A stretch of DNA of 64,000 bases from NCBI GenBank assembly GCA_943789425.1, contig CALSUB010000001.1, forward strand, positions 1 to 64,000, in the 5' to 3' direction. The position numbers and the translations under genes are program-made. Below, piece after piece: positions 1 through 64,000 of the stretch. Within the stretch, counting starts at the first letter, position 1, and each line of letters starts with the position of its first letter. The DNA comes from an uncultured Luminiphilus sp. Lineage in GTDB: Bacteria > Pseudomonadota > Gammaproteobacteria > Pseudomonadales > Halieaceae. Under the pieces are notes generated by a model that did not search any database, was not told the DNA's origin, and saw only the letters and a program-made list of their open reading frames with translations.

Positions 1-1
1 C

Positions 2-739
2 AGTCGAGGGTATCGCAGTCAGGCGCGGGGTGAGGCCCGCCAGGTGACATCGAGTGACGACCCTGTATCCGTCGGTGACGAGCCGCTACTGATGAGTCGG
101 GCGCTAGCTGTTCCTGTTGTGATAGGGCGGGATCGGCGTCAGGCCCTCGATACGCTCATTCAACATAACGCGATTGATATTGTGCTGTCGGATGACGGAT
201 TACAGCACTATCAGCTACCAAGAGACCTAGAGATTGTGGTGCTCGATGGGCAGAGAGGCTTGGGTAACGGTCGACTGTTGCCAGCCGGACCACTGCGGGA
301 GCCTAGCGAGCGACTGGCGGAGGTCGACTGGATACTGGAACGCAATAGTGACGATCCGGATCGTGGTTTCGAGTATCGTGTTACGGGGGCACGCCATCTC
401 GCGTCTGGCCGCTTCGTTATGTGGTCAGATTGTTTGTCGCAGTGGAGTGATCAAACGCTCTCGGCAATGACTGCGCTGGGCCAGCCTGAACAGTTTTTTC
501 AGATGCTCGCAACGCAGGGGCTCACCGTGACAACGGTGGCTCTGCCTGACCACGGCACCATCAGCCCGCAGCACCTTGTGGGCGTTGAGGCCGAGATCGT
601 CTTGGTGACCGAGAAGGATGCGATAAAGCTCACTGGGTCGATCGATAGTAGACTGTGGGTGGTGGAAATCGAGGTGCAGCTGCCGGCCTCGTTGTTGGCA
701 GGATTACACGATAAATTACCGATGCGGGTGCAGGCCTAG
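2..739 (+). CDS. lpxK: Tetraacyldisaccharide 4'-kinase LpxK (5'-truncated by window edge)
   Basis: Phosphorylates the 4' position of the lipid A disaccharide at the inner-membrane face, a late step of lipid A synthesis. The 245 visible codons open in frame at base 2 with the family SRGY segment. They carry SSDDPVSVGDEPLL, then SDDGLQHYQLPRD and NGRLLPAGPLREP, all LpxK hallmarks. The protein is normally about 330 residues, so roughly 80 N-terminal residues with the Walker A loop lie outside the window. The stop is 7 bases before kdsB, so the two envelope genes are probably co-transcribed. The identification is secure; only the start is missing. Confidence 0.95.
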   Translation, partial: SRGYRSQARGEARQVTSSDDPVSVGDEPLLMSRALAVPVVIGRDRRQALDTLIQHNAIDIVLSDDGLQHYQLPRDLEIVVLDGQRGLGNGRLLPAGPLREPSERLAEVDWILERNSDDPDRGFEYRVTGARHLASGRFVMWSDCLSQWSDQTLSAMTALGQPEQFFQMLATQGLTVTTVALPDHGTISPQHLVGVEAEIVLVTEKDAIKLTGSIDSRLWVVEIEVQLPASLLAGLHDKLPMRVQA

Positions 740-746
740 GATCTTT

Positions 747-1481
747 ATGTTCACAGTTGTTATTCCGGCTCGATATGGCTCGACTCGACTACCGGGTAAG
801 GCTCTGCTGCGCATTAATGGCAAACCGATGATCGCGAGGGTCTGGGAGCAGGCGATGCGCGCCGGTGCAGATCGGGTGTGCATTGCAACCGACGATGCTC
901 GCATTCGTGATGAGATGGTGGGTCGCGGTGCAGAGGTCCAGATGACAAGCGCAGGACATACCTCAGGAACGGACCGGTTAGCTGAGGTCGTTCAGCAGTT
1001 ATCGCTGGCGGATGACACGATCGTTGTAAACTTACAGGGGGACGAGCCGCTGATGCCGGTCGCGAATATTCAGCGCGTGGCGGCGATGTTGTCTGAGCAA
1101 CCCAACGCTGACATGGCCACCTTGATGGAGCCACTCGCGATTGACGAGGCTGCTAAGCCCTCCGTGGTCAAAGTGGTTGCCAGCGAGACGGGGCGAGCGC
1201 TTTATTTTTCGCGTGCCGCTATTCCGAGCCGGCGCGATGACAGCGCGGTGGCTGAGGGTCGTCGTCATATTGGGCTATACGCGTATCGCGCTGAGTTTTT
1301 ACTGCGCTTTGTGAGTTGGCCCCCCGCGGCCATCGAGCTCAGTGAGTCGCTAGAGCAGCTGAGGGCCCTGGCTCATGACGCCCACATTCAGGTCGAACTG
1401 GCACCTGAGACGACCCCAATTGGGGTGGATACACAAGAAGATCTCGACGCGATTCAGCAGTTATTGACGGATGGTGAGTGA
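747..1481 (+). CDS. kdsB: 3-deoxy-manno-octulosonate cytidylyltransferase KdsB
   Basis: Activates Kdo as CMP-Kdo for attachment to lipid A in the cytoplasm. The 244-residue product has the family length. It opens with the nucleotide-binding signature IPARYGSTRLPGKAL (residues about 6-20), followed by IATDDARI, TSGTDRLAEV and NLQGDEPL, the metal/CTP-binding region. It lies 7 bases after lpxK. Its last 11 bases overlap the murB start, which indicates an lpxK-kdsB-murB transcription unit. Nothing is unusual in the reading frame. Confidence 0.97.
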   Translation: MFTVVIPARYGSTRLPGKALLRINGKPMIARVWEQAMRAGADRVCIATDDARIRDEMVGRGAEVQMTSAGHTSGTDRLAEVVQQLSLADDTIVVNLQGDEPLMPVANIQRVAAMLSEQPNADMATLMEPLAIDEAAKPSVVKVVASETGRALYFSRAAIPSRRDDSAVAEGRRHIGLYAYRAEFLLRFVSWPPAAIELSESLEQLRALAHDAHIQVELAPETTPIGVDTQEDLDAIQQLLTDGE

Positions 1482-2507
1482 CTCAGTTTTGGCAAATGGG
1501 AATCTTTCGGGACGCAATACACTTGGACTGACCGCGCACGCTGATCGCGTGGTTGCCATCACTCAGGCAAGCCAGCTCGAACAAGCACTCACTGATGCCC
1601 GACCCTTTGGGCCGATAACGGTGCTCGGGGGGGGAAGCAACGTGGTGATGCATCCTGTGCAAACTGGCACCGTGTTGCTCATGGATATTAAGGGACGCGC
1701 GCTGCGCTCGGACGATGGCGCTCAAGTGGTCTTGCGAGTTGGCGCGGGTGAAAACTGGCATGAATTGGTCCTGTGGTGCCATCATCATGGCTTACATGGA
1801 CTGGCTAACTTAGCGCTGATTCCGGGGTCGGTCGGTGCCGCGCCGATTCAGAATATTGGTGCCTACGGTGTCGAGGTTGCGCAGTGTATTCGGGCTGTCC
1901 ACGTGATCCACCGTGAGACCTTAGCGACAACAGCACTGTCACCGGAATCTTGTCAATTTCGTTATCGTGACAGCTGCTTTAAGCACGAGGAGGGGCGCAG
2001 TGGATTATTACGGCAGTGGATCTGCAACTCGATAGAAAAGCGCCGGTGTGTCTAGAGTATCCTGCCTTGAAAGAGCGATTGCAGTCGGCGGATCCCACTC
2101 ACGACGCGGTCTTGGCCGGCGTGATGTCGCTGCGGCAGGAAAAGCTCCCTGATCCTGTCGTTACCCCAAATGTGGGGAGCTTCTTTAAAAACCCGGTGCT
2201 GACTCAGGAGGAGGCCGACATGCTGCGTAGACGGGCATTGGATGTGCCGCTTTTCCCAGAGTCCGAGGGGAGAACAAAAACTTCCGCTGCGTGGCTGATT
2301 GATCAGTTAGGTTGGCGAGGAGTCGAAAAGCAGGGCGTGAAAGTGTCAGAGGCGCATGCGCTGGTGTTAGTTGGCTGCGGCGCACAAACGGCGGCGCCCT
2401 GGTTGAGCTTGGCCGCCGATATTATCGCCAGCGTCGAGGGCGCTTTCGGTCTGACCTTGGAAATGGAGCCGCGGGTGCTGGGTCGTCCTGAGGGTGTCGC
2501 GTCCTGA
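1471..2507 (+). CDS. murB: UDP-N-acetylenolpyruvoylglucosamine reductase MurB, broken by a one-base deletion
   Basis: FAD/NADPH enzyme that makes UDP-MurNAc for peptidoglycan and is essential in most bacteria. The first frame (1471 to about 1998) carries the FAD-binding loop VLGGGSNVV, PGSVGAAPIQNIGAYGVE and RYRDSCFKHE. The second (from about 2001) continues with WIITAVDLQL, then GSFFKNPV and the C-terminal catalytic region. The break is at about 1998-2000. Adding one base restores a 345-residue protein that follows the E. coli MurB spacing (FKHE, five residues, then the IxxAV strand). The stop overlaps the uvrC ATG by one base. Since both halves are well conserved and the gene is essential, I infer a sequence error rather than a pseudogene. 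Confidence 0.9.
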
Positions 2508-4333
2508 TGAGTGATTTTGATGCCGAGTCTTATCTTGCACAGTTGACCTCTCGCCCTGGGGTCTACCAAATGTATGATCGCGAGGGCGGACTGCTCTATG
2601 TTGGCAAGGCAAAAAATTTGAAAAGCCGTGTGACGAGTTACTTCCGCCCCTCAGGGTTATCGAAGAAAACGATGGCGCTGGTCGCTAAAATAGCCAATAT
2701 CGAAGTCACCGTCACCAGTACCGAGCGAGATGCGTTACTGCTAGAGCACAACCTCATTAAGCAGCATCGCCCGCCTTACAATATCCTGTTGAAAGACGAT
2801 AAGTCGTACCCTTATATCTACCTGTCTTCTGATGATCGTTGGCCGCGATTAAGTTTTCATCGCGGTGCAAAGCGGCGCAAAGGCACCTATTTTGGACCCT
2901 ATCCAAGCTCTGGTGCAGTGCGCTCGACATTGCATCTGATGCAAAAGGTGTTCAAGGTGCGTCAGTGTCGCGATAGCTACTTTCGCAATCGCTCTCGTCC
3001 CTGTTTGCAATACCAGATTGGACGCTGCTCAGGGCCCTGTGTCGGTCTGGTGTCTGATCAGGATTATCAAGAGCAGGTGGACAAGTCGACGTTATTTCTG
3101 AATGGCCAATCCCATGAATTGATGTCGCGCTTGGCAGACGAAATGGAGACGGCCGCCGCCGCTTTGGCGTACGAAGACGCAGCGGATTTGCGCGACCAAA
3201 TTGCCCAGCTACAAAATGTCCAATCCACCCAAAGTATCGAGGGCACGCGAGGTGATTTAGATTTGATGGCCGTATTCACTGAGCATGGTCATGCCTGTAT
3301 ACAAGTCCTCTTTGTTCGTGAGGCGAGGGTATTGGGAAGCCGCAGCTATTATCCCAACATCCGACTGGATGAGCCGCCCGCGGCGATATTAGAGGCCTTC
3401 TTGCCTCAGTTTTATCTATCTAGCCAGCAACAAATTCCGCAGGAAATTGTGCTCAGTGATCGGATTGATGACCAGAGTTTGTTGGAAGAGACGCTGGCCG
3501 CTGACTCTGGCCGCAAAGTGTCGATTAAGCATAGCGTCCGCGATGCTCGTGCACGCTGGTTACAGATGGCGGTACAAACGGCGCAAACGAATTTACGATC
3601 GTTTTTAGCGGGAAAACAAACGATGGCAGGCCGACTGGAGTCGTTGCGAAGAGCACTGGATCTGGAAAGCATTCCCGTGCGCATGGAGTGTTTTGATATC
3701 AGCCATAGCTCGGGTGAAGCGACCGTCGCATCCTGCGTGGTATTTGATGGCAACGGCGCGCGCAAAGCCGATTACCGTAAGTTCAATATCGAGGATATTG
3801 CCGCAGGTGATGACTATGCTGCCATGCAACAGGCGCTAGAGCGACGTTACAAGCGGTTGGCGAGAGGAGAGGGTCAACTGCCCGACATTTTATTTATCGA
3901 CGGTGGGAAAGGGCAAGTCAGTCAGGCTCGACAAGTCTTGGCGACCTACGACATCAGCAGCGTGAAAGTGATCGGTGTGGCCAAAGGAACGACTCGAAAA
4001 GCCGGTTTCGAAACGCTCATCGATGCAGATTCGGGCACGGAGATGCGCCTGCGGGGGGATCACCCCGGTTTGCACTTAATACAGCAGATTCGAGATGAGG
4101 CGCATCGCTTCGCGATCAGCGGTCACCGCAGCCGCCGTGGGAAGGCGAGGAAGCAGTCGATCCTAGAGGAGATTCCCGGCGTCGGTGCTCAGCGGCGGCG
4201 CGATCTGTTGCGCCATTTCGGCAGCGCCAAAGCCATAGAGAACGCTGGTGTTGAAGAATTGGCTAAAATTAAAGGGATCAGCGCGACCATTGCACGCACC
4301 ATTTACGAGCACCTGCATACGGTCAACGATTGA
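2507..4333 (+). CDS. uvrC: Excinuclease ABC subunit C UvrC
   Basis: Makes both incisions beside bulky DNA lesions as part of the UvrABC complex. The 608 residues match the family. A GIY-YIG nuclease domain is at about residues 15-95 (PGVYQMYDREGGLLYVGKAK). A cysteine-bearing segment follows (residues about 155-175). The UVR motif that binds UvrB is near 205-240 (LADEMETAAAALAYEDAADLR). The RNase H-like nuclease is at about 385-540 (MECFDISHSSG, DILFIDGGKGQ), and tandem helix-hairpin-helix elements close the protein (EIPGVGAQRRRDLL, IKGISATIA). It overlaps murB by one base. uvrC next to pgsA is a common gammaproteobacterial order. Confidence 0.97.
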   Translation: MSDFDAESYLAQLTSRPGVYQMYDREGGLLYVGKAKNLKSRVTSYFRPSGLSKKTMALVAKIANIEVTVTSTERDALLLEHNLIKQHRPPYNILLKDDKSYPYIYLSSDDRWPRLSFHRGAKRRKGTYFGPYPSSGAVRSTLHLMQKVFKVRQCRDSYFRNRSRPCLQYQIGRCSGPCVGLVSDQDYQEQVDKSTLFLNGQSHELMSRLADEMETAAAALAYEDAADLRDQIAQLQNVQSTQSIEGTRGDLDLMAVFTEHGHACIQVLFVREARVLGSRSYYPNIRLDEPPAAILEAFLPQFYLSSQQQIPQEIVLSDRIDDQSLLEETLAADSGRKVSIKHSVRDARARWLQMAVQTAQTNLRSFLAGKQTMAGRLESLRRALDLESIPVRMECFDISHSSGEATVASCVVFDGNGARKADYRKFNIEDIAAGDDYAAMQQALERRYKRLARGEGQLPDILFIDGGKGQVSQARQVLATYDISSVKVIGVAKGTTRKAGFETLIDADSGTEMRLRGDHPGLHLIQQIRDEAHRFAISGHRSRRGKARKQSILEEIPGVGAQRRRDLLRHFGSAKAIENAGVEELAKIKGISATIARTIYEHLHTVND

Positions 4334-4349
4334 ACCACACGAGGGCGGA

Positions 4350-4372
4350 GCACTGTGCGAGAATCACAGTGC
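4350..4372 (+). other. Perfect 8-bp stem-loop between uvrC and pgsA
   Basis: GCACTGTG and CACAGTGC form a perfect 8-bp inverted repeat around a 7-base loop, starting 17 bases after the uvrC stop. No T-run follows, so it is not a standard intrinsic terminator. The pgsA ribosome-binding site (TAGGAG, 4377-4382) begins only 5 bases downstream. It could protect the uvrC mRNA 3' end or affect pgsA translation; the function is not known. Confidence 0.55.
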
Positions 4373-4388
4373 CTAATAGGAGCAATGT

Positions 4389-4968
4389 GTGCCACTGAAT
4401 TTACCCAATTTGCTGACAGCCCTGAGAGTACTGGCGATACCGCTGATGGTCGTGTTTTATTATCTACCGCAGCCAATATCGACGGTGGGGGCAGCGTTGG
4501 TCTTCATCATTGCGAGTATCACCGATTGGCTCGATGGTTGGCTCGCGCGCAAAATGAATCAGACCTCAGAGTTTGGCGCATTTCTCGACCCTGTTGCTGA
4601 CAAGCTACTGGTGTCAGTGGCGCTAATTTTGTTACTCCACCGAATGGACAATGCCTTTATCACTCTGGCGGCCATGGTTGTGATTGGTCGCGAAATTGTG
4701 GTGAGCGCATTGCGGGAGTGGATGGCGCAAGCGGGCAATAGGGCATCGGTCGCGGTGACCTCGTTGGCGAAGCTGAAGACCGGGTTTCAAATGACGGCCA
4801 TCCCGATCTTACTGTGGTATCCCTCCGAGCCGGCGGGTGAGTATTTTCGCTTGCTTGGCCTCGTACTATTGGGCATCGCGGTGGTGCTCACGCTGTGGTC
4901 GATGGCGATTTACTTCAAGGTTTTTTTGGCCAGCCTCGAAGGCGAGGGGCCTGAAGCCAAAGGCGTAG
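4389..4968 (+). CDS. pgsA: CDP-diacylglycerol--glycerol-3-phosphate 3-phosphatidyltransferase PgsA, frameshifted near its end
   Basis: Inner-membrane enzyme making phosphatidylglycerophosphate, the precursor of phosphatidylglycerol and cardiolipin. The CDP-alcohol phosphotransferase signature is complete (DWLDGWLAR, then FGAFLDPVADK). Several hydrophobic helices follow. I chose the GTG at 4389 because TAGGAG lies 6 bases upstream and the protein then starts PLNLPNLLT, as in the family. As written, the frame runs on to 5117, through the 3' end of the convergent Lrp gene. Removing one T from the seven-T run at 4921-4927 gives a C-terminus KVFWPA and a stop at 4966-4968, giving 192 residues with no overlap. 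I therefore treat the longer frame as an indel artefact. Confidence 0.85.
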
Positions 4969-5008
4969 TCCCCGGTGCAGTCCGAAATCGATGCGGTGAC
5001 GCCATCAC

Positions 5009-5483
5009 TCAGCCTGCCGCATCACCTGCGATCGTCATCGCGGTGTCGTATTTCACTTCTTCCATCGACAGTAGCGCGGTGACTTTAAAAATTTTCACGT
5101 CGGCAATGAGGCTCTGATAAAACTGGTCGTAGGCCTTGGCGTCGGCGACTCTGACTTTGAGGATATAGTCGACATCACCCGCCAGACGATGCGCCTCCAT
5201 GACCTCAGAACGGCTGCGAACTGCGCTGAGGAACTGTTGTTGCCAAGCGGCATCGTGTTCACTGGTCTGTATCAGCACAAAGAAACAGGCGCCCAAACCC
5301 AGCGCCTCAGGGTCACACAGGGCCACCTCGTGACGAATGACGCCCTGCTGCTTCAGTTTCTTCACCCGATTCCATACCGGCGTCTTGCTAGATCCCTGTT
5401 CGTGCGGCAAGCTGCTCTAACGATAGCGTGCAGTCACGTTGTAATAACGTTAGTAAGACTTTGTCAGTGTAATCAAGCTTCAT
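5009..5483 (-). CDS. Lrp/AsnC-family transcriptional regulator, frameshifted in the HTH
   Basis: DNA-binding regulator with an N-terminal winged helix-turn-helix and a C-terminal RAM/AsnC ligand domain. The ATG at 5481-5483 opens MKLDYTDKVLLTLLQRD, and the frame breaks at about 5391-5396 after LAARTG. The other frame continues SSKTPVWNRVKKLKQQGVI, the recognition helix, then LAGDVDYILKVRV, the RAM core. Dropping one base yields a 157-residue protein of normal length. It is divergent from cysG and the sulfate-assimilation genes, across an AT-rich gap with repeated half-sites. I infer it controls those genes, with cysteine or another sulfur-related metabolite as a possible ligand. Confidence 0.88.
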
Positions 5484-5529
5484 TCGGGTTCCTTCGAAGG
5501 TAAACAAAAAAATATACTGATTTTTCTAT

Positions 5530-5597
5530 CTTATAACGAAATATTTTCCTATTAATTCGGTTATAAGACCATTATTTTAAAATATTTTCGTTATTAA
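5530..5597. promoter_or_regulatory. Phased inverted half-sites in the lrp-cysG intergenic region (candidate Lrp operator)
   Basis: The 140-bp gap is strikingly AT-rich. CTTATAAC at 5530-5537 and GTTATAAG at 5560-5567 are perfect inverse copies. The segment at 5531-5547 (TTATAACGAAATATTTT) recurs almost exactly in inverse orientation at 5579-5597. Half-sites therefore recur about every 30 bp, close to three helical turns. Lrp/AsnC proteins bind as octamers or higher oligomers that wrap phased sites, so autoregulation plus control of cysG is a natural reading. The repeats are seen; the binding is inferred. Confidence 0.5.
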
Positions 5598-5623
5598 GGC
5601 AGGCGTGGTTAGGCTGTCGCCCC

Positions 5624-7048
5624 ATGGAATTACCTACCTATTTTTGTGTCGACCCGCGGTCGTAGAGCGATTGTCGTTGGTAACGGTTTGCTTGCCGAAG
5701 CAAAATGCCGCGCTTTGTTGAAAACCACAGCGGAAGTCGTTTTGTTCTGCGAGGAGCCAACGCCTGTCATGTTGCAGTGGCACGATGAGTGCCGATTGCA
5801 GTTGCAGACGAGGGCGTGTGATAGGTCCGACTTGCAGACGGCTCGTTTGGTGTACGCCGCCAGCGAATGCGATCAGGACAATGCGCGGATTGCGCGGTTG
5901 TCTAATGAGGCGGGTGTTTGGGTCAATGTGGTCGATTGCCCTGACGTCTGTGACTTTATAACCCCGGCTATTGTCGATCGTGACCCGGTTGTGGTCGCAA
6001 TCGGGACCGAAGGCACTGCGCCGGTGTTGGCGCAGCAAATCAAGCTGGATGTTGAATCGATGCTGCCCATCCATCTGGGCGTGGTGGCGCGAGCCGCTCA
6101 GCAATTTCGTCATCGCGTCAGGCAGTTGTTACCGGGTTTGCCCCGGAGACGTTTTTGGGCTCATTTCTTCCAGCGATCCACTCAGCAGGCGGATCTGTCA
6201 CCCGCCGCCTTGGAAGCTACCCTGTCCACGTTGTTAGCGCAGCATCAACAGTGGGCGGCTCCCGAGGGCAAGGTGATATTTGTCGGTGCAGGCCCAGGCG
6301 ATCCCAGACCTCCTGACCGTCAAGGCGCGCCGGATGATACAAGAAGCCGACGTGATCGTTTATGACCGGTTAGTGGGTGACCACATTCTGGATCTTGCGA
6401 GAAAAGAAGCCAAATTTATCAATGCGGGGAAGAAAGGCTTTGGCGTATCCATGCCTCAGGCCGATATCAGCGCGCACTTGCTTCATGAGGCCTCGCAGGG
6501 TCAGGTAGTGGTGCGGTTGAAAGGGGGCGACCCTGGCATGTTTGGCCGGCTGGATGAGGAGTTGACAGCGCTGACCGCAGGCTGGGGTCACAACAGAGAT
6601 CATTCCCGGTGTCACCGCCGCCGCGGCCGCTGCCGCGACACTACAGGTGTCTCTGACCCAACGAGGCAGAAACACCCGCGTCACCTTTTTGACGGCCCAC
6701 GATGCGAAAGGGTATGCAGAGCACGATTGGCAGCAGTTGGTCGATACGGAGCAAGCACTGGCCGTCTATATGGGTCGCAAGACCGCGGCGTTTTTGCAGG
6801 GGCGGTTATTGATGCACGGTGCGAATAGGCTGACACCGGTCACCTGCATTGAAAATGTGTCCCGTCGTGATCAGCGTGCTTTTGTGAGTCATTTAGATGG
6901 GTTCGTTGGGGCACTCGACGAGCAGCGCTTCGAGGGACCTTTAATGATTTTGGTCGGGATCGCGGGCGCAGTGGGTGCCAGCGATCTGCGTCAGCCAGCC
7001 ACTTCAGGTGGCGGCGTATTGGAGCGAGCGCGACATGGCTCGTATTAA
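5624..7048 (+). CDS. cysG: Siroheme synthase CysG (dehydrogenase/ferrochelatase plus methyltransferase), three frameshifts
   Basis: Converts uroporphyrinogen III to siroheme, the cofactor of sulfite reductase. The N-terminal precorrin-2 dehydrogenase half has a Rossmann loop (VVGNGLLAEAK) and IGTEGTAPVLAQQIK. The C-terminal SUMT half has VGAGPGDP, DLLTVKARRMIQEADVIVYDRL, VVRLKGGDPGMFGR and IIPGVTAAAAAAATLQ. The frame breaks at about 5653-5655 (CCC), 6306 and 6580. Removing one base at each gives a continuous 473-residue protein. The start at ATG 5624 (MELPTYFC) matches the N-terminal length of the family. It overlaps the following DUF2849 gene by 14 bases and heads the cys operon. All three breaks are one-base insertions, probably sequencing errors. 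Confidence 0.9.
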
Positions 7049-7346
7049 GCCACCCGTTGTCATTACGGCGAACCGCCTCACCACCGGCGAAGTGGTTTTC
7101 TGGGGAAACGATCAGCAGTGGGTAAGAAAAATAGCCGACGCATTACCGTTTCACAGCATTGATGCCGCGTCCGAAACGGCTAAAACCATTGACGATGAGT
7201 TAGCGGTGTTGGGTGTCTACTTGGTCGCGATCTCGGCGACCGATGGGCCACATCAGCCCACTCATTACAGAGAGTCAATACGAGCAGCAGCGATCGCGCC
7301 TTACGTGATCGCGGGTAACGATGGAGTCACTGATGCACCGCTATAA
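7035..7346 (+). CDS. DUF2849 protein of the sulfite-reduction operon (copy 1)
   Basis: A 103-residue protein typical of DUF2849, a small family found between siroheme synthase and sulfite reductase in many proteobacteria. It shows ITANRLTTGEVVFWGNDQQWV at the N-terminus and VLGVYLVAISATDGPHQPTHYRESIR near the C-terminus, matching the family ends. ATG 7035 is preceded by GGAG (7021-7024) and overlaps cysG. No catalytic residues can be named; a role in sulfite reductase function or assembly is inferred only from constant gene neighbourhood. Confidence 0.8.
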   Translation: MARIKPPVVITANRLTTGEVVFWGNDQQWVRKIADALPFHSIDAASETAKTIDDELAVLGVYLVAISATDGPHQPTHYRESIRAAAIAPYVIAGNDGVTDAPL

Positions 7347-7593
7347 CATTTGCAATCGCCTGACCACTGGAGAGCTGCTTTACCTCAGTAAACACCAGCA
7401 ATGGGTCAGTGATGTGACCCAAGCAGTCACGCTTCATGCCCGTGGTGCGCAAGCACAACGGCGAATTGATGAGCGTGCGGACGCAGGCGATGTGCTGGGC
7501 GTGTTTATGGTGCCGCTGCAGCAGACGAGCGTTCAAACCACGACGGTGTTTTCTGTGGTGCCAAAGCGAAGCCAGCCAGCGCTGCGGTCCTGA
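7333..7593 (+). CDS. DUF2849-like protein (divergent tandem copy 2)
   Basis: 86 residues that repeat the plan of the preceding gene: YNICNRLTTGELLYLSKHQQWV aligns with TANRLTTGEVVFWGNDQQWV, and VLGVFMVPL aligns with VLGVYLVAI. The C-terminal THYRES segment of copy 1 is not conserved. I chose ATG 7333 because GGAG precedes it by 6 bases; it overlaps copy 1 by 14 bases. A tandem pair is unusual, since one DUF2849 gene is the norm at such loci. The second copy may be a diverged partner subunit or may be degenerating. Confidence 0.7.
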   Translation: MHRYNICNRLTTGELLYLSKHQQWVSDVTQAVTLHARGAQAQRRIDERADAGDVLGVFMVPLQQTSVQTTTVFSVVPKRSQPALRS

Positions 7594-7617
7594 TGTTAGC
7601 GTGGCAAGGCGAGCCTG

Positions 7618-9271
7618 ATGTACCGGTATAACGCCTTTGATGAAGCGTTTCTTGCAGGAGCGGGTGGCTCAGTATCGGGATCAGGTGGAGCGACGGCTCT
7701 CCGGCGCGTTGACGGAGGACGAGTTCAAGCCGTTACGCTTGATGAATGGCGTCTATCTCCAGCTACACGCTTATATGCTCAGAGTGGCGATACCCTACGG
7801 CACGTTATCGAGTCGGCAAATGCGGGTGTTGGCAGATATTGCAGAGCGGTGGGACCGCGGCTACGGGCATTTTACAACGCGGCAGAATATTCAGTTTAAT
7901 TGGCCACTGTTGGTCGATACACCAGACATTCTGGCGGCGCTCGCCACAGCAGACATGCACGCCATACAGACCAGTGGAAACACCATTCGTAATGTGACCA
8001 CCGATCATTTTGCTGGGGCGGCGTTAGACGAAGTGACTGATCCTCGGCCCTATGCGGAATGGATTCGTCAATGGTCTACCGATCATCCTGAGTTCCAGTT
8101 TTTGCCGCGTAAATTTAAAATTGCCATCAGCGCGGGTGCGGTCGATCGCGCCGTGATCAAAGCGCATGATATCGGCCTGAGGCTAGTGCAGTCGGGCGAT
8201 GAGATCGCCTTTGACATTTATGTGGGTGGTGGGCTTGGGCGAACTCCCGTAGTCGGCAAGCGGTTGTTTCGTGGGGTGCCGACAGCAGCGCTATTGCCTC
8301 ATCTTGAGGCCATTTTATCGGTTTATAACTTGGCTGGACGCCGCGACAATAAATACAAGGCGAGGATTAAAATTCTGCTGCAGGCGATGGGGGAGGAGTC
8401 CTTTACTGCGGCGGTAAACGACGTGTTGCCCTCTGTCACTGCTGCGTTTAGTGCCAAAGCATTAAAGCCGTTACTAGACATTATGGATCAATTTTCAGTG
8501 CCTGATTTTCCTGAACGGGATACCGAGCCGTATCTCGATCAGATTGATACGGTGCCCGCATTCCGATCCTGGGTGGAGCACAACGTCAGCCCTCATAAGC
8601 AAGAGTGCTATGCCTCGGTGACAGTCAGTTTGAAGGCGCACGGTAAAACACCGGGTGATGCCAGCGCGCAGCAGATGCGATGCCTCGCGGATATTGCTGA
8701 GCAGTACGGGTTTAATGAATTACGCGTCAGCCACGAGCAGAACATTGTGCTGCCACATGTTGCTCAGGCTGATCTGCCCGAGGTGTACCAGAGACTGTGC
8801 GCGGCTCAGCTGGCTACCGCCAATATCGGTCTGCTATCAGACCTGATTGCGTGTCCAGGTATGGATTACTGTGCGCTGGCGACGGCACGCTCAATACCTA
8901 TTGCGCAACGATTGTCTCAGCGATATCAGGCGCGCGAGCGCGCATTGGGGCCACTGAAAATAAAAATATCGGGCTGCATTAATGCCTGCGGTCACCATCA
9001 TATTGGTGACATAGGGATCTTAGGCCTAGATAAGGCGGGGGTTGAAAATTATCAATTGACCTTGGGCGGGCGCGGCGGTTTAGCGGCGAAGCTCGGCGAC
9101 AAAATGGGCCCTGGCTTTAGTGAGGACGATTTGGTGCTGGCGCTAGATCGGATGCTGGACACCTTTCTTGCCCTGCGCGTATCGTCGTCTGAAACGTTTG
9201 CGGCCGCGGTAGAAAGGGTGGGTACTGAGCCGTTTCGCGCAGCATTGTATGAGGTGAGAGATGCCGCCTAA
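7618..9271 (+). CDS. cysI: Assimilatory sulfite reductase hemoprotein CysI (nitrite/sulfite reductase family), frameshifted at the N-terminus
   Basis: Reduces sulfite to sulfide by six electrons with siroheme and a [4Fe-4S] cluster. The sequence has GHFTTRQNIQFNWP and GNTIRNVTTDHFAG (substrate and siroheme contacts). The cluster cysteines are in CPGMDYCALA and KISGCINACGHHHIGDIG. The real start is ATG 7618 (MYRYNAFDEAF), and the frame shifts by one base at about 7652, where dropping a T gives FLQERVAQYRDQ. The restored product is 550 residues, the size of the compact proteobacterial form. It lies 24 bases after the second DUF2849 gene and overlaps cysH by 11 bases. No flavoprotein CysJ is in the window, so the electron donor is encoded elsewhere. 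Confidence 0.93.
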
Positions 9272-10012
9272 CCGCTTACCTGTGACACCGTCCGCTGTTT
9301 CGGCTAGCAGCGCAGCATCTGATGCACTCTCTTCATTGGATACCCAGCCTTTTTTGACGCAGTTACTCGCGCAGCAATCCCCATTTGGCGAGCTGGCAGT
9401 GGTATCGAGTTTTGGTGCTGAGAGTGCAGTGTTACTCCACTTGGTCGCAACGGTTAACCCTGAAACCCGCGTGGTGTTTCTCGACACGGGTTTTCATTTC
9501 CCTGAAACCTTAGCCTACCGAGATGAGCTCATTGCTCGGCTGGGGCTGCAAAGGCGCTCAGACCATCGGCATTGATCCGCTGTCAGAAAAGCGCTACGAC
9601 GATGCGGGTACGCTGCATCAAATGGACCCTGATCGCTGTTGCGCGCGTGAGGAAAGTGCAGGTGCTAAGGCGCGCACTGAGACCCTATGGTGGCTGGATT
9701 AGCGGGCAAAAGCAGTTTCATTCGAGCGAGCGTGCTCGGCTGGAGCGTGTCGAATGGGACGACATCTACACTACGTGGAAATTTAATCCGCTGGCCGATT
9801 GGAGTGCAGACCGTATCGCAACTTATCAAGCGGAGCATCGACTTCCGCCGCATCCCCTCGTGAGTGAGGGATACCCCTCAATTGGTTGTGAGCCCTGTAC
9901 GTCTCGGGTGGCGGGCGGAGAGGACATGCGAGCAGGACGTTGGCGAGGGCAAGATAAGTTAGAGTGCGGACTGCACCGGAACCCCAATGTCATTGCGGTC
10001 TCATCGCGGTGA
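9261..10012 (+). CDS. cysH: Adenylyl-sulfate (APS) reductase, CysH family, two frameshifts
   Basis: Reduces APS to sulfite and AMP using thioredoxin. Three frames join into one 249-residue protein: VVSSFGAESAVLLH (nucleotide-binding loop), then GIDPLSEKRYDDAG, then CCALRKVQVLRRAL and GWISGQKQFHSSE. The C-terminus has the cluster pair GCEPCT and the catalytic ECGLH. The CC...CxxC set marks the iron-sulfur APS-reductase type, not the cluster-free PAPS reductase. The breaks are an extra A in 9550-9552 and an extra base near 9645. Being second-last in the cys operon fits the role. The enzymatic call is strong; the breaks are likely artefacts. Confidence 0.9.
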
Positions 10013-10020
10013 GTAATCTG

Positions 10021-10355
10021 ATGGATACCGTCAGGATAGATCATCACGGCTGTTTTATGACACCGCAGGATAAGGGGGCGCGCGTGTCGACAAGCAAGTC
10101 GCGGACGTGACATCGCTATCGATGTTGGATGCGTGGCTAGCAGAACCTGTGATTGCGTTGGTCGTGGACAACTTCTCAGATGGTCGGGTTTTCACGCTCG
10201 CGAGACAGCTTCGATTGATCGGCTTTAAAGGGCGCCTTGAGGTAGTTGGGGATCTGTTGCCAGATCAGTTGCCCATGCTGCTTGAGGCGGGGGTCGATGT
10301 ATTAGAGATCAGTGCCCAACATGCCCGGCGATGCGATGAGGCCCAATGGACGTAA
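10021..10355 (+). CDS. DUF934 protein of the sulfite-reduction operon, probably frameshifted
   Basis: The readable core from about 10092 (DKQVADVTSLSM, LVVDNFSDGRVFTLARQLRL, GRLEVVGDLLPDQLPMLLEAGVDVLEI) matches DUF934, which accompanies cysI and cysH in many proteobacteria. ATG 10021, with GGTGAG 7 bases upstream, starts MDTVRIDHHGC in another frame. The two join if one base is missing near 10085, giving about 111 residues. The frame open in the raw sequence begins only at GTG 10107. Its biochemical role is not established; partnership with sulfite reductase is inferred from gene order. Confidence 0.7.
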
Positions 10356-10444
10356 AGGCGGCACAGTGGGCGGATCAAGGCCTGCGCAGGGTAGGTTTGG
10401 TTATCAGCACCATAACGGCAGGGCTGTCCGCGTCCGCGAGAGGC

Positions 10445-11494
10445 TTAGCGCAGGCCCGCGTTAATTGAGTCGAGGAAGCGAGAGCCCGGGCACAAGTCAC
10501 GCTGAGACATCGTATTCAGCGGCTTGGAGGCAGTTTGTAGCACATCGTGGAGCTCCTCGCTGTCGCGATTAATATAGAGTAATCCAGTTAAGATGCGGTC
10601 CTGCTTACTGTGATGCGCAATCGCATCCAGCGCAGATTGTGCGTCCTCGATGTTGTATTCGTTGTTCACCTTTTGCAAGCGCAAAACCGACCCGTCATGT
10701 AAGCACACCTCTTGCACCATGCCGGCGTCGTAGCTGGTCGTGATAGCCTCTCTGCGTGGCACGAAGTCGACCGGCATCGCCTCATTGTGTTCGCGGAAAT
10801 TAGCGTAGCTCTTCGTTGAGCCCTGATGGTTGTTAAAGGTGACGCAGGGTGAAATGACATCCAGTAAAGCGAATCCGCGATGACTGATTGCGGCCTTAAT
10901 GAGCGGGACCAGTTGCGCTTTATCACCGGAGAAGCTGCGCCCCACAAAGGTGGCGCCGACCTCAATCCCTAAGCGCACCAAATCGATGGGCATATAGGGA
11001 TTGATATCCCCTTTTTTGCTGACAGAGTCGGTATCCATGGTGGCAGAATCTTGCCCTTTAGTGAGCCCATAGCAGCCGTTGTTTTCGACGATATAGGTCA
11101 TGTTTAGATTGCGGCGCATCACATGTGCAAACTGACCCATACCAATCGAAGCGGTATCGCCATCTCCAGAGACGCCGATGTAAATGAGGTCTCTATTGGC
11201 CACGTTGGCGCCTGTGGCGACGGAGGGCATTCGCCCGTGCACGCTATTGAAACTGTGGGAGCCACTGAGAAAATAGGCGGGCGTTTTTGATGAGCAGCCT
11301 ATACCAGAGAGCTTGGCAACCCGGTGCGGTTCAATCGAGAGCTCAAAACAAGCGTCGATGATCGCGGCGCTAATTGAGTCGTGCCCACAGCCAGCGCAGA
11401 GCGTGGACAACCCGCCCTCATAATCACGGCGCGTACAGCCAACCTCGTTGGTTTTGGAGTCGGGATGACGAAAGGCGGGTTTAGCATAAGTCAT
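10445..11494 (-). CDS. korB: 2-oxoacid:ferredoxin oxidoreductase, beta (TPP) subunit
   Basis: TPP-binding catalytic subunit, probably acting on 2-oxoglutarate or a related 2-oxoacid with ferredoxin as acceptor. The 349 residues carry CAGCGHDSISAAI, LSGIGCSSKTPAYF, the TPP/Mg motif GDGDTASIGMGQF ending NNGCYGLTKGQ, and SPCVTFNNHQGS. Its ATG overlaps the alpha-subunit stop by one base (TAATG), so translation is coupled. It is last in a three-gene operon. 2-oxoglutarate is the likeliest substrate by resemblance to KorB, but other 2-oxoacids cannot be excluded. Confidence 0.88.
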   Translation of the reverse strand: MTYAKPAFRHPDSKTNEVGCTRRDYEGGLSTLCAGCGHDSISAAIIDACFELSIEPHRVAKLSGIGCSSKTPAYFLSGSHSFNSVHGRMPSVATGANVANRDLIYIGVSGDGDTASIGMGQFAHVMRRNLNMTYIVENNGCYGLTKGQDSATMDTDSVSKKGDINPYMPIDLVRLGIEVGATFVGRSFSGDKAQLVPLIKAAISHRGFALLDVISPCVTFNNHQGSTKSYANFREHNEAMPVDFVPRREAITTSYDAGMVQEVCLHDGSVLRLQKVNNEYNIEDAQSALDAIAHHSKQDRILTGLLYINRDSEELHDVLQTASKPLNTMSQRDLCPGSRFLDSINAGLR

Positions 11495-13365
11495 TAGGCG
11501 ATGTCCTTTTCTTGAGGCACCAGTGGTGTGACATTGTTGACGCCCAAATGCCCCCTGATCACGGCAGCAATTTTTCGTGCGGTCACGGGGAGCCCGTCGT
11601 ATTCCACCACCGAGACCAGCTTGGCGTTGGCTTCAACATTGGTTTCGTTAAGCAGTAAGCGTCGCATCTGCCCGTCTCTATTTTGCTCAATGACAAAGAT
11701 GCGATCGTGCGCCTCAATAAAGTCTTCGACTTCTTGCGTGAAGGGGAAAGATCGCAGTCGCAGGGTGTCGAGATGAATGCCTTCTTTTTCAAGCGTCTCT
11801 AATGCTTCATAGGCGGGCGATGCGGTAGTGCCAAAGAATAGCAGCGCGTCCTGGGTGGGCGCGTCTGCCATTTTAATCTTGGCTTCAGGCACCAATGATT
11901 TTGCTGTTTCGAATTTTTGCAATAGCCGGTCCATGTTGCGCACATAGACATCACCGTCTTCGGTGTAAGCGGCGTACTCGTCTCTCGAGCTGCCCCGTGT
12001 GAAGTAAGCGCCCTTGGTTGGATGCGCTCCGGGATAGGTTCGGTACGGGATACCGTCGCCATCTAGGTCGAGATAACGACCAAACCGCTCGGTCATTGCC
12101 TCGAGCTCCTCTCCCGTCAGCACTTTCCCCCGGTCATAACGATAACTGTCGTCGAATTCCAAAGGCGGCGACATCCATTCATTCATCCCGAGATCGAGGT
12201 CACTCATCAGAATGACGGGTGTTTGTAAGCGCTCAGCTAGGTCAAAGGCCTCAACTGTCATGCTGAAGCATTCGGCTGGCGTGGCGGGAAAGAGCAGTAC
12301 GTGCTTGGTATCTCCATGCGAAGCATAGGCGGCGGCAAAAATATCCGATTGTTGGGTGCGCGTTGGCATCCCGGTCGAAGGGCCTGCGCGTTGCACGTCA
12401 ACGAGTACGGCGGGCACTTCGGCGAAATAGGCGAGACCCAAAAACTCACTCATCAATGAGATGCCCGGTCCGCTGGTTGCCGTGAAGGCGCGAGCACCGT
12501 TCCAATTCGCGCCAATCACCATGCCCATGGCCGAGAGTTCATCTTCGGCTTGAACGATCGCGTAGTTTTTCTTGCCCGTCCCTGGGTCAATTCTCAACCG
12601 TCGGCAGTATTTTTCGAACGCATCCACCACTGATGTCGATGGCGTAATGGGATACCAAGCCGCTACCGTTGCACCAGCATAGACGGCTCCTAGTGCCGTG
12701 GCGGTGTTGCCATCCATGAGAATTTGATCAAATTCCTCTATGTGCTTAGGTGTTTGCTCTCCGGCTTTTAGGTGGATTCCCAGCGGACAGGTGAAATGGG
12801 TAGACGCATACTGATGACCCATTTCTAAGGCGTGGATATTTGGGGTAATCAGTTTTTCTTTGCCCTTAAATTGCTCGCGGACAAGGTCTTTCAATATCGC
12901 GAAATCGATATTGAGCAGTGCCGCGAGGGCGCCCACGTAAATGACATTCTTAAAAAGCTGCCGTTGGCGAGAGTCGGTATATTCGCGCAAGCACATTTCG
13001 GTCAGTGGTATGCCGAGATAGTTCACGTCACGACGGACATGTCGAAGGTCCAGCGGTTTGGTGGTGTCGTAGACCATATAGCCACCTGGTTCCACCTCGG
13101 ACACATCCTTTGCGAAGCTCTGTGGGTTGACGCTGATCATCATATCAACACCGCCGCGCCGGCCGAGATAGCCATCTCGACTGACACGCACCTCGTACCA
13201 GGTTGGCAGGCCTTGAATATTCGAAGGGAAAATATTGCGCGGACTGACGGGGATCCCCATGCGGAAGATCGCTTTGGCAAACATGCCATTGGCGCTTGCA
13301 GACCCGGTGCCGTTGACGTTGGCAAATTTGATCACAAAATCATTAATCGATTCTTTGGGTTGCAT
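11494..13365 (-). CDS. korA: 2-oxoacid:ferredoxin oxidoreductase, fused gamma-alpha subunit
   Basis: A 623-residue partner of KorB. The N-terminal gamma domain (about residues 1-190) has NGTGSASANGMFAKAIFRMG. The alpha domain begins near residue 215 (NTATALGAVYAGATVAAWYPITPST), followed by EDELSAMGMVIGANWNGARAFTATSGPG, typical of KorA. The C-terminal region contains the convertase fold (LFFGTTASPAYEALETLEKEGI). It overlaps korB by one base and is 2 bases from the flavoprotein gene upstream, so all three form one transcript. The gamma-alpha fusion is a known arrangement and is not abnormal here. Confidence 0.9.
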   Translation of the reverse strand: MQPKESINDFVIKFANVNGTGSASANGMFAKAIFRMGIPVSPRNIFPSNIQGLPTWYEVRVSRDGYLGRRGGVDMMISVNPQSFAKDVSEVEPGGYMVYDTTKPLDLRHVRRDVNYLGIPLTEMCLREYTDSRQRQLFKNVIYVGALAALLNIDFAILKDLVREQFKGKEKLITPNIHALEMGHQYASTHFTCPLGIHLKAGEQTPKHIEEFDQILMDGNTATALGAVYAGATVAAWYPITPSTSVVDAFEKYCRRLRIDPGTGKKNYAIVQAEDELSAMGMVIGANWNGARAFTATSGPGISLMSEFLGLAYFAEVPAVLVDVQRAGPSTGMPTRTQQSDIFAAAYASHGDTKHVLLFPATPAECFSMTVEAFDLAERLQTPVILMSDLDLGMNEWMSPPLEFDDSYRYDRGKVLTGEELEAMTERFGRYLDLDGDGIPYRTYPGAHPTKGAYFTRGSSRDEYAAYTEDGDVYVRNMDRLLQKFETAKSLVPEAKIKMADAPTQDALLFFGTTASPAYEALETLEKEGIHLDTLRLRSFPFTQEVEDFIEAHDRIFVIEQNRDGQMRRLLLNETNVEANAKLVSVVEYDGLPVTARKIAAVIRGHLGVNNVTPLVPQEKDIA

Positions 13366-13367
13366 AC

Positions 13368-15146
13368 TTAGCCCGCCTTAGTAACCGAGTAAAGGAATCG
13401 CTGCATGTCCCAGGCGCCAGTGGGGCAACGTTCTGCACATAGGCCACAGTGCAGGCACACATTCTCGTCCTTGACCATGACGCGCTGCGTTTGCACCAGT
13501 GCTTCGGAGACATAAAGATCCTGTGTTGTGTCATTGGCGGGGGCGCGAAGGGTCCGACGCAGCGCGTCTTCATCGGCGTTATCAATGAAGTTGATGCAGT
13601 CAGTAGGACAGATATCAGTGCAGCCATCGCATTCAATACACTTTGCACCGTCAAAGACAGTCTGCACATCGCAATTAAGACACCGTTCGGCTTCGCGGTA
13701 AGCTGCGTTGATATCAAAGCCGAGCTCCACCTCAACCTTGCGATCCTTGAGTGCGGTGACTTTATCAACGTGGGGCACCTTCTCACGGAGGTCCACGGTC
13801 ACCAGATTGTCATAGCTCCACTCATGCACGCCCATTTTTTGGCTGATGAGGTTCACGCCGGGGGCCGGGCGTTTGTGGGTCGACTTGCCTGATAGGAAAA
13901 GATCAATCGACACTGCAGCCTGATGCCCATGCGCGACGGCGGTGATGATATTTTCAGGGCCAAAGGCAGCGTCACCCCCAAAGAACACCTTGGGATTGCT
14001 TGATTGGAATGTTCGCTTATCGACCTGAGGCATGTCCCACTTGCCGAACTCGATACCTAGGTCACGCTCTATCCAGGGGAATGCATTATCTTGGCCAATG
14101 GCAATGAGTACTTCGTCGGCGGCAAAAAAGATTTCCTCGCCCGTTGGGACGAGATTGCGCTTGCCCGCCGAGTCATAAACCACGTCAACTTTGTCAAAGC
14201 GCATGCCGGTTAACTTGCCATCTTCGTGGACAAACTCCTTTGGCACGTGGTTGTTGAGTATTGGAATGTCCTCTTCTTGAGCATCCTCGATTTCCCACGG
14301 TGAGGCCTTCATCCGCGCAAACTCGGAGCGCACGACCACCTTGACATCTTCTCCACCGAGTCGACGTGCTGTCCGACAGCAGTCCATCGCTGTATTACCA
14401 CCGCCCAGTACTAAGACGCGCTTGCCCACTTTCTGAATGTGTTCAAAGGCGACGGATCCCAGCCATTCGATACCCACATGAATTTGTTTCTCACATTCTT
14501 GCCGACCGGGTAGATCCAGGTCGCTGCCTCGAGGGGCGCCGGTGCCGACAAAAATGGCGTCGTAACCTTTGTCGATGATCGATTTAAGGCTTTCCACGTA
14601 GGTGTCAAAGTGCGATTGAATGCCCATGTTGAGCACGTAGTCGACTTCCTCGTCGAGCACCTCCGGTGGCAGCCGGAAAGAAGGAATTTGGCTGCGCATG
14701 AAGCCGCCCCCTGCAGGTTGGCTGTCATATAAGTCTAATTGGTAGCCCAACGGAGCTAGGTCTCGTGCCACAGTCAAGGAAGCGGGGCCGCCGCCGATCA
14801 AAGCAATCCGTTTGCCGTTTTTCTGTCGCGGGATGCTGGGAAGGCGATCGGTAATCGAGCCTTTATTGTCCGCAGCCACCCGCTTGAGCCGGCAAATGGC
14901 GACGGGCTCTTCCTCGACGCGTCCACGCCGACAAGCGGGCTCGCAGGGCCTATCGCAGGTGCGGCCTAGAATGCCGGGAAACACGTTCGATTCCCAGTTC
15001 ACCATGTAGGCGTCGTCATAGCGCTCTTGAGCGATGAGACGAATGTATTCAGGAACCGGCGTGTGCGCAGGACACGCATACTGGCAATCGACCACTTTAT
15101 GGAAATATTCCGGGTCTCGGAGATCAGTTGGTTTCACGTTATTCAC
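13368..15146 (-). CDS. GltD-like FAD/NAD(P) oxidoreductase with two [4Fe-4S] clusters
   Basis: A 592-residue flavoprotein of the glutamate-synthase small-subunit/NfnB superfamily. The N-terminal cluster domain has CQYACPAHTPVPEY and GRTCDRPCEPACRRG. The FAD loop is IALIGGGPASLTVARDLA and the NAD(P) loop is VLVLGGGNTAMDCCRTARRLGG. The C-terminus adds two ferredoxin motifs, CIECDGCTDICPTDC and CLHCGLCAERCPTGAW. It is first in the operon with korA and korB, which suggests it passes electrons between the 2-oxoacid oxidoreductase and NAD(P)H, directly or through ferredoxin. That coupling is inferred; no gltB partner is nearby. Confidence 0.85.
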   Translation of the reverse strand: MNNVKPTDLRDPEYFHKVVDCQYACPAHTPVPEYIRLIAQERYDDAYMVNWESNVFPGILGRTCDRPCEPACRRGRVEEEPVAICRLKRVAADNKGSITDRLPSIPRQKNGKRIALIGGGPASLTVARDLAPLGYQLDLYDSQPAGGGFMRSQIPSFRLPPEVLDEEVDYVLNMGIQSHFDTYVESLKSIIDKGYDAIFVGTGAPRGSDLDLPGRQECEKQIHVGIEWLGSVAFEHIQKVGKRVLVLGGGNTAMDCCRTARRLGGEDVKVVVRSEFARMKASPWEIEDAQEEDIPILNNHVPKEFVHEDGKLTGMRFDKVDVVYDSAGKRNLVPTGEEIFFAADEVLIAIGQDNAFPWIERDLGIEFGKWDMPQVDKRTFQSSNPKVFFGGDAAFGPENIITAVAHGHQAAVSIDLFLSGKSTHKRPAPGVNLISQKMGVHEWSYDNLVTVDLREKVPHVDKVTALKDRKVEVELGFDINAAYREAERCLNCDVQTVFDGAKCIECDGCTDICPTDCINFIDNADEDALRRTLRAPANDTTQDLYVSEALVQTQRVMVKDENVCLHCGLCAERCPTGAWDMQRFLYSVTKAG

Positions 15147-15339
15147 TTCGCCCGACCACTGGCCGCGCCCCCCAAGTGATGATTCTTATCGACAGCGTAG
15201 TCTGTTTTTATAACGTCTAGTCTGACGTCTTAGTTACTTATATCGGATACCTTATCAGTGTTCAATTTTCATTGCGACCGGTCATGAATTGCGCCAATTT
15301 TGCCGCGTTTGTCTCGTCCTCTTGACGTTGTTGACCCGA

Positions 15340-17220
15340 TTACTCAGGCCGGTACCAAATAGGAGAAGAGTAGGCGCGGTCTTGCACCGTGCGCGGTGCG
15401 TCAGCAAAATCGCCACCGAAGTATTTTCGGTCGTATTCGCTCCATCGTGGACGCGGAATTTCGATGGCTCGGGCGTAATAAAAGGCAGCCTGCGAGGCGT
15501 CAAACTCGGGGTCAGTCCATTGCGCACTCAGTTGCACGGCGCCGATCGTATTCGAAAACGTCACTGCCTCTAAGTCGACAGTGCTGCCAACCAGTTCTGG
15601 CTGCCCGGTTGCGGGATCAATCTCACGATCGTCAGAGAGCGCCACGTAATAAATTTGCTCATGCGTGTCGCCCTTGGCATCGATCCAGCCTTTAATGATC
15701 TGTACTTGATCTAAATTAGCCGCGTCGGGGTCTTTCATTGCCTGCACCATAAACGTTGGAGCAGTCGCGTCTCGCTGTTCGGACAACTCGCCACCCATGG
15801 GCACACCGTCGCGATAGCCAATTGTCTCAAAGTAGGGGCTGTGGACACTATCATCAGCAAACTGCCAGCCGCCGAAAAAGCGCAACACAATGCGTGAGCC
15901 GGTGGTGGCATACACTTCGCGACGTTTCATGCTCGCGAAGAGATCGTCGCGCGTATTGTCGGGTGCCCAAACGGCTGCAAGACCTGAGGCGCCTAGCTCC
16001 CAGTCGGCATTGAGCCCGGCCATACGAGAGTCTGGGGTGCGGACTCCCGGTTCAGAGTTGGCGAATTTTCCAAAGAAGTTGTCTTCTTCTGCTGTGGCGA
16101 GCGAGGTGTGATCGTCAGTGCTACCGATCATGCCGAACGCATAAGGGTTCGCGCCAATGGTTTTTTCTAAGGCGAGTCCCCGCTTGAGTGCCGATCGGGC
16201 GTAAGAGCCCGGATACATGTCGGGCGTTGTTTTCACCGTGTTAGAGATGTTGTATTCGTCCCACCGCTCAAACTCGGCAAAGGGATCATCGGGTGATAGG
16301 GAAGGGTGCGTCTCGCTATCGCCTTTTATTTGGGTGACCTCAGCAATCGGCTCCCAACGCATGCGCGCTTCGGCATAATCTTGATCGAGGGGACCGCCGT
16401 CGAGGGTGGTAGTGTCCCACATCAAACCATTACTAAGGTTGCCGTTATGGGGGATTGAGAGCGCTTCCCCACCGGTAATCTGTTCGTATTCGGTCAATGC
16501 TTGCCAGAGCGCCTCTGGGTCACTCGAAGATTGTGCGGAGTAGGGCAACCAGCCGGTTACCACTTCCTCGCTATCTTTCATGATGATGCAGCGATGGAGG
16601 TTGCTGCCGCCTTGCATCGCGGTCCATTCGTAGCCGGTAAAGGCGGTAAATACGCCGGGTTGGTTGAACTCATCGGCGGTGCGAGCAACGTCAGTCCAGA
16701 TTGCACTCCGCAACTCGTCAGGGTAGGCGTCTCTTGCGGGGTTGGGATCATTAATGCTGTTGACGAAAGCAATAATCGGGTTACTCGACGCCACTCGCGT
16801 TGGGTCCGTTTCATTGGGGTCAGGCCTGGGGGCGTACAGTGATGCCCATGTTTTGCCCAGCAGTGTCGCAGTGAGCCTGGGATCCTCTATGGTGAACATG
16901 CGATAGAGACCCATAAATTCTGCGTGGTCAGTAACGGATAAGAAATCCAGCGGGCGCTTCAGCTGAGCGGGTAAGCCGTTCGAGGCAATCACCTTTTCTC
17001 CCCGCGCAAATCGGTAGGCGTCTGCGCTGGTTAACAGTAAATTGCCCATCGAATGGGCGTCGGCTGAGATATTAGAGTGAAGATGAAGATCGCCAAAAAA
17101 GACTTGCTTCGGATAGTCGGTGTCGATCCCGGTTGAGTAACTGTTCTCGGAGGCGCCGACGCCCAGTGATAGGCAGGCTAAGCAGGCCGACAATGCGGCG
17201 GGTAGTCTGGTAGGCGACAT
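15340..17220 (-). CDS. Exported DUF3604 protein (PHP-like metallo-phosphoesterase fold)
   Basis: A 626-residue protein with a Sec signal peptide ending near ALSACLACLSLGVGA. DUF3604 motifs run throughout: FFGDLHLHSNISADAHSMGN, FLSVTDHAEFMG, SIPHNGNLSNG and IGSTDDHTSLA, whose histidines and aspartates resemble PHP metal ligands. The C-terminus (YARAIEIPRPRWSEYD) is typical. No substrate is established for most of the family; periplasmic location is inferred from the signal. It sits alone between the kor operon and tRNA-Cys. The 193-bp gap on the kor side shows nothing I can assign. Confidence 0.85.
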   Translation of the reverse strand: MSPTRLPAALSACLACLSLGVGASENSYSTGIDTDYPKQVFFGDLHLHSNISADAHSMGNLLLTSADAYRFARGEKVIASNGLPAQLKRPLDFLSVTDHAEFMGLYRMFTIEDPRLTATLLGKTWASLYAPRPDPNETDPTRVASSNPIIAFVNSINDPNPARDAYPDELRSAIWTDVARTADEFNQPGVFTAFTGYEWTAMQGGSNLHRCIIMKDSEEVVTGWLPYSAQSSSDPEALWQALTEYEQITGGEALSIPHNGNLSNGLMWDTTTLDGGPLDQDYAEARMRWEPIAEVTQIKGDSETHPSLSPDDPFAEFERWDEYNISNTVKTTPDMYPGSYARSALKRGLALEKTIGANPYAFGMIGSTDDHTSLATAEEDNFFGKFANSEPGVRTPDSRMAGLNADWELGASGLAAVWAPDNTRDDLFASMKRREVYATTGSRIVLRFFGGWQFADDSVHSPYFETIGYRDGVPMGGELSEQRDATAPTFMVQAMKDPDAANLDQVQIIKGWIDAKGDTHEQIYYVALSDDREIDPATGQPELVGSTVDLEAVTFSNTIGAVQLSAQWTDPEFDASQAAFYYARAIEIPRPRWSEYDRKYFGGDFADAPRTVQDRAYSSPIWYRPE

Positions 17221-17387
17221 GGGTAAGCTCTCTTATTTTTTGAGCGCTAAGCTTACCTTGTGGGCGTTCAAAAGTATTGTGATGCGGCGATCGGTTACCT
17301 TTTCGCTTTTGCGCGTGGCTGTGTATAATCCGCGGCCGTGGCGGGGTACCCTCCGTCACCGTTGCGGTCGATTGATGGCAACGATAA

Positions 17388-17461
17388 GGCTCGGTGGCAG
17401 AGTGGTAATGCAGCGGATTGCAAATCCGTCAACGCCGGTTCGATTCCGACCCGAGCCTCCA
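17388..17461 (+). tRNA. tRNA-Cys (GCA)
   Basis: GGCTCGG (17388-17394) pairs with CCGAGCC (17451-17457), followed by discriminator T and an encoded CCA. The anticodon arm has stem GCGGA/TCCGT around TTGCAAA, giving anticodon GCA. The T-arm contains GGTTCGATTCC. The U discriminator agrees with tRNA-Cys identity. No copy of its 3' end was found downstream, so there is no sign it serves as an attachment site. Confidence 0.97.
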
Positions 17462-17586
17462 AAATACAAAGCAATAATCGCGTGGTACCAGACGGTACTG
17501 CGCATTGCGATAATCTACTCCCCAACCCATTCCCTGATGTGCAACGTTCAAGCGCATTGGTTTGGGGGGAGATGTATTGGTCTGGA

Positions 17587-17748
17587 TTACTCGTCGGGTA
17601 GCTTCTTCATGACTTCGAACAGCCTATCCATGATGTCTGTCACATCACCCGCTAGTTCTTCTCGTTCAGCCATTGGTGCATTGCCGAAGTCGATTGCTCC
17701 TTGAAGCTTCCGCAACCTATTCATCAATTCTTGAAGTTCAGCTTTCAT
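17587..17748 (-). CDS. Hypothetical 53-residue helical protein
   Basis: An uninterrupted ATG-to-TAA frame of 54 codons. It encodes a charged, leucine-rich peptide beginning MKAELQELMNRLRKLQ and ending FEVMKKLPDE, with heptad-like spacing that suggests an amphipathic helix or short coiled coil. The upstream Shine-Dalgarno is weak. I do not recognise the family. It lies in the gene-poor 1 kb beyond tRNA-Cys, beside two small membrane proteins on the same strand. It could be chance, but its composition looks protein-like. Confidence 0.4.
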   Translation of the reverse strand: MKAELQELMNRLRKLQGAIDFGNAPMAEREELAGDVTDIMDRLFEVMKKLPDE

Positions 17749-17900
17749 GTTCTCTGCCAGATGCAACGGATGGTGGGGGAGAGCATATCAGGCTCAGTGA
17801 GGCTGGCTTTGGTTCGCAGAGATTGCCGCCCGGGGAGAGGGGCGAGACTTGTTTATTCGCTGAAAGGCGTTATCTCTGGATACACCAGGTGAAACCGGTG

Positions 17901-18155
17901 TCATCCACGCCACGGGAGAATTGCGACCCTGCCTGTTACTAGGTAAAGCAACAGCCATACGGTGGGAGCGAATCCGTAGTAAATGAATTCATTCTGATAA
18001 ACGCTAGCGTAATCACTGATGAAGCGGCCCACCTCGCTAGTCGGTATGGGTAGAGAACTGTTCATTTCATCTGCTATTCCGATGATTAACAGGACGAAAT
18101 GAACCAATGCCCACCACGATAGGATGACTGCCAGTCTGTTCGTTATTGCGCTCAT
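17901..18155 (-). CDS. Small two-helix membrane protein, copy A
   Basis: An 84-residue protein with one hydrophobic helix at about 8-27 (AVILSWWALVHFVLLIIGIA) and another at about 62-80 (FAPTVWLLLYLVTGRVAIL). The tail is PWRG. A strong Shine-Dalgarno (AGAGGTGAGG) precedes the ATG. It is clearly related to the next small gene: both share an N-terminal LSW.A helix and a C-terminal W.LLY..TG....PW ending. The function is unknown. The tail suggests the C-terminus lies just outside the bilayer. Confidence 0.7.
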   Translation of the reverse strand: MSAITNRLAVILSWWALVHFVLLIIGIADEMNSSLPIPTSEVGRFISDYASVYQNEFIYYGFAPTVWLLLYLVTGRVAILPWRG

Positions 18156-18221
18156 AACCTCACCTCTTTTGCCTATGCTGTCAGAAACGGCTGTTCAGCT
18201 CACTACCAATAGGTGACAAAT

Positions 18222-18443
18222 TCAGTGTGTTCTCCAAGGCACGATTCTAGTGTGCCCTGTCAGCATGTAGAGCAAGAACCAAGCGATGGGGGAGACGCCG
18301 ACGAGCAGCCACTCAGTGCTGTTGCCAGGCATCTGTGCCTGCCAGCCCTGCGTAAAGCCGCCAATGACAATCGCGCCAATGACGAAATTGGCCCACGCAA
18401 AGGCACTCCAAGACAGCATAAAAATGAGTCGTGCTTTGAGCAT
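18222..18443 (-). CDS. Small two-helix membrane protein, copy B
   Basis: A 73-residue paralogue of the neighbouring small protein. It has helix one near residues 5-28 (RLIFMLSWSAFAWANFVIGA), helix two near 46-64 (LLVGVSPIAWFLLYMLTG), and a tail HTRIVPWRTH matching copy A's GRVAILPWRG. TAGGAG lies about 9 bases before the ATG. The two genes are 66 bases apart on the same strand, a tandem duplication. No function is known to me. Confidence 0.7.
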   Translation of the reverse strand: MLKARLIFMLSWSAFAWANFVIGAIVIGGFTQGWQAQMPGNSTEWLLVGVSPIAWFLLYMLTGHTRIVPWRTH

Positions 18444-18500
18444 CTTCGTCGCTCCTAAAGTGATCAGCGAAGCTTGTCTACACTCCCGCAGCGGCCTGCA

Positions 18501-19475
18501 TTATCGCTTCTGTTTGCGGGAGAGGTCGGTATACACGCGGTTCACGAATCCCAGCGAGGCGGCCTCAGGTCCATAGATAGGGTCAAAGTCCGCCGTGGGC
18601 TTTGCCGCGCTGATCTCGTCTAAGCTCAACCCTTCATCGATCATGGCTTGTATGCGATCGCGGACCGTTCGCACCATGGCAACATAGTTTCCTAACGTTT
18701 CGTAGTTCGTGACGGGGCCATGGCCAGGGATGATAATCGTGTCCTCGTCGATGGCATTGAGCGTCTGTTCACAGAAACGGATGAGGCCGTCGACATCGCC
18801 ACCGCTACCGACATCAACAAAAGGATAACCTGCGTTATTGAAAACATCCCCCATGTGGACGGCATTATGCTGGTGAAAAAAGACCGCAGCATCGCCACTG
18901 GTATGTGCCGGGGAGAAGTGCCTCAGCTCGATTTCACCGCCGTTAAAATGTAGCGCCATGTCATGCTTGAAGGTCAATTCAGGTAGCGCGTCCGCGGGAT
19001 AAGGCGGTTGCTGATACTGGGCGATGACCATATCGATGATGCCGCCCGCAGCCATGTCTTTTCGCGCGTTGCTGTGGGCCACGATTGTCGCGCCCTCTGG
19101 ACCGAGCGCTGTATTGCCATCTGCGTGATCAAAGTGCCAATGGGTGTTCACGATATAGTCGATGCGCTCTCCGCCCAAACGCTTAATAGCCGATTTAATT
19201 TTGCCCGCCAGTTCAGGTATTTGGTCGTCGACAATGAGCACGCCGTCGGATCCAACGGACACCGCGATATTGCCGCCCAACCCAAATAAAACGTAAAGAC
19301 CGTCGGCTACTTTTTCGCTCGTAATCTCGGCTGTTTTTGGATCCCATGCAAAAACTTCCAGCAACGCGTCTCGACCGAGGGCTGTATCGTGTTGGTGTGC
19401 AGAGACAAGGGCCGCCGGGCAAGACAATACGGCGAAGAACAGTGCTGCGATGCCAGAGTGGCTGATTGTCTTCAT
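18501..19475 (-). CDS. Exported metallo-beta-lactamase-fold hydrolase
   Basis: A 324-residue protein with a Sec signal peptide (residues 1 to about 26, ending VSA). The zinc-binding motif THWHFDHADGN is followed by the further ligands HTSGD, HMGDVF and PGHGP. It resembles the quinoprotein-relay/SoxH-like MBL proteins common in marine gammaproteobacteria. The substrate is unknown; these folds hydrolyse lactams, thioesters, sulfate esters or cyclic phosphodiesters. All metal ligands are present, so it should be active. It is transcribed alone, divergently from a small exported protein. Confidence 0.85.
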   Translation of the reverse strand: MKTISHSGIAALFFAVLSCPAALVSAHQHDTALGRDALLEVFAWDPKTAEITSEKVADGLYVLFGLGGNIAVSVGSDGVLIVDDQIPELAGKIKSAIKRLGGERIDYIVNTHWHFDHADGNTALGPEGATIVAHSNARKDMAAGGIIDMVIAQYQQPPYPADALPELTFKHDMALHFNGGEIELRHFSPAHTSGDAAVFFHQHNAVHMGDVFNNAGYPFVDVGSGGDVDGLIRFCEQTLNAIDEDTIIIPGHGPVTNYETLGNYVAMVRTVRDRIQAMIDEGLSLDEISAAKPTADFDPIYGPEAASLGFVNRVYTDLSRKQKR

Positions 19476-19631
19476 GGAAGCGCCTTATGATGGATGGAAG
19501 AGCGCTCAGCCTACCCAAGTCAGTGAGAGTTGCAATAATAGAGTGAGGTACCCCTCGATATCGGTGTTTTGTGGTTCAATACTGTCCTTATCAAATGTTC
19601 CGATTAACTTGTAATAACGAGAGAAAAAAAC

Positions 19632-19832
19632 ATGAAGAAGCTGACCTTGATAACCGCGTTGTTGGCGGGTTATGCCTTGAACGATATGGTGGGAGCCTTT
19701 GCGCCGATGGCACAGGCAGACGACGCGGGGCCAGAATTTGCGGCGGCGGTAAAGGATGTGGTCTCCGGCAGCTGCATTGCCCAACGTGACGCGCTGGGCG
19801 TCAAACTGGACTTGCCCATCAAGTGTGGCTAA
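19632..19832 (+). CDS. Small exported protein of unknown function
   Basis: 66 residues, with an N-terminal signal peptide (MKKLTLITALLAGYALNDM, cleavage likely after MAQA). The mature peptide is about 38 residues with two cysteines (GSCIAQ and IKCG) that could form a disulfide. AGAG lies upstream in a purine-rich stretch before the ATG. I know no family. It is divergent from the MBL hydrolase and precedes the acid phosphatase by 165 bases. Confidence 0.55.
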   Translation: MKKLTLITALLAGYALNDMVGAFAPMAQADDAGPEFAAAVKDVVSGSCIAQRDALGVKLDLPIKCG

Positions 19833-19997
19833 GCCCAAAATCTGCTGTCAATGGCCCAAAAGCGCGCCCAGAGGGGCTGGTCTAACGGTTATTCATACCC
19901 GCGAATACAGGCGTGACGCAGGTATTGTTCACAACGCACCCTGTCGACTAACCAGTCCACGGCTGTGCGCTGACGTTATCAATAAGGCGACGAGAAA

Positions 19998-20834
19998 ATG
20001 ATGAAAATAATGAAAATGATGGAAAGCCGATTCCCCATCCCGTTCATATTGCTCGCACTGTCGGCGTGTCAGCCGCAGTCACCTCAGCTCGATCTACTCG
20101 GCCCTGTTCCTGAGATAGGACATGGTCTGATGCAGGGTTATCTCCATGAGCGCCCGCCGCTCAATAGCGTGCAATTTGTGCCGGCACCCCCAGCTGAGGG
20201 GTCCGCTCGGCAGCAAGCCGACGAGGCTGCTAGCGACGCATTGCGCCCCCTCGAAGGGACGGCCCGATGGGAGTTGGCGGCGCGTGATGCAGATTTGTCC
20301 TTTCCCTCTGCCGCATCGATTTTTACCTGCGCATTGGGTGTGTCTGTCAGTGACTCGGAGACACCAGCGCTATATCGACTGTTGCAGCGGTCACTGACCG
20401 ATCTGGGTTTGGCAACCTACCCCGCCAAAAAAGCGTATCAGCGGTCGAGGCCTTTTATGACGAACCAGCAGGCGATCTGCACGCCTGACGATCGAGCGCT
20501 ATTGGAGACCGATGGTTCTTATCCCAGTGGGCACAGTGCGATTGGCTGGGGTTGGGCACTCATCTTGTCTCAATTAGCCCCAGAGCGCGCCGAGGAAATC
20601 CTCAGCAGAGGTCGCGATTACGCCCGCAGCCGCATGGTTTGCAACGTGCACTGGATGAGCGACACTGAGGCAGGCATGGCGGCGGGTGCTGCGGCCTTCG
20701 CCCAGCTTCAGAACAACGCGCTCTTTCAGGCCACGATGACGGCGGCAAGATCGGAGCTGGACGACCAAGCGCTTGCGGTGCCCAATCCACAAGACTGTGC
20801 TGAAGAAGCGGAGATACTCAGCGCGGGCCGTTAA
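19998..20834 (+). CDS. Class A acid phosphatase, PAP2 superfamily lipoprotein
   Basis: A 278-residue phosphatase. A lipobox (LLALSAC) near residue 24 indicates export as a lipoprotein. The three PAP2 signatures are all present: KKAYQRSRPF, SYPSGHSAIGWG and SRMVCNVHWMSDTEAG, supplying the catalytic histidines, arginines and aspartate. These resemble PhoN-type non-specific acid phosphatases that release phosphate from organic esters in the periplasm. No PHO box was recognised upstream. The start is one of several close ATGs; the first is used. Confidence 0.88.
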   Translation: MMKIMKMMESRFPIPFILLALSACQPQSPQLDLLGPVPEIGHGLMQGYLHERPPLNSVQFVPAPPAEGSARQQADEAASDALRPLEGTARWELAARDADLSFPSAASIFTCALGVSVSDSETPALYRLLQRSLTDLGLATYPAKKAYQRSRPFMTNQQAICTPDDRALLETDGSYPSGHSAIGWGWALILSQLAPERAEEILSRGRDYARSRMVCNVHWMSDTEAGMAAGAAAFAQLQNNALFQATMTAARSELDDQALAVPNPQDCAEEAEILSAGR

Positions 20835-20959
20835 CATCGTCTTGGTGAGCGGAGGTATGAGTCGGGTAAGACGACATAGGCGTCCTGAGTGAGGGTGCAT
20901 GACGCGGCCTCGCGCGGTTTAACCGGCCGACATACTCACGCTAAATAACACTTGTATTG

Positions 20960-20974
20960 GGAGTGAATCACTCC
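20960..20974. promoter_or_regulatory. Palindrome upstream of rhlE
   Basis: GGAGTGA and TCACTCC form a perfect 7-bp inverted repeat around a single A, 88 bases before the rhlE ATG. The short dense symmetry is operator-like, or it could mark a 5' UTR element. No known regulator site matches that I can name. Confidence 0.35.
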
Positions 20975-21061
20975 ATACTGCGCGGGCGGTTCGCCGGTGT
21001 GGTGCGTTAGTATTGTGCCCCGGCGATCGTTAGCCTGCTTCCTCACAGTAAAGAGATTTCC

Positions 21062-22372
21062 ATGAGCGCATTCAACGACCTGGGCCTCAACGCTCGGCTT
21101 ATTCGTAATATTGAAAAGCAGGGCTATGAAGAGCCGACGGCTATCCAAGCAAGCGCCATCCCCTTGGTGCTCTCAGGAGACGACGTGATGGCCTCTGCGC
21201 AAACTGGAACCGGAAAAACCGCCGCCTTTACCCTACCGATTCTGCAGTTATTAAATAATAGCCGTCGGCCTGGACCTAAAGACGTGCATTGTCTGGTGAT
21301 CACGCCTACCCGAGAGTTGGCCGCGCAGGTCGCCGATAGTATTCGAACCTACAGTGGCGGTTTGAAGCTCAATAGCCAGATGGTCTGTGGCGGCGTCAAT
21401 ATTCGTCCGCAGATTCGTAATCTTAGTCGAGGCACTGACATTCTGGTGGCGACACCGGGCCGGTTAATTGATCTGCTTGGGCAAAACGCGTTGCGCTTAG
21501 ATCACGTCAAGCTGTGGGTCTTAGACGAGGCCGATAGAATGCTCGACATGGGGTTTATTCCCGCTGTTAGGCAGATTCAGTCCGCGCTGCCAAAGCTGCG
21601 ACAGACCCTGATGTTTTCGGCAACTTTCTCGCGGCCTATTGAGGCTTTGGCCGGCGAGTTTTTACATCAGCCGAAAAGAGTGTCGGTGACACCGGCTAAT
21701 ACCGCGGTGAGCCGCATTAGCCAAAAAATTTACCCCGTTGATAAGCATCGCAAAGGCGAGATGCTGAGACATCTGTTGCGCCATGAGACAAGTGGCCAGG
21801 TTCTGGTCTTTGCCAGAACAAAGTACGGCTCGGATAAGCTGGCACGGCAGCTGGGTAAGGCAGGCGTGAAGAGCGATTCGATTCACGGCGATAAAAAGCA
21901 GAGTGCGCGAACGCGTGCCTTGCAGCAATTCAAGAGTGGTCAGTTGCAGGTGTTAGTGGCGACCGATATCGCGGCGCGTGGCATCGACATTCAGCAGTTG
22001 CCCATGGTGGTGAACTTTGAACTACCGCATGTGCCGGAAGACTATGTTCACCGTATTGGTCGAACCGGTCGCGCAGGAGAAGAGGGCGTGGCGGTCTCTC
22101 TGGTGAGTGCCGAGGAAGTTGCTCAGCTTCAAAAGATAGAGCGACTCATTAAACAGTCTCTGCCGCGGCATGAGATTGAGGGTTTCGAGCCCGAGCACCG
22201 CTTGCCAACCAAAGACGTAGCGTCACCGGGGAAACGACGGCCGAGAAATAAGACCAAGTCAAAGACCCATGCCAAGCCAGCGTCACGCACTCAGTCGAGG
22301 CAAGGAAAGCCCGATCACAAGAAAGGCCCAAAGGCCAAAGCGGCAACACAACGTCCCCGAGGTGCCCAGTAA
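21062..22372 (+). CDS. rhlE: DEAD-box RNA helicase, RhlE type
   Basis: A 436-residue ATP-dependent RNA helicase, probably acting in ribosome assembly or RNA turnover. Motifs in order: Q motif near GYEEPTAIQ, I AQTGTGKTAA, Ia TPTRELAAQV, II LDEADRMLDMGF, III FSATFS, V ATDIAARGIDI and VI HRIGRTGRAG. A basic, low-complexity tail after residue about 375 (KRRPRNKTKSKTHAKPAS) is typical of RhlE and binds RNA. Its gap to the convergent MFS gene is only 35 bases. Confidence 0.93.
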   Translation: MSAFNDLGLNARLIRNIEKQGYEEPTAIQASAIPLVLSGDDVMASAQTGTGKTAAFTLPILQLLNNSRRPGPKDVHCLVITPTRELAAQVADSIRTYSGGLKLNSQMVCGGVNIRPQIRNLSRGTDILVATPGRLIDLLGQNALRLDHVKLWVLDEADRMLDMGFIPAVRQIQSALPKLRQTLMFSATFSRPIEALAGEFLHQPKRVSVTPANTAVSRISQKIYPVDKHRKGEMLRHLLRHETSGQVLVFARTKYGSDKLARQLGKAGVKSDSIHGDKKQSARTRALQQFKSGQLQVLVATDIAARGIDIQQLPMVVNFELPHVPEDYVHRIGRTGRAGEEGVAVSLVSAEEVAQLQKIERLIKQSLPRHEIEGFEPEHRLPTKDVASPGKRRPRNKTKSKTHAKPASRTQSRQGKPDHKKGPKAKAATQRPRGAQ

Positions 22373-22407
22373 CTCGGCTGTCTTTTGCCGCGCGAGCGCT
22401 CCAAAGA

Positions 22408-23892
22408 CTAACCGAGTTCGGCGACAAAATCCTGCTTCAGGGTTCGCGCGCACAACGCAAAAAAGAGCGACGCCAAGATAAAAATGCTGGCGGTAGCGGC
22501 CATCGCATATTTGAGCCCAGTAGAATTTGCCTGGCGGCAGAGCGCTTGATCCTCAATCAGTGGGAGCAGATCAGTGGCTTTGCAGATCTCAGGAGACAGC
22601 AGGGTACTGGTTTCAAGCATCAGTAATTGTTGTTGCATGAAAAAGTCACTCATGAACCCGACAAAGTAGGGTCCAATACCGTTCCCGATCAGTGATACGA
22701 GAATCAGCAATACGGCAATGGCAGTCGCTCTGGATCGATTGCTGACGACCCCCTGACCAATATTGTACTGAGCGCCCAAGTAGCTGTAATGCAGCACTGC
22801 GCCTATGCCCCACAAGGTAAAGACCCAAAACAGATCGGTGGCGAAAAAAGCGGCGACGTAGGCGGGTACTGCGAGGGCGATGGCAATGGCGGGGACCCAC
22901 GCCACGGCGGTGGGCAGGCGAGGTGTCAGACGCTCTGTGATGTAGCCCCCCAGGAAGGTGCCAGCAGCGGCGAGCAGTGAGAGTGGCGCGCCAAATTGGA
23001 GTGCAGCATCACGAACACTCAATCCGTGCTCTCGCTGCAAAAAAGGCGCTTGAAAACTGATCAGGCCGTAGCCGACGAAGGCGACTAATGACGCGGCAAT
23101 TGCCATCCACCAAAAAGAGGGTTTACTGCGTAACTCGGCAAAGGTGTCATGCCAAGTTGGGGCGCTGTCGATTTGCGCCGTGGGAGGATCGGAGTAACCC
23201 CTCGGTGGCTCAGTGATGCTCATTTTGACCAGCAGGGCGACTAAGACACCGGGCAGTCCGACCACCACAAATGCCACCCGCCAGCCCTCGATGTTGCTCC
23301 AGTCGAGGCCACCAAAGAGCCAGCCCAAGCCAAGGCCAGTGAGCCAATTTCCCACGTCGGCGCCTTGCATTTGAGCAATCGGTCCACCAAATAAGTTGGC
23401 TAGCACACTGCCTAGGGTGACCCCCATCGAATAAATGCCCAAGGCGGTAGCTCGCTTGCGGGCAATGAAGTAATCGCCAATCAGCGAGTTGGCCGGCGGG
23501 GTGCAGCCCGCTTCGCCGATCGCCACACCAATCCTGAATAAGAGCAGCGTGACGAAGCCGACGGCAATACCGCACAGCGCGGTCATGATTGACCACAATA
23601 CGATGCAAATGGCGATGACATTGACCCGATTGGCGCGGTCGGCCCAGAGTGCAATCGGGAGCCCCATCACGGCATAGAAAATGGCAAATGGAGGCCCGTA
23701 AAGCAGCCCCCATTGCGCGTCGGTGAGCTGAAAAGACTCAATGATGGGCTGTGCGACAACCGCGATGAGGGTGCGATCCACAAAGTTGAGGGTGTAAACC
23801 AGCATGAGGAGCACAAGCACGTAGTGCCGGTAGGACGATGATCCGTAGCCGGTCAGGTGCCCTTCGTTGGTATCACTGGATGACGCTGGCAT
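22408..23892 (-). CDS. MFS transporter, Spinster-like family
   Basis: A 494-residue inner-membrane permease with about 12 hydrophobic helices. The N-terminal signature (VLVLLMLVYTLNFVDRTLIAVVAQPIIESFQLTD) and the loop GLPIALWADRANR are typical of Spinster-like MFS proteins. It has a longer loop near residues 230-260 and an insert between the last helices. The substrate cannot be told. It is transcribed alone, 76 bases from the NUDIX gene upstream. Confidence 0.85.
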   Translation of the reverse strand: MPASSSDTNEGHLTGYGSSSYRHYVLVLLMLVYTLNFVDRTLIAVVAQPIIESFQLTDAQWGLLYGPPFAIFYAVMGLPIALWADRANRVNVIAICIVLWSIMTALCGIAVGFVTLLLFRIGVAIGEAGCTPPANSLIGDYFIARKRATALGIYSMGVTLGSVLANLFGGPIAQMQGADVGNWLTGLGLGWLFGGLDWSNIEGWRVAFVVVGLPGVLVALLVKMSITEPPRGYSDPPTAQIDSAPTWHDTFAELRSKPSFWWMAIAASLVAFVGYGLISFQAPFLQREHGLSVRDAALQFGAPLSLLAAAGTFLGGYITERLTPRLPTAVAWVPAIAIALAVPAYVAAFFATDLFWVFTLWGIGAVLHYSYLGAQYNIGQGVVSNRSRATAIAVLLILVSLIGNGIGPYFVGFMSDFFMQQQLLMLETSTLLSPEICKATDLLPLIEDQALCRQANSTGLKYAMAATASIFILASLFFALCARTLKQDFVAELG

Positions 23893-23968
23893 AGTCGGGA
23901 TCCATCTTTCGGATAGTGAATGTCACCATCAGCAGGCAGACACGCTGATGTCGTTTAGCTGATGTCGG

Positions 23969-24733
23969 TTATAAGTCGGCTGTGACTCGTGCGCCATTGA
24001 TAAATCGAATGAACGGAGCACTTTGTCTCAGCTGTGTTGACAGGTCGAGGCGGATTCGCGTTTCCACTCTATCGATAATCCATCGTGTTATCGAGGGCAA
24101 ATCAAGTTGACGCGCCTCGGGAAGGGTCATCCAGTGTATTTCATTGAGCTCTCCGCTGGCATCGACGACTCGCTCAGGGTCGTTTTGTATGAAACGGTCG
24201 TGCACCATGAAAAATCGGGTATCGAAGCGACGGTTTTGGTTGGGCGGTGTGATGGCTCGAGCGATAAAGTCCATATGTTCGAGTGGCGGCTCGACATCGT
24301 GCGCAAAGTATTCCTGCCAAATGGTGTTGCGGCTGCGCGGCGCAGCCGCAGATTTGCGGCCTATGACGAGACCCGTTTCTTCGTAGGTTTCTCTTATAGC
24401 GGCCAGCGCTAAGCCACGAAGCTTACGATCGCCCACTGCTGCTCGCGTTGATTTACGTAAACGTGCCATCACAGGGTCGCTCAGTTCGCCGGGTACGTTG
24501 AGCTGCTGATCCACTCGGTCGAGCTTGCCCCCCGGGAAGACGAACTTGTTCGGCATGAACCGATGAGTGGCCGCTCGCTTTCCCATCAAAATCCTCGGCT
24601 CTGGCCCGCCTCGCACAACGATGAGCGTCGCAGCATCCTTTGGTCGCACCTGCGCGACGGCGTCGTATCGAGCCCCGCCATTCGGTGCAAAGTGACTTTT
24701 ATCAGTGGCGGTCTTTTTGGGCGTTTGCGTCAT
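23969..24733 (-). CDS. NUDIX hydrolase with split box (NUDT7/19-like)
   Basis: A 254-residue hydrolase of nucleoside-diphosphate derivatives, possibly CoA-like. FPGGKLD near residue 65 is separated by about 50 residues from RETYEETGLV, the catalytic REUxEExGU core. This split is seen in NUDT7/NUDT19-like proteins. I chose the ATG at 24731-24733 (MTQTPKK), because the upstream extension overlaps and shadows another small gene. It is downstream of the 45-aa membrane protein and the desaturase, likely one transcript. The substrate is inferred only by subfamily resemblance. Confidence 0.83.
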   Translation of the reverse strand: MTQTPKKTATDKSHFAPNGGARYDAVAQVRPKDAATLIVVRGGPEPRILMGKRAATHRFMPNKFVFPGGKLDRVDQQLNVPGELSDPVMARLRKSTRAAVGDRKLRGLALAAIRETYEETGLVIGRKSAAAPRSRNTIWQEYFAHDVEPPLEHMDFIARAITPPNQNRRFDTRFFMVHDRFIQNDPERVVDASGELNEIHWMTLPEARQLDLPSITRWIIDRVETRIRLDLSTQLRQSAPFIRFINGARVTADL

Positions 24734-24740
24734 AGTGGCG

Positions 24741-24878
24741 TCATGGCTCTGGCGTAGTGTGCTGTTCCGCAGGTATCTCACGCGGGCCATCCTGAACGGA
24801 TAACAGGCCGAGCACAAATACCACGGCAACTGTGCCTGCGATCATCAGTGTCATGAGCGCTGCGAAGAACTTATTCAT
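24741..24878 (-). CDS. 45-residue single-pass membrane protein
   Basis: An ATG-to-TGA frame encoding MNKFFAALMTLMIAG followed by a hydrophobic helix to about residue 28, then a short acidic/polar tail ending TTPEP. It overlaps the sterol-desaturase-family gene by 8 bases (its ATG lies just before the desaturase TAA), implying translational coupling. It ends 7 bases before the NUDIX start. I do not recognise it. An accessory role for the membrane desaturase is possible but unproven. Confidence 0.6.
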   Translation of the reverse strand: MNKFFAALMTLMIAGTVAVVFVLGLLSVQDGPREIPAEQHTTPEP

Positions 24879-25884
24879 GGTGTATTACCTGGTCGCCTTT
24901 GCTTCTCGCCTTCAACATCAGTGCCCAATCACGAAAAGGTCCTGTGATGTTCTGTGTTAATGACCGATACTGATTTTGTGTCGCTGGCCCTAGTCCCCAG
25001 GGAGTGCATTCATCCTTTTCTGGAATGTAGAGCGTGCCAAACAGACGATCCCAGAGGCTGGTCACCGCCGCGAGATTGGTGTCGTGATGTTTTTCAAGGT
25101 AACTATGGTGGATATGGTGCATGACAGGGCTCTGTAGCCACCGAGATAGTCCCCGTGGATAGTGGAAGGCCACATGGTAGTGACGGAAAGCACCGTTGAA
25201 TCCGAACAGGACAGCAAAGAAGCCAAGATTAAACAGCGTTGCCGGTACGATACTGCCCGCAAATAGCCAGCCAAACAGTCCGCCAGAGAAACCGTAAGCG
25301 AGCGCCGCGCCGATGGCATAGATTGGGCCCTCGATGAGGTGTTCGCGGTATCGTGTGAGCGGGGTTAGGACTTCGGCAGAGTGATGGATTTTGTGGATTG
25401 CCCATAGCGCGGGTACTTTGTGTTCGCAGTAGTGAATCGCATAAAAAAGGAAATCGTAAACAAGCAGCGTCACCAAGCTATATAGGAGCATCCAGCCCCA
25501 GTGGCTGGTTAGGGTGGGTCCTGATCCCCACAGTGCTTCTAAGGTTGAGATGACACTTGATTCGGTGGCAGGGGCAACACTCACCAAGAAGGTGGTAGCC
25601 CACAGCGGATGCAAGCAGCGCTCAACGACGTACAAGCCGACATCCACTTTGGCAGAGGTATGGGTATAAATTTCTTTGGGCAGCAAGAAGGGTATGAGGC
25701 TCTGGTGCTTGACACGCCCGTTGGCGTCTTTTGCGCCCCAGCCATCACGAAATAACCAAATAGCGGTCGCAATAGCGAGCATCATCAGTAGCATAGGCCA
25801 TGTCAGATCGCGCGGCATGTGCTCACCCAGTGTGGCCATCACGGCACTGAGTAATTCGTTGATCGGTCCAATAGTCTGTTCCAT
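24871..25884 (-). CDS. Sterol desaturase / fatty acid hydroxylase family protein
   Basis: A 337-residue integral membrane di-iron oxygenase. Several hydrophobic helices flank the histidine clusters HYCEH, HKIHHSAE, HYHVAFHYP, MHHIHHSYLEKHHD, which match the superfamily's metal-ligand pattern. The helix-rich N-terminus is at residues 20-45 and 130-155. The superfamily hydroxylates or desaturates lipids such as sterols, carotenoids and alkylglycerols, and the specific lipid is not deducible. Its stop is overlapped by a small membrane protein gene. Confidence 0.85.
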   Translation of the reverse strand: MEQTIGPINELLSAVMATLGEHMPRDLTWPMLLMMLAIATAIWLFRDGWGAKDANGRVKHQSLIPFLLPKEIYTHTSAKVDVGLYVVERCLHPLWATTFLVSVAPATESSVISTLEALWGSGPTLTSHWGWMLLYSLVTLLVYDFLFYAIHYCEHKVPALWAIHKIHHSAEVLTPLTRYREHLIEGPIYAIGAALAYGFSGGLFGWLFAGSIVPATLFNLGFFAVLFGFNGAFRHYHVAFHYPRGLSRWLQSPVMHHIHHSYLEKHHDTNLAAVTSLWDRLFGTLYIPEKDECTPWGLGPATQNQYRSLTQNITGPFRDWALMLKARSKGDQVIHHE

Positions 25885-26135
25885 TGCTTTGAGTATACGA
25901 CTTGTCGCAATACTGTGCGCGACATCAAGTTGCTTGGCAGCGGGACGTTATAAAACCCAGCCGGATAACGGTGACTGAGTGGCGAGATGATGAGGCGCTG
26001 GGGGTGGTTGCGATCGAGACCGAAATCCGAGACCGAGACCGGCTAGACCGAGTATGTAGAGGCAAGAGGCATGGTGTCTTGGCGAGCGGCATGGCAGTCT
26101 ATTGCGCATGGCAGAGGCGAGTGAGGTGGTCATTT

Positions 26136-26714
26136 ATGAAGGAAGTGCATGGGACGCTGGTCAGTGCTTATGTGGGGGCGCCGGGGTCATTAAAAAAAGT
26201 CGAGTGCGACACACTACAATTTGCCTTCGACGGTATCGTGGGGGATCGCCATCGCGGCTTTACTCGAGCGGCATGGGATCTCACCGATAAACAACCCGGC
26301 GGCACCGAGCGTCGGAACGAACGTCAATGGTCGGCCGTCGCCCATGAGGATCTGCAGGCGGTCTCCAAACAGCTCGGTCTTCCGGCTGCGCTGCGGGCAG
26401 GCGATGTCGCGGTGAACCTAAGTATTTCCGGTGTTCCTGAGTTTTCGCGGTTACCGCGAGGAACGGAATTGACCTTCGAGGGTGGCGTGGTGCTTATCGT
26501 CGAAGAATACAATCCGCCTTGCAGCAGAATGTCCCAGCACATCGCTGATCATTACCACAGAGCCAATGAAGAACCGCTGGGTCAGATGGATTTTATTGAG
26601 GCCTCGAAATTTTGTCGTGGATTAGTGGGTGCAGTGGAAGTACCGGGTATCGTATCGGTCGGAGAGGGTGTGACGGTTAAGCAAGAGGTGTTGCCCAAAT
26701 GGCTGCGAGCATGA
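26136..26714 (+). CDS. MOSC domain protein
   Basis: 192 residues from ATG 26136 (MKEVHGTLVSAYVG), with GAGG/GGTGG upstream. The MOSC core shows GIVGDRHRGFTR, RNERQWSAVAHEDLQ and LRAGDVAVNLSISG; a cysteine in YNPPCSRMSQH could bind a sulfur or molybdenum cofactor as in MOSC proteins. This domain carries sulfur for molybdenum enzymes or acts in detoxification. The frame is open back to 25902, but the upstream part lacks domain similarity and overlaps the divergent gene's promoter. The presence of a molybdenum enzyme (IorAB) in the window is suggestive, not proof of partnership. Confidence 0.8.
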   Translation: MKEVHGTLVSAYVGAPGSLKKVECDTLQFAFDGIVGDRHRGFTRAAWDLTDKQPGGTERRNERQWSAVAHEDLQAVSKQLGLPAALRAGDVAVNLSISGVPEFSRLPRGTELTFEGGVVLIVEEYNPPCSRMSQHIADHYHRANEEPLGQMDFIEASKFCRGLVGAVEVPGIVSVGEGVTVKQEVLPKWLRA

Positions 26715-26828
26715 CCCGATAAAGACCCCACAGTCTGATAAGGTGGGCGGCGCGTGCAGGTCCGGCTGAGTGGCAGTGGTGTTCCGATGTCGCGAGCACG
26801 TCAAATTTAATATCAGGTAAGAGGCACT

Positions 26829-28262
26829 ATGGAAAATTTATCGAAGTTTTATGTAAACGGTGAGTGGGTGGCGCCATGCTCCCCAGATACGATGCCCGTG
26901 CTCAATCCCGTCAACGTTAAGCAGCTGGGTGAGGTTGCGCTGGGTAACGAGGCGGATGTTGACCGAGCCGTTGCAGCTGCAGTCGCCGCCTTCGACCATT
27001 TTTCCCGCTGGACTAAGGATGAGCGCCTCGCCTTGCTGAAACGCATCCGAGCAGTTAGCGAAGCCCGATTTGAGGAACTGGCACAGGCGATGCGAATGGA
27101 AATGGGCGCGCCGATAACCATGGCGCGTGAAGCACAAGCCGATGCGGCGATAGGGCACTTAGACGGATTTATTGCGGCCTTAGAGCGGCTCGAAGAGAGC
27201 GAGTCATTCGATAATGGTGAGGTGTTACTGCGTGAGCCGATTGGCGTCTGCGGTTTGATTACACCTTGGAACTGGCCGATTAATCAGGTCGTACTCAAAG
27301 TGTTGCCGGTGATCGCAACGGGTTGCACGTGTGTCTTGAAGCCCAGCGAGCACACCCCCATCTCGGCCATGATTTATGCCGAGATATTGCATGAAGCGGG
27401 GGTGCCGGCAGGTGTTTTCAATATGGTTAATGGCACGGGGCCTGTGGTTGGTTCAGCGCTGTCTCGGCATGCTGACATCCAAATGATGTCTTTTACGGGA
27501 TCGACTCGAGCAGGCACTGCGGTGACACAGGATGCCGCGCCTTCGGTGAAGCGAGTGACCCTTGAGCTGGGGGGTAAGTCACCCAATCTGATCTTCGCTG
27601 ATTGTGATCTGGAAGCGCGGGTTACCCAGTCTGTTGCGGAGTGCATGTTTAATACGGGTCAATCGTGTGATGCGCCAACGAGGCTTTTGGTCGAGCGCAG
27701 TTGTTATGACGAGGTCGTTGAGATTGCGCAGCGCGCTGCTGAACAGACTCGAGTCGATGATCCGGAACTCGAGGGGGACCACTTGGGCCCGCTGTTTGAT
27801 CAAATTCAGTTCGACCGGGTGCAAACCATGATTCAGGTGGGTATCGACGAAAAAGCGAAACTGGTCGCAGGCGGATTGGGTCGCCCCGAGGGATTGACGA
27901 CGGGGTGGTTCGTACGCCCGACGATTTTCGCCGATGTCACCAACGACATGCGAATCGCCCGCGAGGAAATTTTCGGCCCTGTCTTGGCGATTATTCCCTT
28001 TGAGAACGAAGCCGAAGCGATCGCGATTGCTAATGATACCCCCTATGGATTGGCTGCTTACCTGCAGACGGGCGACAGTGAGCGCGCCGCACGGGTCGCT
28101 CGCCAGTTGCGGGCCGGTGCGGTGCATATTAACGGCGGTGCTTACGAATACGGTTCGCCCTTTGGCGGCTATAAAGCATCGGGGAACGGCAGGGAAGGCG
28201 GCGAAATGGGCCTCGACGATTTTCTAGAGACCAAAATGATTCACGGTCTCTCTGCTCAATAG
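26829..28262 (+). CDS. Aldehyde dehydrogenase family protein (NAD(P)+)
   Basis: A 477-residue oxidoreductase converting aldehydes to acids. It has TPWNWPINQVVLKVLPVIATG, KPSEHTP and FTGSTRAG (cofactor loop), the general base in LELGGKSPN, and the nucleophile in NTGQSCDAPTR. EIFGPVLAII and YGLAAYLQTG also match. The substrate range is not visible. It is followed by the convergent DmdA-like gene; the neighbourhood of C1/sulfonium-like genes might hint at an aldehyde from that pathway. Confidence 0.9.
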   Translation: MENLSKFYVNGEWVAPCSPDTMPVLNPVNVKQLGEVALGNEADVDRAVAAAVAAFDHFSRWTKDERLALLKRIRAVSEARFEELAQAMRMEMGAPITMAREAQADAAIGHLDGFIAALERLEESESFDNGEVLLREPIGVCGLITPWNWPINQVVLKVLPVIATGCTCVLKPSEHTPISAMIYAEILHEAGVPAGVFNMVNGTGPVVGSALSRHADIQMMSFTGSTRAGTAVTQDAAPSVKRVTLELGGKSPNLIFADCDLEARVTQSVAECMFNTGQSCDAPTRLLVERSCYDEVVEIAQRAAEQTRVDDPELEGDHLGPLFDQIQFDRVQTMIQVGIDEKAKLVAGGLGRPEGLTTGWFVRPTIFADVTNDMRIAREEIFGPVLAIIPFENEAEAIAIANDTPYGLAAYLQTGDSERAARVARQLRAGAVHINGGAYEYGSPFGGYKASGNGREGGEMGLDDFLETKMIHGLSAQ

Positions 28263-28301
28263 GCCGAGCCCTGTTTTGTGCGTGATGCGATCGGGGCTAG
28301 G

Positions 28302-29427
28302 TTACCGAGCGGGCTCAGTCTGCCAATCCTTATCCGCGATGTTGCCCGACACGCTGCCATTGGGGAGCGATAGCGTTACCGTAGTGCCAACCGCGGTGGC
28401 CGAGGTGGGAACATATCCGAGACCAACGTTGTGCCCGAGTCTTGGAGAATAGATGACGCTGGTCACAGTGCCCGGCTCGGCGCTCCCCGAAACGGATAGA
28501 GGGTAGTACTCCCGCGGATTCGCGATGGGATCCCCGGGGAAGACCAGACGCACGAATTGCTGTGACGTGCCCTCGGCCACAATTTTCTCCAGTGCCTGCT
28601 TGCCTAAATAATCCGCGGTTTTACCCATTTTGAAGAAGCGGTTCAGCCCCGACTCGATCGGATTGTTGGCTAAGGTGACGTCATTGCCGTGCGAGAGTAA
28701 GCCGGTCTCAATCCGGTCGATTAAGTTAGGGCAGCCTGAGCGTAGATTGAGATCCGCTCCAGCTTCCACAATGATATCCCACAGTCGCTCTCCCGCCGCG
28801 GGTTCACTCAAGTAGAGTTCGAAGCCACCCTGGCCACTCCAGCCAGTGCGTGCAACGACGAGATCAATGTCATCAATGCTAGCTGTGAATGAAACGGAAA
28901 AAGCGAATGTCCTCAACCGGCTCTGCAATCAGTCGACTCAACAGCGTTTCCGATTTAGGGCCTTGTAACGATAAGGGGAATACGTCCGGGTCATGGACTT
29001 CGACGTCGAAGCCACCGCCCACTGCCAGTCCTTTTGCCCACAATAAGACGTCTGAGTCAGAAATGGACAGCCAGTAGCGGTCTGCCGATAAGCAGAGAAT
29101 GATGGGGTCATTCACAACCCCGGCATGCTCATCAAGCAGTGGAGCGTAAATGCATTGTCCGGGTACGCATTTCGAGACATCCCTCGGTGTCAGAAATTCG
29201 ACAAATTTGAGCGCATCGGGTCCGCGAACCTCGACCTGAACCTGGCAGGCAACGTCCCAGATTTGAACGTGTTCTCTGAGATGCCAGTAGTCGGCCTCTA
29301 GTGATTCGTAAACCGTCGGTAAGACCACGTGGTTGTAAACCGACGCTCTTGTCGCGCCCACGTGAGAGCGTGTTTCGAATGGTGATTTGCGCAGACGGCG
29401 CGAGAGAGAAAGCTGTGGTGAATTCAT
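28302..29427 (-). CDS. dmdA: DMSP demethylase DmdA-like GcvT-family protein, frameshifted
   Basis: Tetrahydrofolate-dependent methyltransferase of the GcvT fold. Two frames join at about 28887 (one extra base) into 374 residues, the length of DmdA. Landmarks resembling DmdA: SRRLRKSPFETR, VYNHVVLPTVYESLEADYWHL, WLSISDSDVLLWAKGLA, QGPKSETLL, IRFFRF, then LVVARTGWSGQGGFELYL, CPNLIDRIETGLLSHGND. DmdA removes a methyl group from dimethylsulfoniopropionate to give methylmercaptopropionate. Close GcvT relatives act on glycine betaine, sarcosine or dimethylglycine, so DMSP is likely but not certain. dmdBCD are not in the window. Confidence 0.65.
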
Positions 29428-29569
29428 GTACTCTGATTCCTGTTTGCAGGTCTGCCTTAATTCGGCTCTGTGCCACTCATGGTTGGGCTAAGAAGCGGGC
29501 CCACAGGAGGTATTGAGGGCGCAGGTAACGCGATGGAACGCACTAGCAAAGCCATATTTCAGGCAATAT

Positions 29570-29603
29570 AATAAAAAGTAATAAGCAAAGCACGCTTTTT
29601 ATT
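29570..29603. repeat. Perfect 9-bp inverted repeat between dmdA-like and Fe-ADH genes
   Basis: AATAAAAAG (29570-29578) and CTTTTTATT (29595-29603) are perfect inverse copies separated by 16 bases, in an AT-rich stretch between divergent genes. It could be an operator for both or a weak hairpin in the Fe-ADH leader. No regulator is known. Confidence 0.45.
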
Positions 29604-29676
29604 TGGTCCGATAAATAGTCTTTTTTAGAAGGCTAACGTGTCGCCTAATCGACCCCTTTCATCATGAGATAGCACT

Positions 29677-30861
29677 ATGGAAACGAACGACCCCAGCACA
29701 CTGTTACAGCCGTATGACTGGTCCTTTCCGGTGCCGATTGCCTATGGGCCGGGACGATTAAAAGAACTGGCAACCCATTGCCAAGCCTTGGCCATGAGCA
29801 ACCCGTTGATCGTGACCGATCGTGGCTCCGCCGACTTGCCGTTTATTGCGACTGCCAAGCGGTCGCTCGAGGCGGCTGGGCTCACGGTTGATAGTTTCTC
29901 AGACGTCTCCCCCAACCCTAAGGACACCGAGATTGAGCAGGTCCGTCGATGCTTCCGCGATGGCCATCATGATGGGGTGATCGCAATGGGGGGTGGCAGT
30001 GGCATGGACGCCGGAAAAGCGACCACGCTGGTGGCGAATAATGATCTCGATGTGTGGCGTTTTAACTACGATGAAGCAAGTCCCGTACTGCCGGTCGAAC
30101 ATGTCTTCCCCAAGTTGATCTGCATTCCGACGACGGCGGGTACCGGAGCTGAAACGGAAAGTACCGCGATGATTACGCACAGCGAAGCCGGGATGAAGTT
30201 GTGTGTTTGGCATCCGGACTTGAAACCCTCGCTGACGTTGCTGGATCCTGAGCTCACGATGGGCCTTCCCCCTCAGCTGACGGCTTGGACTGGTCTAGAT
30301 GCACTGGTACACGCGGTGGAGGCTTACTGCGTACCTGATTTTCACCCCATGTGCGATGGCATTGCGCTAGAAGCGTTGACGCTCATTGGCCGGTCACTGC
30401 CGGCCGTGGTCGAAGAGCCCGACAATATTGGGGCTCGCGGGGGTATGCAGGTCGGTGCCTGTTTGGCGGGCATTGCCTTCTTGAAGGGGTTGGGATTGGT
30501 GCACGCGATTAGCCATATGGTTGGCGCAGAGTACGATACCCATCATGGTCTTACCAATGCCGTCGTATTGCCCGCGGTATTGCGATTCAATGCGCCTGCC
30601 ATCGCCGAGAAGGTGCCGGCAATGATGAGAGCGCTGGATCAACCGGGAACGGATTTCGATGCGTTTTATCGCTATGTCTGTGGGTTGCTTGATCAGTTCC
30701 AAATCCCCCGCACACTGTCGGAATTAGGTGTCCCTGAGTCGGCAGCTGAAGCGCTCACGATGAAAGCGTTAAAAGATGCGGCCGCCGGCACCAACCCTAG
30801 GGTAGCTGATGCCGATTCGCTGATGACCGTTATTTCTGAGGCGATTACGGTCGGTCGTTAA
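29677..30861 (+). CDS. Iron-containing alcohol dehydrogenase
   Basis: A 394-residue group III alcohol dehydrogenase. It has the cofactor motif MGGGSGMDAGKATT, IPTTAGTGAE, and metal ligands in GLDALVHAVEAY and GLVHAISHMVGAEYDTHHGLTNA. It oxidises a primary or secondary alcohol with NAD+. DddB in some DMSP lyase clusters is of this family, so beside a DmdA-like gene a role in 3-hydroxypropionate-like oxidation is conceivable; there is no DddD or DddC here. Next gene in the same direction is a symporter 43 bases on. Confidence 0.87.
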   Translation: METNDPSTLLQPYDWSFPVPIAYGPGRLKELATHCQALAMSNPLIVTDRGSADLPFIATAKRSLEAAGLTVDSFSDVSPNPKDTEIEQVRRCFRDGHHDGVIAMGGGSGMDAGKATTLVANNDLDVWRFNYDEASPVLPVEHVFPKLICIPTTAGTGAETESTAMITHSEAGMKLCVWHPDLKPSLTLLDPELTMGLPPQLTAWTGLDALVHAVEAYCVPDFHPMCDGIALEALTLIGRSLPAVVEEPDNIGARGGMQVGACLAGIAFLKGLGLVHAISHMVGAEYDTHHGLTNAVVLPAVLRFNAPAIAEKVPAMMRALDQPGTDFDAFYRYVCGLLDQFQIPRTLSELGVPESAAEALTMKALKDAAAGTNPRVADADSLMTVISEAITVGR

Positions 30862-30904
30862 CAGTGGAGTGGTGAGAGGATAGATGCGGTGAGTCGCTGA
30901 TTCG

Positions 30905-32672
30905 ATGAATAGTTTTCAGATTGCCATTGTGGTGAGTCTCGCCGGTTATCTGGCGATAGGCTGGTATGCGGGACGTCGCGTTAAAGATCTTGAAGACTTT
31001 TTTGTCGCGGGCCGTAACGCACCAACCTTACTTATTCTCGGCACATTGGTCGCCAGTTTCATGAGCACCAATGCTTTTATGGGCGAGGCGGGCATGTCTT
31101 ATCAGGGGCATGCGCCGCTGATCATCATGATGACGTGCTTCAATTGTTTGGGCTATGTGATCGGTGCCATATTCTTCGGACGTTATTTGCGTCGGAGTCG
31201 CGCGCTGACGGTGCCGGATTTTTTCAGGGCGCGTTTCAACAGTCGCCGTATTCAACGCTTTGCCGGTGTTTCGATTGTCGTTGGGCTGTCGGCTTATTTG
31301 CTTGCGGTGACTTGGGGTATGGCGCTGGTGATGTCTGAGGTGACCGGCATTGATGAATCCGTGGCCATCGTAGCGGTGTGGCTCAGTTATACCCTCTTCA
31401 CGCTTTACTCCGGTTCCCGCGGCGTCATTTTGACTGACACGGTGATGTTTGTGCTGTTTTCCGGAATGATTGTGTTGGCCGCTTTTTTTATCATTCAATC
31501 AGCAGGCGGTTGGTTTGCGGCGATCGAGAGCATTGGCAACGTATGAAGCGAAACCGGGCATCATTGCGTGGCATGGACGAGTGGGCCCAGAGACGCCGTG
31601 GCAAACTCCGTTAGACGGATTGTTGTGGGCGACCATTTTGGGCGTGGCCTGGGGCATTGTCGTTGCCGTAAGCCCTTGGCAATCTAGTCGCTACCTCATG
31701 GCGCGCAGCGAGCATGTGGTCATTCGGTCCGCCTGCGGTGCGCTGATAGCCATGCTACTGCTATATCTCGTGACGAACTTCGCCGCTACCGCGGTGAATC
31801 TCATCAATCCCGATATCACTCCCCCTGAAAGCACCATGATTTGGGTGGCAATGAATCTATTGCCGACCGCATTGGGCGCGTTGCTCATTTGTGGCGTCCT
31901 GGCTGCCGGCTTGTCCTCTGCATCCACGTTTCTATCGCTGGTCGGCTTCAGCGTCAGCCATGATGTGCTGGGCAGTGCTGCCCGGTCGGAGGACGCCGGT
32001 TCGACGAGCGCCGACCACTCTACTCAGCGTTTGGGTGCTGCTCGGTGGTCCATGTTGGCTGTTGGCCTGTCGGTCATTGCGTTGGCGCTCTTGTTGCCGA
32101 GAAATATTTTCTGGTTGACGCATTTCGCTGGACCGTTGTTCGCGTCATCCTGGGGCGCAGTGGCCTTCATGAGTATCTGGAGTCATCGTCTCACTGAGGC
32201 GGGCGCTTTCTGGGGTATGGCGGCAGGCTTTGCCGTTAATGTCGCAATGAACGCTCTTGCCCTAATCGGGGCGGTGGACTGGCCGGTCATCGCTGATCCC
32301 ATACTGGTTGCCGCGCTCAGCAGTTACTTTGTCATGATAGGGGTTTCTCGCAAAGGAGAGGTGTCACCAGCAGAGCGTGATTTCCGGATCGCCTTGCACC
32401 GACTGCCAGAAACAGAGACAGATCTCGCCGTCGTCAGGCAAACACTATTGTGGCCGCGTGTGATGGTATTCGGTGGTGTTGTGTTAAGCGCGTTGCTCAC
32501 CATCTTTTATGCGCTACCGTTTGGGCGCGCCGTCAGTGTCGAGGAGTTCGCCGGTATCAGTGGAGAGCTATTGCTCGCGCTGACCTACGGTTTGGTATTG
32601 GTGGCCTCAGGGCGATGGGTGTGGCGCCGGGTCAACCGCGATTATCGTCATCGTGATGAGGCGGGGAGCTGA
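30905..32672 (+). CDS. Sodium:solute symporter (SSS family), frameshifted
   Basis: About 588 residues when one base is dropped near 31532 (ESIG becomes ESLATYEAKPG). About 13 hydrophobic helices are visible. Family motifs: GWYAGRRVKDLEDFFVAGRNAP, ASFMSTNAFMGEAGMSYQGHAP, SGSRGVILTDTVMF and GALLICGVLAAGLSSASTFLSLVGFSVSHDV, the sodium-site signature. It imports an organic solute with Na+, substrate unknown; SSS members take up amino acids, proline, betaine, carboxylates or urea. It is probably co-transcribed with the Fe-ADH. The C-terminal tail is cytoplasmic and basic. Confidence 0.87.
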
Positions 32673-32678
32673 GCGGAG

Positions 32679-34062
32679 TCAGGCTAACAGCGCTTGCTCA
32701 GCTGCGGTCGCGATGGCCAGCAGATGATCGTCTCGGCCCCGGGGCATCATCAATTGAATGCCGGCCAGGTTTGTCGCTGACCCTGCGGCAACTGGGAGGC
32801 TGATAACCGGTAGGCCCGCCAGCGAGGCGGGCAGACTGATGGCTAACCATTCATGATAGGTCTCTAAAGAGACGCCTTCGATCGCTGTTGGAGGGCCTGC
32901 CTCAGCGTCAAAAGGGAAGACTTGAGCAGCTGGTGCGGCCAATACATCGTATTGCGTAAACAGCCGCTCGATGGTCGCAAGCCAATCGCGTCGGAGTGTT
33001 TTTGCCATAAGGAGGTCGGACTCGCCTCGCTGCATGCCTTGCTCGATTTCCCATCGCCAGTTATCGCTCATGCGCGCGCGTGACCGGGGATCTTCATACA
33101 GCGCGCGATCCGACAGCATTGCACGCTGCCTGAGGGTCAGCCAACAAAGCCAGAGATCTGCCATGGAGAAGGGTAGCGAGCAGAGGTCAATCTGAGCGCC
33201 CGGTCCTTGTAGGTTTTCCAGCGCGCGCTGACACTGAGCTAAAACACCCTTGGCCATCGGCCAGTGTCCGTCTGCATCGCCCAGCCAACCGATACGAAGT
33301 TCCTTCAGATCCCCCGAAGGTCCGTGAGGGCTTTGCCGGCGCGCGGCAGGATCATCGCGAAGGGTGGTGAATAATGCGCTGACGTCACTGACGTTTCTGG
33401 CCATGGCACCAATACTGGTCAGTCCCAAGCCTTGTGGATCTGCGTCTGTCGCCGCAGGTATTGCTCCGGCCGACGCGCGAAACCCCACGATCCCTTGAAA
33501 TGCGGCAGGTGTTCTCAGCGAACCCATCATATCGCTGCCATCGGCAAGCGGTAGCATGTGACTCGAGACAGCGGTGGCGGCTCCTCCACTGCTGCCCCCC
33601 GCGCTGAGGCTGCGATCAACGCCGTTGCGGGTCAATCCGAAAAGGGCGTTGCGGTATGGCCCCCTAGGGCTGCCTCCGGTACGTTGGTCTTGGCAATAAT
33701 GAGTGCGCCGGCAGCGCGAATCCGCGCGACATGCGGGTCATCCTGTTGAGCACCGACCTGCTGGGAACACAGGCGATCCCAACGTGGTGGGCAGCCCCTT
33801 TGAATTGAAGAGGTCTTTAATGGCAATCGGTATGCCGTGTAACCACCCCGCACTATTTCCGCTGGAGAGCTGTTGGTCCGACTCTAGCGCCATGGCGAGG
33901 CAGGCTTCCTCAGGGGGGATGAGGCTCACGAGGGCGTTCAAGTCTGGGTTCAATGTATTGATGCGCTCAAGGAACGCGTCCATGACTTCGACGCAGCTCA
34001 CGGACCGTTTGTGAATGGCCTTTGAGAGCTGCAGCTGCGGTGAGACCGGTGATCTCTGTCAT
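32679..34062 (-). CDS. Amidase (amidase signature family), three frameshifts
   Basis: Hydrolyses amide bonds by a Ser-Ser-Lys triad. The restored 460-residue chain reads MTEITGLTAAAALKAIHKRS, SCVEVMDAFLERINTLNPDLNALV, GIPIAIKDLF (catalytic lysine), AKTNVPEAALGG, NALFGLTRNGVD and SAGGSSGGAATAVSS (Gly/Ser-rich core with catalytic serines). Breaks are near 34021-34023 (extra A of AAA), 33763-33765 (extra C) and 33653 (missing C). All triad elements remain, so artefact is more likely than decay. It is convergent with the symporter, 6 bases apart. Confidence 0.82.
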
Positions 34063-34226
34063 GACAGCACCATATCAGGGTCGCAGCATCGTGACCCACT
34101 CATGCGGAATGGGAGTAGTTGCGCTCAATCTGCATTCTGACTTCTAGCCGCTGTCGAAAACCAGTAGGCAGCATCCGGCGTTCTCGATAGAGTAGCGGTA
34201 GACAAGTCCAAGGAGCACGAAGGACC

Positions 34227-34562
34227 ATGAATGATATCCAGCAGTTCGAAGATGAGGCACAAGCCTACGCGGAAATTGAGGCGATGGGCTATCACGCTAT
34301 GGCATTAGATTTTGCGAAGGAGGAATCGCCTTTTCACTGGCACGATTTTGACTCGGTGTTGTATATCACTGGTGGCGAAGTGACGCTGACCTTAGAGGGC
34401 GCAGAGAGCGGTGAGCGTTGCCAGCGTGGGGCAAAAATTGTGGCCTCCGCCGGGGTGGTGCATAAAGAGCAGACCGAGGGCTACAGTGCCATCATCGGTT
34501 TTTCAGTGCCGGTCGCTGAGCTGACACAGCCAGTCAACAAAGCGTTACCGGTTGCTCTGTAA
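34227..34562 (+). CDS. Small single-domain cupin protein
   Basis: 111 residues, a single cupin. It begins FHWHDFDSVLYITGGEVTLTLEG, giving the HxH of motif 1, with a histidine at VVHKE in motif 2. The usual glutamate in motif 1 is not evident, and a D-F-D run stands near that place, so metal binding may be incomplete. DMSP lyases DddL/Q/W are also cupins, but this protein is shorter and lacks their full ligand set, so I do not assign lyase activity. It is divergent from the amidase. Confidence 0.7.
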   Translation: MNDIQQFEDEAQAYAEIEAMGYHAMALDFAKEESPFHWHDFDSVLYITGGEVTLTLEGAESGERCQRGAKIVASAGVVHKEQTEGYSAIIGFSVPVAELTQPVNKALPVAL

Positions 34563-34580
34563 CCGTGATTTAAAGTTGTG

Positions 34581-34610
34581 CTGGACTGGGCTGGGCTAGG
34601 CTAGGCTGGA
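34581..34610. repeat. Pentanucleotide tandem repeat
   Basis: Six imperfect copies of the unit CTGGG (CTGGA CTGGG CTGGG CTAGG CTAGG CTGGA) fill 30 bases between the cupin stop and the convergent ThuA gene. The tract is outside coding sequence; slippage could alter its length between strains. Confidence 0.7.
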
Positions 34611-34622
34611 GCGGTCAGAGTG

Positions 34623-35432
34623 TTATTGAGGGGGGTCGTTGGAGGCCGCCGCCCAACGGATTGCATTTTCGACCAAACGGCGATACGTCTCTGACGAAAA
34701 TGTCTCGGGACCATCACCTGGCTGCAGGTAGGCAATGTGGCTATTGGCATAGCGTTTGGTCCAGCCGATGACGTTGGAGCCGTCTGGGTGCGGCCAGTCG
34801 TCGTTGCAAAACAGTTTCCCGGTGACCGCATGATGAGCCGAGTAAAATTGTGTCCGGTCAAAAGGGTAGTCGCTGCGCAGTAGCGGCGTGACGCTATCCT
34901 CAAAAACCTCGCAGAGGTAAAGCTCATCGGTCAGCGAGAAAGTCTCTCCGATACCAGCGGTGATGGGGTGAGCGCCATCGATGACCTGCACGGTATGTTG
35001 CACATCGTGCCGATAGCCAGAGTCTAATACCGGTTCCCCTCGCACGGACGCGGGCGCATAAAAGAAGCGCCCGCCAATGACCTCCCCATACTCCGGCCAC
35101 AGCGGCCAGCCAGCGAGCGCATGGTGAAGGAACACCATGCCTTTACCGGCTTCGAGTAATGCCATAAAGCCCGCTTTCAGTTGGTCGGATGGCGCCACGA
35201 AGCGAGGTGGCTGCGTGCTGAAGTCGATGCCCGGCATGTCATAGAAAACGAGTACGTCCCAGGGCGCAGCCGCCTCCGGGTCTAAGAACGCTTGACTCGC
35301 GGGTTGGTCGACGAAGGTGTGTTGAATGCCCTCGAAAGACTCAAATAGTTCGGCAAACGCGCTGCGATCGAAGGGGTGCCCCTTGACCGACACCAATGCC
35401 TTGAGCGGGCTCTGATAGTCGATGATTCCCAT
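34623..35432 (-). CDS. ThuA-like protein (glutamine-amidotransferase-like fold)
   Basis: 269 residues from ATG 35432 (MGIIDYQSPLK); a longer TTG start at 35477 is possible. ThuA signatures: VLVFYDMPGI, GKGMVFLHHALAGWPLWPEYGEVIGGRFFY, HPITAG and NVIGWTKRYANSHIAYLQPGDG. ThuA was described for trehalose/sucrose use but the family is broad, often beside oxidoreductases for sugars or cyclic compounds; its reaction is not settled. It is the downstream neighbour of the Rieske oxygenase gene (63 bases). A second ThuA is at 45498-46193. Confidence 0.82.
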   Translation of the reverse strand: MGIIDYQSPLKALVSVKGHPFDRSAFAELFESFEGIQHTFVDQPASQAFLDPEAAAPWDVLVFYDMPGIDFSTQPPRFVAPSDQLKAGFMALLEAGKGMVFLHHALAGWPLWPEYGEVIGGRFFYAPASVRGEPVLDSGYRHDVQHTVQVIDGAHPITAGIGETFSLTDELYLCEVFEDSVTPLLRSDYPFDRTQFYSAHHAVTGKLFCNDDWPHPDGSNVIGWTKRYANSHIAYLQPGDGPETFSSETYRRLVENAIRWAAASNDPPQ

Positions 35433-35495
35433 GATGTGACGCTGCCCTTTGCTGATGTCTGGGCTCGACGTGCCCAAACCGGTCTATTGAGCTTG

Positions 35496-36644
35496 CTATG
35501 AACCGCCCGCTGCCGAGATGGAGGCGACAGCGCGATGGTAGTGCTGCACCGCCGGCTCGTTCCTGCCGATGAGAAAGCTGTCGTTCGCTCCGGAGTGCAG
35601 GGCGTCTTGGATCGTTGCGACTAAGGCATAGTCTTCGTCTCTGACTGCCTGAAGGGTCATTTGGCTGAAGGTTTCCACCGCCTCACTGTCTTCGTCGCTG
35701 GCGGGCTGCGTCGCACTCAAAATCAGCTGGCGAGTCGATGTGGTGGTACTGGTCTCCCCGGGGTATATAAACCCAATCAAGCAGTGACCACCCAGAATTG
35801 CAGAGATCGACAGGTTGGGAAAAACCGAGTGGACAACTCGGATGTAGGATTCAGGTGATTCCCACGAATCAACTTCTATATCATTGAGTTCACTGATGTT
35901 TTTCTTGGCGATCACCATTCTTTGGTGCGCCCCCCAGGTGTCGTGGACCAACAGATTGCCCACGGTATACGGGCCAACGGTTTTGCCATGCACGCTGTCA
36001 TGATGGTAGACCTCGAGGTAGCCGTCTAGGGTCGCCTTCCAGCCTGCCCCGGGCAGCCATCGCTCGGTGTAGAGGTGCCAGTCCGTGAGCTTTTGGTCTG
36101 CGAGCTTATCGGCAAACCCACCAAGCCAGCTGTCGATGTCAAAAGATTTGCCGGGAGTCAGGCACGCGAAAACAACCCCCGCACGTTCAACGCAATAGAG
36201 TGCCGTGAGGCCCATAGTGGCGCGATCGACGCCGCCAAAGCTGTCCTCTCCGTAAACGCCAATCAAGTCGCCACGATTGCTATAGGTCCAAGCATGATAT
36301 GGGCAGCTAAAGCGGGATTGATGACCTTTTTCGGCCGAGCAGACTTTAGCGCCTCGATGTCGGCACACGTTAATAAAGCAATGAATCAGGCCGTCTCGAT
36401 CTCGGGTAATTAAGAGAGGGACCCCCATGATGGTTTGTGTCTGAAAATCCCCAGGTTGAGGAATTTCTAACGACAGGGCGATAGCGATCGGGGACTCGAA
36501 GTAAACCGCTTGACGCTCAGCTTGAAATTGCGCCTCATCGGTATACGCGCTCACGGGCACGGTCAGTTGTGAGGGCGCCCGATCCGTGGTGCCCTCATTG
36601 AAGTGTTTCAGTGCTCGCTGCGCGAGTTGTCGTGCGTCTGACAC
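35496..36644 (-). CDS. Rieske non-heme iron oxygenase, alpha subunit
   Basis: 382 residues. The [2Fe-2S] Rieske motif CRHRGAKVC...CPYHAW is at about residues 95-118. The catalytic domain has the iron ligands in EVYHHDSVHG (two histidines after an aspartate/glutamate bridge). It resembles phenylpropionate/carnitine-type ring-hydroxylating oxygenases. No dedicated reductase or beta subunit is alongside; the ferredoxin at 44373 is a possible donor by distance only. The substrate is unknown. It is downstream of a TonB receptor, suggesting oxidation of an imported compound. Confidence 0.88.
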   Translation of the reverse strand: MSDARQLAQRALKHFNEGTTDRAPSQLTVPVSAYTDEAQFQAERQAVYFESPIAIALSLEIPQPGDFQTQTIMGVPLLITRDRDGLIHCFINVCRHRGAKVCSAEKGHQSRFSCPYHAWTYSNRGDLIGVYGEDSFGGVDRATMGLTALYCVERAGVVFACLTPGKSFDIDSWLGGFADKLADQKLTDWHLYTERWLPGAGWKATLDGYLEVYHHDSVHGKTVGPYTVGNLLVHDTWGAHQRMVIAKKNISELNDIEVDSWESPESYIRVVHSVFPNLSISAILGGHCLIGFIYPGETSTTTSTRQLILSATQPASDEDSEAVETFSQMTLQAVRDEDYALVATIQDALHSGANDSFLIGRNEPAVQHYHRAVASISAAGGS

Positions 36645-36681
36645 CGATTAGCTCCCTATCAAACATACTGACGCAATTATA

Positions 36682-38887
36682 TCAGAACCGATAGGTCACA
36701 CTGCCCGTGACGAGCCGCGGATGCCCGTGAGTGCCGATCATAATGGGGTCGGGCTCGGTGCCCGTCAGACCGCCAAATCCAAAATTTGGGAACGGTTCCA
36801 AGTCGGTGTAATAGGTTTCGTCAAAGACGTTGTCCACATTCAGCATCAATTCCCATCGATCAGAAATTAACCCTAGTTGCAGATCCACCACAGTAAAGTC
36901 CGGGTTCTCAACGTTATCCCAGGGCTTGCCCCCTATCATTTCGCCGTTGTGGCTCAGCTGCAAATCGGCGACGACATCAAACGCCCCAGCGGCTAATGGC
37001 ATCCTGAAGTTGGCGGCAAGCGTGGCGCTGTTTTCAACGATATTGGGCGGCGTTTCACCGCTCAGATCGGCACTGCCGTCCGCCAAGACAGTGCCGCCAT
37101 CCCACTCTGCATCGATGAAACCATAGGCGGCAGTGAGTCGCAGGTAGTCACTCGCTTGCCACGCGAGACTCAGTTCGACGCCCGACTGCGTGGTATCACC
37201 GACGTTAGTGACGCCATCGATCAATGTGCCGTCACCGCTTGGATTCTCGACAATAAATTCATATTGCCGTGATGTGTAGTCGATGTAGAAAAACGCGGCG
37301 GTGGCAGCTACCCGGCCATCAGCGAGTTCGCCTTTCCATCCAAATTCGTACTGCAGTGCTTCCTCTTTATCAAAGCCCAGCAGTGTCTTTTCGCCATTGG
37401 GGCCAAAAATCAGCGGTGAGCCGTCTGCAATCCCGTTCCAGCCGCCGGGTTCAAAGCCCTTCGATACGGTGGTGTAAAACATGGCCGAGTCAGTGAGTTG
37501 GTAACTCAGCGACACCCTGGGCAGCACCTCAACATCATCTTTTGAGGCGGAGTGACCGACGTCGACTGCTTCCTCCTCAGACTCCCAGCGATCAACCCGG
37601 AGACCCAAACCGAGCTCCCAGTTCCCTAGATCGAAAGTGACATTACCGAAGGCGGCGAGATTGCTTTTGTCCTCGCGGCGGGTCTCAAACGGCACCTTCA
37701 CACCGACGGTGGGATCGTCGCCCTCGAGGATTATCCAACCAAAGTCGAGCGTAGAGTTCATGGTCTCTTTGAAGTCGGTGGCATAGACGCCCGCGACCCA
37801 CTGGACAGGTCCATCGCCATTGGACGAGAAGCGAAACTCTTGCGTCAATACTTCCATCGTTTCCGGTCGGAAGGTGTTGAAAAACCATAACTGCGTGAGG
37901 TCCACGTCTGTTAGGCGGTCGCTCTCCGTATCCGTATAAGAGGTGATGCTTTTGAAATCCATCATCCCCATCTCAATATCGAGCTCTATCCGCGCACCAA
38001 AGGTTTCGCGCTCGTGCCGAGGGTTCTGGCTGGTATCAAGGGTGAAGGGGTATTGGAAGTTACCTTCAATGCCCGAAGTCTCGTGCCCAATTGTTCACGG
38101 GACCGTCGTATTCGTTATAGCGCACTGACGCATTGAGGCTGACGCGGTCGCTCAAGTCGCCGGCGAGCACCAGGCGCCCGCCAGACTCTTCATAGGCGGT
38201 CACGTCCTCTGGCTGCTCGTAGTCCACGCCAAAAACGGGGGAGAGAGACCCCGGGTTGCGCATAAAGCCGTCATCTTCCCGCGTGAAGGCAAAGGCTCTC
38301 AGCGCCCAGCGGTCAGACAGCGGGATATTGATGTCACCCTCAACGTCGACAATGCCTTGCTCACCAGCTAAGCCTTTAATGCGGCCCGAAAGGCCATCCG
38401 TGGAGGGCGCTTTGCTGACGTACTTGACGGCGCCACCAATATTGCTGCCGCCATACAACACCCCTTGCGGGCCCTTTAATACTTCGATCCGCGCGAGATC
38501 GCCAAAGCGTGACGACGCATCGCTGAACAACTGCACGTCGTCGAGGTAAAAGCCAACGCCCTGGGTCATGCCAAACGCACCGAGTCCTCTAATGGAGACA
38601 TTGGGGTAGCCGTCTGTTCGCATCGATAAATTGAGGTTGGGTACGGCGAGCCCGATTTTATTCAGCCCTTTAATATTTTGTCGCTCAATCGCCATGCCAG
38701 AAATCGCCGATACCGATTCTGGGATATCCATTAAATTTTCGTCGCGTTTTCGTGCGGTAACGATCACTTCCTCGAGTGTCGCCTCTTGCGCAGAGGTGAG
38801 GGGGGCGACGGCTGGACCAAAGCTGCCTGCCACTATCATGCAAGCAACAGCGAGGGGGGAAAGTCGGTGTGTTGAGTGAGTAGCCAT
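36682..38887 (-). CDS. TonB-dependent outer-membrane receptor, frameshifted
   Basis: A 734-residue receptor restored by dropping one base in the CCC run at 38072-38074. It has a signal peptide, TonB box (EEVIVTARKR), plug (SVSIRGLG and VLKGPQGVLYGGSNIGGAVKYV, residues about 95-165), a barrel and the C-terminal strand ending VTGSVTYRF. AGGAAGG lies upstream of the ATG. It takes up a ligand with TonB energy; ligand unknown. It is divergent from an AraC regulator and upstream of the Rieske/ThuA pair, suggesting one inducible unit. Confidence 0.9.
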
Positions 38888-38901
38888 AGAGCACCTTCCT
38901 A

Positions 38902-38924
38902 TTATCGATTGTAATTATTGATAA
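38902..38924. promoter_or_regulatory. Imperfect palindrome before the TonB receptor
   Basis: TTATCGAT (38902-38909) and ATTGATAA (38917-38924) form a 7-of-8 inverted repeat with a 7-base spacer, 15 to 37 bases upstream of the receptor ATG and inside the promoter shared with the AraC regulator at 39116. It may be an operator or part of an AT-rich promoter. The remainder of 38888-39115 shows nothing specific. Confidence 0.35.
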
Positions 38925-39115
38925 ATGTTTTTTACTGAGGCAATAAGGTTGACGTCACACAGTATAGGTAGGAGTGCCGGCGATGCATGTGCCGAGAGGG
39001 ACAGGGGCTTTGGTTGTCGGTGCAATGAAAACGGCCGCCATGAATGTCGATGTTCAGGCTTGACCGCAGTTCGGGACTTGCTAAGGTGACGGTTGAGGCA
39101 AAAAAGAACAAATAA

Positions 39116-40075
39116 ATGAATTGTTTCGTAAAAGAATCGTGGTCGTCAGCATCTGATAACAGCGTCAGTGCTTACGATGCGTGGATCGACAAACTGAAGG
39201 CGGCGCAGGGCTCAGACTGGTGCCCTGGCAAACGCCCGTCTGGTCCCTTTAATGCCTCGCTCCGGCACAAAGTGATCGGTGAACTCAATGTGATCGAGTC
39301 GCGATGTGATCCCTGCTCAGGCTTTCGTACAAAGGATCACGCTGCCCGAATTGATGAGCCCTCGGTGATATTGCTCAGCTATCTAGAGGGTGGAGAGCAC
39401 ATCGAATTTGGTGGGCAACGCTTCACGCTTGCCGCCGGCGATACGTTCGTCTGGGATAGTACACAGGAGACACGATTTGAAGTGTACGAACCTCTGCACA
39501 AGGTGGCATTGGCGATGCCCTCACGGTTGCTGAGTCATGAGGTGATATCTGCTCTTCAATCGGTGCCGAGAAAATTTGATCTGTCCTCAGGAAGTCGCTT
39601 TTTATTAAATAACTTGATTCGAGGGGTCGCCGATAGAGAGTTTGACGATGCCGACATTCAGGCGTCGACCATACTCGATGCCGTGAACACCTTTGTGCTG
39701 GGTGCGGCCTGCGCAGAGGGGCAGCCGGATGAGAGTCTTCGCCAGCGCCAGCGACGCGAAATCGTCCGTTACATTGAGCAGCACCTCACTGACCCTGCAC
39801 TCAGTATTGGGCAGATTGCAGACTTGCACCGCATTTCTAAACGCTACTTGCACTGGCTCTTTAGGGAGGAGGCGATGACCGTGAATGAGTTCATTATTTC
39901 GCGACGACTGCAGGGATGCCGTGAAGAACTCATCAATCCTGAGACAGCTCATCGCCACGTGAGTCAAATTGCCTATGCCTGGGGTTTTGCCAACCTGTCC
40001 CACTTTAGTAAGCGCTACCGTGCGCAATTTGGGGAGTCCCCCACGGAGACGCGGCGCACGGCGTTCTGTGCTTAA
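39116..40075 (+). CDS. AraC-family transcriptional regulator
   Basis: 319 residues. The N-terminal region has an AraC-binding-like beta fold (FGGQRFTLAAGDTFVWD, about residues 98-115). Two C-terminal HTH motifs follow (about 220-310; SIGQIADLHRISKRYLHWLFREE and VSQIAYAWGFANLSHFSKRYRAQFGESPTE). It resembles FeaR-like regulators of aromatic amine or aromatic catabolism. Divergent position next to a TonB receptor, Rieske oxygenase and ThuA suggests it activates them; effector unknown. Confidence 0.88.
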   Translation: MNCFVKESWSSASDNSVSAYDAWIDKLKAAQGSDWCPGKRPSGPFNASLRHKVIGELNVIESRCDPCSGFRTKDHAARIDEPSVILLSYLEGGEHIEFGGQRFTLAAGDTFVWDSTQETRFEVYEPLHKVALAMPSRLLSHEVISALQSVPRKFDLSSGSRFLLNNLIRGVADREFDDADIQASTILDAVNTFVLGAACAEGQPDESLRQRQRREIVRYIEQHLTDPALSIGQIADLHRISKRYLHWLFREEAMTVNEFIISRRLQGCREELINPETAHRHVSQIAYAWGFANLSHFSKRYRAQFGESPTETRRTAFCA

Positions 40076-40099
40076 TGGAGATTAGGCGAGGGGGCAGGG

Positions 40100-40633
40100 C
40101 TAGTGGCTCAGTGCACCATGCTCACCAATCAGGTCGGTGATCGAGTCTGCATTGAGTATTTCTATCCAGTACCCGTCGGGGTCAGTGATGAACGCGAGTC
40201 CTTTCATGGTGCCATCATCGGGCTTTTTGACGAACTGAACACCGAGTTGCTCAAACCGATCACAGGCTGCAGAGACATCCGGCACCGTGATGCCGATATG
40301 GCCAAAGCCTCTAGGGTCGGCATTGCCGCTATGGTAGCCCTCAAAAGCTTGGTCTGACTCAGTGCCCCAATTATGGGTGAGCTCCAGTAAGGCACTCTGC
40401 CGAAACGTCAACCGCGACCGGTCAGTCGCCTCTGTTGGTAGTGGCTTGTCAGCGTGGTTTGTCGGGTAACCCAAGAAGTACAGGGAAAAGGACATTTCAG
40501 CGAAGTCGACGCGCTGGTAGAGCGTCATGCCCAGCACCTCTTGATAAAAAGCAAGCGATACTTCGGGATCGCGAATACGGAGCATGGTCTGATTGAATAC
40601 GTAGCCAGCGGTGGCGGGATCTTGCTGAATCAT
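40100..40633 (-). CDS. gloA: Lactoylglutathione lyase (glyoxalase I)
   Basis: 177-residue VOC-fold isomerase that turns the methylglyoxal-glutathione hemithioacetal into lactoylglutathione. Motifs: [24 protein letters not shown] (first glutamine ligand region), [21 protein letters not shown] and [10 protein letters not shown], matching Zn-type GloA. It is compact and complete. It is convergent with the AraC gene (24 bases) and divergent from the bicupin gene across about 200 bases. Confidence 0.9.
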
Positions 40634-40835
40634 GGGTGAGCCCTCTTGATGTCACAAGGGAGCGAAAATAAGCTTCACTCGCTTGCAATACAAGTGCGGA
40701 CTTTGCTTATGGTGCAAATCTTTCGTCCTCAAGGGGAAAATGGTCAGTGCGGCCATGTTCCTGCCTTCTGACTTGGCCCATAATCGGGTAGCGTATAAGT
40801 TGATCGAATAATACGATAGATAAGGGGAGCATGGC

Positions 40836-41906
40836 ATGAGTGAAGGATCTTTGGCGTTTAATCCCGATTTTGATCCGGATGGCAATGAGGGGGGGGTTGA
40901 CACCAATCTACTGCCCTGGCTGACGCTATCGGGTGTGGCTGCGTTCTCCATTAAGCCACTCCGTGCCAGCATGGAAAGCGGTATGTTCAGTATCATTATC
41001 AGGTTGGAGCAGGGGGCATCCCTTGAACGATTACTCTGCCTGTCTGGTATGGATCTATTGGTGCTGTCCGGTGCATTGACTTATTCGGACTCGACGGGGG
41101 AAACCAAACTCGAGCCGGGTGTCTGGGGTTATCTCGCTGCCAATACGTGCATGGAGCATTTGCAGGCAACTGAAGACGCCGAGCTGTTGGTCAATTGTTA
41201 TGGCGCGTTTGCACTGCTGACCGCCGACAATCAGGTGCAGCGCCTGGTGACCAGTGCGGATATTCGGCAGGTGGCACTGCAAGCGGGGATCGCCATGGTG
41301 CCCAACACGTTGGCTGAGTGTATGGCGCCACGCAAGAGCTATGAAGGCGAGGGCACACCGCTCGAGATCGCTGGGGCGAACTCGGGGCACCTCATTAACG
41401 GCGTGATGGATGCAACGGCCGGTGATTTCCAGCATCCTTATTTTGTCGACTGTCGATCGGTCCCCTGGGTGGTGAATCCGGATTTACCCGATATCGGCCT
41501 GAAGGTGCTCAGGGTCAGCCAAGAAACTGGCTTTATTTCGACTATGGTTCGGCACAACGGTGTAGCGGCACCCCATAATCATTTGGGTGGCGCTGACTTC
41601 TTGGTGCTTCAAGGCGCTCTGGGTGTCAGAGCAGGGCCACCAGAGGGTTACGGGCCGGGCACATGGTTCTATGAGCCCGCGGGTGCCCGTCACGATGCGA
41701 CCCAGCGCGTGACCGATGAAGATCTGATCTATACGGCCAACATTTACGGTCCGTTAACCTTCGACAGTGGCGTCGGTACGCCTATTGTGGCGGTGGTGAG
41801 CTGGGTAGAGTATGTGGCTTTGGCAGAAGCGGGCGGCGCTAAATTGGTGCCTAACACCTTCTCCAATGACGCGAGCTTGCTCGCTTGGGCGCCGGTGGGC
41901 GGATGA
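40836..41906 (+). CDS. Bicupin, 2,4'-dihydroxyacetophenone dioxygenase-like
   Basis: 356 residues with two cupin halves. The second half (about residues 205-345) keeps metal ligands in APHNHLGGADFLVLQG and EPAGARHDA. The first half (about 45-160) shows the cupin rhythm (GMDLLVLSGALTYSD, LEPGVWGYL) but no HxH, so one half appears catalytically empty. This family includes ChrR-like and dihydroxyacetophenone-type dioxygenases. GGGGAG is upstream of ATG 40836. Fits a role in oxidative cleavage in the neighbouring catabolic region; substrate unknown. Confidence 0.75.
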   Translation: MSEGSLAFNPDFDPDGNEGGVDTNLLPWLTLSGVAAFSIKPLRASMESGMFSIIIRLEQGASLERLLCLSGMDLLVLSGALTYSDSTGETKLEPGVWGYLAANTCMEHLQATEDAELLVNCYGAFALLTADNQVQRLVTSADIRQVALQAGIAMVPNTLAECMAPRKSYEGEGTPLEIAGANSGHLINGVMDATAGDFQHPYFVDCRSVPWVVNPDLPDIGLKVLRVSQETGFISTMVRHNGVAAPHNHLGGADFLVLQGALGVRAGPPEGYGPGTWFYEPAGARHDATQRVTDEDLIYTANIYGPLTFDSGVGTPIVAVVSWVEYVALAEAGGAKLVPNTFSNDASLLAWAPVGG

Positions 41907-42057
41907 GCAGACCGGCACGTTAAAGGGGTTCTGCAGCTTCGGCGACAGGGGCTTTGCGCCATTAAGCGGTGTGCCACGCTCGTGTGATTTCCCCGAGCAT
42001 TGCTTGCCTTCTGTCGTGCAGAGAGAAGGCTTTCGCCAGTCATGACATCAAGCATTT

Positions 42058-43302
42058 TTAGTGCGTGTTGGAAAATTCTTTTGGGTATTTCCCCAGTAAG
42101 AGAATTAGCACCACCGAGACCAGGAACAAGCCCGACGCGACGGCATAGCCGTAGTCATAACTGCCCGTTTGGTCATAAACAGAGGCGAAAATCATCGGCG
42201 CGGTCCCAGAACACACGGCGAGAGTGGCGTAAAGAATAGAGTAGATCTTGGCGTAGTGCGCCAGACCAAAATATCGGGCCGCCAGAAATGCCATTAGGTC
42301 GAGTTCTGCGCCTGCGGCAAACCCGATCAAAAAGGCAGCGAGGGCCGCGGTCTCGAAGCTTTGGGGCCCGTATAGCAGATAGGCGCCGACAGCCGGCACG
42401 GCTAAGCACCAAGCCGCTACCCCGGGCGCCCAAAAGCGATCGACCAAGTACCCGACCACCACTCTGCCAACGATAATGGAGATGCCGAAGATGCTCTGTA
42501 CTGACGCCGCTTGTTCTCGGCTGAATCCGTCATCGGTAAGCGAAGGCAGCAGATTAGGGCCGATACCGGAGAAGCCCTGATAGGCAAACAAAATCGAGAG
42601 CAGTAAGACCCAAAATCGATATCCTCGAACCGCCTCGCCAAGGGTCAAGCCGCTGTTAATGGCGGCAGAGTTAGCAGACGTTTCCTCTTCTAGAGCATCG
42701 GCGGTGGTATCGAGGGGCTTAAACAAGAAAAACAGGGTAGGCCAAGCCAGCAGAATGGGGACTAACGCCAGTCCCATATAGGCGCCGCGCCAGCCGAACT
42801 GATCGGTAAGCCAAACCGTGTAGTGGGGTGCGACAGACGCACAAATACCGGTCCCTGTCAGGGCTAACCCTAGCGCTAGCCCGCGACGCTTAAAAAAACT
42901 GGTCGCGATCGCGCGGGTCCAGGTGACCGGGATGGTGCCTGCGCCAAGCAATGCCATCATGCCGTAGGCTAGGAATAGCATCCAGAGTTGACCCTGAATT
43001 TGCGATGCGGTGAATAGGCCGAGGGACAGCCCGATCATGGAGGGCAGTACAACCCGCCGCGGTCCGTATTTGTCGTTAAGCCAGCCGATTAACGGCGAGG
43101 TCAGGGCACCTAAGCCCGAGCTGAATAAAATGGCGGCTTGGAATTGCGCTCTGCTCCAGCCGAACTCTTCGGTCACCGGCGTGAGCAGTGCGCCAATCGA
43201 GTAATAGGGTAAGACAAAAGAACTGCTCACGATGCCGATGCAGGTTGCCATGATCAGGGGCCATCGTTGTGCGAGCTCTTCCTCGGAGCGGGTCATGATC
43301 AT
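42058..43302 (-). CDS. MFS transporter, monocarboxylate/oxalate-formate-type
   Basis: 414 residues with 12 predicted helices (first near 18-40, VSSSFVLPYYSIGALLTPV). The TM1/TM4 pattern and GWSRAQFQAAILFSSGLGALTSPLIGWLNDKYGPRR are typical of the OFA/MCT group, which moves monocarboxylates. It is last in the minus-strand catabolic run, two bases after the ACMSD-like amidohydrolase. I infer it moves substrate or a carboxylate intermediate of that pathway. The final 150 bases to the bicupin show no gene. Confidence 0.85.
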   Translation of the reverse strand: MIMTRSEEELAQRWPLIMATCIGIVSSSFVLPYYSIGALLTPVTEEFGWSRAQFQAAILFSSGLGALTSPLIGWLNDKYGPRRVVLPSMIGLSLGLFTASQIQGQLWMLFLAYGMMALLGAGTIPVTWTRAIATSFFKRRGLALGLALTGTGICASVAPHYTVWLTDQFGWRGAYMGLALVPILLAWPTLFFLFKPLDTTADALEEETSANSAAINSGLTLGEAVRGYRFWVLLLSILFAYQGFSGIGPNLLPSLTDDGFSREQAASVQSIFGISIIVGRVVVGYLVDRFWAPGVAAWCLAVPAVGAYLLYGPQSFETAALAAFLIGFAAGAELDLMAFLAARYFGLAHYAKIYSILYATLAVCSGTAPMIFASVYDQTGSYDYGYAVASGLFLVSVVLILLLGKYPKEFSNTH

Positions 43303-43303
43303 A

Positions 43304-44320
43304 TTAGGGTGTTATCCGTAACAAGGTTTTGGCGTTACGACTCATCGTCTCGGCCAGTGTTGGGTCGACATCGTGGGTCATGGCATGTTGGTCCCAGCCG
43401 GCAAAATTAGTCCCTAACAGTAATCGCTCAGTCCCCATAATATCGATCACCCATTTGAGCACCCGGGGATCATGGACATGGGTATCAAACCAAAGCTTCT
43501 GCAGTGATTCCTCGAAAGCCCCTTCGTACTGAAGGTGTTCCGGTACCCATGGGCGTTTGGTACAAGCGCGATTAAATCGACCGATCAGCGAAGTCATGGT
43601 GCCGCCAGCATGGCTCAGGCAGATGTCGAGGTTCGGGTGACGATGTAATACCCCGCCGAAAATCAGTGTGGCGACGGCAATTGATTCTTGTGCAGCAAAG
43701 CCGGTTAACAAATCGAGATCGAATTGTTTGAGATTAGGGTCTCCCGCCGGCCCATCGATGCCGGCTGGACTGGGGTGAATCATGAGGGGCACGTCGAGGG
43801 AAACCACTTTCTCATAAAAGGCATCGAGTGCGGGATCGTTTAAAGGGCGACCAATATCAGTCCCAATGTAGGCGCCCAGCAGATCAAGCTGCTGCACCGC
43901 TCTCTCAAGCTCTTCGCAAGCGGCTGGAATATCCTGCATGGGCAGTGCTGCAAAACCCGCCAGCCGAGTCGAATGCTGATCGACAATGGCGGCGAGCGCG
44001 TCGTTGTGGGACTGACAAAATCGGATCGCGTCGTCAGCGCTGATGTGATGAAAATAGGTCAGTGGGTTGGGCGACAGCACCTGAAAATCAATCTCGGCAT
44101 CATCCATGTTGGCCAATCGCACCGCGCTGTCCATAAAGGGGCTGCCCTCATATCGAACGCCGTCGAGCCGATAATCACCGACTCGAAACCACGGATCGCC
44201 GGCTTCGGTATAACCGATTTCTGGACCATGTATCCCCGCGGTGCCCATAGAACCCGCCAGCACGGCATGTGCGTGGATATCGATTGACTTTGCTTTGCTG
44301 AGCGCCTGACGATCGGTCAC
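43304..44320 (-). CDS. Amidohydrolase family protein, ACMSD/decarboxylase type
   Basis: 338 residues with the TIM-barrel metal ligands of this superfamily: IDIHAHAV (HxH), a histidine in MIHPSPAG, HAGGT and a late LLLGTNFAGWDQ segment. It resembles ACMSD, gamma-resorcylate decarboxylase and related ring decarboxylases or hydrolases. The usual late GSDYP-like motif is GTNFAG here, so the last metal aspartate or its loop may differ. Upstream in the run is a 2Fe-2S ferredoxin (52 bases). The reaction is inferred as decarboxylation or hydrolysis of a cyclic intermediate. Confidence 0.8.
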   Translation of the reverse strand: MTDRQALSKAKSIDIHAHAVLAGSMGTAGIHGPEIGYTEAGDPWFRVGDYRLDGVRYEGSPFMDSAVRLANMDDAEIDFQVLSPNPLTYFHHISADDAIRFCQSHNDALAAIVDQHSTRLAGFAALPMQDIPAACEELERAVQQLDLLGAYIGTDIGRPLNDPALDAFYEKVVSLDVPLMIHPSPAGIDGPAGDPNLKQFDLDLLTGFAAQESIAVATLIFGGVLHRHPNLDICLSHAGGTMTSLIGRFNRACTKRPWVPEHLQYEGAFEESLQKLWFDTHVHDPRVLKWVIDIMGTERLLLGTNFAGWDQHAMTHDVDPTLAETMSRNAKTLLRITP

Positions 44321-44372
44321 GCTATCCTCCCTGCGGGGTACTAAGGTGTCTCACTGGGTCGGTTGCCGCGCA

Positions 44373-44702
44373 TTATTCCTCTGGCGCGATGACCATGGGC
44401 ATCCCTTCCATTTCTGGGGTGAGGGGTAATTGGCAGCTGAGCCGCGAGCGCTCAGGGTCATAGAATTCTGCGTATTGCAGCAACATCAGTTCGGCTTGGT
44501 CGCGCTCAGGCAACTTGCCCATCCAGCTCGGGTCGATTAAGACGTGACAGGTGGCGCATGACGCGCATCCGCCACAGACCGCCTCAATGCCAATGTCCTC
44601 GTCGTAGAGCACTTGCATCAGCGTGGTGTGACCCTCGCCTTGGGTGACGGTTTTTTCTTCTCCTTCACGTGTGGTTACCTTCACACTAATGACATCCGTC
44701 AT
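44373..44702 (-). CDS. Adrenodoxin/putidaredoxin-type [2Fe-2S] ferredoxin
   Basis: 109 residues with the vertebrate-type cluster motif CGGCASCATC and a fourth cysteine in RLSCQLP. These ferredoxins donate electrons to P450s. Two P450 genes lie upstream in the same run, and no ferredoxin reductase is in the window, so the reductase would be encoded elsewhere. Its ATG overlaps the SDR stop by 4 bases (ATGA), so it is translationally coupled. Function with P450 is inferred but strong. Confidence 0.88.
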   Translation of the reverse strand: MTDVISVKVTTREGEEKTVTQGEGHTTLMQVLYDEDIGIEAVCGGCASCATCHVLIDPSWMGKLPERDQAELMLLQYAEFYDPERSRLSCQLPLTPEMEGMPMVIAPEE

Positions 44703-45497
44703 TGCTCACTGTCTCCTTTTTTGCTGGTTATTGCTGAGTCGCTTGTGATGCCGAGCCCTAATCCGCCGTCAATATCAATCATTGCGCCGGTCACCCACTC
44801 TGCGCAGATAAGAAACGCCATCGCTTCTGCGACTTCCTCTGTGGTGCCGATTCGCCCTAGGGCGTGCAAGTCTGCCATTCCCTCAAGCCGTTGTAATGCA
44901 GTTTTGTCATCCATCAGTCCGGCACGTTGATTAATCTCGGTGAAGACCGCTCCCGGCAACAGGCAGTTTACGCGGATTTTCTGTTCACCCAGCTCCGCTG
45001 CCAGTACTCGGGTGAGTCCTTGCACCGCCGCCTTCGTAGCGGCGTAAGGGGAGGCTCCGGGGAAAGCCCGTCGCGTATGAATCGAGCCCACAAAAATCAC
45101 AGCGCCTTCGCGCGGGGCAAGGTGGGGGGTGGCGAGTCCGGTCAGTAGCATTGCGGCGATCACATTGGTATTGAAAATCTCCTGCAGTGAGGACTCCTCC
45201 AGTTCGGTAATAGCGCCTCGATACATGTTGCCAGCGTTGTTGATCAACGCATCAATTTGTCCCCCATGGGCCAGTGTGGCAGCGATCAGCTTTTGCCGAT
45301 CAGACGCCGCAGTGATGTCGGCAGCGACGCCGTGGCAAGTTGGGGCCCAATTCGTCGGCGGCGGCTTCGATTTTGTCAGGTCGACGCCCACAAATCGTGA
45401 CCCGGGCTCCGCGTTCGATACAGTGACGCGCGGTGCCAAAGCCGATGCCAGAGCCGCCGCCCGTGATCAAAATCGACATGCCCTCTAGGGATTTCAT
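44699..45497 (-). CDS. SDR-family oxidoreductase, frameshifted
   Basis: 265 residues once one base is dropped near 45341. The N-terminal part (MKSLEGMSILITGGGSGIG, Rossmann loop) is in the frame of the upstream ThuA gene; the rest continues as ADITAASDRQKL, INNAGNMYRG, GSIHTRRAFPGASPYAATK (Ser/Tyr/Lys catalytic set) and a C-terminal DIDGGLG. It uses NAD(P). Substrate unknown; in this run it likely oxidises a hydroxyl made by the P450s. It overlaps the ferredoxin gene by 4 bases. The start is ATG 45495-45497. Confidence 0.83.
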
Positions 45498-46193
45498 GAT
45501 GATCTGGTCTCCGTCGAGTGCCCACTGGGTGGCAGCGCGCAGCAACTGTGCGTGAGTAGGGTGATTCAGCGATTCGCTATCGTGACCGAGTGCGTCATAG
45601 ACAACCCGTCCCTGTCCTACCCGATGCCGCCAGATCACCGGTTGCGCTGTGGGCATTGCATGACTGAGCCCTGTGGCCAACACGGTTGTCTCCGGATTCA
45701 GCGCAAGATCGCTATACAGTTCGTCGTGAACAGTGAAAGAGGGCAGGTGGCTCAGCGCCGCATTTGGCTCCATAGCAACTGTGACCGGTTCGGGAGGTGG
45801 ATGCCAGCTTGAGCCCCAGACCCAGCGACCCCCCAGCAACGATTGCCATTCGGGCCAGTCCGAGAAGCAAATACTGGCCGTGTGTAATGCTAAGAGCGCG
45901 CCACCTTTCGTGAGGTAGTTTTGCAGTGCTGCTCTTGCCGTGCCGGATGGCGAGAACGCCTCGCTATCGCGATAGGGGTCGTACTTCTCGCCGATCATTT
46001 CCCAGCGTAGGGCATTGATGCTCAAAAGGTCGACCGGTGATTCAGCTAACCCGGCCAGGCCCGCTTCGAGATCCCACTCGATGCGAGACTCGATGCCCAA
46101 TGGCGCGAGTATCGTGGCCAGTGCCTCTGATGACGCGGCAAAGTCATGAAAGATACCTCCCGCTAAAATGAGATGAGTCAGCGGTTTCTTCAT
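45498..46193 (-). CDS. ThuA-like protein, reads in frame into the following SDR gene
   Basis: About 232 residues. ThuA signatures: LTHLILAGGIFHDF, GGALLALHTASICFSDWPEWQSLLGGRWVW, SFTVHDELY and VVYDALGHDSESL. No stop separates it from the SDR start; the frame continues DGDQIIMKSLEG into the SDR Rossmann fold. So it is a real ThuA-SDR fusion, or a base was gained or lost between (the shifted frame gives an ATGA overlap, as at both other junctions nearby). Its ATG overlaps the upstream SDR stop (ATGA). The reaction is unknown; see the other ThuA at 34623. Confidence 0.75.
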
Positions 46194-46931
46194 CCTCGCG
46201 GCAGGTGCGCCATGACGCTATTGGATACGCCGCCATCGATGACCAGCTGATGGCCATTGATATACTGTGCGTCTTCTGAGTCCAAAAATAATACCGCCTG
46301 GGCGATGTCATTGGCGTCTCCCAGTTTGCGCAACGGAACGCCACCACCGCGAACCGCTCTGACCTTGGGGTCCGCATAAATCGGTTTTGACATGCCTGCA
46401 TCGATGAATCCAGGCGCGATAGCGTTAACGCGGATGCCGCTAGGGACCCCACTCAATCGACATGGCTTGGGTCATATTGGCCATCGCCGCTTTGGTGCCG
46501 CTGTAGAGCCCGACGCCGGGCGCGGGGTGAATGCCGTTGATCGATGTGAAGTTGATGATGTGGCCAGAGCCGCGCGACATCATGCCCGGCGCCACTTGCC
46601 TTGCGCACAGGCAACTCCCCAGCAGGTTGATATTGAGCACGTCGATGTAGTCTTGAACCGATTGCTCTTCGAGGCCACCGAAGCGGACGATCCCTGCGTT
46701 GTTCACTAACAAGTCAGGCACCTCGCCAAACGCGGCAAAAGCCGCTTCCACTTGCTCAGGCGAGGAGACATCGGCTTCGATACCGACGGCTCCCGGCAGC
46801 GCGGCGGCAGCGCGCTCGACCCTGTCTGCTCCTAAATCGATGATGCCCACCCGGTAGTGATTGTCAGTGAGTACCTTGGCAATATCGGCCCCGAGCCCTG
46901 CGGCTCCGCCTGTCACGATGGCTGTTTTCAC
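46190..46931 (-). CDS. SDR-family oxidoreductase (FabG-like), frameshifted
   Basis: 246 residues after removing one base in the GGG run at 46443-46445 (IEWGP then SGIRVNAIAPG). Motifs: VTGGAAGLGADIA, LVNNAGIVRFGG, FTSINGIHPAPGVGLYSGTK (catalytic Tyr/Lys) and VIDGGVSNS at the end. It is a classical NAD(P)-dependent SDR. ATGA overlap with ThuA downstream; upstream is a 120-bp gap holding a 13-bp repeat. Substrate unknown; in this run dehydrogenation of a cyclic alcohol is plausible. Confidence 0.86.
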
Positions 46932-46993
46932 GTTGCGATCCTTCTCTTATTTATTTTTGCCGGTACGCCTGCACATCACGTTGCCTTTACACC

Positions 46994-47026
46994 GCGGATG
47001 GATAGTGCGGATGGATAGCGCGGATG
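46994..47026. repeat. 13-bp tandem repeat
   Basis: GCGGATGGATAG plus a variable T/C base occurs twice in tandem (46994-47006 and 47007-47019), with a third partial copy GCGGATG (47020-47026). It lies in the short gap between the amidohydrolase and SDR genes of one transcript, so it would be transcribed. A role, if any, is unknown. Confidence 0.7.
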
Positions 47027-47051
47027 CACCGACGATGTGGTGACGGGCTGT

Positions 47052-48404
47052 TTATCGTGCCAACCCCATTGAATCAACCAGCTGTCGAGTCAGGACACGC
47101 TCCGAGTATTCGCTGACCCGCCATCCGGGTAGCTCCCAGTTTTTCGGTGGGGGTGACGTCAGGTCAACGAGCTTTCCGTCTTTCATGATATGGCGGAACC
47201 GGTGTTGGTCCCCCAGCTGGGTGATGACTTTTTCGGGCTCTCCGTCGAATATCAGTAAGTCAGCGAGATAGCCCGGTTTGATGCAGCCTAGCTCCCCCTC
47301 TCGCTTGAGGGCGCGCGCGCCCTGTTCGGTTGCGCTGTTAATGGCCTGCAGCGGCGTCATACCAAGATCCTCGACGAATACCTGCAGTTCACGATAGTGC
47401 CAATCTCCGTAGGGTGTCAGGCTGAAACCACTTTCGCTGCCGGTAAGCAGCGGGACGCCCGCGTCATAAGCGGCACGGAGCGTGCCGACACTTTCCGTGA
47501 TCTCTGCCCGGAAGACTTCTCTAAGACCTTCATCGGAGCCAATGGCAGGACCATAGTCGGCTAAGTTAGCTTGGAAGGTGAAGGTGGGTACCAAGGGAAC
47601 TTTGCGATCGACAACGACCTTCAGTGCTTCGTCATCCATATAGGTCGCATGCAGGATCATATCGAATCCAGCAAGTGCGGCGTCGCGCGTGCTGGCCGCA
47701 TTGCGGCAATGGCCTACGACAGGTATGCCGAACTGATGTGCGGTATCGCACACCAATTTCAGTTCATCCAGCGTCCAGGTAGAAATTTCTCCCGGCTCCT
47801 TACCGGGACGAATCGGTAAGCCGCTGACATGCACCTTGATCCAGTCCACGCCGGTTTTTATTTGCTTATGAATCTCACGAACAATTTCAGCAGGTGTGTG
47901 CACGATCCGGGCGTACCCGCGCGTGCCTTCGTCAGGGAGTAAGCGGGTGGCGGTACCGCCGACGCAGTTGATCAAGACATTACCGCCTGTTGTCATACGG
48001 GGCCCTTCGATAACGCCACCTTCGATGGCGTCACGCAGATCGACCCCGACATCGAATACGCAGTCAGCATCAAAGAAGCTGGTAAAACCGGCGCGCAATA
48101 CCTTTTGTGCATTGACCCCGGCCACCAAGGCAGCCAGTCCGTAACGACGATGGAAGAACAGCTCATCGTTACTGTTGGGCTGATCAAAGCTAATATGGCA
48201 ATGGCTGTCGATCAGTCCGGGCAGCACGCGACAGCCGCTGGCATCAATCTCTGAGTGCGCGGCGTCGACAGGTAGGTGTGTGGCTGCGTCAGTGCCGACG
48301 TGAACAATTCTCGGGCCATGAACGAGGACGTCGCATCGGGTCGGCTCGCTCCCAGTGCCATCGATCACCATCCCGTTTTTGATCAGGGTATAAGTGTCAC
48401 TCAT
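47052..48404 (-). CDS. Metal-dependent amidohydrolase (imidazolonepropionase/prolidase-like)
   Basis: 450 residues with the canonical set: LPGLIDSHCHISFD (HxH), WIKVHVSG (carboxylated-lysine site), VVGHCRNAAS (His), MILHATYMD (His) and a late SESG/TGSESGFSLTPYG segment. The C-terminal beta region ends LADLLIFDGEPEKVI. It likely hydrolyses a cyclic amide or lactone intermediate. It overlaps the GntR gene by 4 bases (ATGA). Start is ATG 48402-48404. Family is clear; substrate unknown. Confidence 0.86.
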   Translation of the reverse strand: MSDTYTLIKNGMVIDGTGSEPTRCDVLVHGPRIVHVGTDAATHLPVDAAHSEIDASGCRVLPGLIDSHCHISFDQPNSNDELFFHRRYGLAALVAGVNAQKVLRAGFTSFFDADCVFDVGVDLRDAIEGGVIEGPRMTTGGNVLINCVGGTATRLLPDEGTRGYARIVHTPAEIVREIHKQIKTGVDWIKVHVSGLPIRPGKEPGEISTWTLDELKLVCDTAHQFGIPVVGHCRNAASTRDAALAGFDMILHATYMDDEALKVVVDRKVPLVPTFTFQANLADYGPAIGSDEGLREVFRAEITESVGTLRAAYDAGVPLLTGSESGFSLTPYGDWHYRELQVFVEDLGMTPLQAINSATEQGARALKREGELGCIKPGYLADLLIFDGEPEKVITQLGDQHRFRHIMKDGKLVDLTSPPPKNWELPGWRVSEYSERVLTRQLVDSMGLAR

Positions 48405-49108
48405 ACGGAATACTCCTCATTGATTGCACGGGGGAGTCTCTCGACAGGCTTTTTTTTGTTCAATGCGATGAACCGCATGAGCGCATCTCCTTGCTCCAAG
48501 GTGTGACGTTGTAGTGCTTCTCTGGCGACTTCTGCGTCGCCTGCAACGATAGCGGAAATGATGGCGTCATGGTCTGCCTGATTTTTCTCCAGCCGGCCTG
48601 GCGTCATGACTTGAAAGCGGCGATACGGCAGTACCCGCAGTGACAGCCAATCGGTTGCTTCGATCAGTATTTTGTTATGACAGCCTCTGACGATACCGTG
48701 ATGAAAAGCGCTCCCCAATTTTGCGTACTCGTTAGGGTCTTCCTGGTTGCGCAAGTTATCGGCGGCTGATTCATGGATGGTGACTAAGCGTTTTTTTTCA
48801 GCCTGGCTCATACGCGTTGTGCTGAGAAACGCGGCAGATCCTTCAAGCTCTGACAGGGCCTCGAATAGGTCTAACAGCGTGCCGGAGTCTAGCTCGCTGA
48901 CTACGGCTCGTCGGTGGGCAGATTTGGATATGAGACCGGCTTGCACGAGCTGCGTGATCGCTTCACGAACAGGCGTTCGTGATACACCAAATCGAGTGGC
49001 AAGACGACCTTCCTCCAGTGAGGTGCCTGGTACAAGGGATCCGTTGAATATCTCGCTCTCGATGGCAAGGCGAATGGTGTCAGCCTGTGTGGCCTCACGT
49101 TCTGTCAC
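48401..49108 (-). CDS. GntR-family regulator, FadR/FCD subgroup
   Basis: 235 residues from GTG 49106-49108 (VTEREATQADTIRLAIESEI). N-terminal winged HTH (TSLEEGRLATRFGVSRTPVREAITQLVQAGLI) and a C-terminal FCD ligand domain with likely metal-binding histidines (FHHGIVRG, DHDAIISAI). The long upstream open frame to 49420 overlaps the P450 gene and is not used. Inside the run, between P450s and the amidohydrolase. I infer it senses a pathway metabolite and represses through the palindromes at 51594-51626. Confidence 0.88.
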   Translation of the reverse strand: MTEREATQADTIRLAIESEIFNGSLVPGTSLEEGRLATRFGVSRTPVREAITQLVQAGLISKSAHRRAVVSELDSGTLLDLFEALSELEGSAAFLSTTRMSQAEKKRLVTIHESAADNLRNQEDPNEYAKLGSAFHHGIVRGCHNKILIEATDWLSLRVLPYRRFQVMTPGRLEKNQADHDAIISAIVAGDAEVAREALQRHTLEQGDALMRFIALNKKKPVERLPRAINEEYSV

Positions 49109-50333
49109 GTCGAGCCTCCTCTGCTGAAAAGGCGCCACCAATGAGCAATCGGTATTGACCCCAGTTGCGCCGCTCGGTGGCCGCATCAGGCACCGGTGGG
49201 TTGCCTGGGTCCTGCCGCGCATGATGCTGTAACAGGCTTTTGAGAAGGTTAGTGAGCGTGCCGTAATGTGGCGCTTGGCTCGGGTCTTTTCCTTGCCCCA
49301 GTCCGCCGGCGATGTCACGCCCAAAACAAGTGTGAATCCCGATGCCAAAGGTGAGTCCAAATGGGGGAATGCGATCAGCCACCACCCGATGGGGATTAAA
49401 GCGCGCTGCGTCTTCGCCAAAAATGGCTGTTTCTACATTGGCAGACATCAAGTCGATGAGCACGTTATCGTCGGCTTCAACATGAGTCCCGTCGGGGAGC
49501 GTAAAGGCTTCGCTTGCCTTTCTCCAGGCTACGGGACTCGCGGGATGTAAGCGAAGACTTTCATGAAGGCACTGTTGCAGGAAAGCATCATCCACCTTAA
49601 TGCGCTCCGCATCGTCCGGGTGTGCCTGACACCATTGCGTGATCTCATGAAAACTGTGGGTCAGCGCATTGGCTGAGCTGTGCGCGCCAGCTTGCATGAA
49701 AAACGCCACTTCTCTAAGAATCATATTGTCGTCGAGGTCTTGCTTATCGCGATTGGCAAGCAGAACGCTGAGGATGTCACGAGGCATGTCATCCTCGACC
49801 GCAGCGCCAGATTCAATCCGCTTGAGGATCAACTCTCGACGCAACTTTGAGGGCGTCAGAAAGGCTTCGTCAAACTCTGCCAGTGCTGCCGAGACCTCTT
49901 CTCGCACGGTATCTCTGTCGCGCGTTGAGTGAAATAAAGTGGCGCCCTCACTAAATTTACGAGTGAGTCGAACGAGGGTGTCAGTCTCTTCTTGTGAGCC
50001 TTGCGTGCGATCGATGCCAGCGATATCAGCGCTCAAATTGATGTTGACGCGAAAACCAAATTCGGGGAGGTCTAGGTGTCCCTGTTGCAAGTAGGGGGCG
50101 AGCGTTTGAGACAGGGTGCGGGGATAGACTTCGCTTTCATAATACCGCGCAAAGTTTCGCCGAAAGAGTTTCCACTCGATCGCTCTGCGGGCCGTATGGG
50201 CTTCGCCGTGAAGGGTGAGTAGCACGCGCTCTAGCAAGACGTCGCACTCGCCATACATAGACTGTACGAGCCGGCGATCGCAGAGCGCCGAAAAGGCATG
50301 TTGGTAGCCGATGACGCGAGCAGGTGCGGTCAT
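49095..50333 (-). CDS. Cytochrome P450, second of a tandem pair
   Basis: 412 residues from the ATG at 50331-50333 (MTAPARVIGYQ). Heme-thiolate loop FGIGIHTCFGRDIAG, I-helix MQAGAHSSANALTHS, ExxR in LHESLRLHP. It starts 4 bases after the stop of the upstream P450, so both are one transcript, and overlaps the GntR start by 14 bases. It hydroxylates an unknown substrate, with electrons probably from the 2Fe-2S ferredoxin. The pair is related to each other, not identical. Confidence 0.9.
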   Translation of the reverse strand: MTAPARVIGYQHAFSALCDRRLVQSMYGECDVLLERVLLTLHGEAHTARRAIEWKLFRRNFARYYESEVYPRTLSQTLAPYLQQGHLDLPEFGFRVNINLSADIAGIDRTQGSQEETDTLVRLTRKFSEGATLFHSTRDRDTVREEVSAALAEFDEAFLTPSKLRRELILKRIESGAAVEDDMPRDILSVLLANRDKQDLDDNMILREVAFFMQAGAHSSANALTHSFHEITQWCQAHPDDAERIKVDDAFLQQCLHESLRLHPASPVAWRKASEAFTLPDGTHVEADDNVLIDLMSANVETAIFGEDAARFNPHRVVADRIPPFGLTFGIGIHTCFGRDIAGGLGQGKDPSQAPHYGTLTNLLKSLLQHHARQDPGNPPVPDAATERRNWGQYRLLIGGAFSAEEARRDRT

Positions 50334-50337
50334 GGCT

Positions 50338-51540
50338 CTAAAACAACACGGGATAGGTAGCCCAGACATCTCGCTCTGAAGCCGCGATTTTTTCGGGTGG
50401 TTGATCCGGGTTGGCACGCATGCCTCTCTCAATCAGCTCTTTGATAATGAGCGTGATGGTGCCGAACTGATGGTTGTCGGACTGAGGTTCCTCGGCATGA
50501 CGCAAAACGGTGCCCGCGACCAAGTTCATGCCGAGACAGACATGCATGCCGCCGCCAAAGGACATGCCTGCCGGACTGACTCTTCCCTCGATAGTGCGCT
50601 GTGGGTTAAAAGCGGCTGCATCGTCACCAAATACACTGGCGTCGCGGTTTGCCGTTTGCAGGTCGATGACGACTTTGTCGCCTGCCGGCACAACCGTTCC
50701 GTCAGCCAGAGTGACCTCAGCTTCTGCGCGGCGCCAAGCCTCGGGGCTAGAGGGGTGCAAACGCATACTTTCGAGCACAAATCGCTGTAATTGATGCGGC
50801 TTGGCAACGATTTCGGTCGGCGCACTATCGTGCTCCTGACACCAAGTGAACAGTTCGTTGGTGGCGTGTACCAATGTATGCACTGACGTATGGGACGCGG
50901 CTAGGTAATAAAACGCGACCTCTCTGACCATCAGCTCTTCGGGCATCGTTAATTCGGTGTCGTGCATTAATAGGATGGTTAAGATATCGCGGGGGAGGTC
51001 CTCGTCAGACAAAGTGCCATTGCGATGTTGTTCGATGAGCTCAAGGCGTCTGGCGCGAGAGGGTAAGAAAAAGCGCTCTCGAAACTCAGTAATCGCTGCC
51101 CTGATTTCTTGATAGATCGGTTCTCGGTCGCCTTTAAATTGTCCAATAGTGGCCGCCTGTCCCAGCTGTATCAACAAGCGGTGCTGTGCATCGGCCTCTT
51201 CAACCGTTCCCTCAATGCGATCGATGCCGGCAAATGACAGCGAGAGGTGCACCATGATGCGATAGCCCAATTCTTTAAGGTCAAGGGATGACTCGGTGAG
51301 GAATTGGTCAAGCGTCTCGTTGAGGAGTCCGGGAAACACGTCGTTTTCATAGACCCGGAAAAAATTACGTCGGAACAACTGGCTCTCTACTGAGCGCCGC
51401 TGTCGGTGCTCGTCCCCATGCAGAGTGACCAGCACCTTATCCATTAGAATCTTGCCATCGTCGTAGAGGGACTGTTTTAAATCGTTGAGGCGCAGCGCGT
51501 GTTCAACATCGTAATAGTGACTGACGCGATGGATTTCCAT
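50338..51540 (-). CDS. Cytochrome P450, first of a tandem pair
   Basis: 400 residues. Heme loop FGGGMHVCLGMNL, I-helix segment YLAASHTSVHTLVH and ExxR in LESMRLHP. The sequence KVLVTLHGDEHRQRRSVESQLFRRNF closely parallels its neighbour's LLTLHGEAHTARRAIEWKLFRRNF, so the two arose by duplication. Head of the ten-gene minus-strand run; its promoter faces iorA across 183 bp containing palindromes. Two P450s in one run suggest two successive or alternative hydroxylations. Confidence 0.9.
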   Translation of the reverse strand: MEIHRVSHYYDVEHALRLNDLKQSLYDDGKILMDKVLVTLHGDEHRQRRSVESQLFRRNFFRVYENDVFPGLLNETLDQFLTESSLDLKELGYRIMVHLSLSFAGIDRIEGTVEEADAQHRLLIQLGQAATIGQFKGDREPIYQEIRAAITEFRERFFLPSRARRLELIEQHRNGTLSDEDLPRDILTILLMHDTELTMPEELMVREVAFYYLAASHTSVHTLVHATNELFTWCQEHDSAPTEIVAKPHQLQRFVLESMRLHPSSPEAWRRAEAEVTLADGTVVPAGDKVVIDLQTANRDASVFGDDAAAFNPQRTIEGRVSPAGMSFGGGMHVCLGMNLVAGTVLRHAEEPQSDNHQFGTITLIIKELIERGMRANPDQPPEKIAASERDVWATYPVLF

Positions 51541-51593
51541 GAGGTGTTCTCCCGGGGGTTGGGGTCGACTAACCAGTGCGGTGACCGGTAGAG

Positions 51594-51626
51594 TGTATAC
51601 AATAGGTCAAAAAGTGTACACACTTT
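51594..51626. promoter_or_regulatory. Two phased palindromes in the P450/iorA divergent promoter (candidate GntR operator)
   Basis: TGTATACA at 51594-51601 and TGTACACA at 51615-51622 differ by one base and are 21 bp apart, two helical turns. The second lies in a perfect 7-bp inverted repeat AAAGTGT-AC-ACACTTT (51611-51626). FadR-type GntR proteins bind short palindromes of the T-GT-N-AC-A kind, and such a gene (48401-49108) is in the P450 run. Binding, and control of both runs from this site, are inferred. Confidence 0.55.
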
Positions 51627-51723
51627 ATCGGACGGCACAAAGGCGACGTGATGGTGGCAGTCCGACTTTAACAATTGCCACAGCAGTGTCATATTAAGAG
51701 CAGAACAATAAAGAGAGGGCCGT

Positions 51724-52194
51724 ATGAAGCTGACAGTGAACGGGACAGAGGTGGACATTGCCAGTGAGGGTGATACGCCGCTTTTGTGGGTATTGCGCGA
51801 CGAACTTGATCTAGTCGGCACCAAGTATGGTTGTGGCATGGCGCAATGCGGCGCTTGTACCGTCCATTTAGCGGGCCAACCCGTCCGTTCTTGTGTCACC
51901 CCGGTCTCTGCGGCAGCGGGTAAGGCAGTCGTCACCATCGAGGGGCAAGCCGATGGAGCGGCTTTAACGGCGGTGCAGCGCGCCTGGCTGGAGACAGATG
52001 TGGCGCAGTGCGGTTACTGCCAATCAGGTCAGATTATGGTGGCCACTGCGCTATTAAAGGAGAACCCTGCACCGACAGATGAGCAGATCGACACCGCTAT
52101 GGCGGGCAATGTGTGTCGATGCGGCACCTATCCGCGCATTCGCAAAGCCGTGCATTTAGCGGCCAAGTTGATCGCATCGGAGGCGATGGTATGA
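51724..52194 (+). CDS. iorA: Isoquinoline 1-oxidoreductase-type small subunit, [2Fe-2S] ferredoxin domain
   Basis: 156 residues. It has two 2Fe-2S clusters of the xanthine dehydrogenase small subunit: [21 protein letters not shown] (about residues 40-60) and [10 protein letters not shown]...CRCGTY (about 98-140). It passes electrons from the molybdenum subunit to an acceptor. Its stop is overlapped (ATGA) by the large subunit gene. No FAD subunit is present; such two-subunit enzymes use cytochrome c or similar acceptors. Confidence 0.9.
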
Positions 52195-54386
52195 GTCATT
52201 CATCAATGAATGCGGGACTCAGCAGACGGCAGTTGTTGCAAGCTGGCGGCGCTTTGTTGTTTGCCGCGGAATGTCCCATCACGTTTGCGACTAAGGCCAA
52301 TGCGGCGGGTGGCGGTGCGATGATGAACAGCTTTGTTCGCATTGACCCCAGCAACGTCATTACCATGCTGGCGAACCACTCAGAATTTGGTAACGGCGCC
52401 TATACCGTGATGACGATGATGTTGGCCGAAGAGCTTGATGTCGATTATCGCGCTATTCAGATCGAGGCGGCGCCGACATCTCCCGATTACTATTCACCTT
52501 TGTTTAGGGAATACCTGACGGCGGGTTCCGTCACCACAGGGAGCACCTGGTTGCCGATGCGAACTGCCGGCGCTAAGGCTCGCGCGATGCTCATTGAGGC
52601 GGCGGCTCAGGTTTGGGGGGTATCTCAAGCGGAACTCAGCACTGAGGCCGGGGAGGTGTATCACGCCAGAACAGGGCAACGCAGACCCTATGGGCAATTA
52701 CTCGAGTCGATTCATCGTTTAAAAATCATGCCTCCGGAGACTGTGTCGCTTAAGGATCCCAGCGATTTTAAGGTGCTTGGCAAGCCCACTCAGCGTTATG
52801 AAGGTGCCGCCAAGGTCGATGGCAGTGCTCAGTTTGGTATCGACTTGAAGCTGCCCGGTATGTTGCACGGCGCGATTGCGCGACCGCCGGTACACGGTGG
52901 TCGTGTGGTCTCTTTTGATGCGACCGCTGCCTTGAAGATGCCGGGTGTGGTCAAGGTTAAGGCGATTGGCGCTGGTGTAGTGGTGTTGGCAAAGAGTTAC
53001 TGGCAGGCACAGAAAGCACGCGGCGAGCTGAATATCACTTGGGACAGAGGTGACAATGACGGCGTCTCCAGTGAGCAGTTTTATCGCGACTATCGCGCGC
53101 TAGCAGAGCAGCCTGGCATACTGGCAGAAGATATTGGCGACGCCCTCGGTGCTTTGTCTGGCGCAGACCGCGTGATTGAGTCAGTTTACGAAATGCCCCT
53201 GCTGGCGCATGCCACGCTAGAGCCCCTGAACTGCATTGCACAGGTTTCTGAGAATGCCTGCACCATCTGGAGTGGCACGCAGTACCAATCGAATGATCAA
53301 GAAGTGATCTCCCGTTTTCTGGGGATTCCACAAGAGCAGGTCACGGTTCACCGTCCCTTAATGGGCGGGAGTTTTGGGCGCCGCTCTAGTAAGACAGCAG
53401 ATTTTACGGTTGAGGCCGTTGAGGCGGCGATGGGCGAGAGCGTGCCCGTGAAAATCATTTGGTCTCGTGAGGAAGATATTCGCAGCGGCCATTATCGCCC
53501 GCTCTTTGTCCACAAAATGCGCGGATCGCTGGATGCATCGGGCATGCCCGATGCCTGGCATCAGGTGGCGGTGGGTCAATCGCTCATGCAAGGGAGTAAA
53601 CACGATCCCGCCTATATGGTACGGGGAATCGATATTTACTCCCTAGATGGCTGTCTTCAAGAGCCGTTTGGTGTGTTCCCTTATGGGACCTCCTACCAAA
53701 TCCCGCATCACCGCGTGGAGAGCCATAACGCCCCGAGGGTGGGGATTGTCCCCCAGGAGTGGCGTTCGGTGGGGCACACCCATACCGGTATTGCTTACGA
53801 GTGCTTCTTGGATGAGCTGGCCGATGCGGGTGAAATCGATCCGCTCGAGTTGCGACTGCGTTTGACCAAAGGCCACGCGAGGATGAATCGAGTCCTTAGG
53901 GTGCTGCGTGAAAAAAGCCAGTGGGACGAGCCGCTTGGAGCAGGGCGGGGTCGCGGAATGGCGGCGAGGATCTACTCGGTATCGCCGATTGCGCAGGCAG
54001 TGGAGGTCAGTGTTGCGGATAACGGTGATTTCACCATTGACCGTGTGGTCTGCGTGTTGGATTGCGGTTTTGCGGTGAACCCACTTGGCATCGAAGGTCA
54101 AGTAGAGGGTGGCATTGCTTTTGGCTTGGGCGGTGCCGCATTCGGCAATATCGATATTGTTAACGGTGAAGTACAGCAGAGTAATTTCCATGACTATCCG
54201 GTGATTAGAATGCCCCAGATGCCCAAGGTGGAAGTGCATATTTTACCCAGCGACGAGCCGCCCACCGGTGTCGGTGAGCAGGCGACAGCCCCCATTGCGC
54301 CCGCAGTAGCAAACGCGCTGTTTAATGCAACAGGACGACGCGTTCGTCGTTTCCCCCTGTCGAGTCAAGGGTTCAAACTGGTCTGA
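52191..54386 (+). CDS. iorB: Isoquinoline 1-oxidoreductase-type molybdenum large subunit with Tat signal
   Basis: 731 residues from ATG 52191 ([24 protein letters not shown]). The twin-arginine motif indicates export to the periplasm after cofactor insertion. Later motifs: [34 protein letters not shown] and [18 protein letters not shown], the last with the catalytic glutamate of molybdenum hydroxylases. It hydroxylates N-heterocycles, aldehydes or similar compounds with water-derived oxygen. The substrate here is unknown; the family is named for isoquinoline. Divergent from the P450 run, likely the same regulon. Confidence 0.88.
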
Positions 54387-54395
54387 GGAGACAGC

Positions 54396-54683
54396 ATGGC
54401 ACTGGAGCATATGGTCTGGCTGACGCCAAAAGCGGGTGTCGGCGCCGATAAGATGGAAGAGATTTTGGCGTCGATTCGCGCGCTGACTCACATACCTGGA
54501 GTGATCGCCATTTCAGCGGGTCGCAACATCACCGATCGCGCCGGTGGTGCGACGCATGGGGTATTGGTGACACTGGAGTCGGATGGCGCTTTGCCGGGGT
54601 ACTTGCAGCACCCCGACCATCAGGCAGTCGGTGGCTCCCTGCGCGAGCACTGCGAGGTGCTCGCGCTGGATTACGAACGCTGA
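54396..54683 (+). CDS. Dabb (stress-responsive A/B barrel) domain protein
   Basis: 95 residues, beginning MALEHMVWLTPKAGVGADKMEE and with a central IPGVIAISAGRNITDRAGGATHGVLVTLES, the alpha/beta Dabb barrel. The final YLQHPDHQAVG matches the family. Such proteins act as dimers in polyketide/aromatic cyclisation or stress response; here function is unknown. Ten bases after iorB with AGGAGACAGC before the ATG, so likely the same transcript; convergent with the PQQ dehydrogenase gene. Confidence 0.82.
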   Translation: MALEHMVWLTPKAGVGADKMEEILASIRALTHIPGVIAISAGRNITDRAGGATHGVLVTLESDGALPGYLQHPDHQAVGGSLREHCEVLALDYER

Positions 54684-54687
54684 AGCG

Positions 54688-56671
54688 TTATCGCTGACTG
54701 ATGCCTTCTTCGCCCCGCGGTGCGAAGACTAATAAGGCGTTCCCCGCTTCATGGTTGTATAAACCGTAACCGGAATTAATGACCAAGTGTCCATCTCCCA
54801 GTGCGGGCCCCGACCCGCTCATCGAGCCCCCTTTGGCGACCACGCCGTTTGTCCCCGTCACGGACGTGGCGGTGTCGAAAGACCAGACAATGGCTCCTGT
54901 TTCGCTGTTGTAAATGCGAATAAAGCCGTCTAGATGTCCGGCAACGACAGCATCATCCGTTGCCGTGACCGGTGCGGAGACGCCGGGATCACAGAAGGGT
55001 CTTCCCTCGCCGCAAACATTGCTCTGCACATGGCTCCAGAGGACTTCTCCGGTGGCCGCATCAATTGCAGAGACGCCCGGTCGCGCTTTTTGCGGGTCTA
55101 GCCATTCGCCATTGCGGGTGTCATTCATATCGTTGATGGGTACGAAGACCGTTGACCCCGCTGCAGCCATCCCAAAGTGAACGCCGCCCTGAATGCTGCC
55201 TCGGCCTAGTTTGGTTTCCCAGACCTTGCTTTGTCCTGTTTCCCAGTCCAGAGCAAACACGCGGCCATCTTTCTGGCCTGCAACCACTAAGGTGCGCTCG
55301 TCACCCAAGTCCACTAATAGAGGACTGGAGGCTTGGTCGTAGTCTGGGCCATCCTCTTCGGGGCAGTTGGGATTGTCGATCATCATGCAGGCGACATTCC
55401 AGGCGTCGTCAGGGAAAGTTTGGCGGGACCAGAGTCGCTCCCCTGTATCCAGACGGACAGCGATCACCGCATCACTGTTTTGGTCTGCGGGGGAGGAATA
55501 ATTTTCCCCCGTACCAAAGATCAAGAGATTTCTGGCTACATCAACGGTGGGGCTTGTCCAGACCGGGGCGCCAGATGGTGAGAACACTTTTGTTCCCGCA
55601 CGGGTCGTTGCGAGGGAAATCGGTTGGTTGGGAATGGAATAGCTATCCCAAATAACACTCCCATCATTACTGTCGACTGCTAAAACATGCCCACGGAACG
55701 TGCAGCAGGCATAGTCTGGGTCCGCGGCGGTCACCACTTCTAACGAAGACACTGGCACGTAGAGTTTGCCCTCGGCAAACGCGGGGGGTACCGGTGAGCG
55801 TAGCGCTGTGGTGATCATCCGCGCTGGTTTGCCAAATGAGTTCCCCTGTTTCGGCATCAATGGCATAGAGGTTGGCGATGATGTCGCCAAAATAAGCGGT
55901 TGGCGTCTCATCTGGACCACGCTTGCCTAAGGTGATGCCCGTTCTTACCTCGGCACGCGCCGCAAAGGTCCATCGCACGCAGCCTGTTTCGAGGTCGAAA
56001 GCGTAGACCGTACCGTCCTGGCTACCGACAAACACGGCGCCCATAGCGATAGTCGGCTGTGAGCGCGCGCGGGTGGAGGCCGGATAGCCAAAGGCCCATT
56101 TTAGCTCTAGGCGCTCGAGCTCAGCACGGTCCAAGCCCGCGACTTCAGGTGCGACGTAGCGACGTGTGTCATGTCCCCAGCCGGTCAATCGGGTTTCGTC
56201 TAACGCGTTAAATTTGCGGTCGGGCCCCTCGCACCAAGCCACTGCAGGCGTCGCGTCGGGATCCCCCAGTCGCATCTGGGTGATGTACTCGACGATGTGT
56301 TGCTTTTGTTCGTTAGAAAGATGCGCTGCCTGAGCTTGCATAATGCCCTCTGTTACGGAGCGGTAAAGCACCTGCGGAGACATTAATTCCAACCAAGTTG
56401 TGTGAGGCGCTTTGTAGACTTGTGCTTCATGACAGCCCGCGCAGTGCGCTTGGTACAGTGGTTTGCCTGGTAGCGCATCACGATCGCCTAAGTCTCCAAC
56501 CCAGGCATATTGTTCGTCCATCGAGTTGAGGGCTGTGGGTGCGGGCTCATCTGTAGGCGGCGCACCGGTGGCCTGTGCCGCGTTGGCTATCTGGGTTTGC
56601 AGAAAAATCGCTGTTGTTATGCCGAGTACAATCGCTGCCTTCCAGTTGCGAGAGGAGGTTACTGTTTTCAT
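54688..56671 (-). CDS. Cytochrome c/PQQ dehydrogenase of polyvinyl-alcohol-dehydrogenase type, frameshifted
   Basis: 660 residues from ATG 56669-56671 with signal peptide (IVLGITTAIFLQTQIANA). A heme c motif CAGCH is at residues 77-81, then a beta-propeller with PQQ-type repeats (VYAFDLETGCVRWTF, VIAVRLDTGERLWSR, VFALDWETGQSKVWE). The signature CCTFRGHVLAVDSNDG and GAPVWTSPTVD match PVA dehydrogenase-like enzymes. It oxidises alcohols in the periplasm and passes electrons to the respiratory chain. One extra C in the six-base run at 55783-55788 breaks the frame. Starts divergent from a TonB receptor; a shared regulon is inferred. Confidence 0.85.
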
Positions 56672-56995
56672 TGTGATCGCCCCTTTAATCGGTTCATTCT
56701 GAGTGGTTGTTATGGTGTCAAACCGGGCACGTAGTATGGCACTTTCACACCACATTACCCACGCTATTGTTGCTCCACCGTTATTTAACGAATGAGCTTG
56801 CCGTAGCCATTTTCGAGCGTGATGAACCTGGGGGGGCAAGTGAGTAGTCATTTTAGAAACATCCGGACATTTGACCTCGACGAGATTTCCTGTAACGTAA
56901 ACCTTGGCAAAAGAGACGGTTAATTTCCCAGCGAGGGCACCTACGGGCCCTTCAGTTTCTATTATAAAAAATTGCCCTTCATGAGGAGACATTTT
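56672..56995. other. 324-bp divergent intergenic region
   Basis: Between the PQQ dehydrogenase and the second TonB receptor. An open frame from the dehydrogenase runs back through it but lacks any domain. A clear Shine-Dalgarno (AGGAG, 56984-56988) precedes the receptor ATG. I see no palindrome or terminator that I can defend. Confidence 0.5.
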
Positions 56996-59350
56996 ATGAA
57001 ATACAACACCTTAAATATGGCCGTGATGCTGGCGATAGCCGGCACTGGCTTGAGCACTTCGGCATCGGCTCAAAGAGAAATATCCGGCCAGATCGAGGAA
57101 GTGGTCGTGACGGCTCAGCACCGTGAGCAGAACCTGCAGGATGTGCCTGTCGCGGTCACTGCACTGGATGAATCGGCAATCGAGAAAATATTTGCCAGGG
57201 ATCTGACAGATGTAACGGGTAAAACACCCAATTTGGTGCTCACGCCGATATTAGGGAACGGTACCGCGGCGATCTCAATCCGCGGTATGCAGCTCAACGA
57301 CGTAGAAAAAAGTTTTGACCCCGCGGTAGCGGTTTATCAGGATGGCGTATACCTCCAGACCACGACCGGCGCGCTGTTGAATGTGTGGGACGCCGAACGG
57401 ATCGAGGTGCTGCGTGGCCCTCAGGGGACACTGTTTGGTCGGAATACGATTGGTGGCCTGATACATGTGATCAGGAGTAAGCCGACAGGCGAATTAGGTG
57501 GAAAGTTCTCTTACACCGTTGCAGAAGACAGCCAGTCTGACTTTAAGGGTACCTTGAATTTACCCGAGTTTGCCAATATTGCGACCAAAGCGACTTACAT
57601 GAATCTCTCTGGTGGCGGTTATTTTGACAACGCCACACGCGGAGAATCTCAAGGCGAGACGGATATGCGGATGTGGTCTGTTTCGGCGTTATGGCAACCC
57701 ACGGATAATTTTTCGCTGCAGCTGACCTATGACGATGTTCAGGACGACACGCCTACGAGGCCTGTTACCTGCCTAACGGAAGCACCTGAGTTCCTTGCTC
57801 CTCCCCTTTCACCCGCGAACGAGTGTCCTGCTTTCACAGACGATGACGCTCACAGAGTGACCTATTCGGCAATGGATCAACCTGCCAGCATAGATCTGGA
57901 ATCTTTCACGGCGACTGCGGAATGGCGGATCAATGATTCGCATAAAGCGACCCTGATTTACGGTACTCGCGATATGGAAGAGACCGCGATTCAGGAGTTC
58001 GATGCGGTGTCCTCGGATTTGTTCTGGACATCCCGTCCACAGTTTGAGGAGCAGATGAGCGTTGAGTTGCGGCTTGAATCGGACTTCGATCGTTTCCGTA
58101 CCACGCTAGGCGCCTTCATGTGGGATAGCGAGTACAACCTTTGGCAGAACAGTTATTTCTTCGGAGGCTTGTTCGCATCGCCCTGGACTAAGCAAGAGAC
58201 TGAGAATACGTCAGTGTTTGGGCAAGTCGACTTTGATTTAACCGAAACCCTAACCTTGACCCTCGGTGGTCGTTATACAAAGGACGAGAAAGAGTTCTGT
58301 CAGGTGTTTACGGCCGCTCCCGGAGAAGGTCAGTCTGCCGCTGTCACCGATTACGACGGCATTGCAAAAGTCCCACTATTCGGACATGGCACGGCGGGCA
58401 TATGCCCGAGTTGGTCGGATGGGGTGATCAATAATAATTTTGTGAATCCCGTGACAGGTCAAGACGATGTGTTCAATGGCAGTCAGTCTTGGAGTGAGTT
58501 TACGCCGAAGGTAGGCCTGACTTACAACATGGATAACGGCATCCTTTACGCTAGCTACACAGAGGGATTCCGATCTGGCGGTTACAACGGGCGAGCCAGT
58601 GCTCCTGGCAACGCGGGGCCCTATGAGCCAGAGAATGTTGAGAGTATTGAATTTGGTTTTAAGACCAGCTGGCTTGACAACACGGTTCAATTTAACGGCT
58701 CTTTCTTCTCTACCGATTACGAGCAGAAGCAGGAAGATGTGGTGTTGCCTGATCCCGTCGCCATCACCCTAACGCTGGTTCAGAATGCCGCCGGCGCTAC
58801 GATGGAAGGCGCTGAGTTTGAACTGGTCTGGATGCCAACTGCCGGACTGAGTTTGAATGCCGCGCTCGGTTATCTCGATGCCTCGTATGATGATTACACG
58901 ACCTTAGACCCGGTGGGTAATTCCGTAGATAAGAGTGGATTTGATCTTCGACGTGCACCTGAGCTCAACTATTCTGTGGGTGCCAATTGGGAAATCGAGG
59001 TAGCGGATGTCGGGTTTGTGGTGGCTAACGTCAATTACCGATGGTTGGACAACTATCAAATTCAATCAAACGCGGGTGGACCTAAGCACTATCGCAGCGA
59101 TCCCACTAAACAGGAGGCATTTGGCCTGCTGGATGCTTCAATCAATTTCGAGACTGAGCACTGGAGGGTGTCACTGTTTGGCAAGAACTTAACGGATGAG
59201 TCGTATTGGTACCACACACTGGACGTGAGTGCGGCGTATGCGGCGACTTCGGCGACAGATCCATCGCCTAATTACGTACCAGGGCTATGGACTTTCGGTA
59301 CGATTAACCGTCCTCGTTATTTTGGTGCAGAAATTCAGTATCGTTTCTGA
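56996..59350 (+). CDS. TonB-dependent outer-membrane receptor
   Basis: 784 residues from ATG 56996. Signal peptide to about residue 28 (GTGLSTSASA), TonB box (IEEVVVTAQHREQNLQDVP), plug (AISIRGMQLND, VLRGPQGTLFGRNTIGGLI) and a long barrel ending RYFGAEIQYRF, the final outer-membrane strand. It is intact, unlike the other receptor. Likely imports a substrate for the surrounding oxidases; ligand unknown. It is followed by a strong terminator at 59376-59401. Confidence 0.93.
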   Translation: MKYNTLNMAVMLAIAGTGLSTSASAQREISGQIEEVVVTAQHREQNLQDVPVAVTALDESAIEKIFARDLTDVTGKTPNLVLTPILGNGTAAISIRGMQLNDVEKSFDPAVAVYQDGVYLQTTTGALLNVWDAERIEVLRGPQGTLFGRNTIGGLIHVIRSKPTGELGGKFSYTVAEDSQSDFKGTLNLPEFANIATKATYMNLSGGGYFDNATRGESQGETDMRMWSVSALWQPTDNFSLQLTYDDVQDDTPTRPVTCLTEAPEFLAPPLSPANECPAFTDDDAHRVTYSAMDQPASIDLESFTATAEWRINDSHKATLIYGTRDMEETAIQEFDAVSSDLFWTSRPQFEEQMSVELRLESDFDRFRTTLGAFMWDSEYNLWQNSYFFGGLFASPWTKQETENTSVFGQVDFDLTETLTLTLGGRYTKDEKEFCQVFTAAPGEGQSAAVTDYDGIAKVPLFGHGTAGICPSWSDGVINNNFVNPVTGQDDVFNGSQSWSEFTPKVGLTYNMDNGILYASYTEGFRSGGYNGRASAPGNAGPYEPENVESIEFGFKTSWLDNTVQFNGSFFSTDYEQKQEDVVLPDPVAITLTLVQNAAGATMEGAEFELVWMPTAGLSLNAALGYLDASYDDYTTLDPVGNSVDKSGFDLRRAPELNYSVGANWEIEVADVGFVVANVNYRWLDNYQIQSNAGGPKHYRSDPTKQEAFGLLDASINFETEHWRVSLFGKNLTDESYWYHTLDVSAAYAATSATDPSPNYVPGLWTFGTINRPRYFGAEIQYRF

Positions 59351-59375
59351 AGCTTGATGACGTATTGTTGAGATG

Positions 59376-59401
59376 AAGCCGCCTCAAGGCGGCTTTTTTT
59401 T
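59376..59401 (+). terminator. Rho-independent terminator after the TonB receptor
   Basis: AAGCCGCC and GGCGGCTT pair perfectly around TCAA, followed by a run of T. It starts 25 bases after the receptor stop and closes its transcript. Confidence 0.9.
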
Positions 59402-59528
59402 GCTCGAACGTTAGTGTTACGGTGCGCTGAGGCAGTCGAGCGATTTGCGCTTGGGTTCATCGTAATAAGGTGTTCAGGGTGAATACATGGGAGAGACTGC
59501 CTTGGTGACAATAGTGGGGTACTGAAAA

Positions 59529-59849
59529 ATGGAAAGAGAAAACTTGTGGGTGGTGAAGTGCACTGATCGAGAGGACGATGATGTCCCGCAGCTGCGTGAG
59601 GAATATATGGCCGGTCATCTATCGCACCTCGAGGCGATTGTGGACCACATTGCGATGGCCGGTCCCTTGAAGGATCCGTCGGGTAGCCGGATAGTGGGCA
59701 GTTTGCTCGCCTATCGCACCGACGATTTAGAGCAGGCCAAGGAATGGCTCGACGGTGACCCCTATGCTCGCTGCGGTATTTGGGCAGAGATTGAGTGGTC
59801 GAGACTGGTCTTGGCCGCCGGGTCATTGGTGGGTGGCGTGACATGGTAG
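59529..59849 (+). CDS. YciI-like protein
   Basis: 106 residues of the ferredoxin-like YciI fold: MERENLWVVKCTD, YMAGHLSHLEAIVDHIAMAGPLKDPSGSRIVGSLLAYRTDD and GDPYARCGIWAEIEW. The His-Asp pair resembles the putative active site of YciI, but its chemistry is unclear. The following SDR overlaps its stop. It is probably an accessory of the same catabolic group; no certain role. Confidence 0.83.
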   Translation: MERENLWVVKCTDREDDDVPQLREEYMAGHLSHLEAIVDHIAMAGPLKDPSGSRIVGSLLAYRTDDLEQAKEWLDGDPYARCGIWAEIEWSRLVLAAGSLVGGVTW

Positions 59850-60619
59850 CGATGAATCACGAAGATTTGCGCGCAAATCTGAGTGGTCGATATGCATTGG
59901 TGACTGGCGCCAGCTCTGGCATCGGCGCGGGCGTGGCGGCTGCATTGGCGGCCAACGGCGCCTCGGTCTGGGTCAATCACCCAGACGCATCGACCGCCGA
60001 CGCCGCAGAGGAGGTCGTTGCCGGCATCAAGGAGACTGGTGGCCGGGCGACAGCGATACAGGCTGATGTCAGCAGCGAGGCTGAGGTGGCGTCCATGTTC
60101 GCTGCCGTTGCCGCTGATGGACTCGATATCCTCTGCAATAACGCTGGCATTGCCCATGCGAGTCCGGTTGAAGAGATGGCCGTGTCCGACTTTGATCGCT
60201 TGATGGCAGTCCATGTCCGCGGCACGTTTCTGTGCACACGGGCGGCATTGAAGTTGATGTACCCCCGCAATCGTGGGCGTATTATTAATACAGCGTCCCA
60301 GCTGGCCTATATTGGCGCGCCAGGGTTCTCCCACTATACCGCCGCCAAAGGCGCGATATTGTCGTTCACCCGCAGTCTGGCACTTGAAATTGGTGACAGA
60401 GACATTACGGCCAATTGCGTGGCACCCGGTGCGACGATGACGCCGATTCTCGCTGATGTGCCGGAAGAGATGCTGGAGGGGATTCGCCTGAATATCCCTG
60501 CCGGACGGATCGCGGAGGTTGACGATATTGTCGGGGCATACCTTTTCCTCGCCAGCGACGCAGCAGGACATTTTCGGGGCCAGTGTCTGAGCCCGAATGG
60601 GGGCGATGCTTTTCTCTGA
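59843..60619 (+). CDS. SDR-family oxidoreductase
   Basis: 258 residues from ATG 59843 (a second ATG, 59852, is as plausible). Motifs: VTGASSGIGAGVAAALA, LCNNAGIAHASP, NTASQLAYIGAPGFSHYTAAK (Ser/Tyr/Lys) and a C-terminal SPNGGDAFL. It overlaps the YciI stop. Substrate unknown, but a glucose/3-hydroxyacyl-type dehydrogenase is the general class. A 302-bp gap to recA follows. Confidence 0.88.
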   Translation: MVAMNHEDLRANLSGRYALVTGASSGIGAGVAAALAANGASVWVNHPDASTADAAEEVVAGIKETGGRATAIQADVSSEAEVASMFAAVAADGLDILCNNAGIAHASPVEEMAVSDFDRLMAVHVRGTFLCTRAALKLMYPRNRGRIINTASQLAYIGAPGFSHYTAAKGAILSFTRSLALEIGDRDITANCVAPGATMTPILADVPEEMLEGIRLNIPAGRIAEVDDIVGAYLFLASDAAGHFRGQCLSPNGGDAFL

Positions 60620-60740
60620 GGGGTTGCCTCCGCGCCGATGAAGCCCAGCCATCTGTCGTTAAAGGCGACATGTGGGCTTTTGCGACACTATTTCTGCTGA
60701 AATTGATCGCTAAACTGCATTGCATTAGCATTAAAAAAAG

Positions 60741-60756
60741 CTGATTATATATACAG
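60741..60756 (+). promoter_or_regulatory. LexA (SOS) box of recA
   Basis: CTG-N10-CAG with an AT-rich centre (CTGATTATATATACAG) matches the gammaproteobacterial LexA operator; it lies 166 bases before recA. It overlaps a plausible -10 region, with TTGCAT 15-20 bases upstream as a -35. The remaining part of 60620-60921 holds only the leader repeat. Confidence 0.8.
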
Positions 60757-60870
60757 TACTTTTCCGAACGCGGTTTTGGCTTCACTTGACGGTTTTCTGA
60801 TTGGGGGGGGAGCACAAAGATTGAGCGGCAACGACGTTGCTGTCCTGATCGAAGGGCCAGCCAGAGAGAG

Positions 60871-60909
60871 CAGACCGAGAGACCAGACCGAGAGACCAGA
60901 CAGAGATAA
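60871..60909 (+). repeat. 13-bp tandem repeat in the recA leader
   Basis: CAGACCGAGAGAC occurs twice exactly (60871-60883, 60884-60896), with a third diverged copy (60897-60909). It ends 12 bases before the recA ATG and just before its Shine-Dalgarno AGGAG, so copy-number changes would shift the leader. Purine-rich (GAGA-like) on this strand. Confidence 0.75.
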
Positions 60910-60921
60910 CAGGAGCACAGC

Positions 60922-61995
60922 ATGGATCAGAATAAGCAGAAAGCATTGGACGCAGCGCTGTCACAGATTGAGCGCCAGTTTGGTAAAGGAACGGTCATGC
61001 GCATGGGTGACCAAGAGCGAGTGGCCATCCCATCGATCTCTACGGGCTCCCTAGGGCTGGACATTGCGCTGGGCATTGGCGGTCTTCCTAAGGGTCGTAT
61101 TTGTGAGATTTATGGCCCGGAATCGTCAGGTAAAACCACGCTGACACTGCAAGTGATTGCCGAGGCACAAAAAGCAGGGGGCACTGCTGCCTTCATTGAT
61201 GCAGAGCACGCATTAGATCCGCAGTATGCGGAAAAGCTGGGTGTCCAAGTCGACGACTTGATTATGTCTCAGCCCGATACCGGTGAGCAGGCGTTAGAGG
61301 TGGCGGAGATGTTAGTGCGCTCTGGTGCCGTCGATATTTTGGTGGTTGATTCGGTGGCCGCGTTGACGCCAAAAGCGGAGATAGAGGGCGAAATGGGCGA
61401 CTCACACGTCGGCCTGCAGGCGCGATTACTCAGTCAGGCGATGCGTAAATTGACTGGTGCGATTAAGCAGACCAATTGTCTCGTGATCTTTATCAACCAA
61501 ATTCGAATGAAAATTGGCGTGATGTTTGGTAGCCCAGAAACAACCACTGGCGGTAACGCGCTAAAATTTTACTCTTCAGTGCGCCTTGATATTCGCCGAA
61601 TCGGTGCGGTAAAAGACGGTGATGAGGTCGTGGGCAATGAGACCCGGGTAAAAGTGGTTAAAAATAAAGTTTCGCCGCCCTTTAAACAGGCGGAGTTTCA
61701 AATTATGTATGGCGTCGGCATCTATCAAATGGGCGAGGTGATCGATTGGGGAGTCAAACTCAATTTGATCGATAAGTCTGGCGCTTGGTATGCCTATAAG
61801 GGCGAGAAAATTGGTCAAGGCAAAGCCAATGCGGCGCGTTTCCTCAAGGAGAATCCAGCGCTTGCCAAGGAGATCGAGGATCAGATCCGGCATCAGATGA
61901 TGGGTGTCCCGCTTGCGGTCGTTGAGGCAGAGGTTAACGAGGTTGCCGAGGTGGCTGCGGTCGAGCAGAGTGGTGATAGTGCGGCGGAATCCTAA
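60922..61995 (+). CDS. recA: Recombinase RecA
   Basis: 357 residues, central to homologous recombination and SOS induction. Walker [10 protein letters not shown] (near residue 66-74), the conserved [32 protein letters not shown] and [30 protein letters not shown] are all present. The C-terminus is acidic. AGGAGCACAGC precedes the ATG. recX follows after 15 bases. Confidence 0.98.
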
Positions 61996-62010
61996 TCGGT
62001 AGGGCGTCGG

Positions 62011-62538
62011 TTGGGTTCTAAGGAAGACAATCCGTCTGTGACGTCTGGCGAGCTTCGGCTCGCCGCGATGGACCTGTTGGCGAGGCGCGAGCACGGCTTT
62101 CAGGAGCTGTTGGTCAAACTTCGTCAGCGATTCCGAAGACGAACCTGCTCAGATGAGCAGGTGCTGGACGTGCTCACTGCGCTGGTTGATGAGGGTCTCC
62201 TGAGTGATGAGCGTTTTGCCCTATCCACCGTCAGGCAGTTAGTGAATCGTGGATACGGGCCTCGGCGCATTGCCGAAACATTTCGTCAGCAGGGCATCGA
62301 AGACTATCTTTCGGGAGCTTTGGCAGCGGCCTTCGATACTCCGATAGACTGGCATGCCGAAGCAGCGAGTGCGTATCAAAAAAAGTATCGCGGTGACGCC
62401 ATTATCGGTGATTGGGATGCGCGTCAGCGCGAGAGGGCGAAGCGAATGCGGTTTTTACAATATCGTGGATTTGACGCTGAGGTTTGTCAGGCCTTGGTTT
62501 TTGATGGCCCAACCGCAGACGAACTGACACCGGGGTAG
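62011..62538 (+). CDS. recX: Regulatory protein RecX
   Basis: 175 residues, a helical repeat protein that limits RecA filament growth. It has LRLAAMDLLARREHGFQELLVKL, VLTALVDEGLLSDERFA, NRGYGPRRIAETFRQQGI and a C-terminal RMRFLQYRGFD, the three RecX repeats. I used TTG 62011; GTG 62038 is an alternative. It is 15 bases after recA and probably co-transcribed and SOS-induced. Confidence 0.92.
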   Translation: MGSKEDNPSVTSGELRLAAMDLLARREHGFQELLVKLRQRFRRRTCSDEQVLDVLTALVDEGLLSDERFALSTVRQLVNRGYGPRRIAETFRQQGIEDYLSGALAAAFDTPIDWHAEAASAYQKKYRGDAIIGDWDARQRERAKRMRFLQYRGFDAEVCQALVFDGPTADELTPG

Positions 62539-62569
62539 GCATTGCGCTGGGTTAAGACAGTGAGTCCTG

Positions 62570-62615
62570 CAGCACGCCCTATTGCGTGAGCGAACCTGAG
62601 CGGCAAGGCGTGCTG
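62570..62615. repeat. Perfect 9-bp inverted repeat between recX and DUF3014
   Basis: CAGCACGCC (62570-62578) and GGCGTGCTG (62607-62615) form a long-loop stem with 28 bases between, in the gap between convergent genes. No T-run follows on either strand, so it is a weak candidate for a two-way terminator. Confidence 0.45.
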
Positions 62616-62643
62616 AGCGCTTGGGCGGCAGCAGGCGATACCG

Positions 62644-63537
62644 TCAGCTAGGCTCAGCCAGTGTTGTCAACCACAACGCCCTGACTTGCATCGCTTTTTG
62701 CTTAACTGCTGAGGCGTTACTAGGACCCATACGCAAAATCTGTTTCTGCATCGGCGCGAGTGTCTCGATAGCTGGGTTCTCATAAATCCAGACAGCCTCT
62801 TTGCGAATAAGGCGTTCTTCAGTGATGTCGATCTCTGGCGTGGCAATGATCGTATCGAGCGTCTCTATTACCGCTAGGTCAAAATAGGCGGGATCTTCTC
62901 CGTAAAAGCCCCATGCCTCCCTAAACAGGGGCAAAAAGCGAGCGAGCGCGTCAATGATCGCCGCCGCATCGAGGCTTTCTATCCAACGCGTGATGGGGTC
63001 ATAGCGTGAGAACCCCTCTGGATCCGCGACGACCTGAGTGCCATCGTCGACAATGGGAAACGGGGCTTTGGGTCTGGCAATTGGAACCAATTTGTAGGGA
63101 ACATCTCCTTGCGCTGTGAGATAGATCAAGCTGGCGCTGCGCTCAATGATACTGCTTGGCATGAGGTACTGCTGTCCCGCGGTACCGAGTGGTATGGCGG
63201 CGAGGGCGTCCCGAACGGCATCATCACTTTCGAATAAAGAGGGTAGGGGTTCCACCGCGGGTTCAGCCGTCGGGATAACGACAGGGATTGCAGGCTCTGG
63301 CAGGCTGATGGGTGGTGTCTCTTCTGCGGGAGGGGCCGGCGGTGCGGGCGCGGTGGGCGCGGACTCCACAATCACTGCGTCTTCTTGAGGCCAGATGCCG
63401 GTCAAGACCACCACGCCAGCAGTCACAACACAGACCAGCGCCACCATTAACAGTTTCTGCGCTCTGCTGACGCTCCGCTGGGGCTGAGCGGTGGATCGGT
63501 TGCTGCTAACCGATGCCTCTTGGTCGGTTGCCGACAT
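62644..63537 (-). CDS. DUF3014 membrane-anchored protein
   Basis: 297 residues. A transmembrane helix is near residues 28-50 (KLLMVALVCVVTAGVVVLTGIWP), followed by a proline/alanine-rich linker (to about 100). The DUF3014 domain then shows FPIVDDGTQVVADPEGFSRYDPITRWIESL, FREAWGFYGEDPAYFDLAVIETLDTIIATPEI and KQILRMGPSNASAVKQKAMQVR. The soluble domain is probably periplasmic. No function is known. Confidence 0.87.
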   Translation of the reverse strand: MSATDQEASVSSNRSTAQPQRSVSRAQKLLMVALVCVVTAGVVVLTGIWPQEDAVIVESAPTAPAPPAPPAEETPPISLPEPAIPVVIPTAEPAVEPLPSLFESDDAVRDALAAIPLGTAGQQYLMPSSIIERSASLIYLTAQGDVPYKLVPIARPKAPFPIVDDGTQVVADPEGFSRYDPITRWIESLDAAAIIDALARFLPLFREAWGFYGEDPAYFDLAVIETLDTIIATPEIDITEERLIRKEAVWIYENPAIETLAPMQKQILRMGPSNASAVKQKAMQVRALWLTTLAEPS

Positions 63538-63727
63538 GGTCTACCTCATTTGGGTTGTGAATGTGAAGCTGACGCTCCTCTTGTGGCCACCATTGTGAGC
63601 GGAGCCCAAGGCGTCCTAAAGATCATACTGCGTTGACCCCCTACAATTCACCCTTGTGGCGGGGTGTTTCTCGGTAACAATCCCGTTTTGTCGTGCTATC
63701 AATGGTTCGGCATCAGTCGATAGTGAC

Positions 63728-64000
63728 TCAGGGCTTAATGGCCGAGGTCGCCTCCATATCGCGCAGCGCCTGCTCTAACTGGCCCACTAAATCGTCAAAG
63801 ACATCAACGGTTGCCTTAATCGGTTCCGCTGAGGTCATGTCGACGCCCGCTTTTTTCAATAACTCAATCGGATAATCGTTTGAACCCGACTTCAGCATGG
63901 CGAGATACCGTTTGCGAGCGGGTTCGCCCTCTTCCAGAATTTGTTTCGCTAAGGCGGTGGCGGCAACAAAAGAAGTCGAGTATTGGTAGACATAGAAATT
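63728..64000 (-). CDS. Oligoendopeptidase F-type (M3) peptidase, C-terminal part
   Basis: 91 codons run in from the right edge with no start. The final region reads NFYVYQYSTSFVAATALAKQILEEGEPARKRYLAMLKSGSNDYPIELLKKAGVDMTSAEPI, the well-known PepF C-terminus. The active-site HExxH lies outside the window. It would be a cytoplasmic metallo-oligopeptidase. The 190-bp gap to the DUF3014 gene shows nothing else. Confidence 0.85.
   Translation of the reverse strand, partial: NFYVYQYSTSFVAATALAKQILEEGEPARKRYLAMLKSGSNDYPIELLKKAGVDMTSAEPIKATVDVFDDLVGQLEQALRDMEATSAIKP

Follow-up and report, generated by a model that had tools for sequence, protein, structure and literature searches.

A conserved gene cluster of Luminiphilus with two cytochrome P450s and a catabolic make-up, probably for a small cyclic compound

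What is the function of a compact set of oxidative, amidohydrolase-fold and transport genes in an uncultured Luminiphilus sp., and do these genes belong together? We addressed this question in a window of 64,000 nucleotides (the whole stretch of DNA analyzed), for which a sequence-only reading had proposed a catabolic system for a cyclic or hydrophobic compound. All the families that it named were recovered by Pfam matches on the open reading frames (ORFs) at 42058–59350. A minus-strand run of ten genes consists of an MFS transporter (42058..43302; Pfam), the amidohydrolase-fold protein AH2 (43304..44320; Pfam Amidohydro_2, ACMSD-like), a [2Fe-2S] ferredoxin (44373..44702; Pfam Fer2), the short-chain dehydrogenase SDR1 (main frame 44699..45439; Pfam and relatives), the ThuA-like protein ThuA1 (45300..46193), SDR2 (46440..46931; relatives and translation), AH1 (47052..48404; Pfam Amidohydro_1, Xaa-Pro dipeptidase/ochratoxinase-like), a GntR/FCD regulator (48401..49111, start approximate; Pfam GntR and FCD), P450b (49095..50333, start approximate; Pfam p450) and P450a (50338..51540; Pfam p450). 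Divergent from this run, on the plus strand, lie the genes for a molybdenum hydroxylase of IorAB type, predicted to be exported (IorA, 51724..52194, Pfam Fer2 and Fer2_2; IorB, 52191..54386, Pfam MoCoBD_1/2), and for a Dabb-domain protein (54396..54683; Pfam Dabb). A cytochrome c–PQQ propeller dehydrogenase, predicted to be periplasmic (minus strand, 54688..56674, start approximate; Pfam Cytochrome_CBB3 and PQQ), and TonB-dependent receptor 2 (plus strand, 56972..59350; Pfam) follow.

Overlapping starts and stops had been put forward as a feature of the ten-gene run. Short overlaps do exist at AH1/GntR and SDR1/ferredoxin, but part of the pattern is a sequence artefact, because frames that are broken here are intact in relatives. 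Frameshifts in the assembly disrupt SDR2 (of which the N-terminal 163 aa are left before the break near 46441), ThuA1/SDR1 (a single ORF matches Pfam ThuA and an SDR fragment, with the SDR1 start lying in the ThuA1 frame) and the split quinoprotein. SDR2 was open at no fewer than 246 aa in 13 of the 14 relatives compared, the exception, L027, being itself broken, and intact copies are present at 95–96% identity. Likewise, the quinoprotein is a single ORF of 635–715 aa in 8 relatives without a contig-end cut, and ThuA1 measures 230–232 aa in close relatives that are not cut in this way. GcvT, a sodium symporter and TonB-dependent receptor 1 of the same window are each also found in two frames, and receptor 1 is a 734-aa ORF in genomes G028 and G034. 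The frameshifts, absent from most relatives, are probably assembly errors. Decay of the window's copy, with SDR2, SDR1/ThuA1 and the quinoprotein as true pseudogenes, would account for the broken frames in this sequence, but we consider it improbable given that P450a, P450b, AH1, AH2, IorAB and the MFS gene are all open, that GcvT, the symporter and receptor 1 are broken in like manner, and that SDR2 is intact in relatives as close as 95–96%.

We then assessed whether the genes are conserved as a unit. From a contig scan we kept 80 of 186 confirmed loci around P450 relatives, 43 of which were at least 15 kb long; the counts for these 43 loci use identity thresholds set after the listings had been inspected, and they omit, for example, L052 (from the same metagenome-assembled genome [MAG] as L051), L100 (labeled Myxococcota) and L102 (Nonomuraea). 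Co-conservation, the check that the earlier reading had proposed, was borne out: 35 of the 43 long loci contained four or more of the five core partners. Two P450s were present in 37/43, AH2 relatives near the P450s in 28/43 and a molybdenum hydroxylase, of IorB or CoxL type, in 27/43. Among 274 gammaproteobacterial genomes, an AH2 profile at E 1e-70 matched just 2, one of them the genome of the window itself; chance clustering was rejected, since AH2 is rare among these genomes but frequent beside the P450s. Carriers span alpha-, beta- and gammaproteobacteria and actinomycetes, among them Luminiphilus, PS1 and OCS116 plankton, a MAG labeled Myxococcota and, by their sequence records, named isolates such as Pseudohaliea rubra, Sphingomonas sp. 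Y57 and Novosphingobium sp. ERN07.

Within the same genus the cluster is syntenic. Across 58 relatives (again with identity thresholds chosen after inspection of the listings), P450a orthologues occurred in 12, contig-end pieces counted, AH1 in 12 (11 shared with P450a; Fisher 6e-10), IorB in 11 (10 shared; 1e-8) and AH2 in 11 (9 shared; 1e-6), and the pairwise divergences of the five core proteins were correlated (r 0.61–0.87); both the Fisher values and the correlations are overstated, because the genomes are related and the species tree was not controlled for. Composition varies across taxa: uptake systems are exchanged for one another, as are the two molybdenum hydroxylase types, and just two or three core partners out of five are present in several betaproteobacterial loci. 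Genome G148 has AH1, AH2 and the Rieske gene with a weak P450 match (30%) within the stretch examined, a search of G044 found no close IorB, and quinoprotein relatives at 62–64% occur in five genomes without these P450s. Together, co-conservation in related and distant genomes backs the proposal of one functional unit, and the gene set looks catabolic in its make-up, as had been suggested. The cluster is genuine and conserved, and apparently undescribed: the best-ranked matches in the openly licensed PMC literature, judged mostly by title and the start of the abstract, yielded no description of it.

The P450 operon and iorAB share a 183-bp divergent promoter with paired operator-like sites, AGTGTATACA and AAAGTGTACACACTTT (51592..51626), and the palindromic core was identical in all nine same-genus intergenic regions aligned. 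Without mismatch, AGTGTAYACACTTT occurs in the source genome at this promoter only. When up to two mismatches were allowed, the genome gave 10 matches vs. 6 for a reversed control, so that weak operator matches are near chance; a search of the window with up to one mismatch found none before the quinoprotein, the TonB receptors or the Rieske block. The GntR protein would govern both divergent transcripts by binding this conserved operator.

An upstream extension of the system had also been suggested, and its genes are present within 34623–41906: a second ThuA-like protein, ThuA2 (34623..35477, minus strand; Pfam ThuA, 77.5 bits; syntenic in G028, G034, G011 and G021), a Rieske non-haem oxygenase with an alpha subunit only (35496..36644, minus; Pfam), TonB-dependent receptor 1 (36682..38887, minus; plug and barrel on two ORFs) and a ChrR-like bicupin (40836..41906, plus; two stretches of Pfam Cupin_7), accompanied by genes for an AraC-type regulator (39116..40075, plus; Pfam; syntenic in relatives) and a glyoxalase. 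Support for the extension comes from the long loci, with the Rieske gene in 8/43 and the bicupin in 4/43, and from synteny, as the block from ThuA2 to DUF3014, TonB receptor 2 excepted, is syntenic in G028, G034 and G011. Rieske orthologues share 77–95% identity in same-genus genomes and 56% in G044, and a 51% bicupin relative lies inside the cluster of L103. The inclusion of TonB receptor 2 held in part: it adjoins the quinoprotein in the window and in G013, where its relative is 98% identical, but is otherwise loosely linked, with a 55% relative in G044 and no receptor 2 beside the quinoprotein in the same-genus loci G028, G034, G011, G023 and G024.

From the gene content, its conservation as a unit, the conserved operator-like site and the residue substitutions described below, we infer, with reasonable confidence, a regulated catabolic set whose substrates would be a single class of small, cyclic natural compounds often met by aquatic bacteria. 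In the order of steps that we envisage, a TonB receptor would bring the compound into the periplasm, where the Tat-exported IorAB and the cytochrome c–PQQ dehydrogenase would oxidize it, probably towards a carboxylate, and the MFS carrier would then import the oxidized compound. The two P450s, with electrons from the [2Fe-2S] ferredoxin, their likely partner by inferred role, would hydroxylate the skeleton, SDR1 and SDR2 would turn the hydroxyls into ketones, and hydrolysis, hydration or decarboxylation by AH1, AH2 and ThuA would then open the activated ring or trim it. The class of substrate is a guess: a nitrogen-containing ring (lactam, imide, diketopiperazine or fused heterocycle) is close to an even call, a terpenoid or alicyclic acid falls somewhat under one, and any other class seems unlikely.

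The P450s themselves are divergent. P450a (400 aa) and P450b (about 410 aa) each match the P450 domain alone, and the family's ExxR and haem motif FxxGxHxCxG are present, and E257, R260 and C335 do not vary across 34 sequences (residue counts for the P450s, AH1 and AH2 use near full-length rows without stops). P450s usually carry an acid–alcohol pair in the I helix. In these sequences, the alcohol position is Thr in 32 and Ser in 2 of the 34, but the acid position holds His (28), Phe (4) or Gln (2). The predicted structure of P450a is confident and without a close solved relative; it aligned with many P450s at a TM score of about 0.71 by query length and gave no pointer to the substrate. Only two PDB sequences, both of CypX/CYP134A1 type, matched the P450a profile below 1e-15 (75 bits to CypX), and the CypX/CYP134A1 subfamily TIGR04538 was the best NCBIfam match of both P450s, although at 48.1 (P450a) and 57.5 bits (P450b) against a cut-off of 500 they fall far outside it. 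In the structure listing CypX shares 16–17% identity and CalO2 ranks first. This similarity is remote and therefore says little about substrate. These nearest characterized relatives are biosynthetic, which would suit a cluster that makes or modifies a secondary metabolite; yet the ORFs scanned at 29677–63537 included no recognizable cyclodipeptide synthase, NRPS, PKS or terpene synthase, and import is what exported oxidoreductases and uptake genes of TonB, MFS or branched-chain-type ABC kind would suit, so we regard biosynthesis as the least probable of the readings weighed here.

Both amidohydrolase-fold enzymes depart from their families at the beta-8 position. AH2 shares the fold and metal-site histidines of ACMSD and its relatives (PF04909). 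Its best solved relatives have an Asp at this position, within the GTD of ACMSD, whereas AH2 has Asn (Asn305 in place of the catalytic Asp; Asn in 32 of 32 sequences); an engineered Asp-to-Asn change, D323N, appears in structure entry titles for IDCase, which is related to ACMSD. AH1, presumably a COG1228-type amidohydrolase, is nearest to peptidase-like amidohydrolases (202 bits by profile) and similar over its full length to Xaa-Pro dipeptidase, arginine carboxypeptidase and ochratoxinase-type enzymes; the best solved relatives have Asp in the aligned GTD, whereas AH1 has Glu (Glu324 in place of the metal-site Asp; Glu in 39 of 40 sequences). Since AH1 and AH2 both lack the usual Asp, hydrolysis itself is uncertain. 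On its residues and its solved matches, we rejected AH2 as a PF04909 dinuclear oxygenase of the ARO kind, as far as the available part of the ARO description goes (PMC10811679): the HxH motif and the remaining His ligands are retained, and among solved proteins AH2 matches ACMSD best and the ARO entry 8sm7 weakly.

These relationships bear on a nitrogen-free route that would start from a carboxylic acid of terpenoid or alicyclic type, in which the P450s and SDRs would make 1,3-diketones for C–C cleavage by the amidohydrolase-fold enzymes. The P450-plus-SDR pairs suit such a route, as do the carboxylate-type MFS carrier, the nearest solved relatives of AH2 (ACMSD and, further off, LigY and LigJ), which act on carbon skeletons, and the old-yellow-enzyme and limonene-epoxide-hydrolase-like genes at 7 and 8 of 81 clustered loci, respectively (families named from single members). 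Its weaknesses are that the relatives of AH1 are by name C–N hydrolases, that a molybdenum hydroxylase points to a heterocycle or an aldehyde, and that no CoA-ligase or beta-oxidation genes were recognized among the ORFs scanned at 29677–63537; we hold it to be possible, on the doubtful side. A steroid or bile-acid type pathway was rejected, no acyl-CoA genes having been recognized in the same range. The best NCBIfam matches of the MFS carrier, all below cut-off, were L-lactate, oxalate/formate and bile-salt MFS proteins.

The molybdenum hydroxylase resembles IorAB enzymes, which we take to be the isoquinoline 1-oxidoreductase class, in its two-subunit architecture (a two-[2Fe-2S] subunit and a molybdenum subunit), its twin-arginine-like export signal and the conserved Glu of a GEQ motif that relatives also retain, but its proteins reach no NCBIfam cut-off. 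Sunlit water commonly contains flavins and their photoproducts, and a lumichrome (riboflavin) cluster or close variant was weighed, in which a P450 would oxidize a methyl group, hydrolases would dismantle the pyrimidine, and opening of the quinoxaline would fall to the molybdenum hydroxylase and the Rieske enzyme. The enzyme classes agree with the lum cluster of Nocardioides simplex, which, in the part of its description available, brings together a P450, several hydrolases, a xanthine-oxidase type enzyme and a Rieske enzyme for the breakdown of a ring compound of poor solubility (PMC12746152). In that same part, the lum P450 is single and self-sufficient, with ferredoxin and reductase domains fused to it, and the cluster includes a pair of TPP-dependent decarboxylase genes, a Rieske dioxygenase of alpha/beta type and an extradiol dioxygenase of 46 kDa. 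The window instead encodes a stand-alone ferredoxin and two P450s, each about 400 aa long, its xanthine-oxidase type and Rieske enzymes are both of a different subtype, and ThuA, GntR, MFS, exported IorAB and the quinoprotein set it apart from lum as so described. No TPP decarboxylase pair, alpha/beta Rieske dioxygenase or extradiol dioxygenase was recognized among the ORFs scanned at 29677–63537, where the sole dioxygenase-superfamily protein is a 177-aa glyoxalase-type protein; TPP-enzyme genes at 10445–13365 encode a 2-oxoacid:ferredoxin oxidoreductase, 30 kb off the cluster. Membership in the lum pathway was rejected on these missing parts, by domain content and the partial description rather than by lum sequences, and a lumichrome pathway is very improbable.

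We tentatively propose that Pseudomonadota, actinomycetes and the Myxococcota-labeled MAG share a pathway that consumes a widespread cyclic metabolite by means of the divergent P450 pair and the Asn/Glu amidohydrolase-fold enzymes, implying ring-opening chemistry absent from the nearest solved relatives. If the substrate were found, the conserved gene set could serve as a marker of how, in lakes and the surface ocean, one class of dissolved organic matter is turned over.

AH2 also occurs apart from the P450s. Relatives at 44–47% were found in nine genomes, the surroundings being examined in five. A second Luminiphilus cluster type has an Asn-type AH2 and none of these P450s, and its neighboring AH1-like protein retains the Asp; two of these clusters have a desaturase-type oxygenase nearby. 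In plasmid searches, Azospirillum carried a part-module of AH2, SDRs and ThuA without a P450. Because the Asn-type AH2 thus recurs without P450s, it seems to be one component of a ring-opening cassette that can be reused, and the Glu in AH1 is a mark of the P450 cluster type. The plasmid searches also found a copy in Novosphingobium THN1 and a lone P450a relative, with no partner within 31 kb, in Streptantibioticus. Further matches were an AH1 relative in Rhodococcus (38%) and a ThuA relative in Nonomuraea (43%).

The sequence-only reading had described a same-strand run (minus strand) of two P450s (P450a and P450b), a GntR regulator, two amidohydrolase-fold proteins (AH1, Amidohydro_1; AH2, Amidohydro_2), two SDRs, a ThuA protein (ThuA1), a ferredoxin and an MFS transporter, facing a molybdenum hydroxylase pair (IorA/IorB) with a Dabb protein, and beyond these a cytochrome c-PQQ dehydrogenase (the quinoprotein) and a TonB receptor (TBDT2). 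All of these families were found where it had placed them, with the genes from MFS to Dabb at 42058-54683, as were the upstream genes for a second ThuA (ThuA2), a Rieske protein, TonB receptor 1, an AraC regulator, a glyoxalase and a bicupin (34623-41906). Three parts of the cluster are interrupted by frameshifts: SDR2, ThuA1/SDR1 and the cytochrome c-PQQ dehydrogenase. SDR2 is 163 aa long in the window and at least 246 aa in 13 of 14 relatives compared, two of them 95-96% identical; that of the fourteenth, in locus L027, is also broken. The ThuA1 frame continues into SDR1, and the dehydrogenase, a single ORF of 635-715 aa in the eight relatives uncut by a contig end, forms two ORFs. Since the genes for GcvT (28302-29427), a sodium:solute symporter (30905-32672) and TonB receptor 1 (36682-38887) are also each split into two frames, which suggests indel errors outside the cluster too, assembly indels are the likely cause of the cluster frameshifts, true decay of these genes being conceivable but less likely. 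The source genome, in which the window forms bases 1-64000 of contig C1, comprises 1.7 Mb in 18 contigs and is 79.6% complete.

We assessed conservation in 58 genomes, i.e., the window's own, 36 of the same genus and 21 others of the order. P450a, whose closest relatives lie in records named Luminiphilus sp. or Halieaceae bacterium, had orthologues in 12 genomes, full-length in nine of them, divided into two pieces in G011 and present as contig-end fragments in G029 and G024. AH1 was also present in 12 genomes, 11 of them P450a carriers (Fisher 6e-10), AH2 (at least 58% identity) in 11, of which nine were carriers (1e-6), and IorB (at least 79%) in 11, of which 10 were carriers (1e-8), these values being descriptive only because the genomes are related. 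In the two genomes with AH2 and no P450a (G021 and G036), the contigs stop inside the cluster and neighboring cluster genes are present; in G013, G025 and G024, which lack AH2, they stop ahead of its expected place. No close IorB was detected in G022, which has just a piece at a contig end, or in G044 (best match 36-38%). The proposal that the cluster extends upstream was backed by synteny: G028, G034 and G011 share the gene order, TBDT2 excepted, across the stretch that starts at ThuA2 and reaches recX and DUF3014, which favors counting the Rieske, bicupin and AraC block in. Of the same-genus loci, just the window and G013 have TBDT2 next to the quinoprotein; a 55% relative lies inside the G044 cluster. 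Quinoprotein relatives (62-64%) occur in five genomes that lack the cluster P450s. Adjoining the upstream block, symporter and amidase genes (29677-33635) are syntenic in L022, L025 and L119, the last of which also has an Fe-ADH beside them. Locus L059, the same place as the G044 cluster on contig C21, comes from a record named as a Klebsiella pneumoniae MAG; G044 is placed in the window's order, and the name looks wrong.

A scan of 84,980 species genomes yielded 186 loci with P450a relatives, of which 80 were taken in. As labeled, these 80 came from Halieaceae, Porticoccaceae, Steroidobacteraceae, Comamonadaceae, PS1, OCS116, Rhodobiaceae bacteria, Novosphingobium, Sphingomonas and actinomycetes, and from a MAG labeled deltaproteobacterial that tree placement assigns to the Myxococcota. 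Cultured carriers include Pseudohaliea rubra DSM 19751, Novosphingobium sp. ERN07 and THN1, and Sphingomonas sp. Y57. Partners were counted in the 43 loci that span 15 kb or more. SDR1 and SDR2 were each present in 40, AH1 in 36, ThuA1 in 34 and AH2 in 28, and two P450s were found in 37. At least four of these five core partners accompanied P450a in 35/43 loci, bearing out the co-conservation expected of a single gene system. A molybdenum hydroxylase of either kind was found in 27/43, ferredoxin in 10/43, Rieske in 8/43 and bicupin in 4/43. Four loci (L047, L056, L060 and L077) had one or two core partners only, the betaproteobacterial L075 and L080 had three, and a Streptantibioticus plasmid carried a P450a relative with no partner within 31 kb. 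Several betaproteobacterial and two alphaproteobacterial loci contain putative branched-chain-type ABC transporter genes (one checked with Pfam). Divergences of five core proteins correlated between loci (r 0.61-0.87; 21-57 loci; raw values that ignore kinship). In the window's class, hits to the AH2 profile are uncommon: at E 1e-70 it matches two of 274 genomes, one of which is the window's own. In the second, G148, AH1 and AH2 lie with a Rieske gene, and an IorA-like gene follows after about 10 kb; within the stretch covered, the only P450 match was a weak one (30%).

Closest to AH2, by sequence and structure, was ACMSD, and to AH1, the Xaa-Pro dipeptidase types. The beta-8 Asp is replaced by Asn in all 32 AH2 sequences and by Glu in 39/40 AH1 sequences, and the window proteins have Asn305 and Glu324 at this place. 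G148 and Novosphingobium THN1 have the AH1 Glu as well. A second same-genus cluster type was represented by five loci (L121-L125, e.g., L121:4929-12894) taken from five of the nine genomes with such an AH2 relative. All five AH2 relatives (43-46%) have the same Asn and adjoin an AH1-like gene (31-33%) whose product keeps Asp in 5/5; an SDR occurs in 4/5, and the two loci scanned for further genes, L121 and L123, encode an oxygenase of the fatty-acid-desaturase type close by, together with a xylose-isomerase-like protein. Likewise, a P450-free module on Azospirillum brasilense plasmid p3 (L113:11995-18675) encodes an Asn-type AH2 (57%), SDRs and a ThuA (51%), along with an ABC transporter, a sugar phosphate isomerase/epimerase and a TauD dioxygenase. 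Because both carry Asn, this residue in AH2 would be the mark of a lower cassette that is more widespread and reused with differing oxygenases, and the AH1 Glu would mark the P450 cluster.

In all 34 P450 sequences compared, His, Phe or Gln stands in place of the I-helix acid. The P450a fold was predicted confidently (pLDDT 90), with CalO2 as first structure match and none of the solved structures closely related (TM about 0.71 by query length). The CypX subfamily was the top NCBIfam match of both P450s, far below threshold, and with the family profile against the PDB only two sequences, both CypX-type, passed 1e-15. The P450 family also conserves a D.HQ.GT stretch between the haem Cys loop and the last long helix (P450a residues 355-361), which looks unusual.

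Gene content and conservation together point to a probable catabolic role. An exported molybdenum hydroxylase and quinohaemoprotein, TonB and MFS transport, the P450 pair with ferredoxin, the SDRs and the amidohydrolase-fold enzymes would fit uptake, oxidation and ring opening. No description of the cluster was found among the papers listed from openly licensed literature, searched mostly at the level of titles and abstract openings, so its novelty is not proven. By enzyme class, the nearest described pathway found was lumichrome degradation (lum) in Nocardioides simplex, which involves a fused P450, a TPP decarboxylase, an alpha/beta Rieske enzyme and an extradiol dioxygenase (PMC12746152). 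Since none of these four defining enzymes was recognised among the ORFs scanned at 29677-63537, we rejected membership of the window cluster in lum; a flavin-like substrate is nevertheless conceivable.

P450a and IorA diverge from a 183-bp promoter region, in which AGTGTAT.CA and AAAGTGTACACACTT (sites at 51592-51626) were identical in 9/9 aligned same-genus regions with diverged flanks. The sole zero-mismatch AGTGTAYACACTTT site in the window's genome lies in this promoter; with up to two mismatches there were 10 genome matches versus six for the reversed control, so the remaining matches are near chance. AGTGTAYACA, allowing one mismatch, was not found ahead of the quinoprotein, TonB or Rieske genes. 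We infer that the cluster GntR may bind the promoter site, placing the P450 operon and IorAB-Dabb in one regulon, and that AraC (39116-40075) may control the Rieske side.
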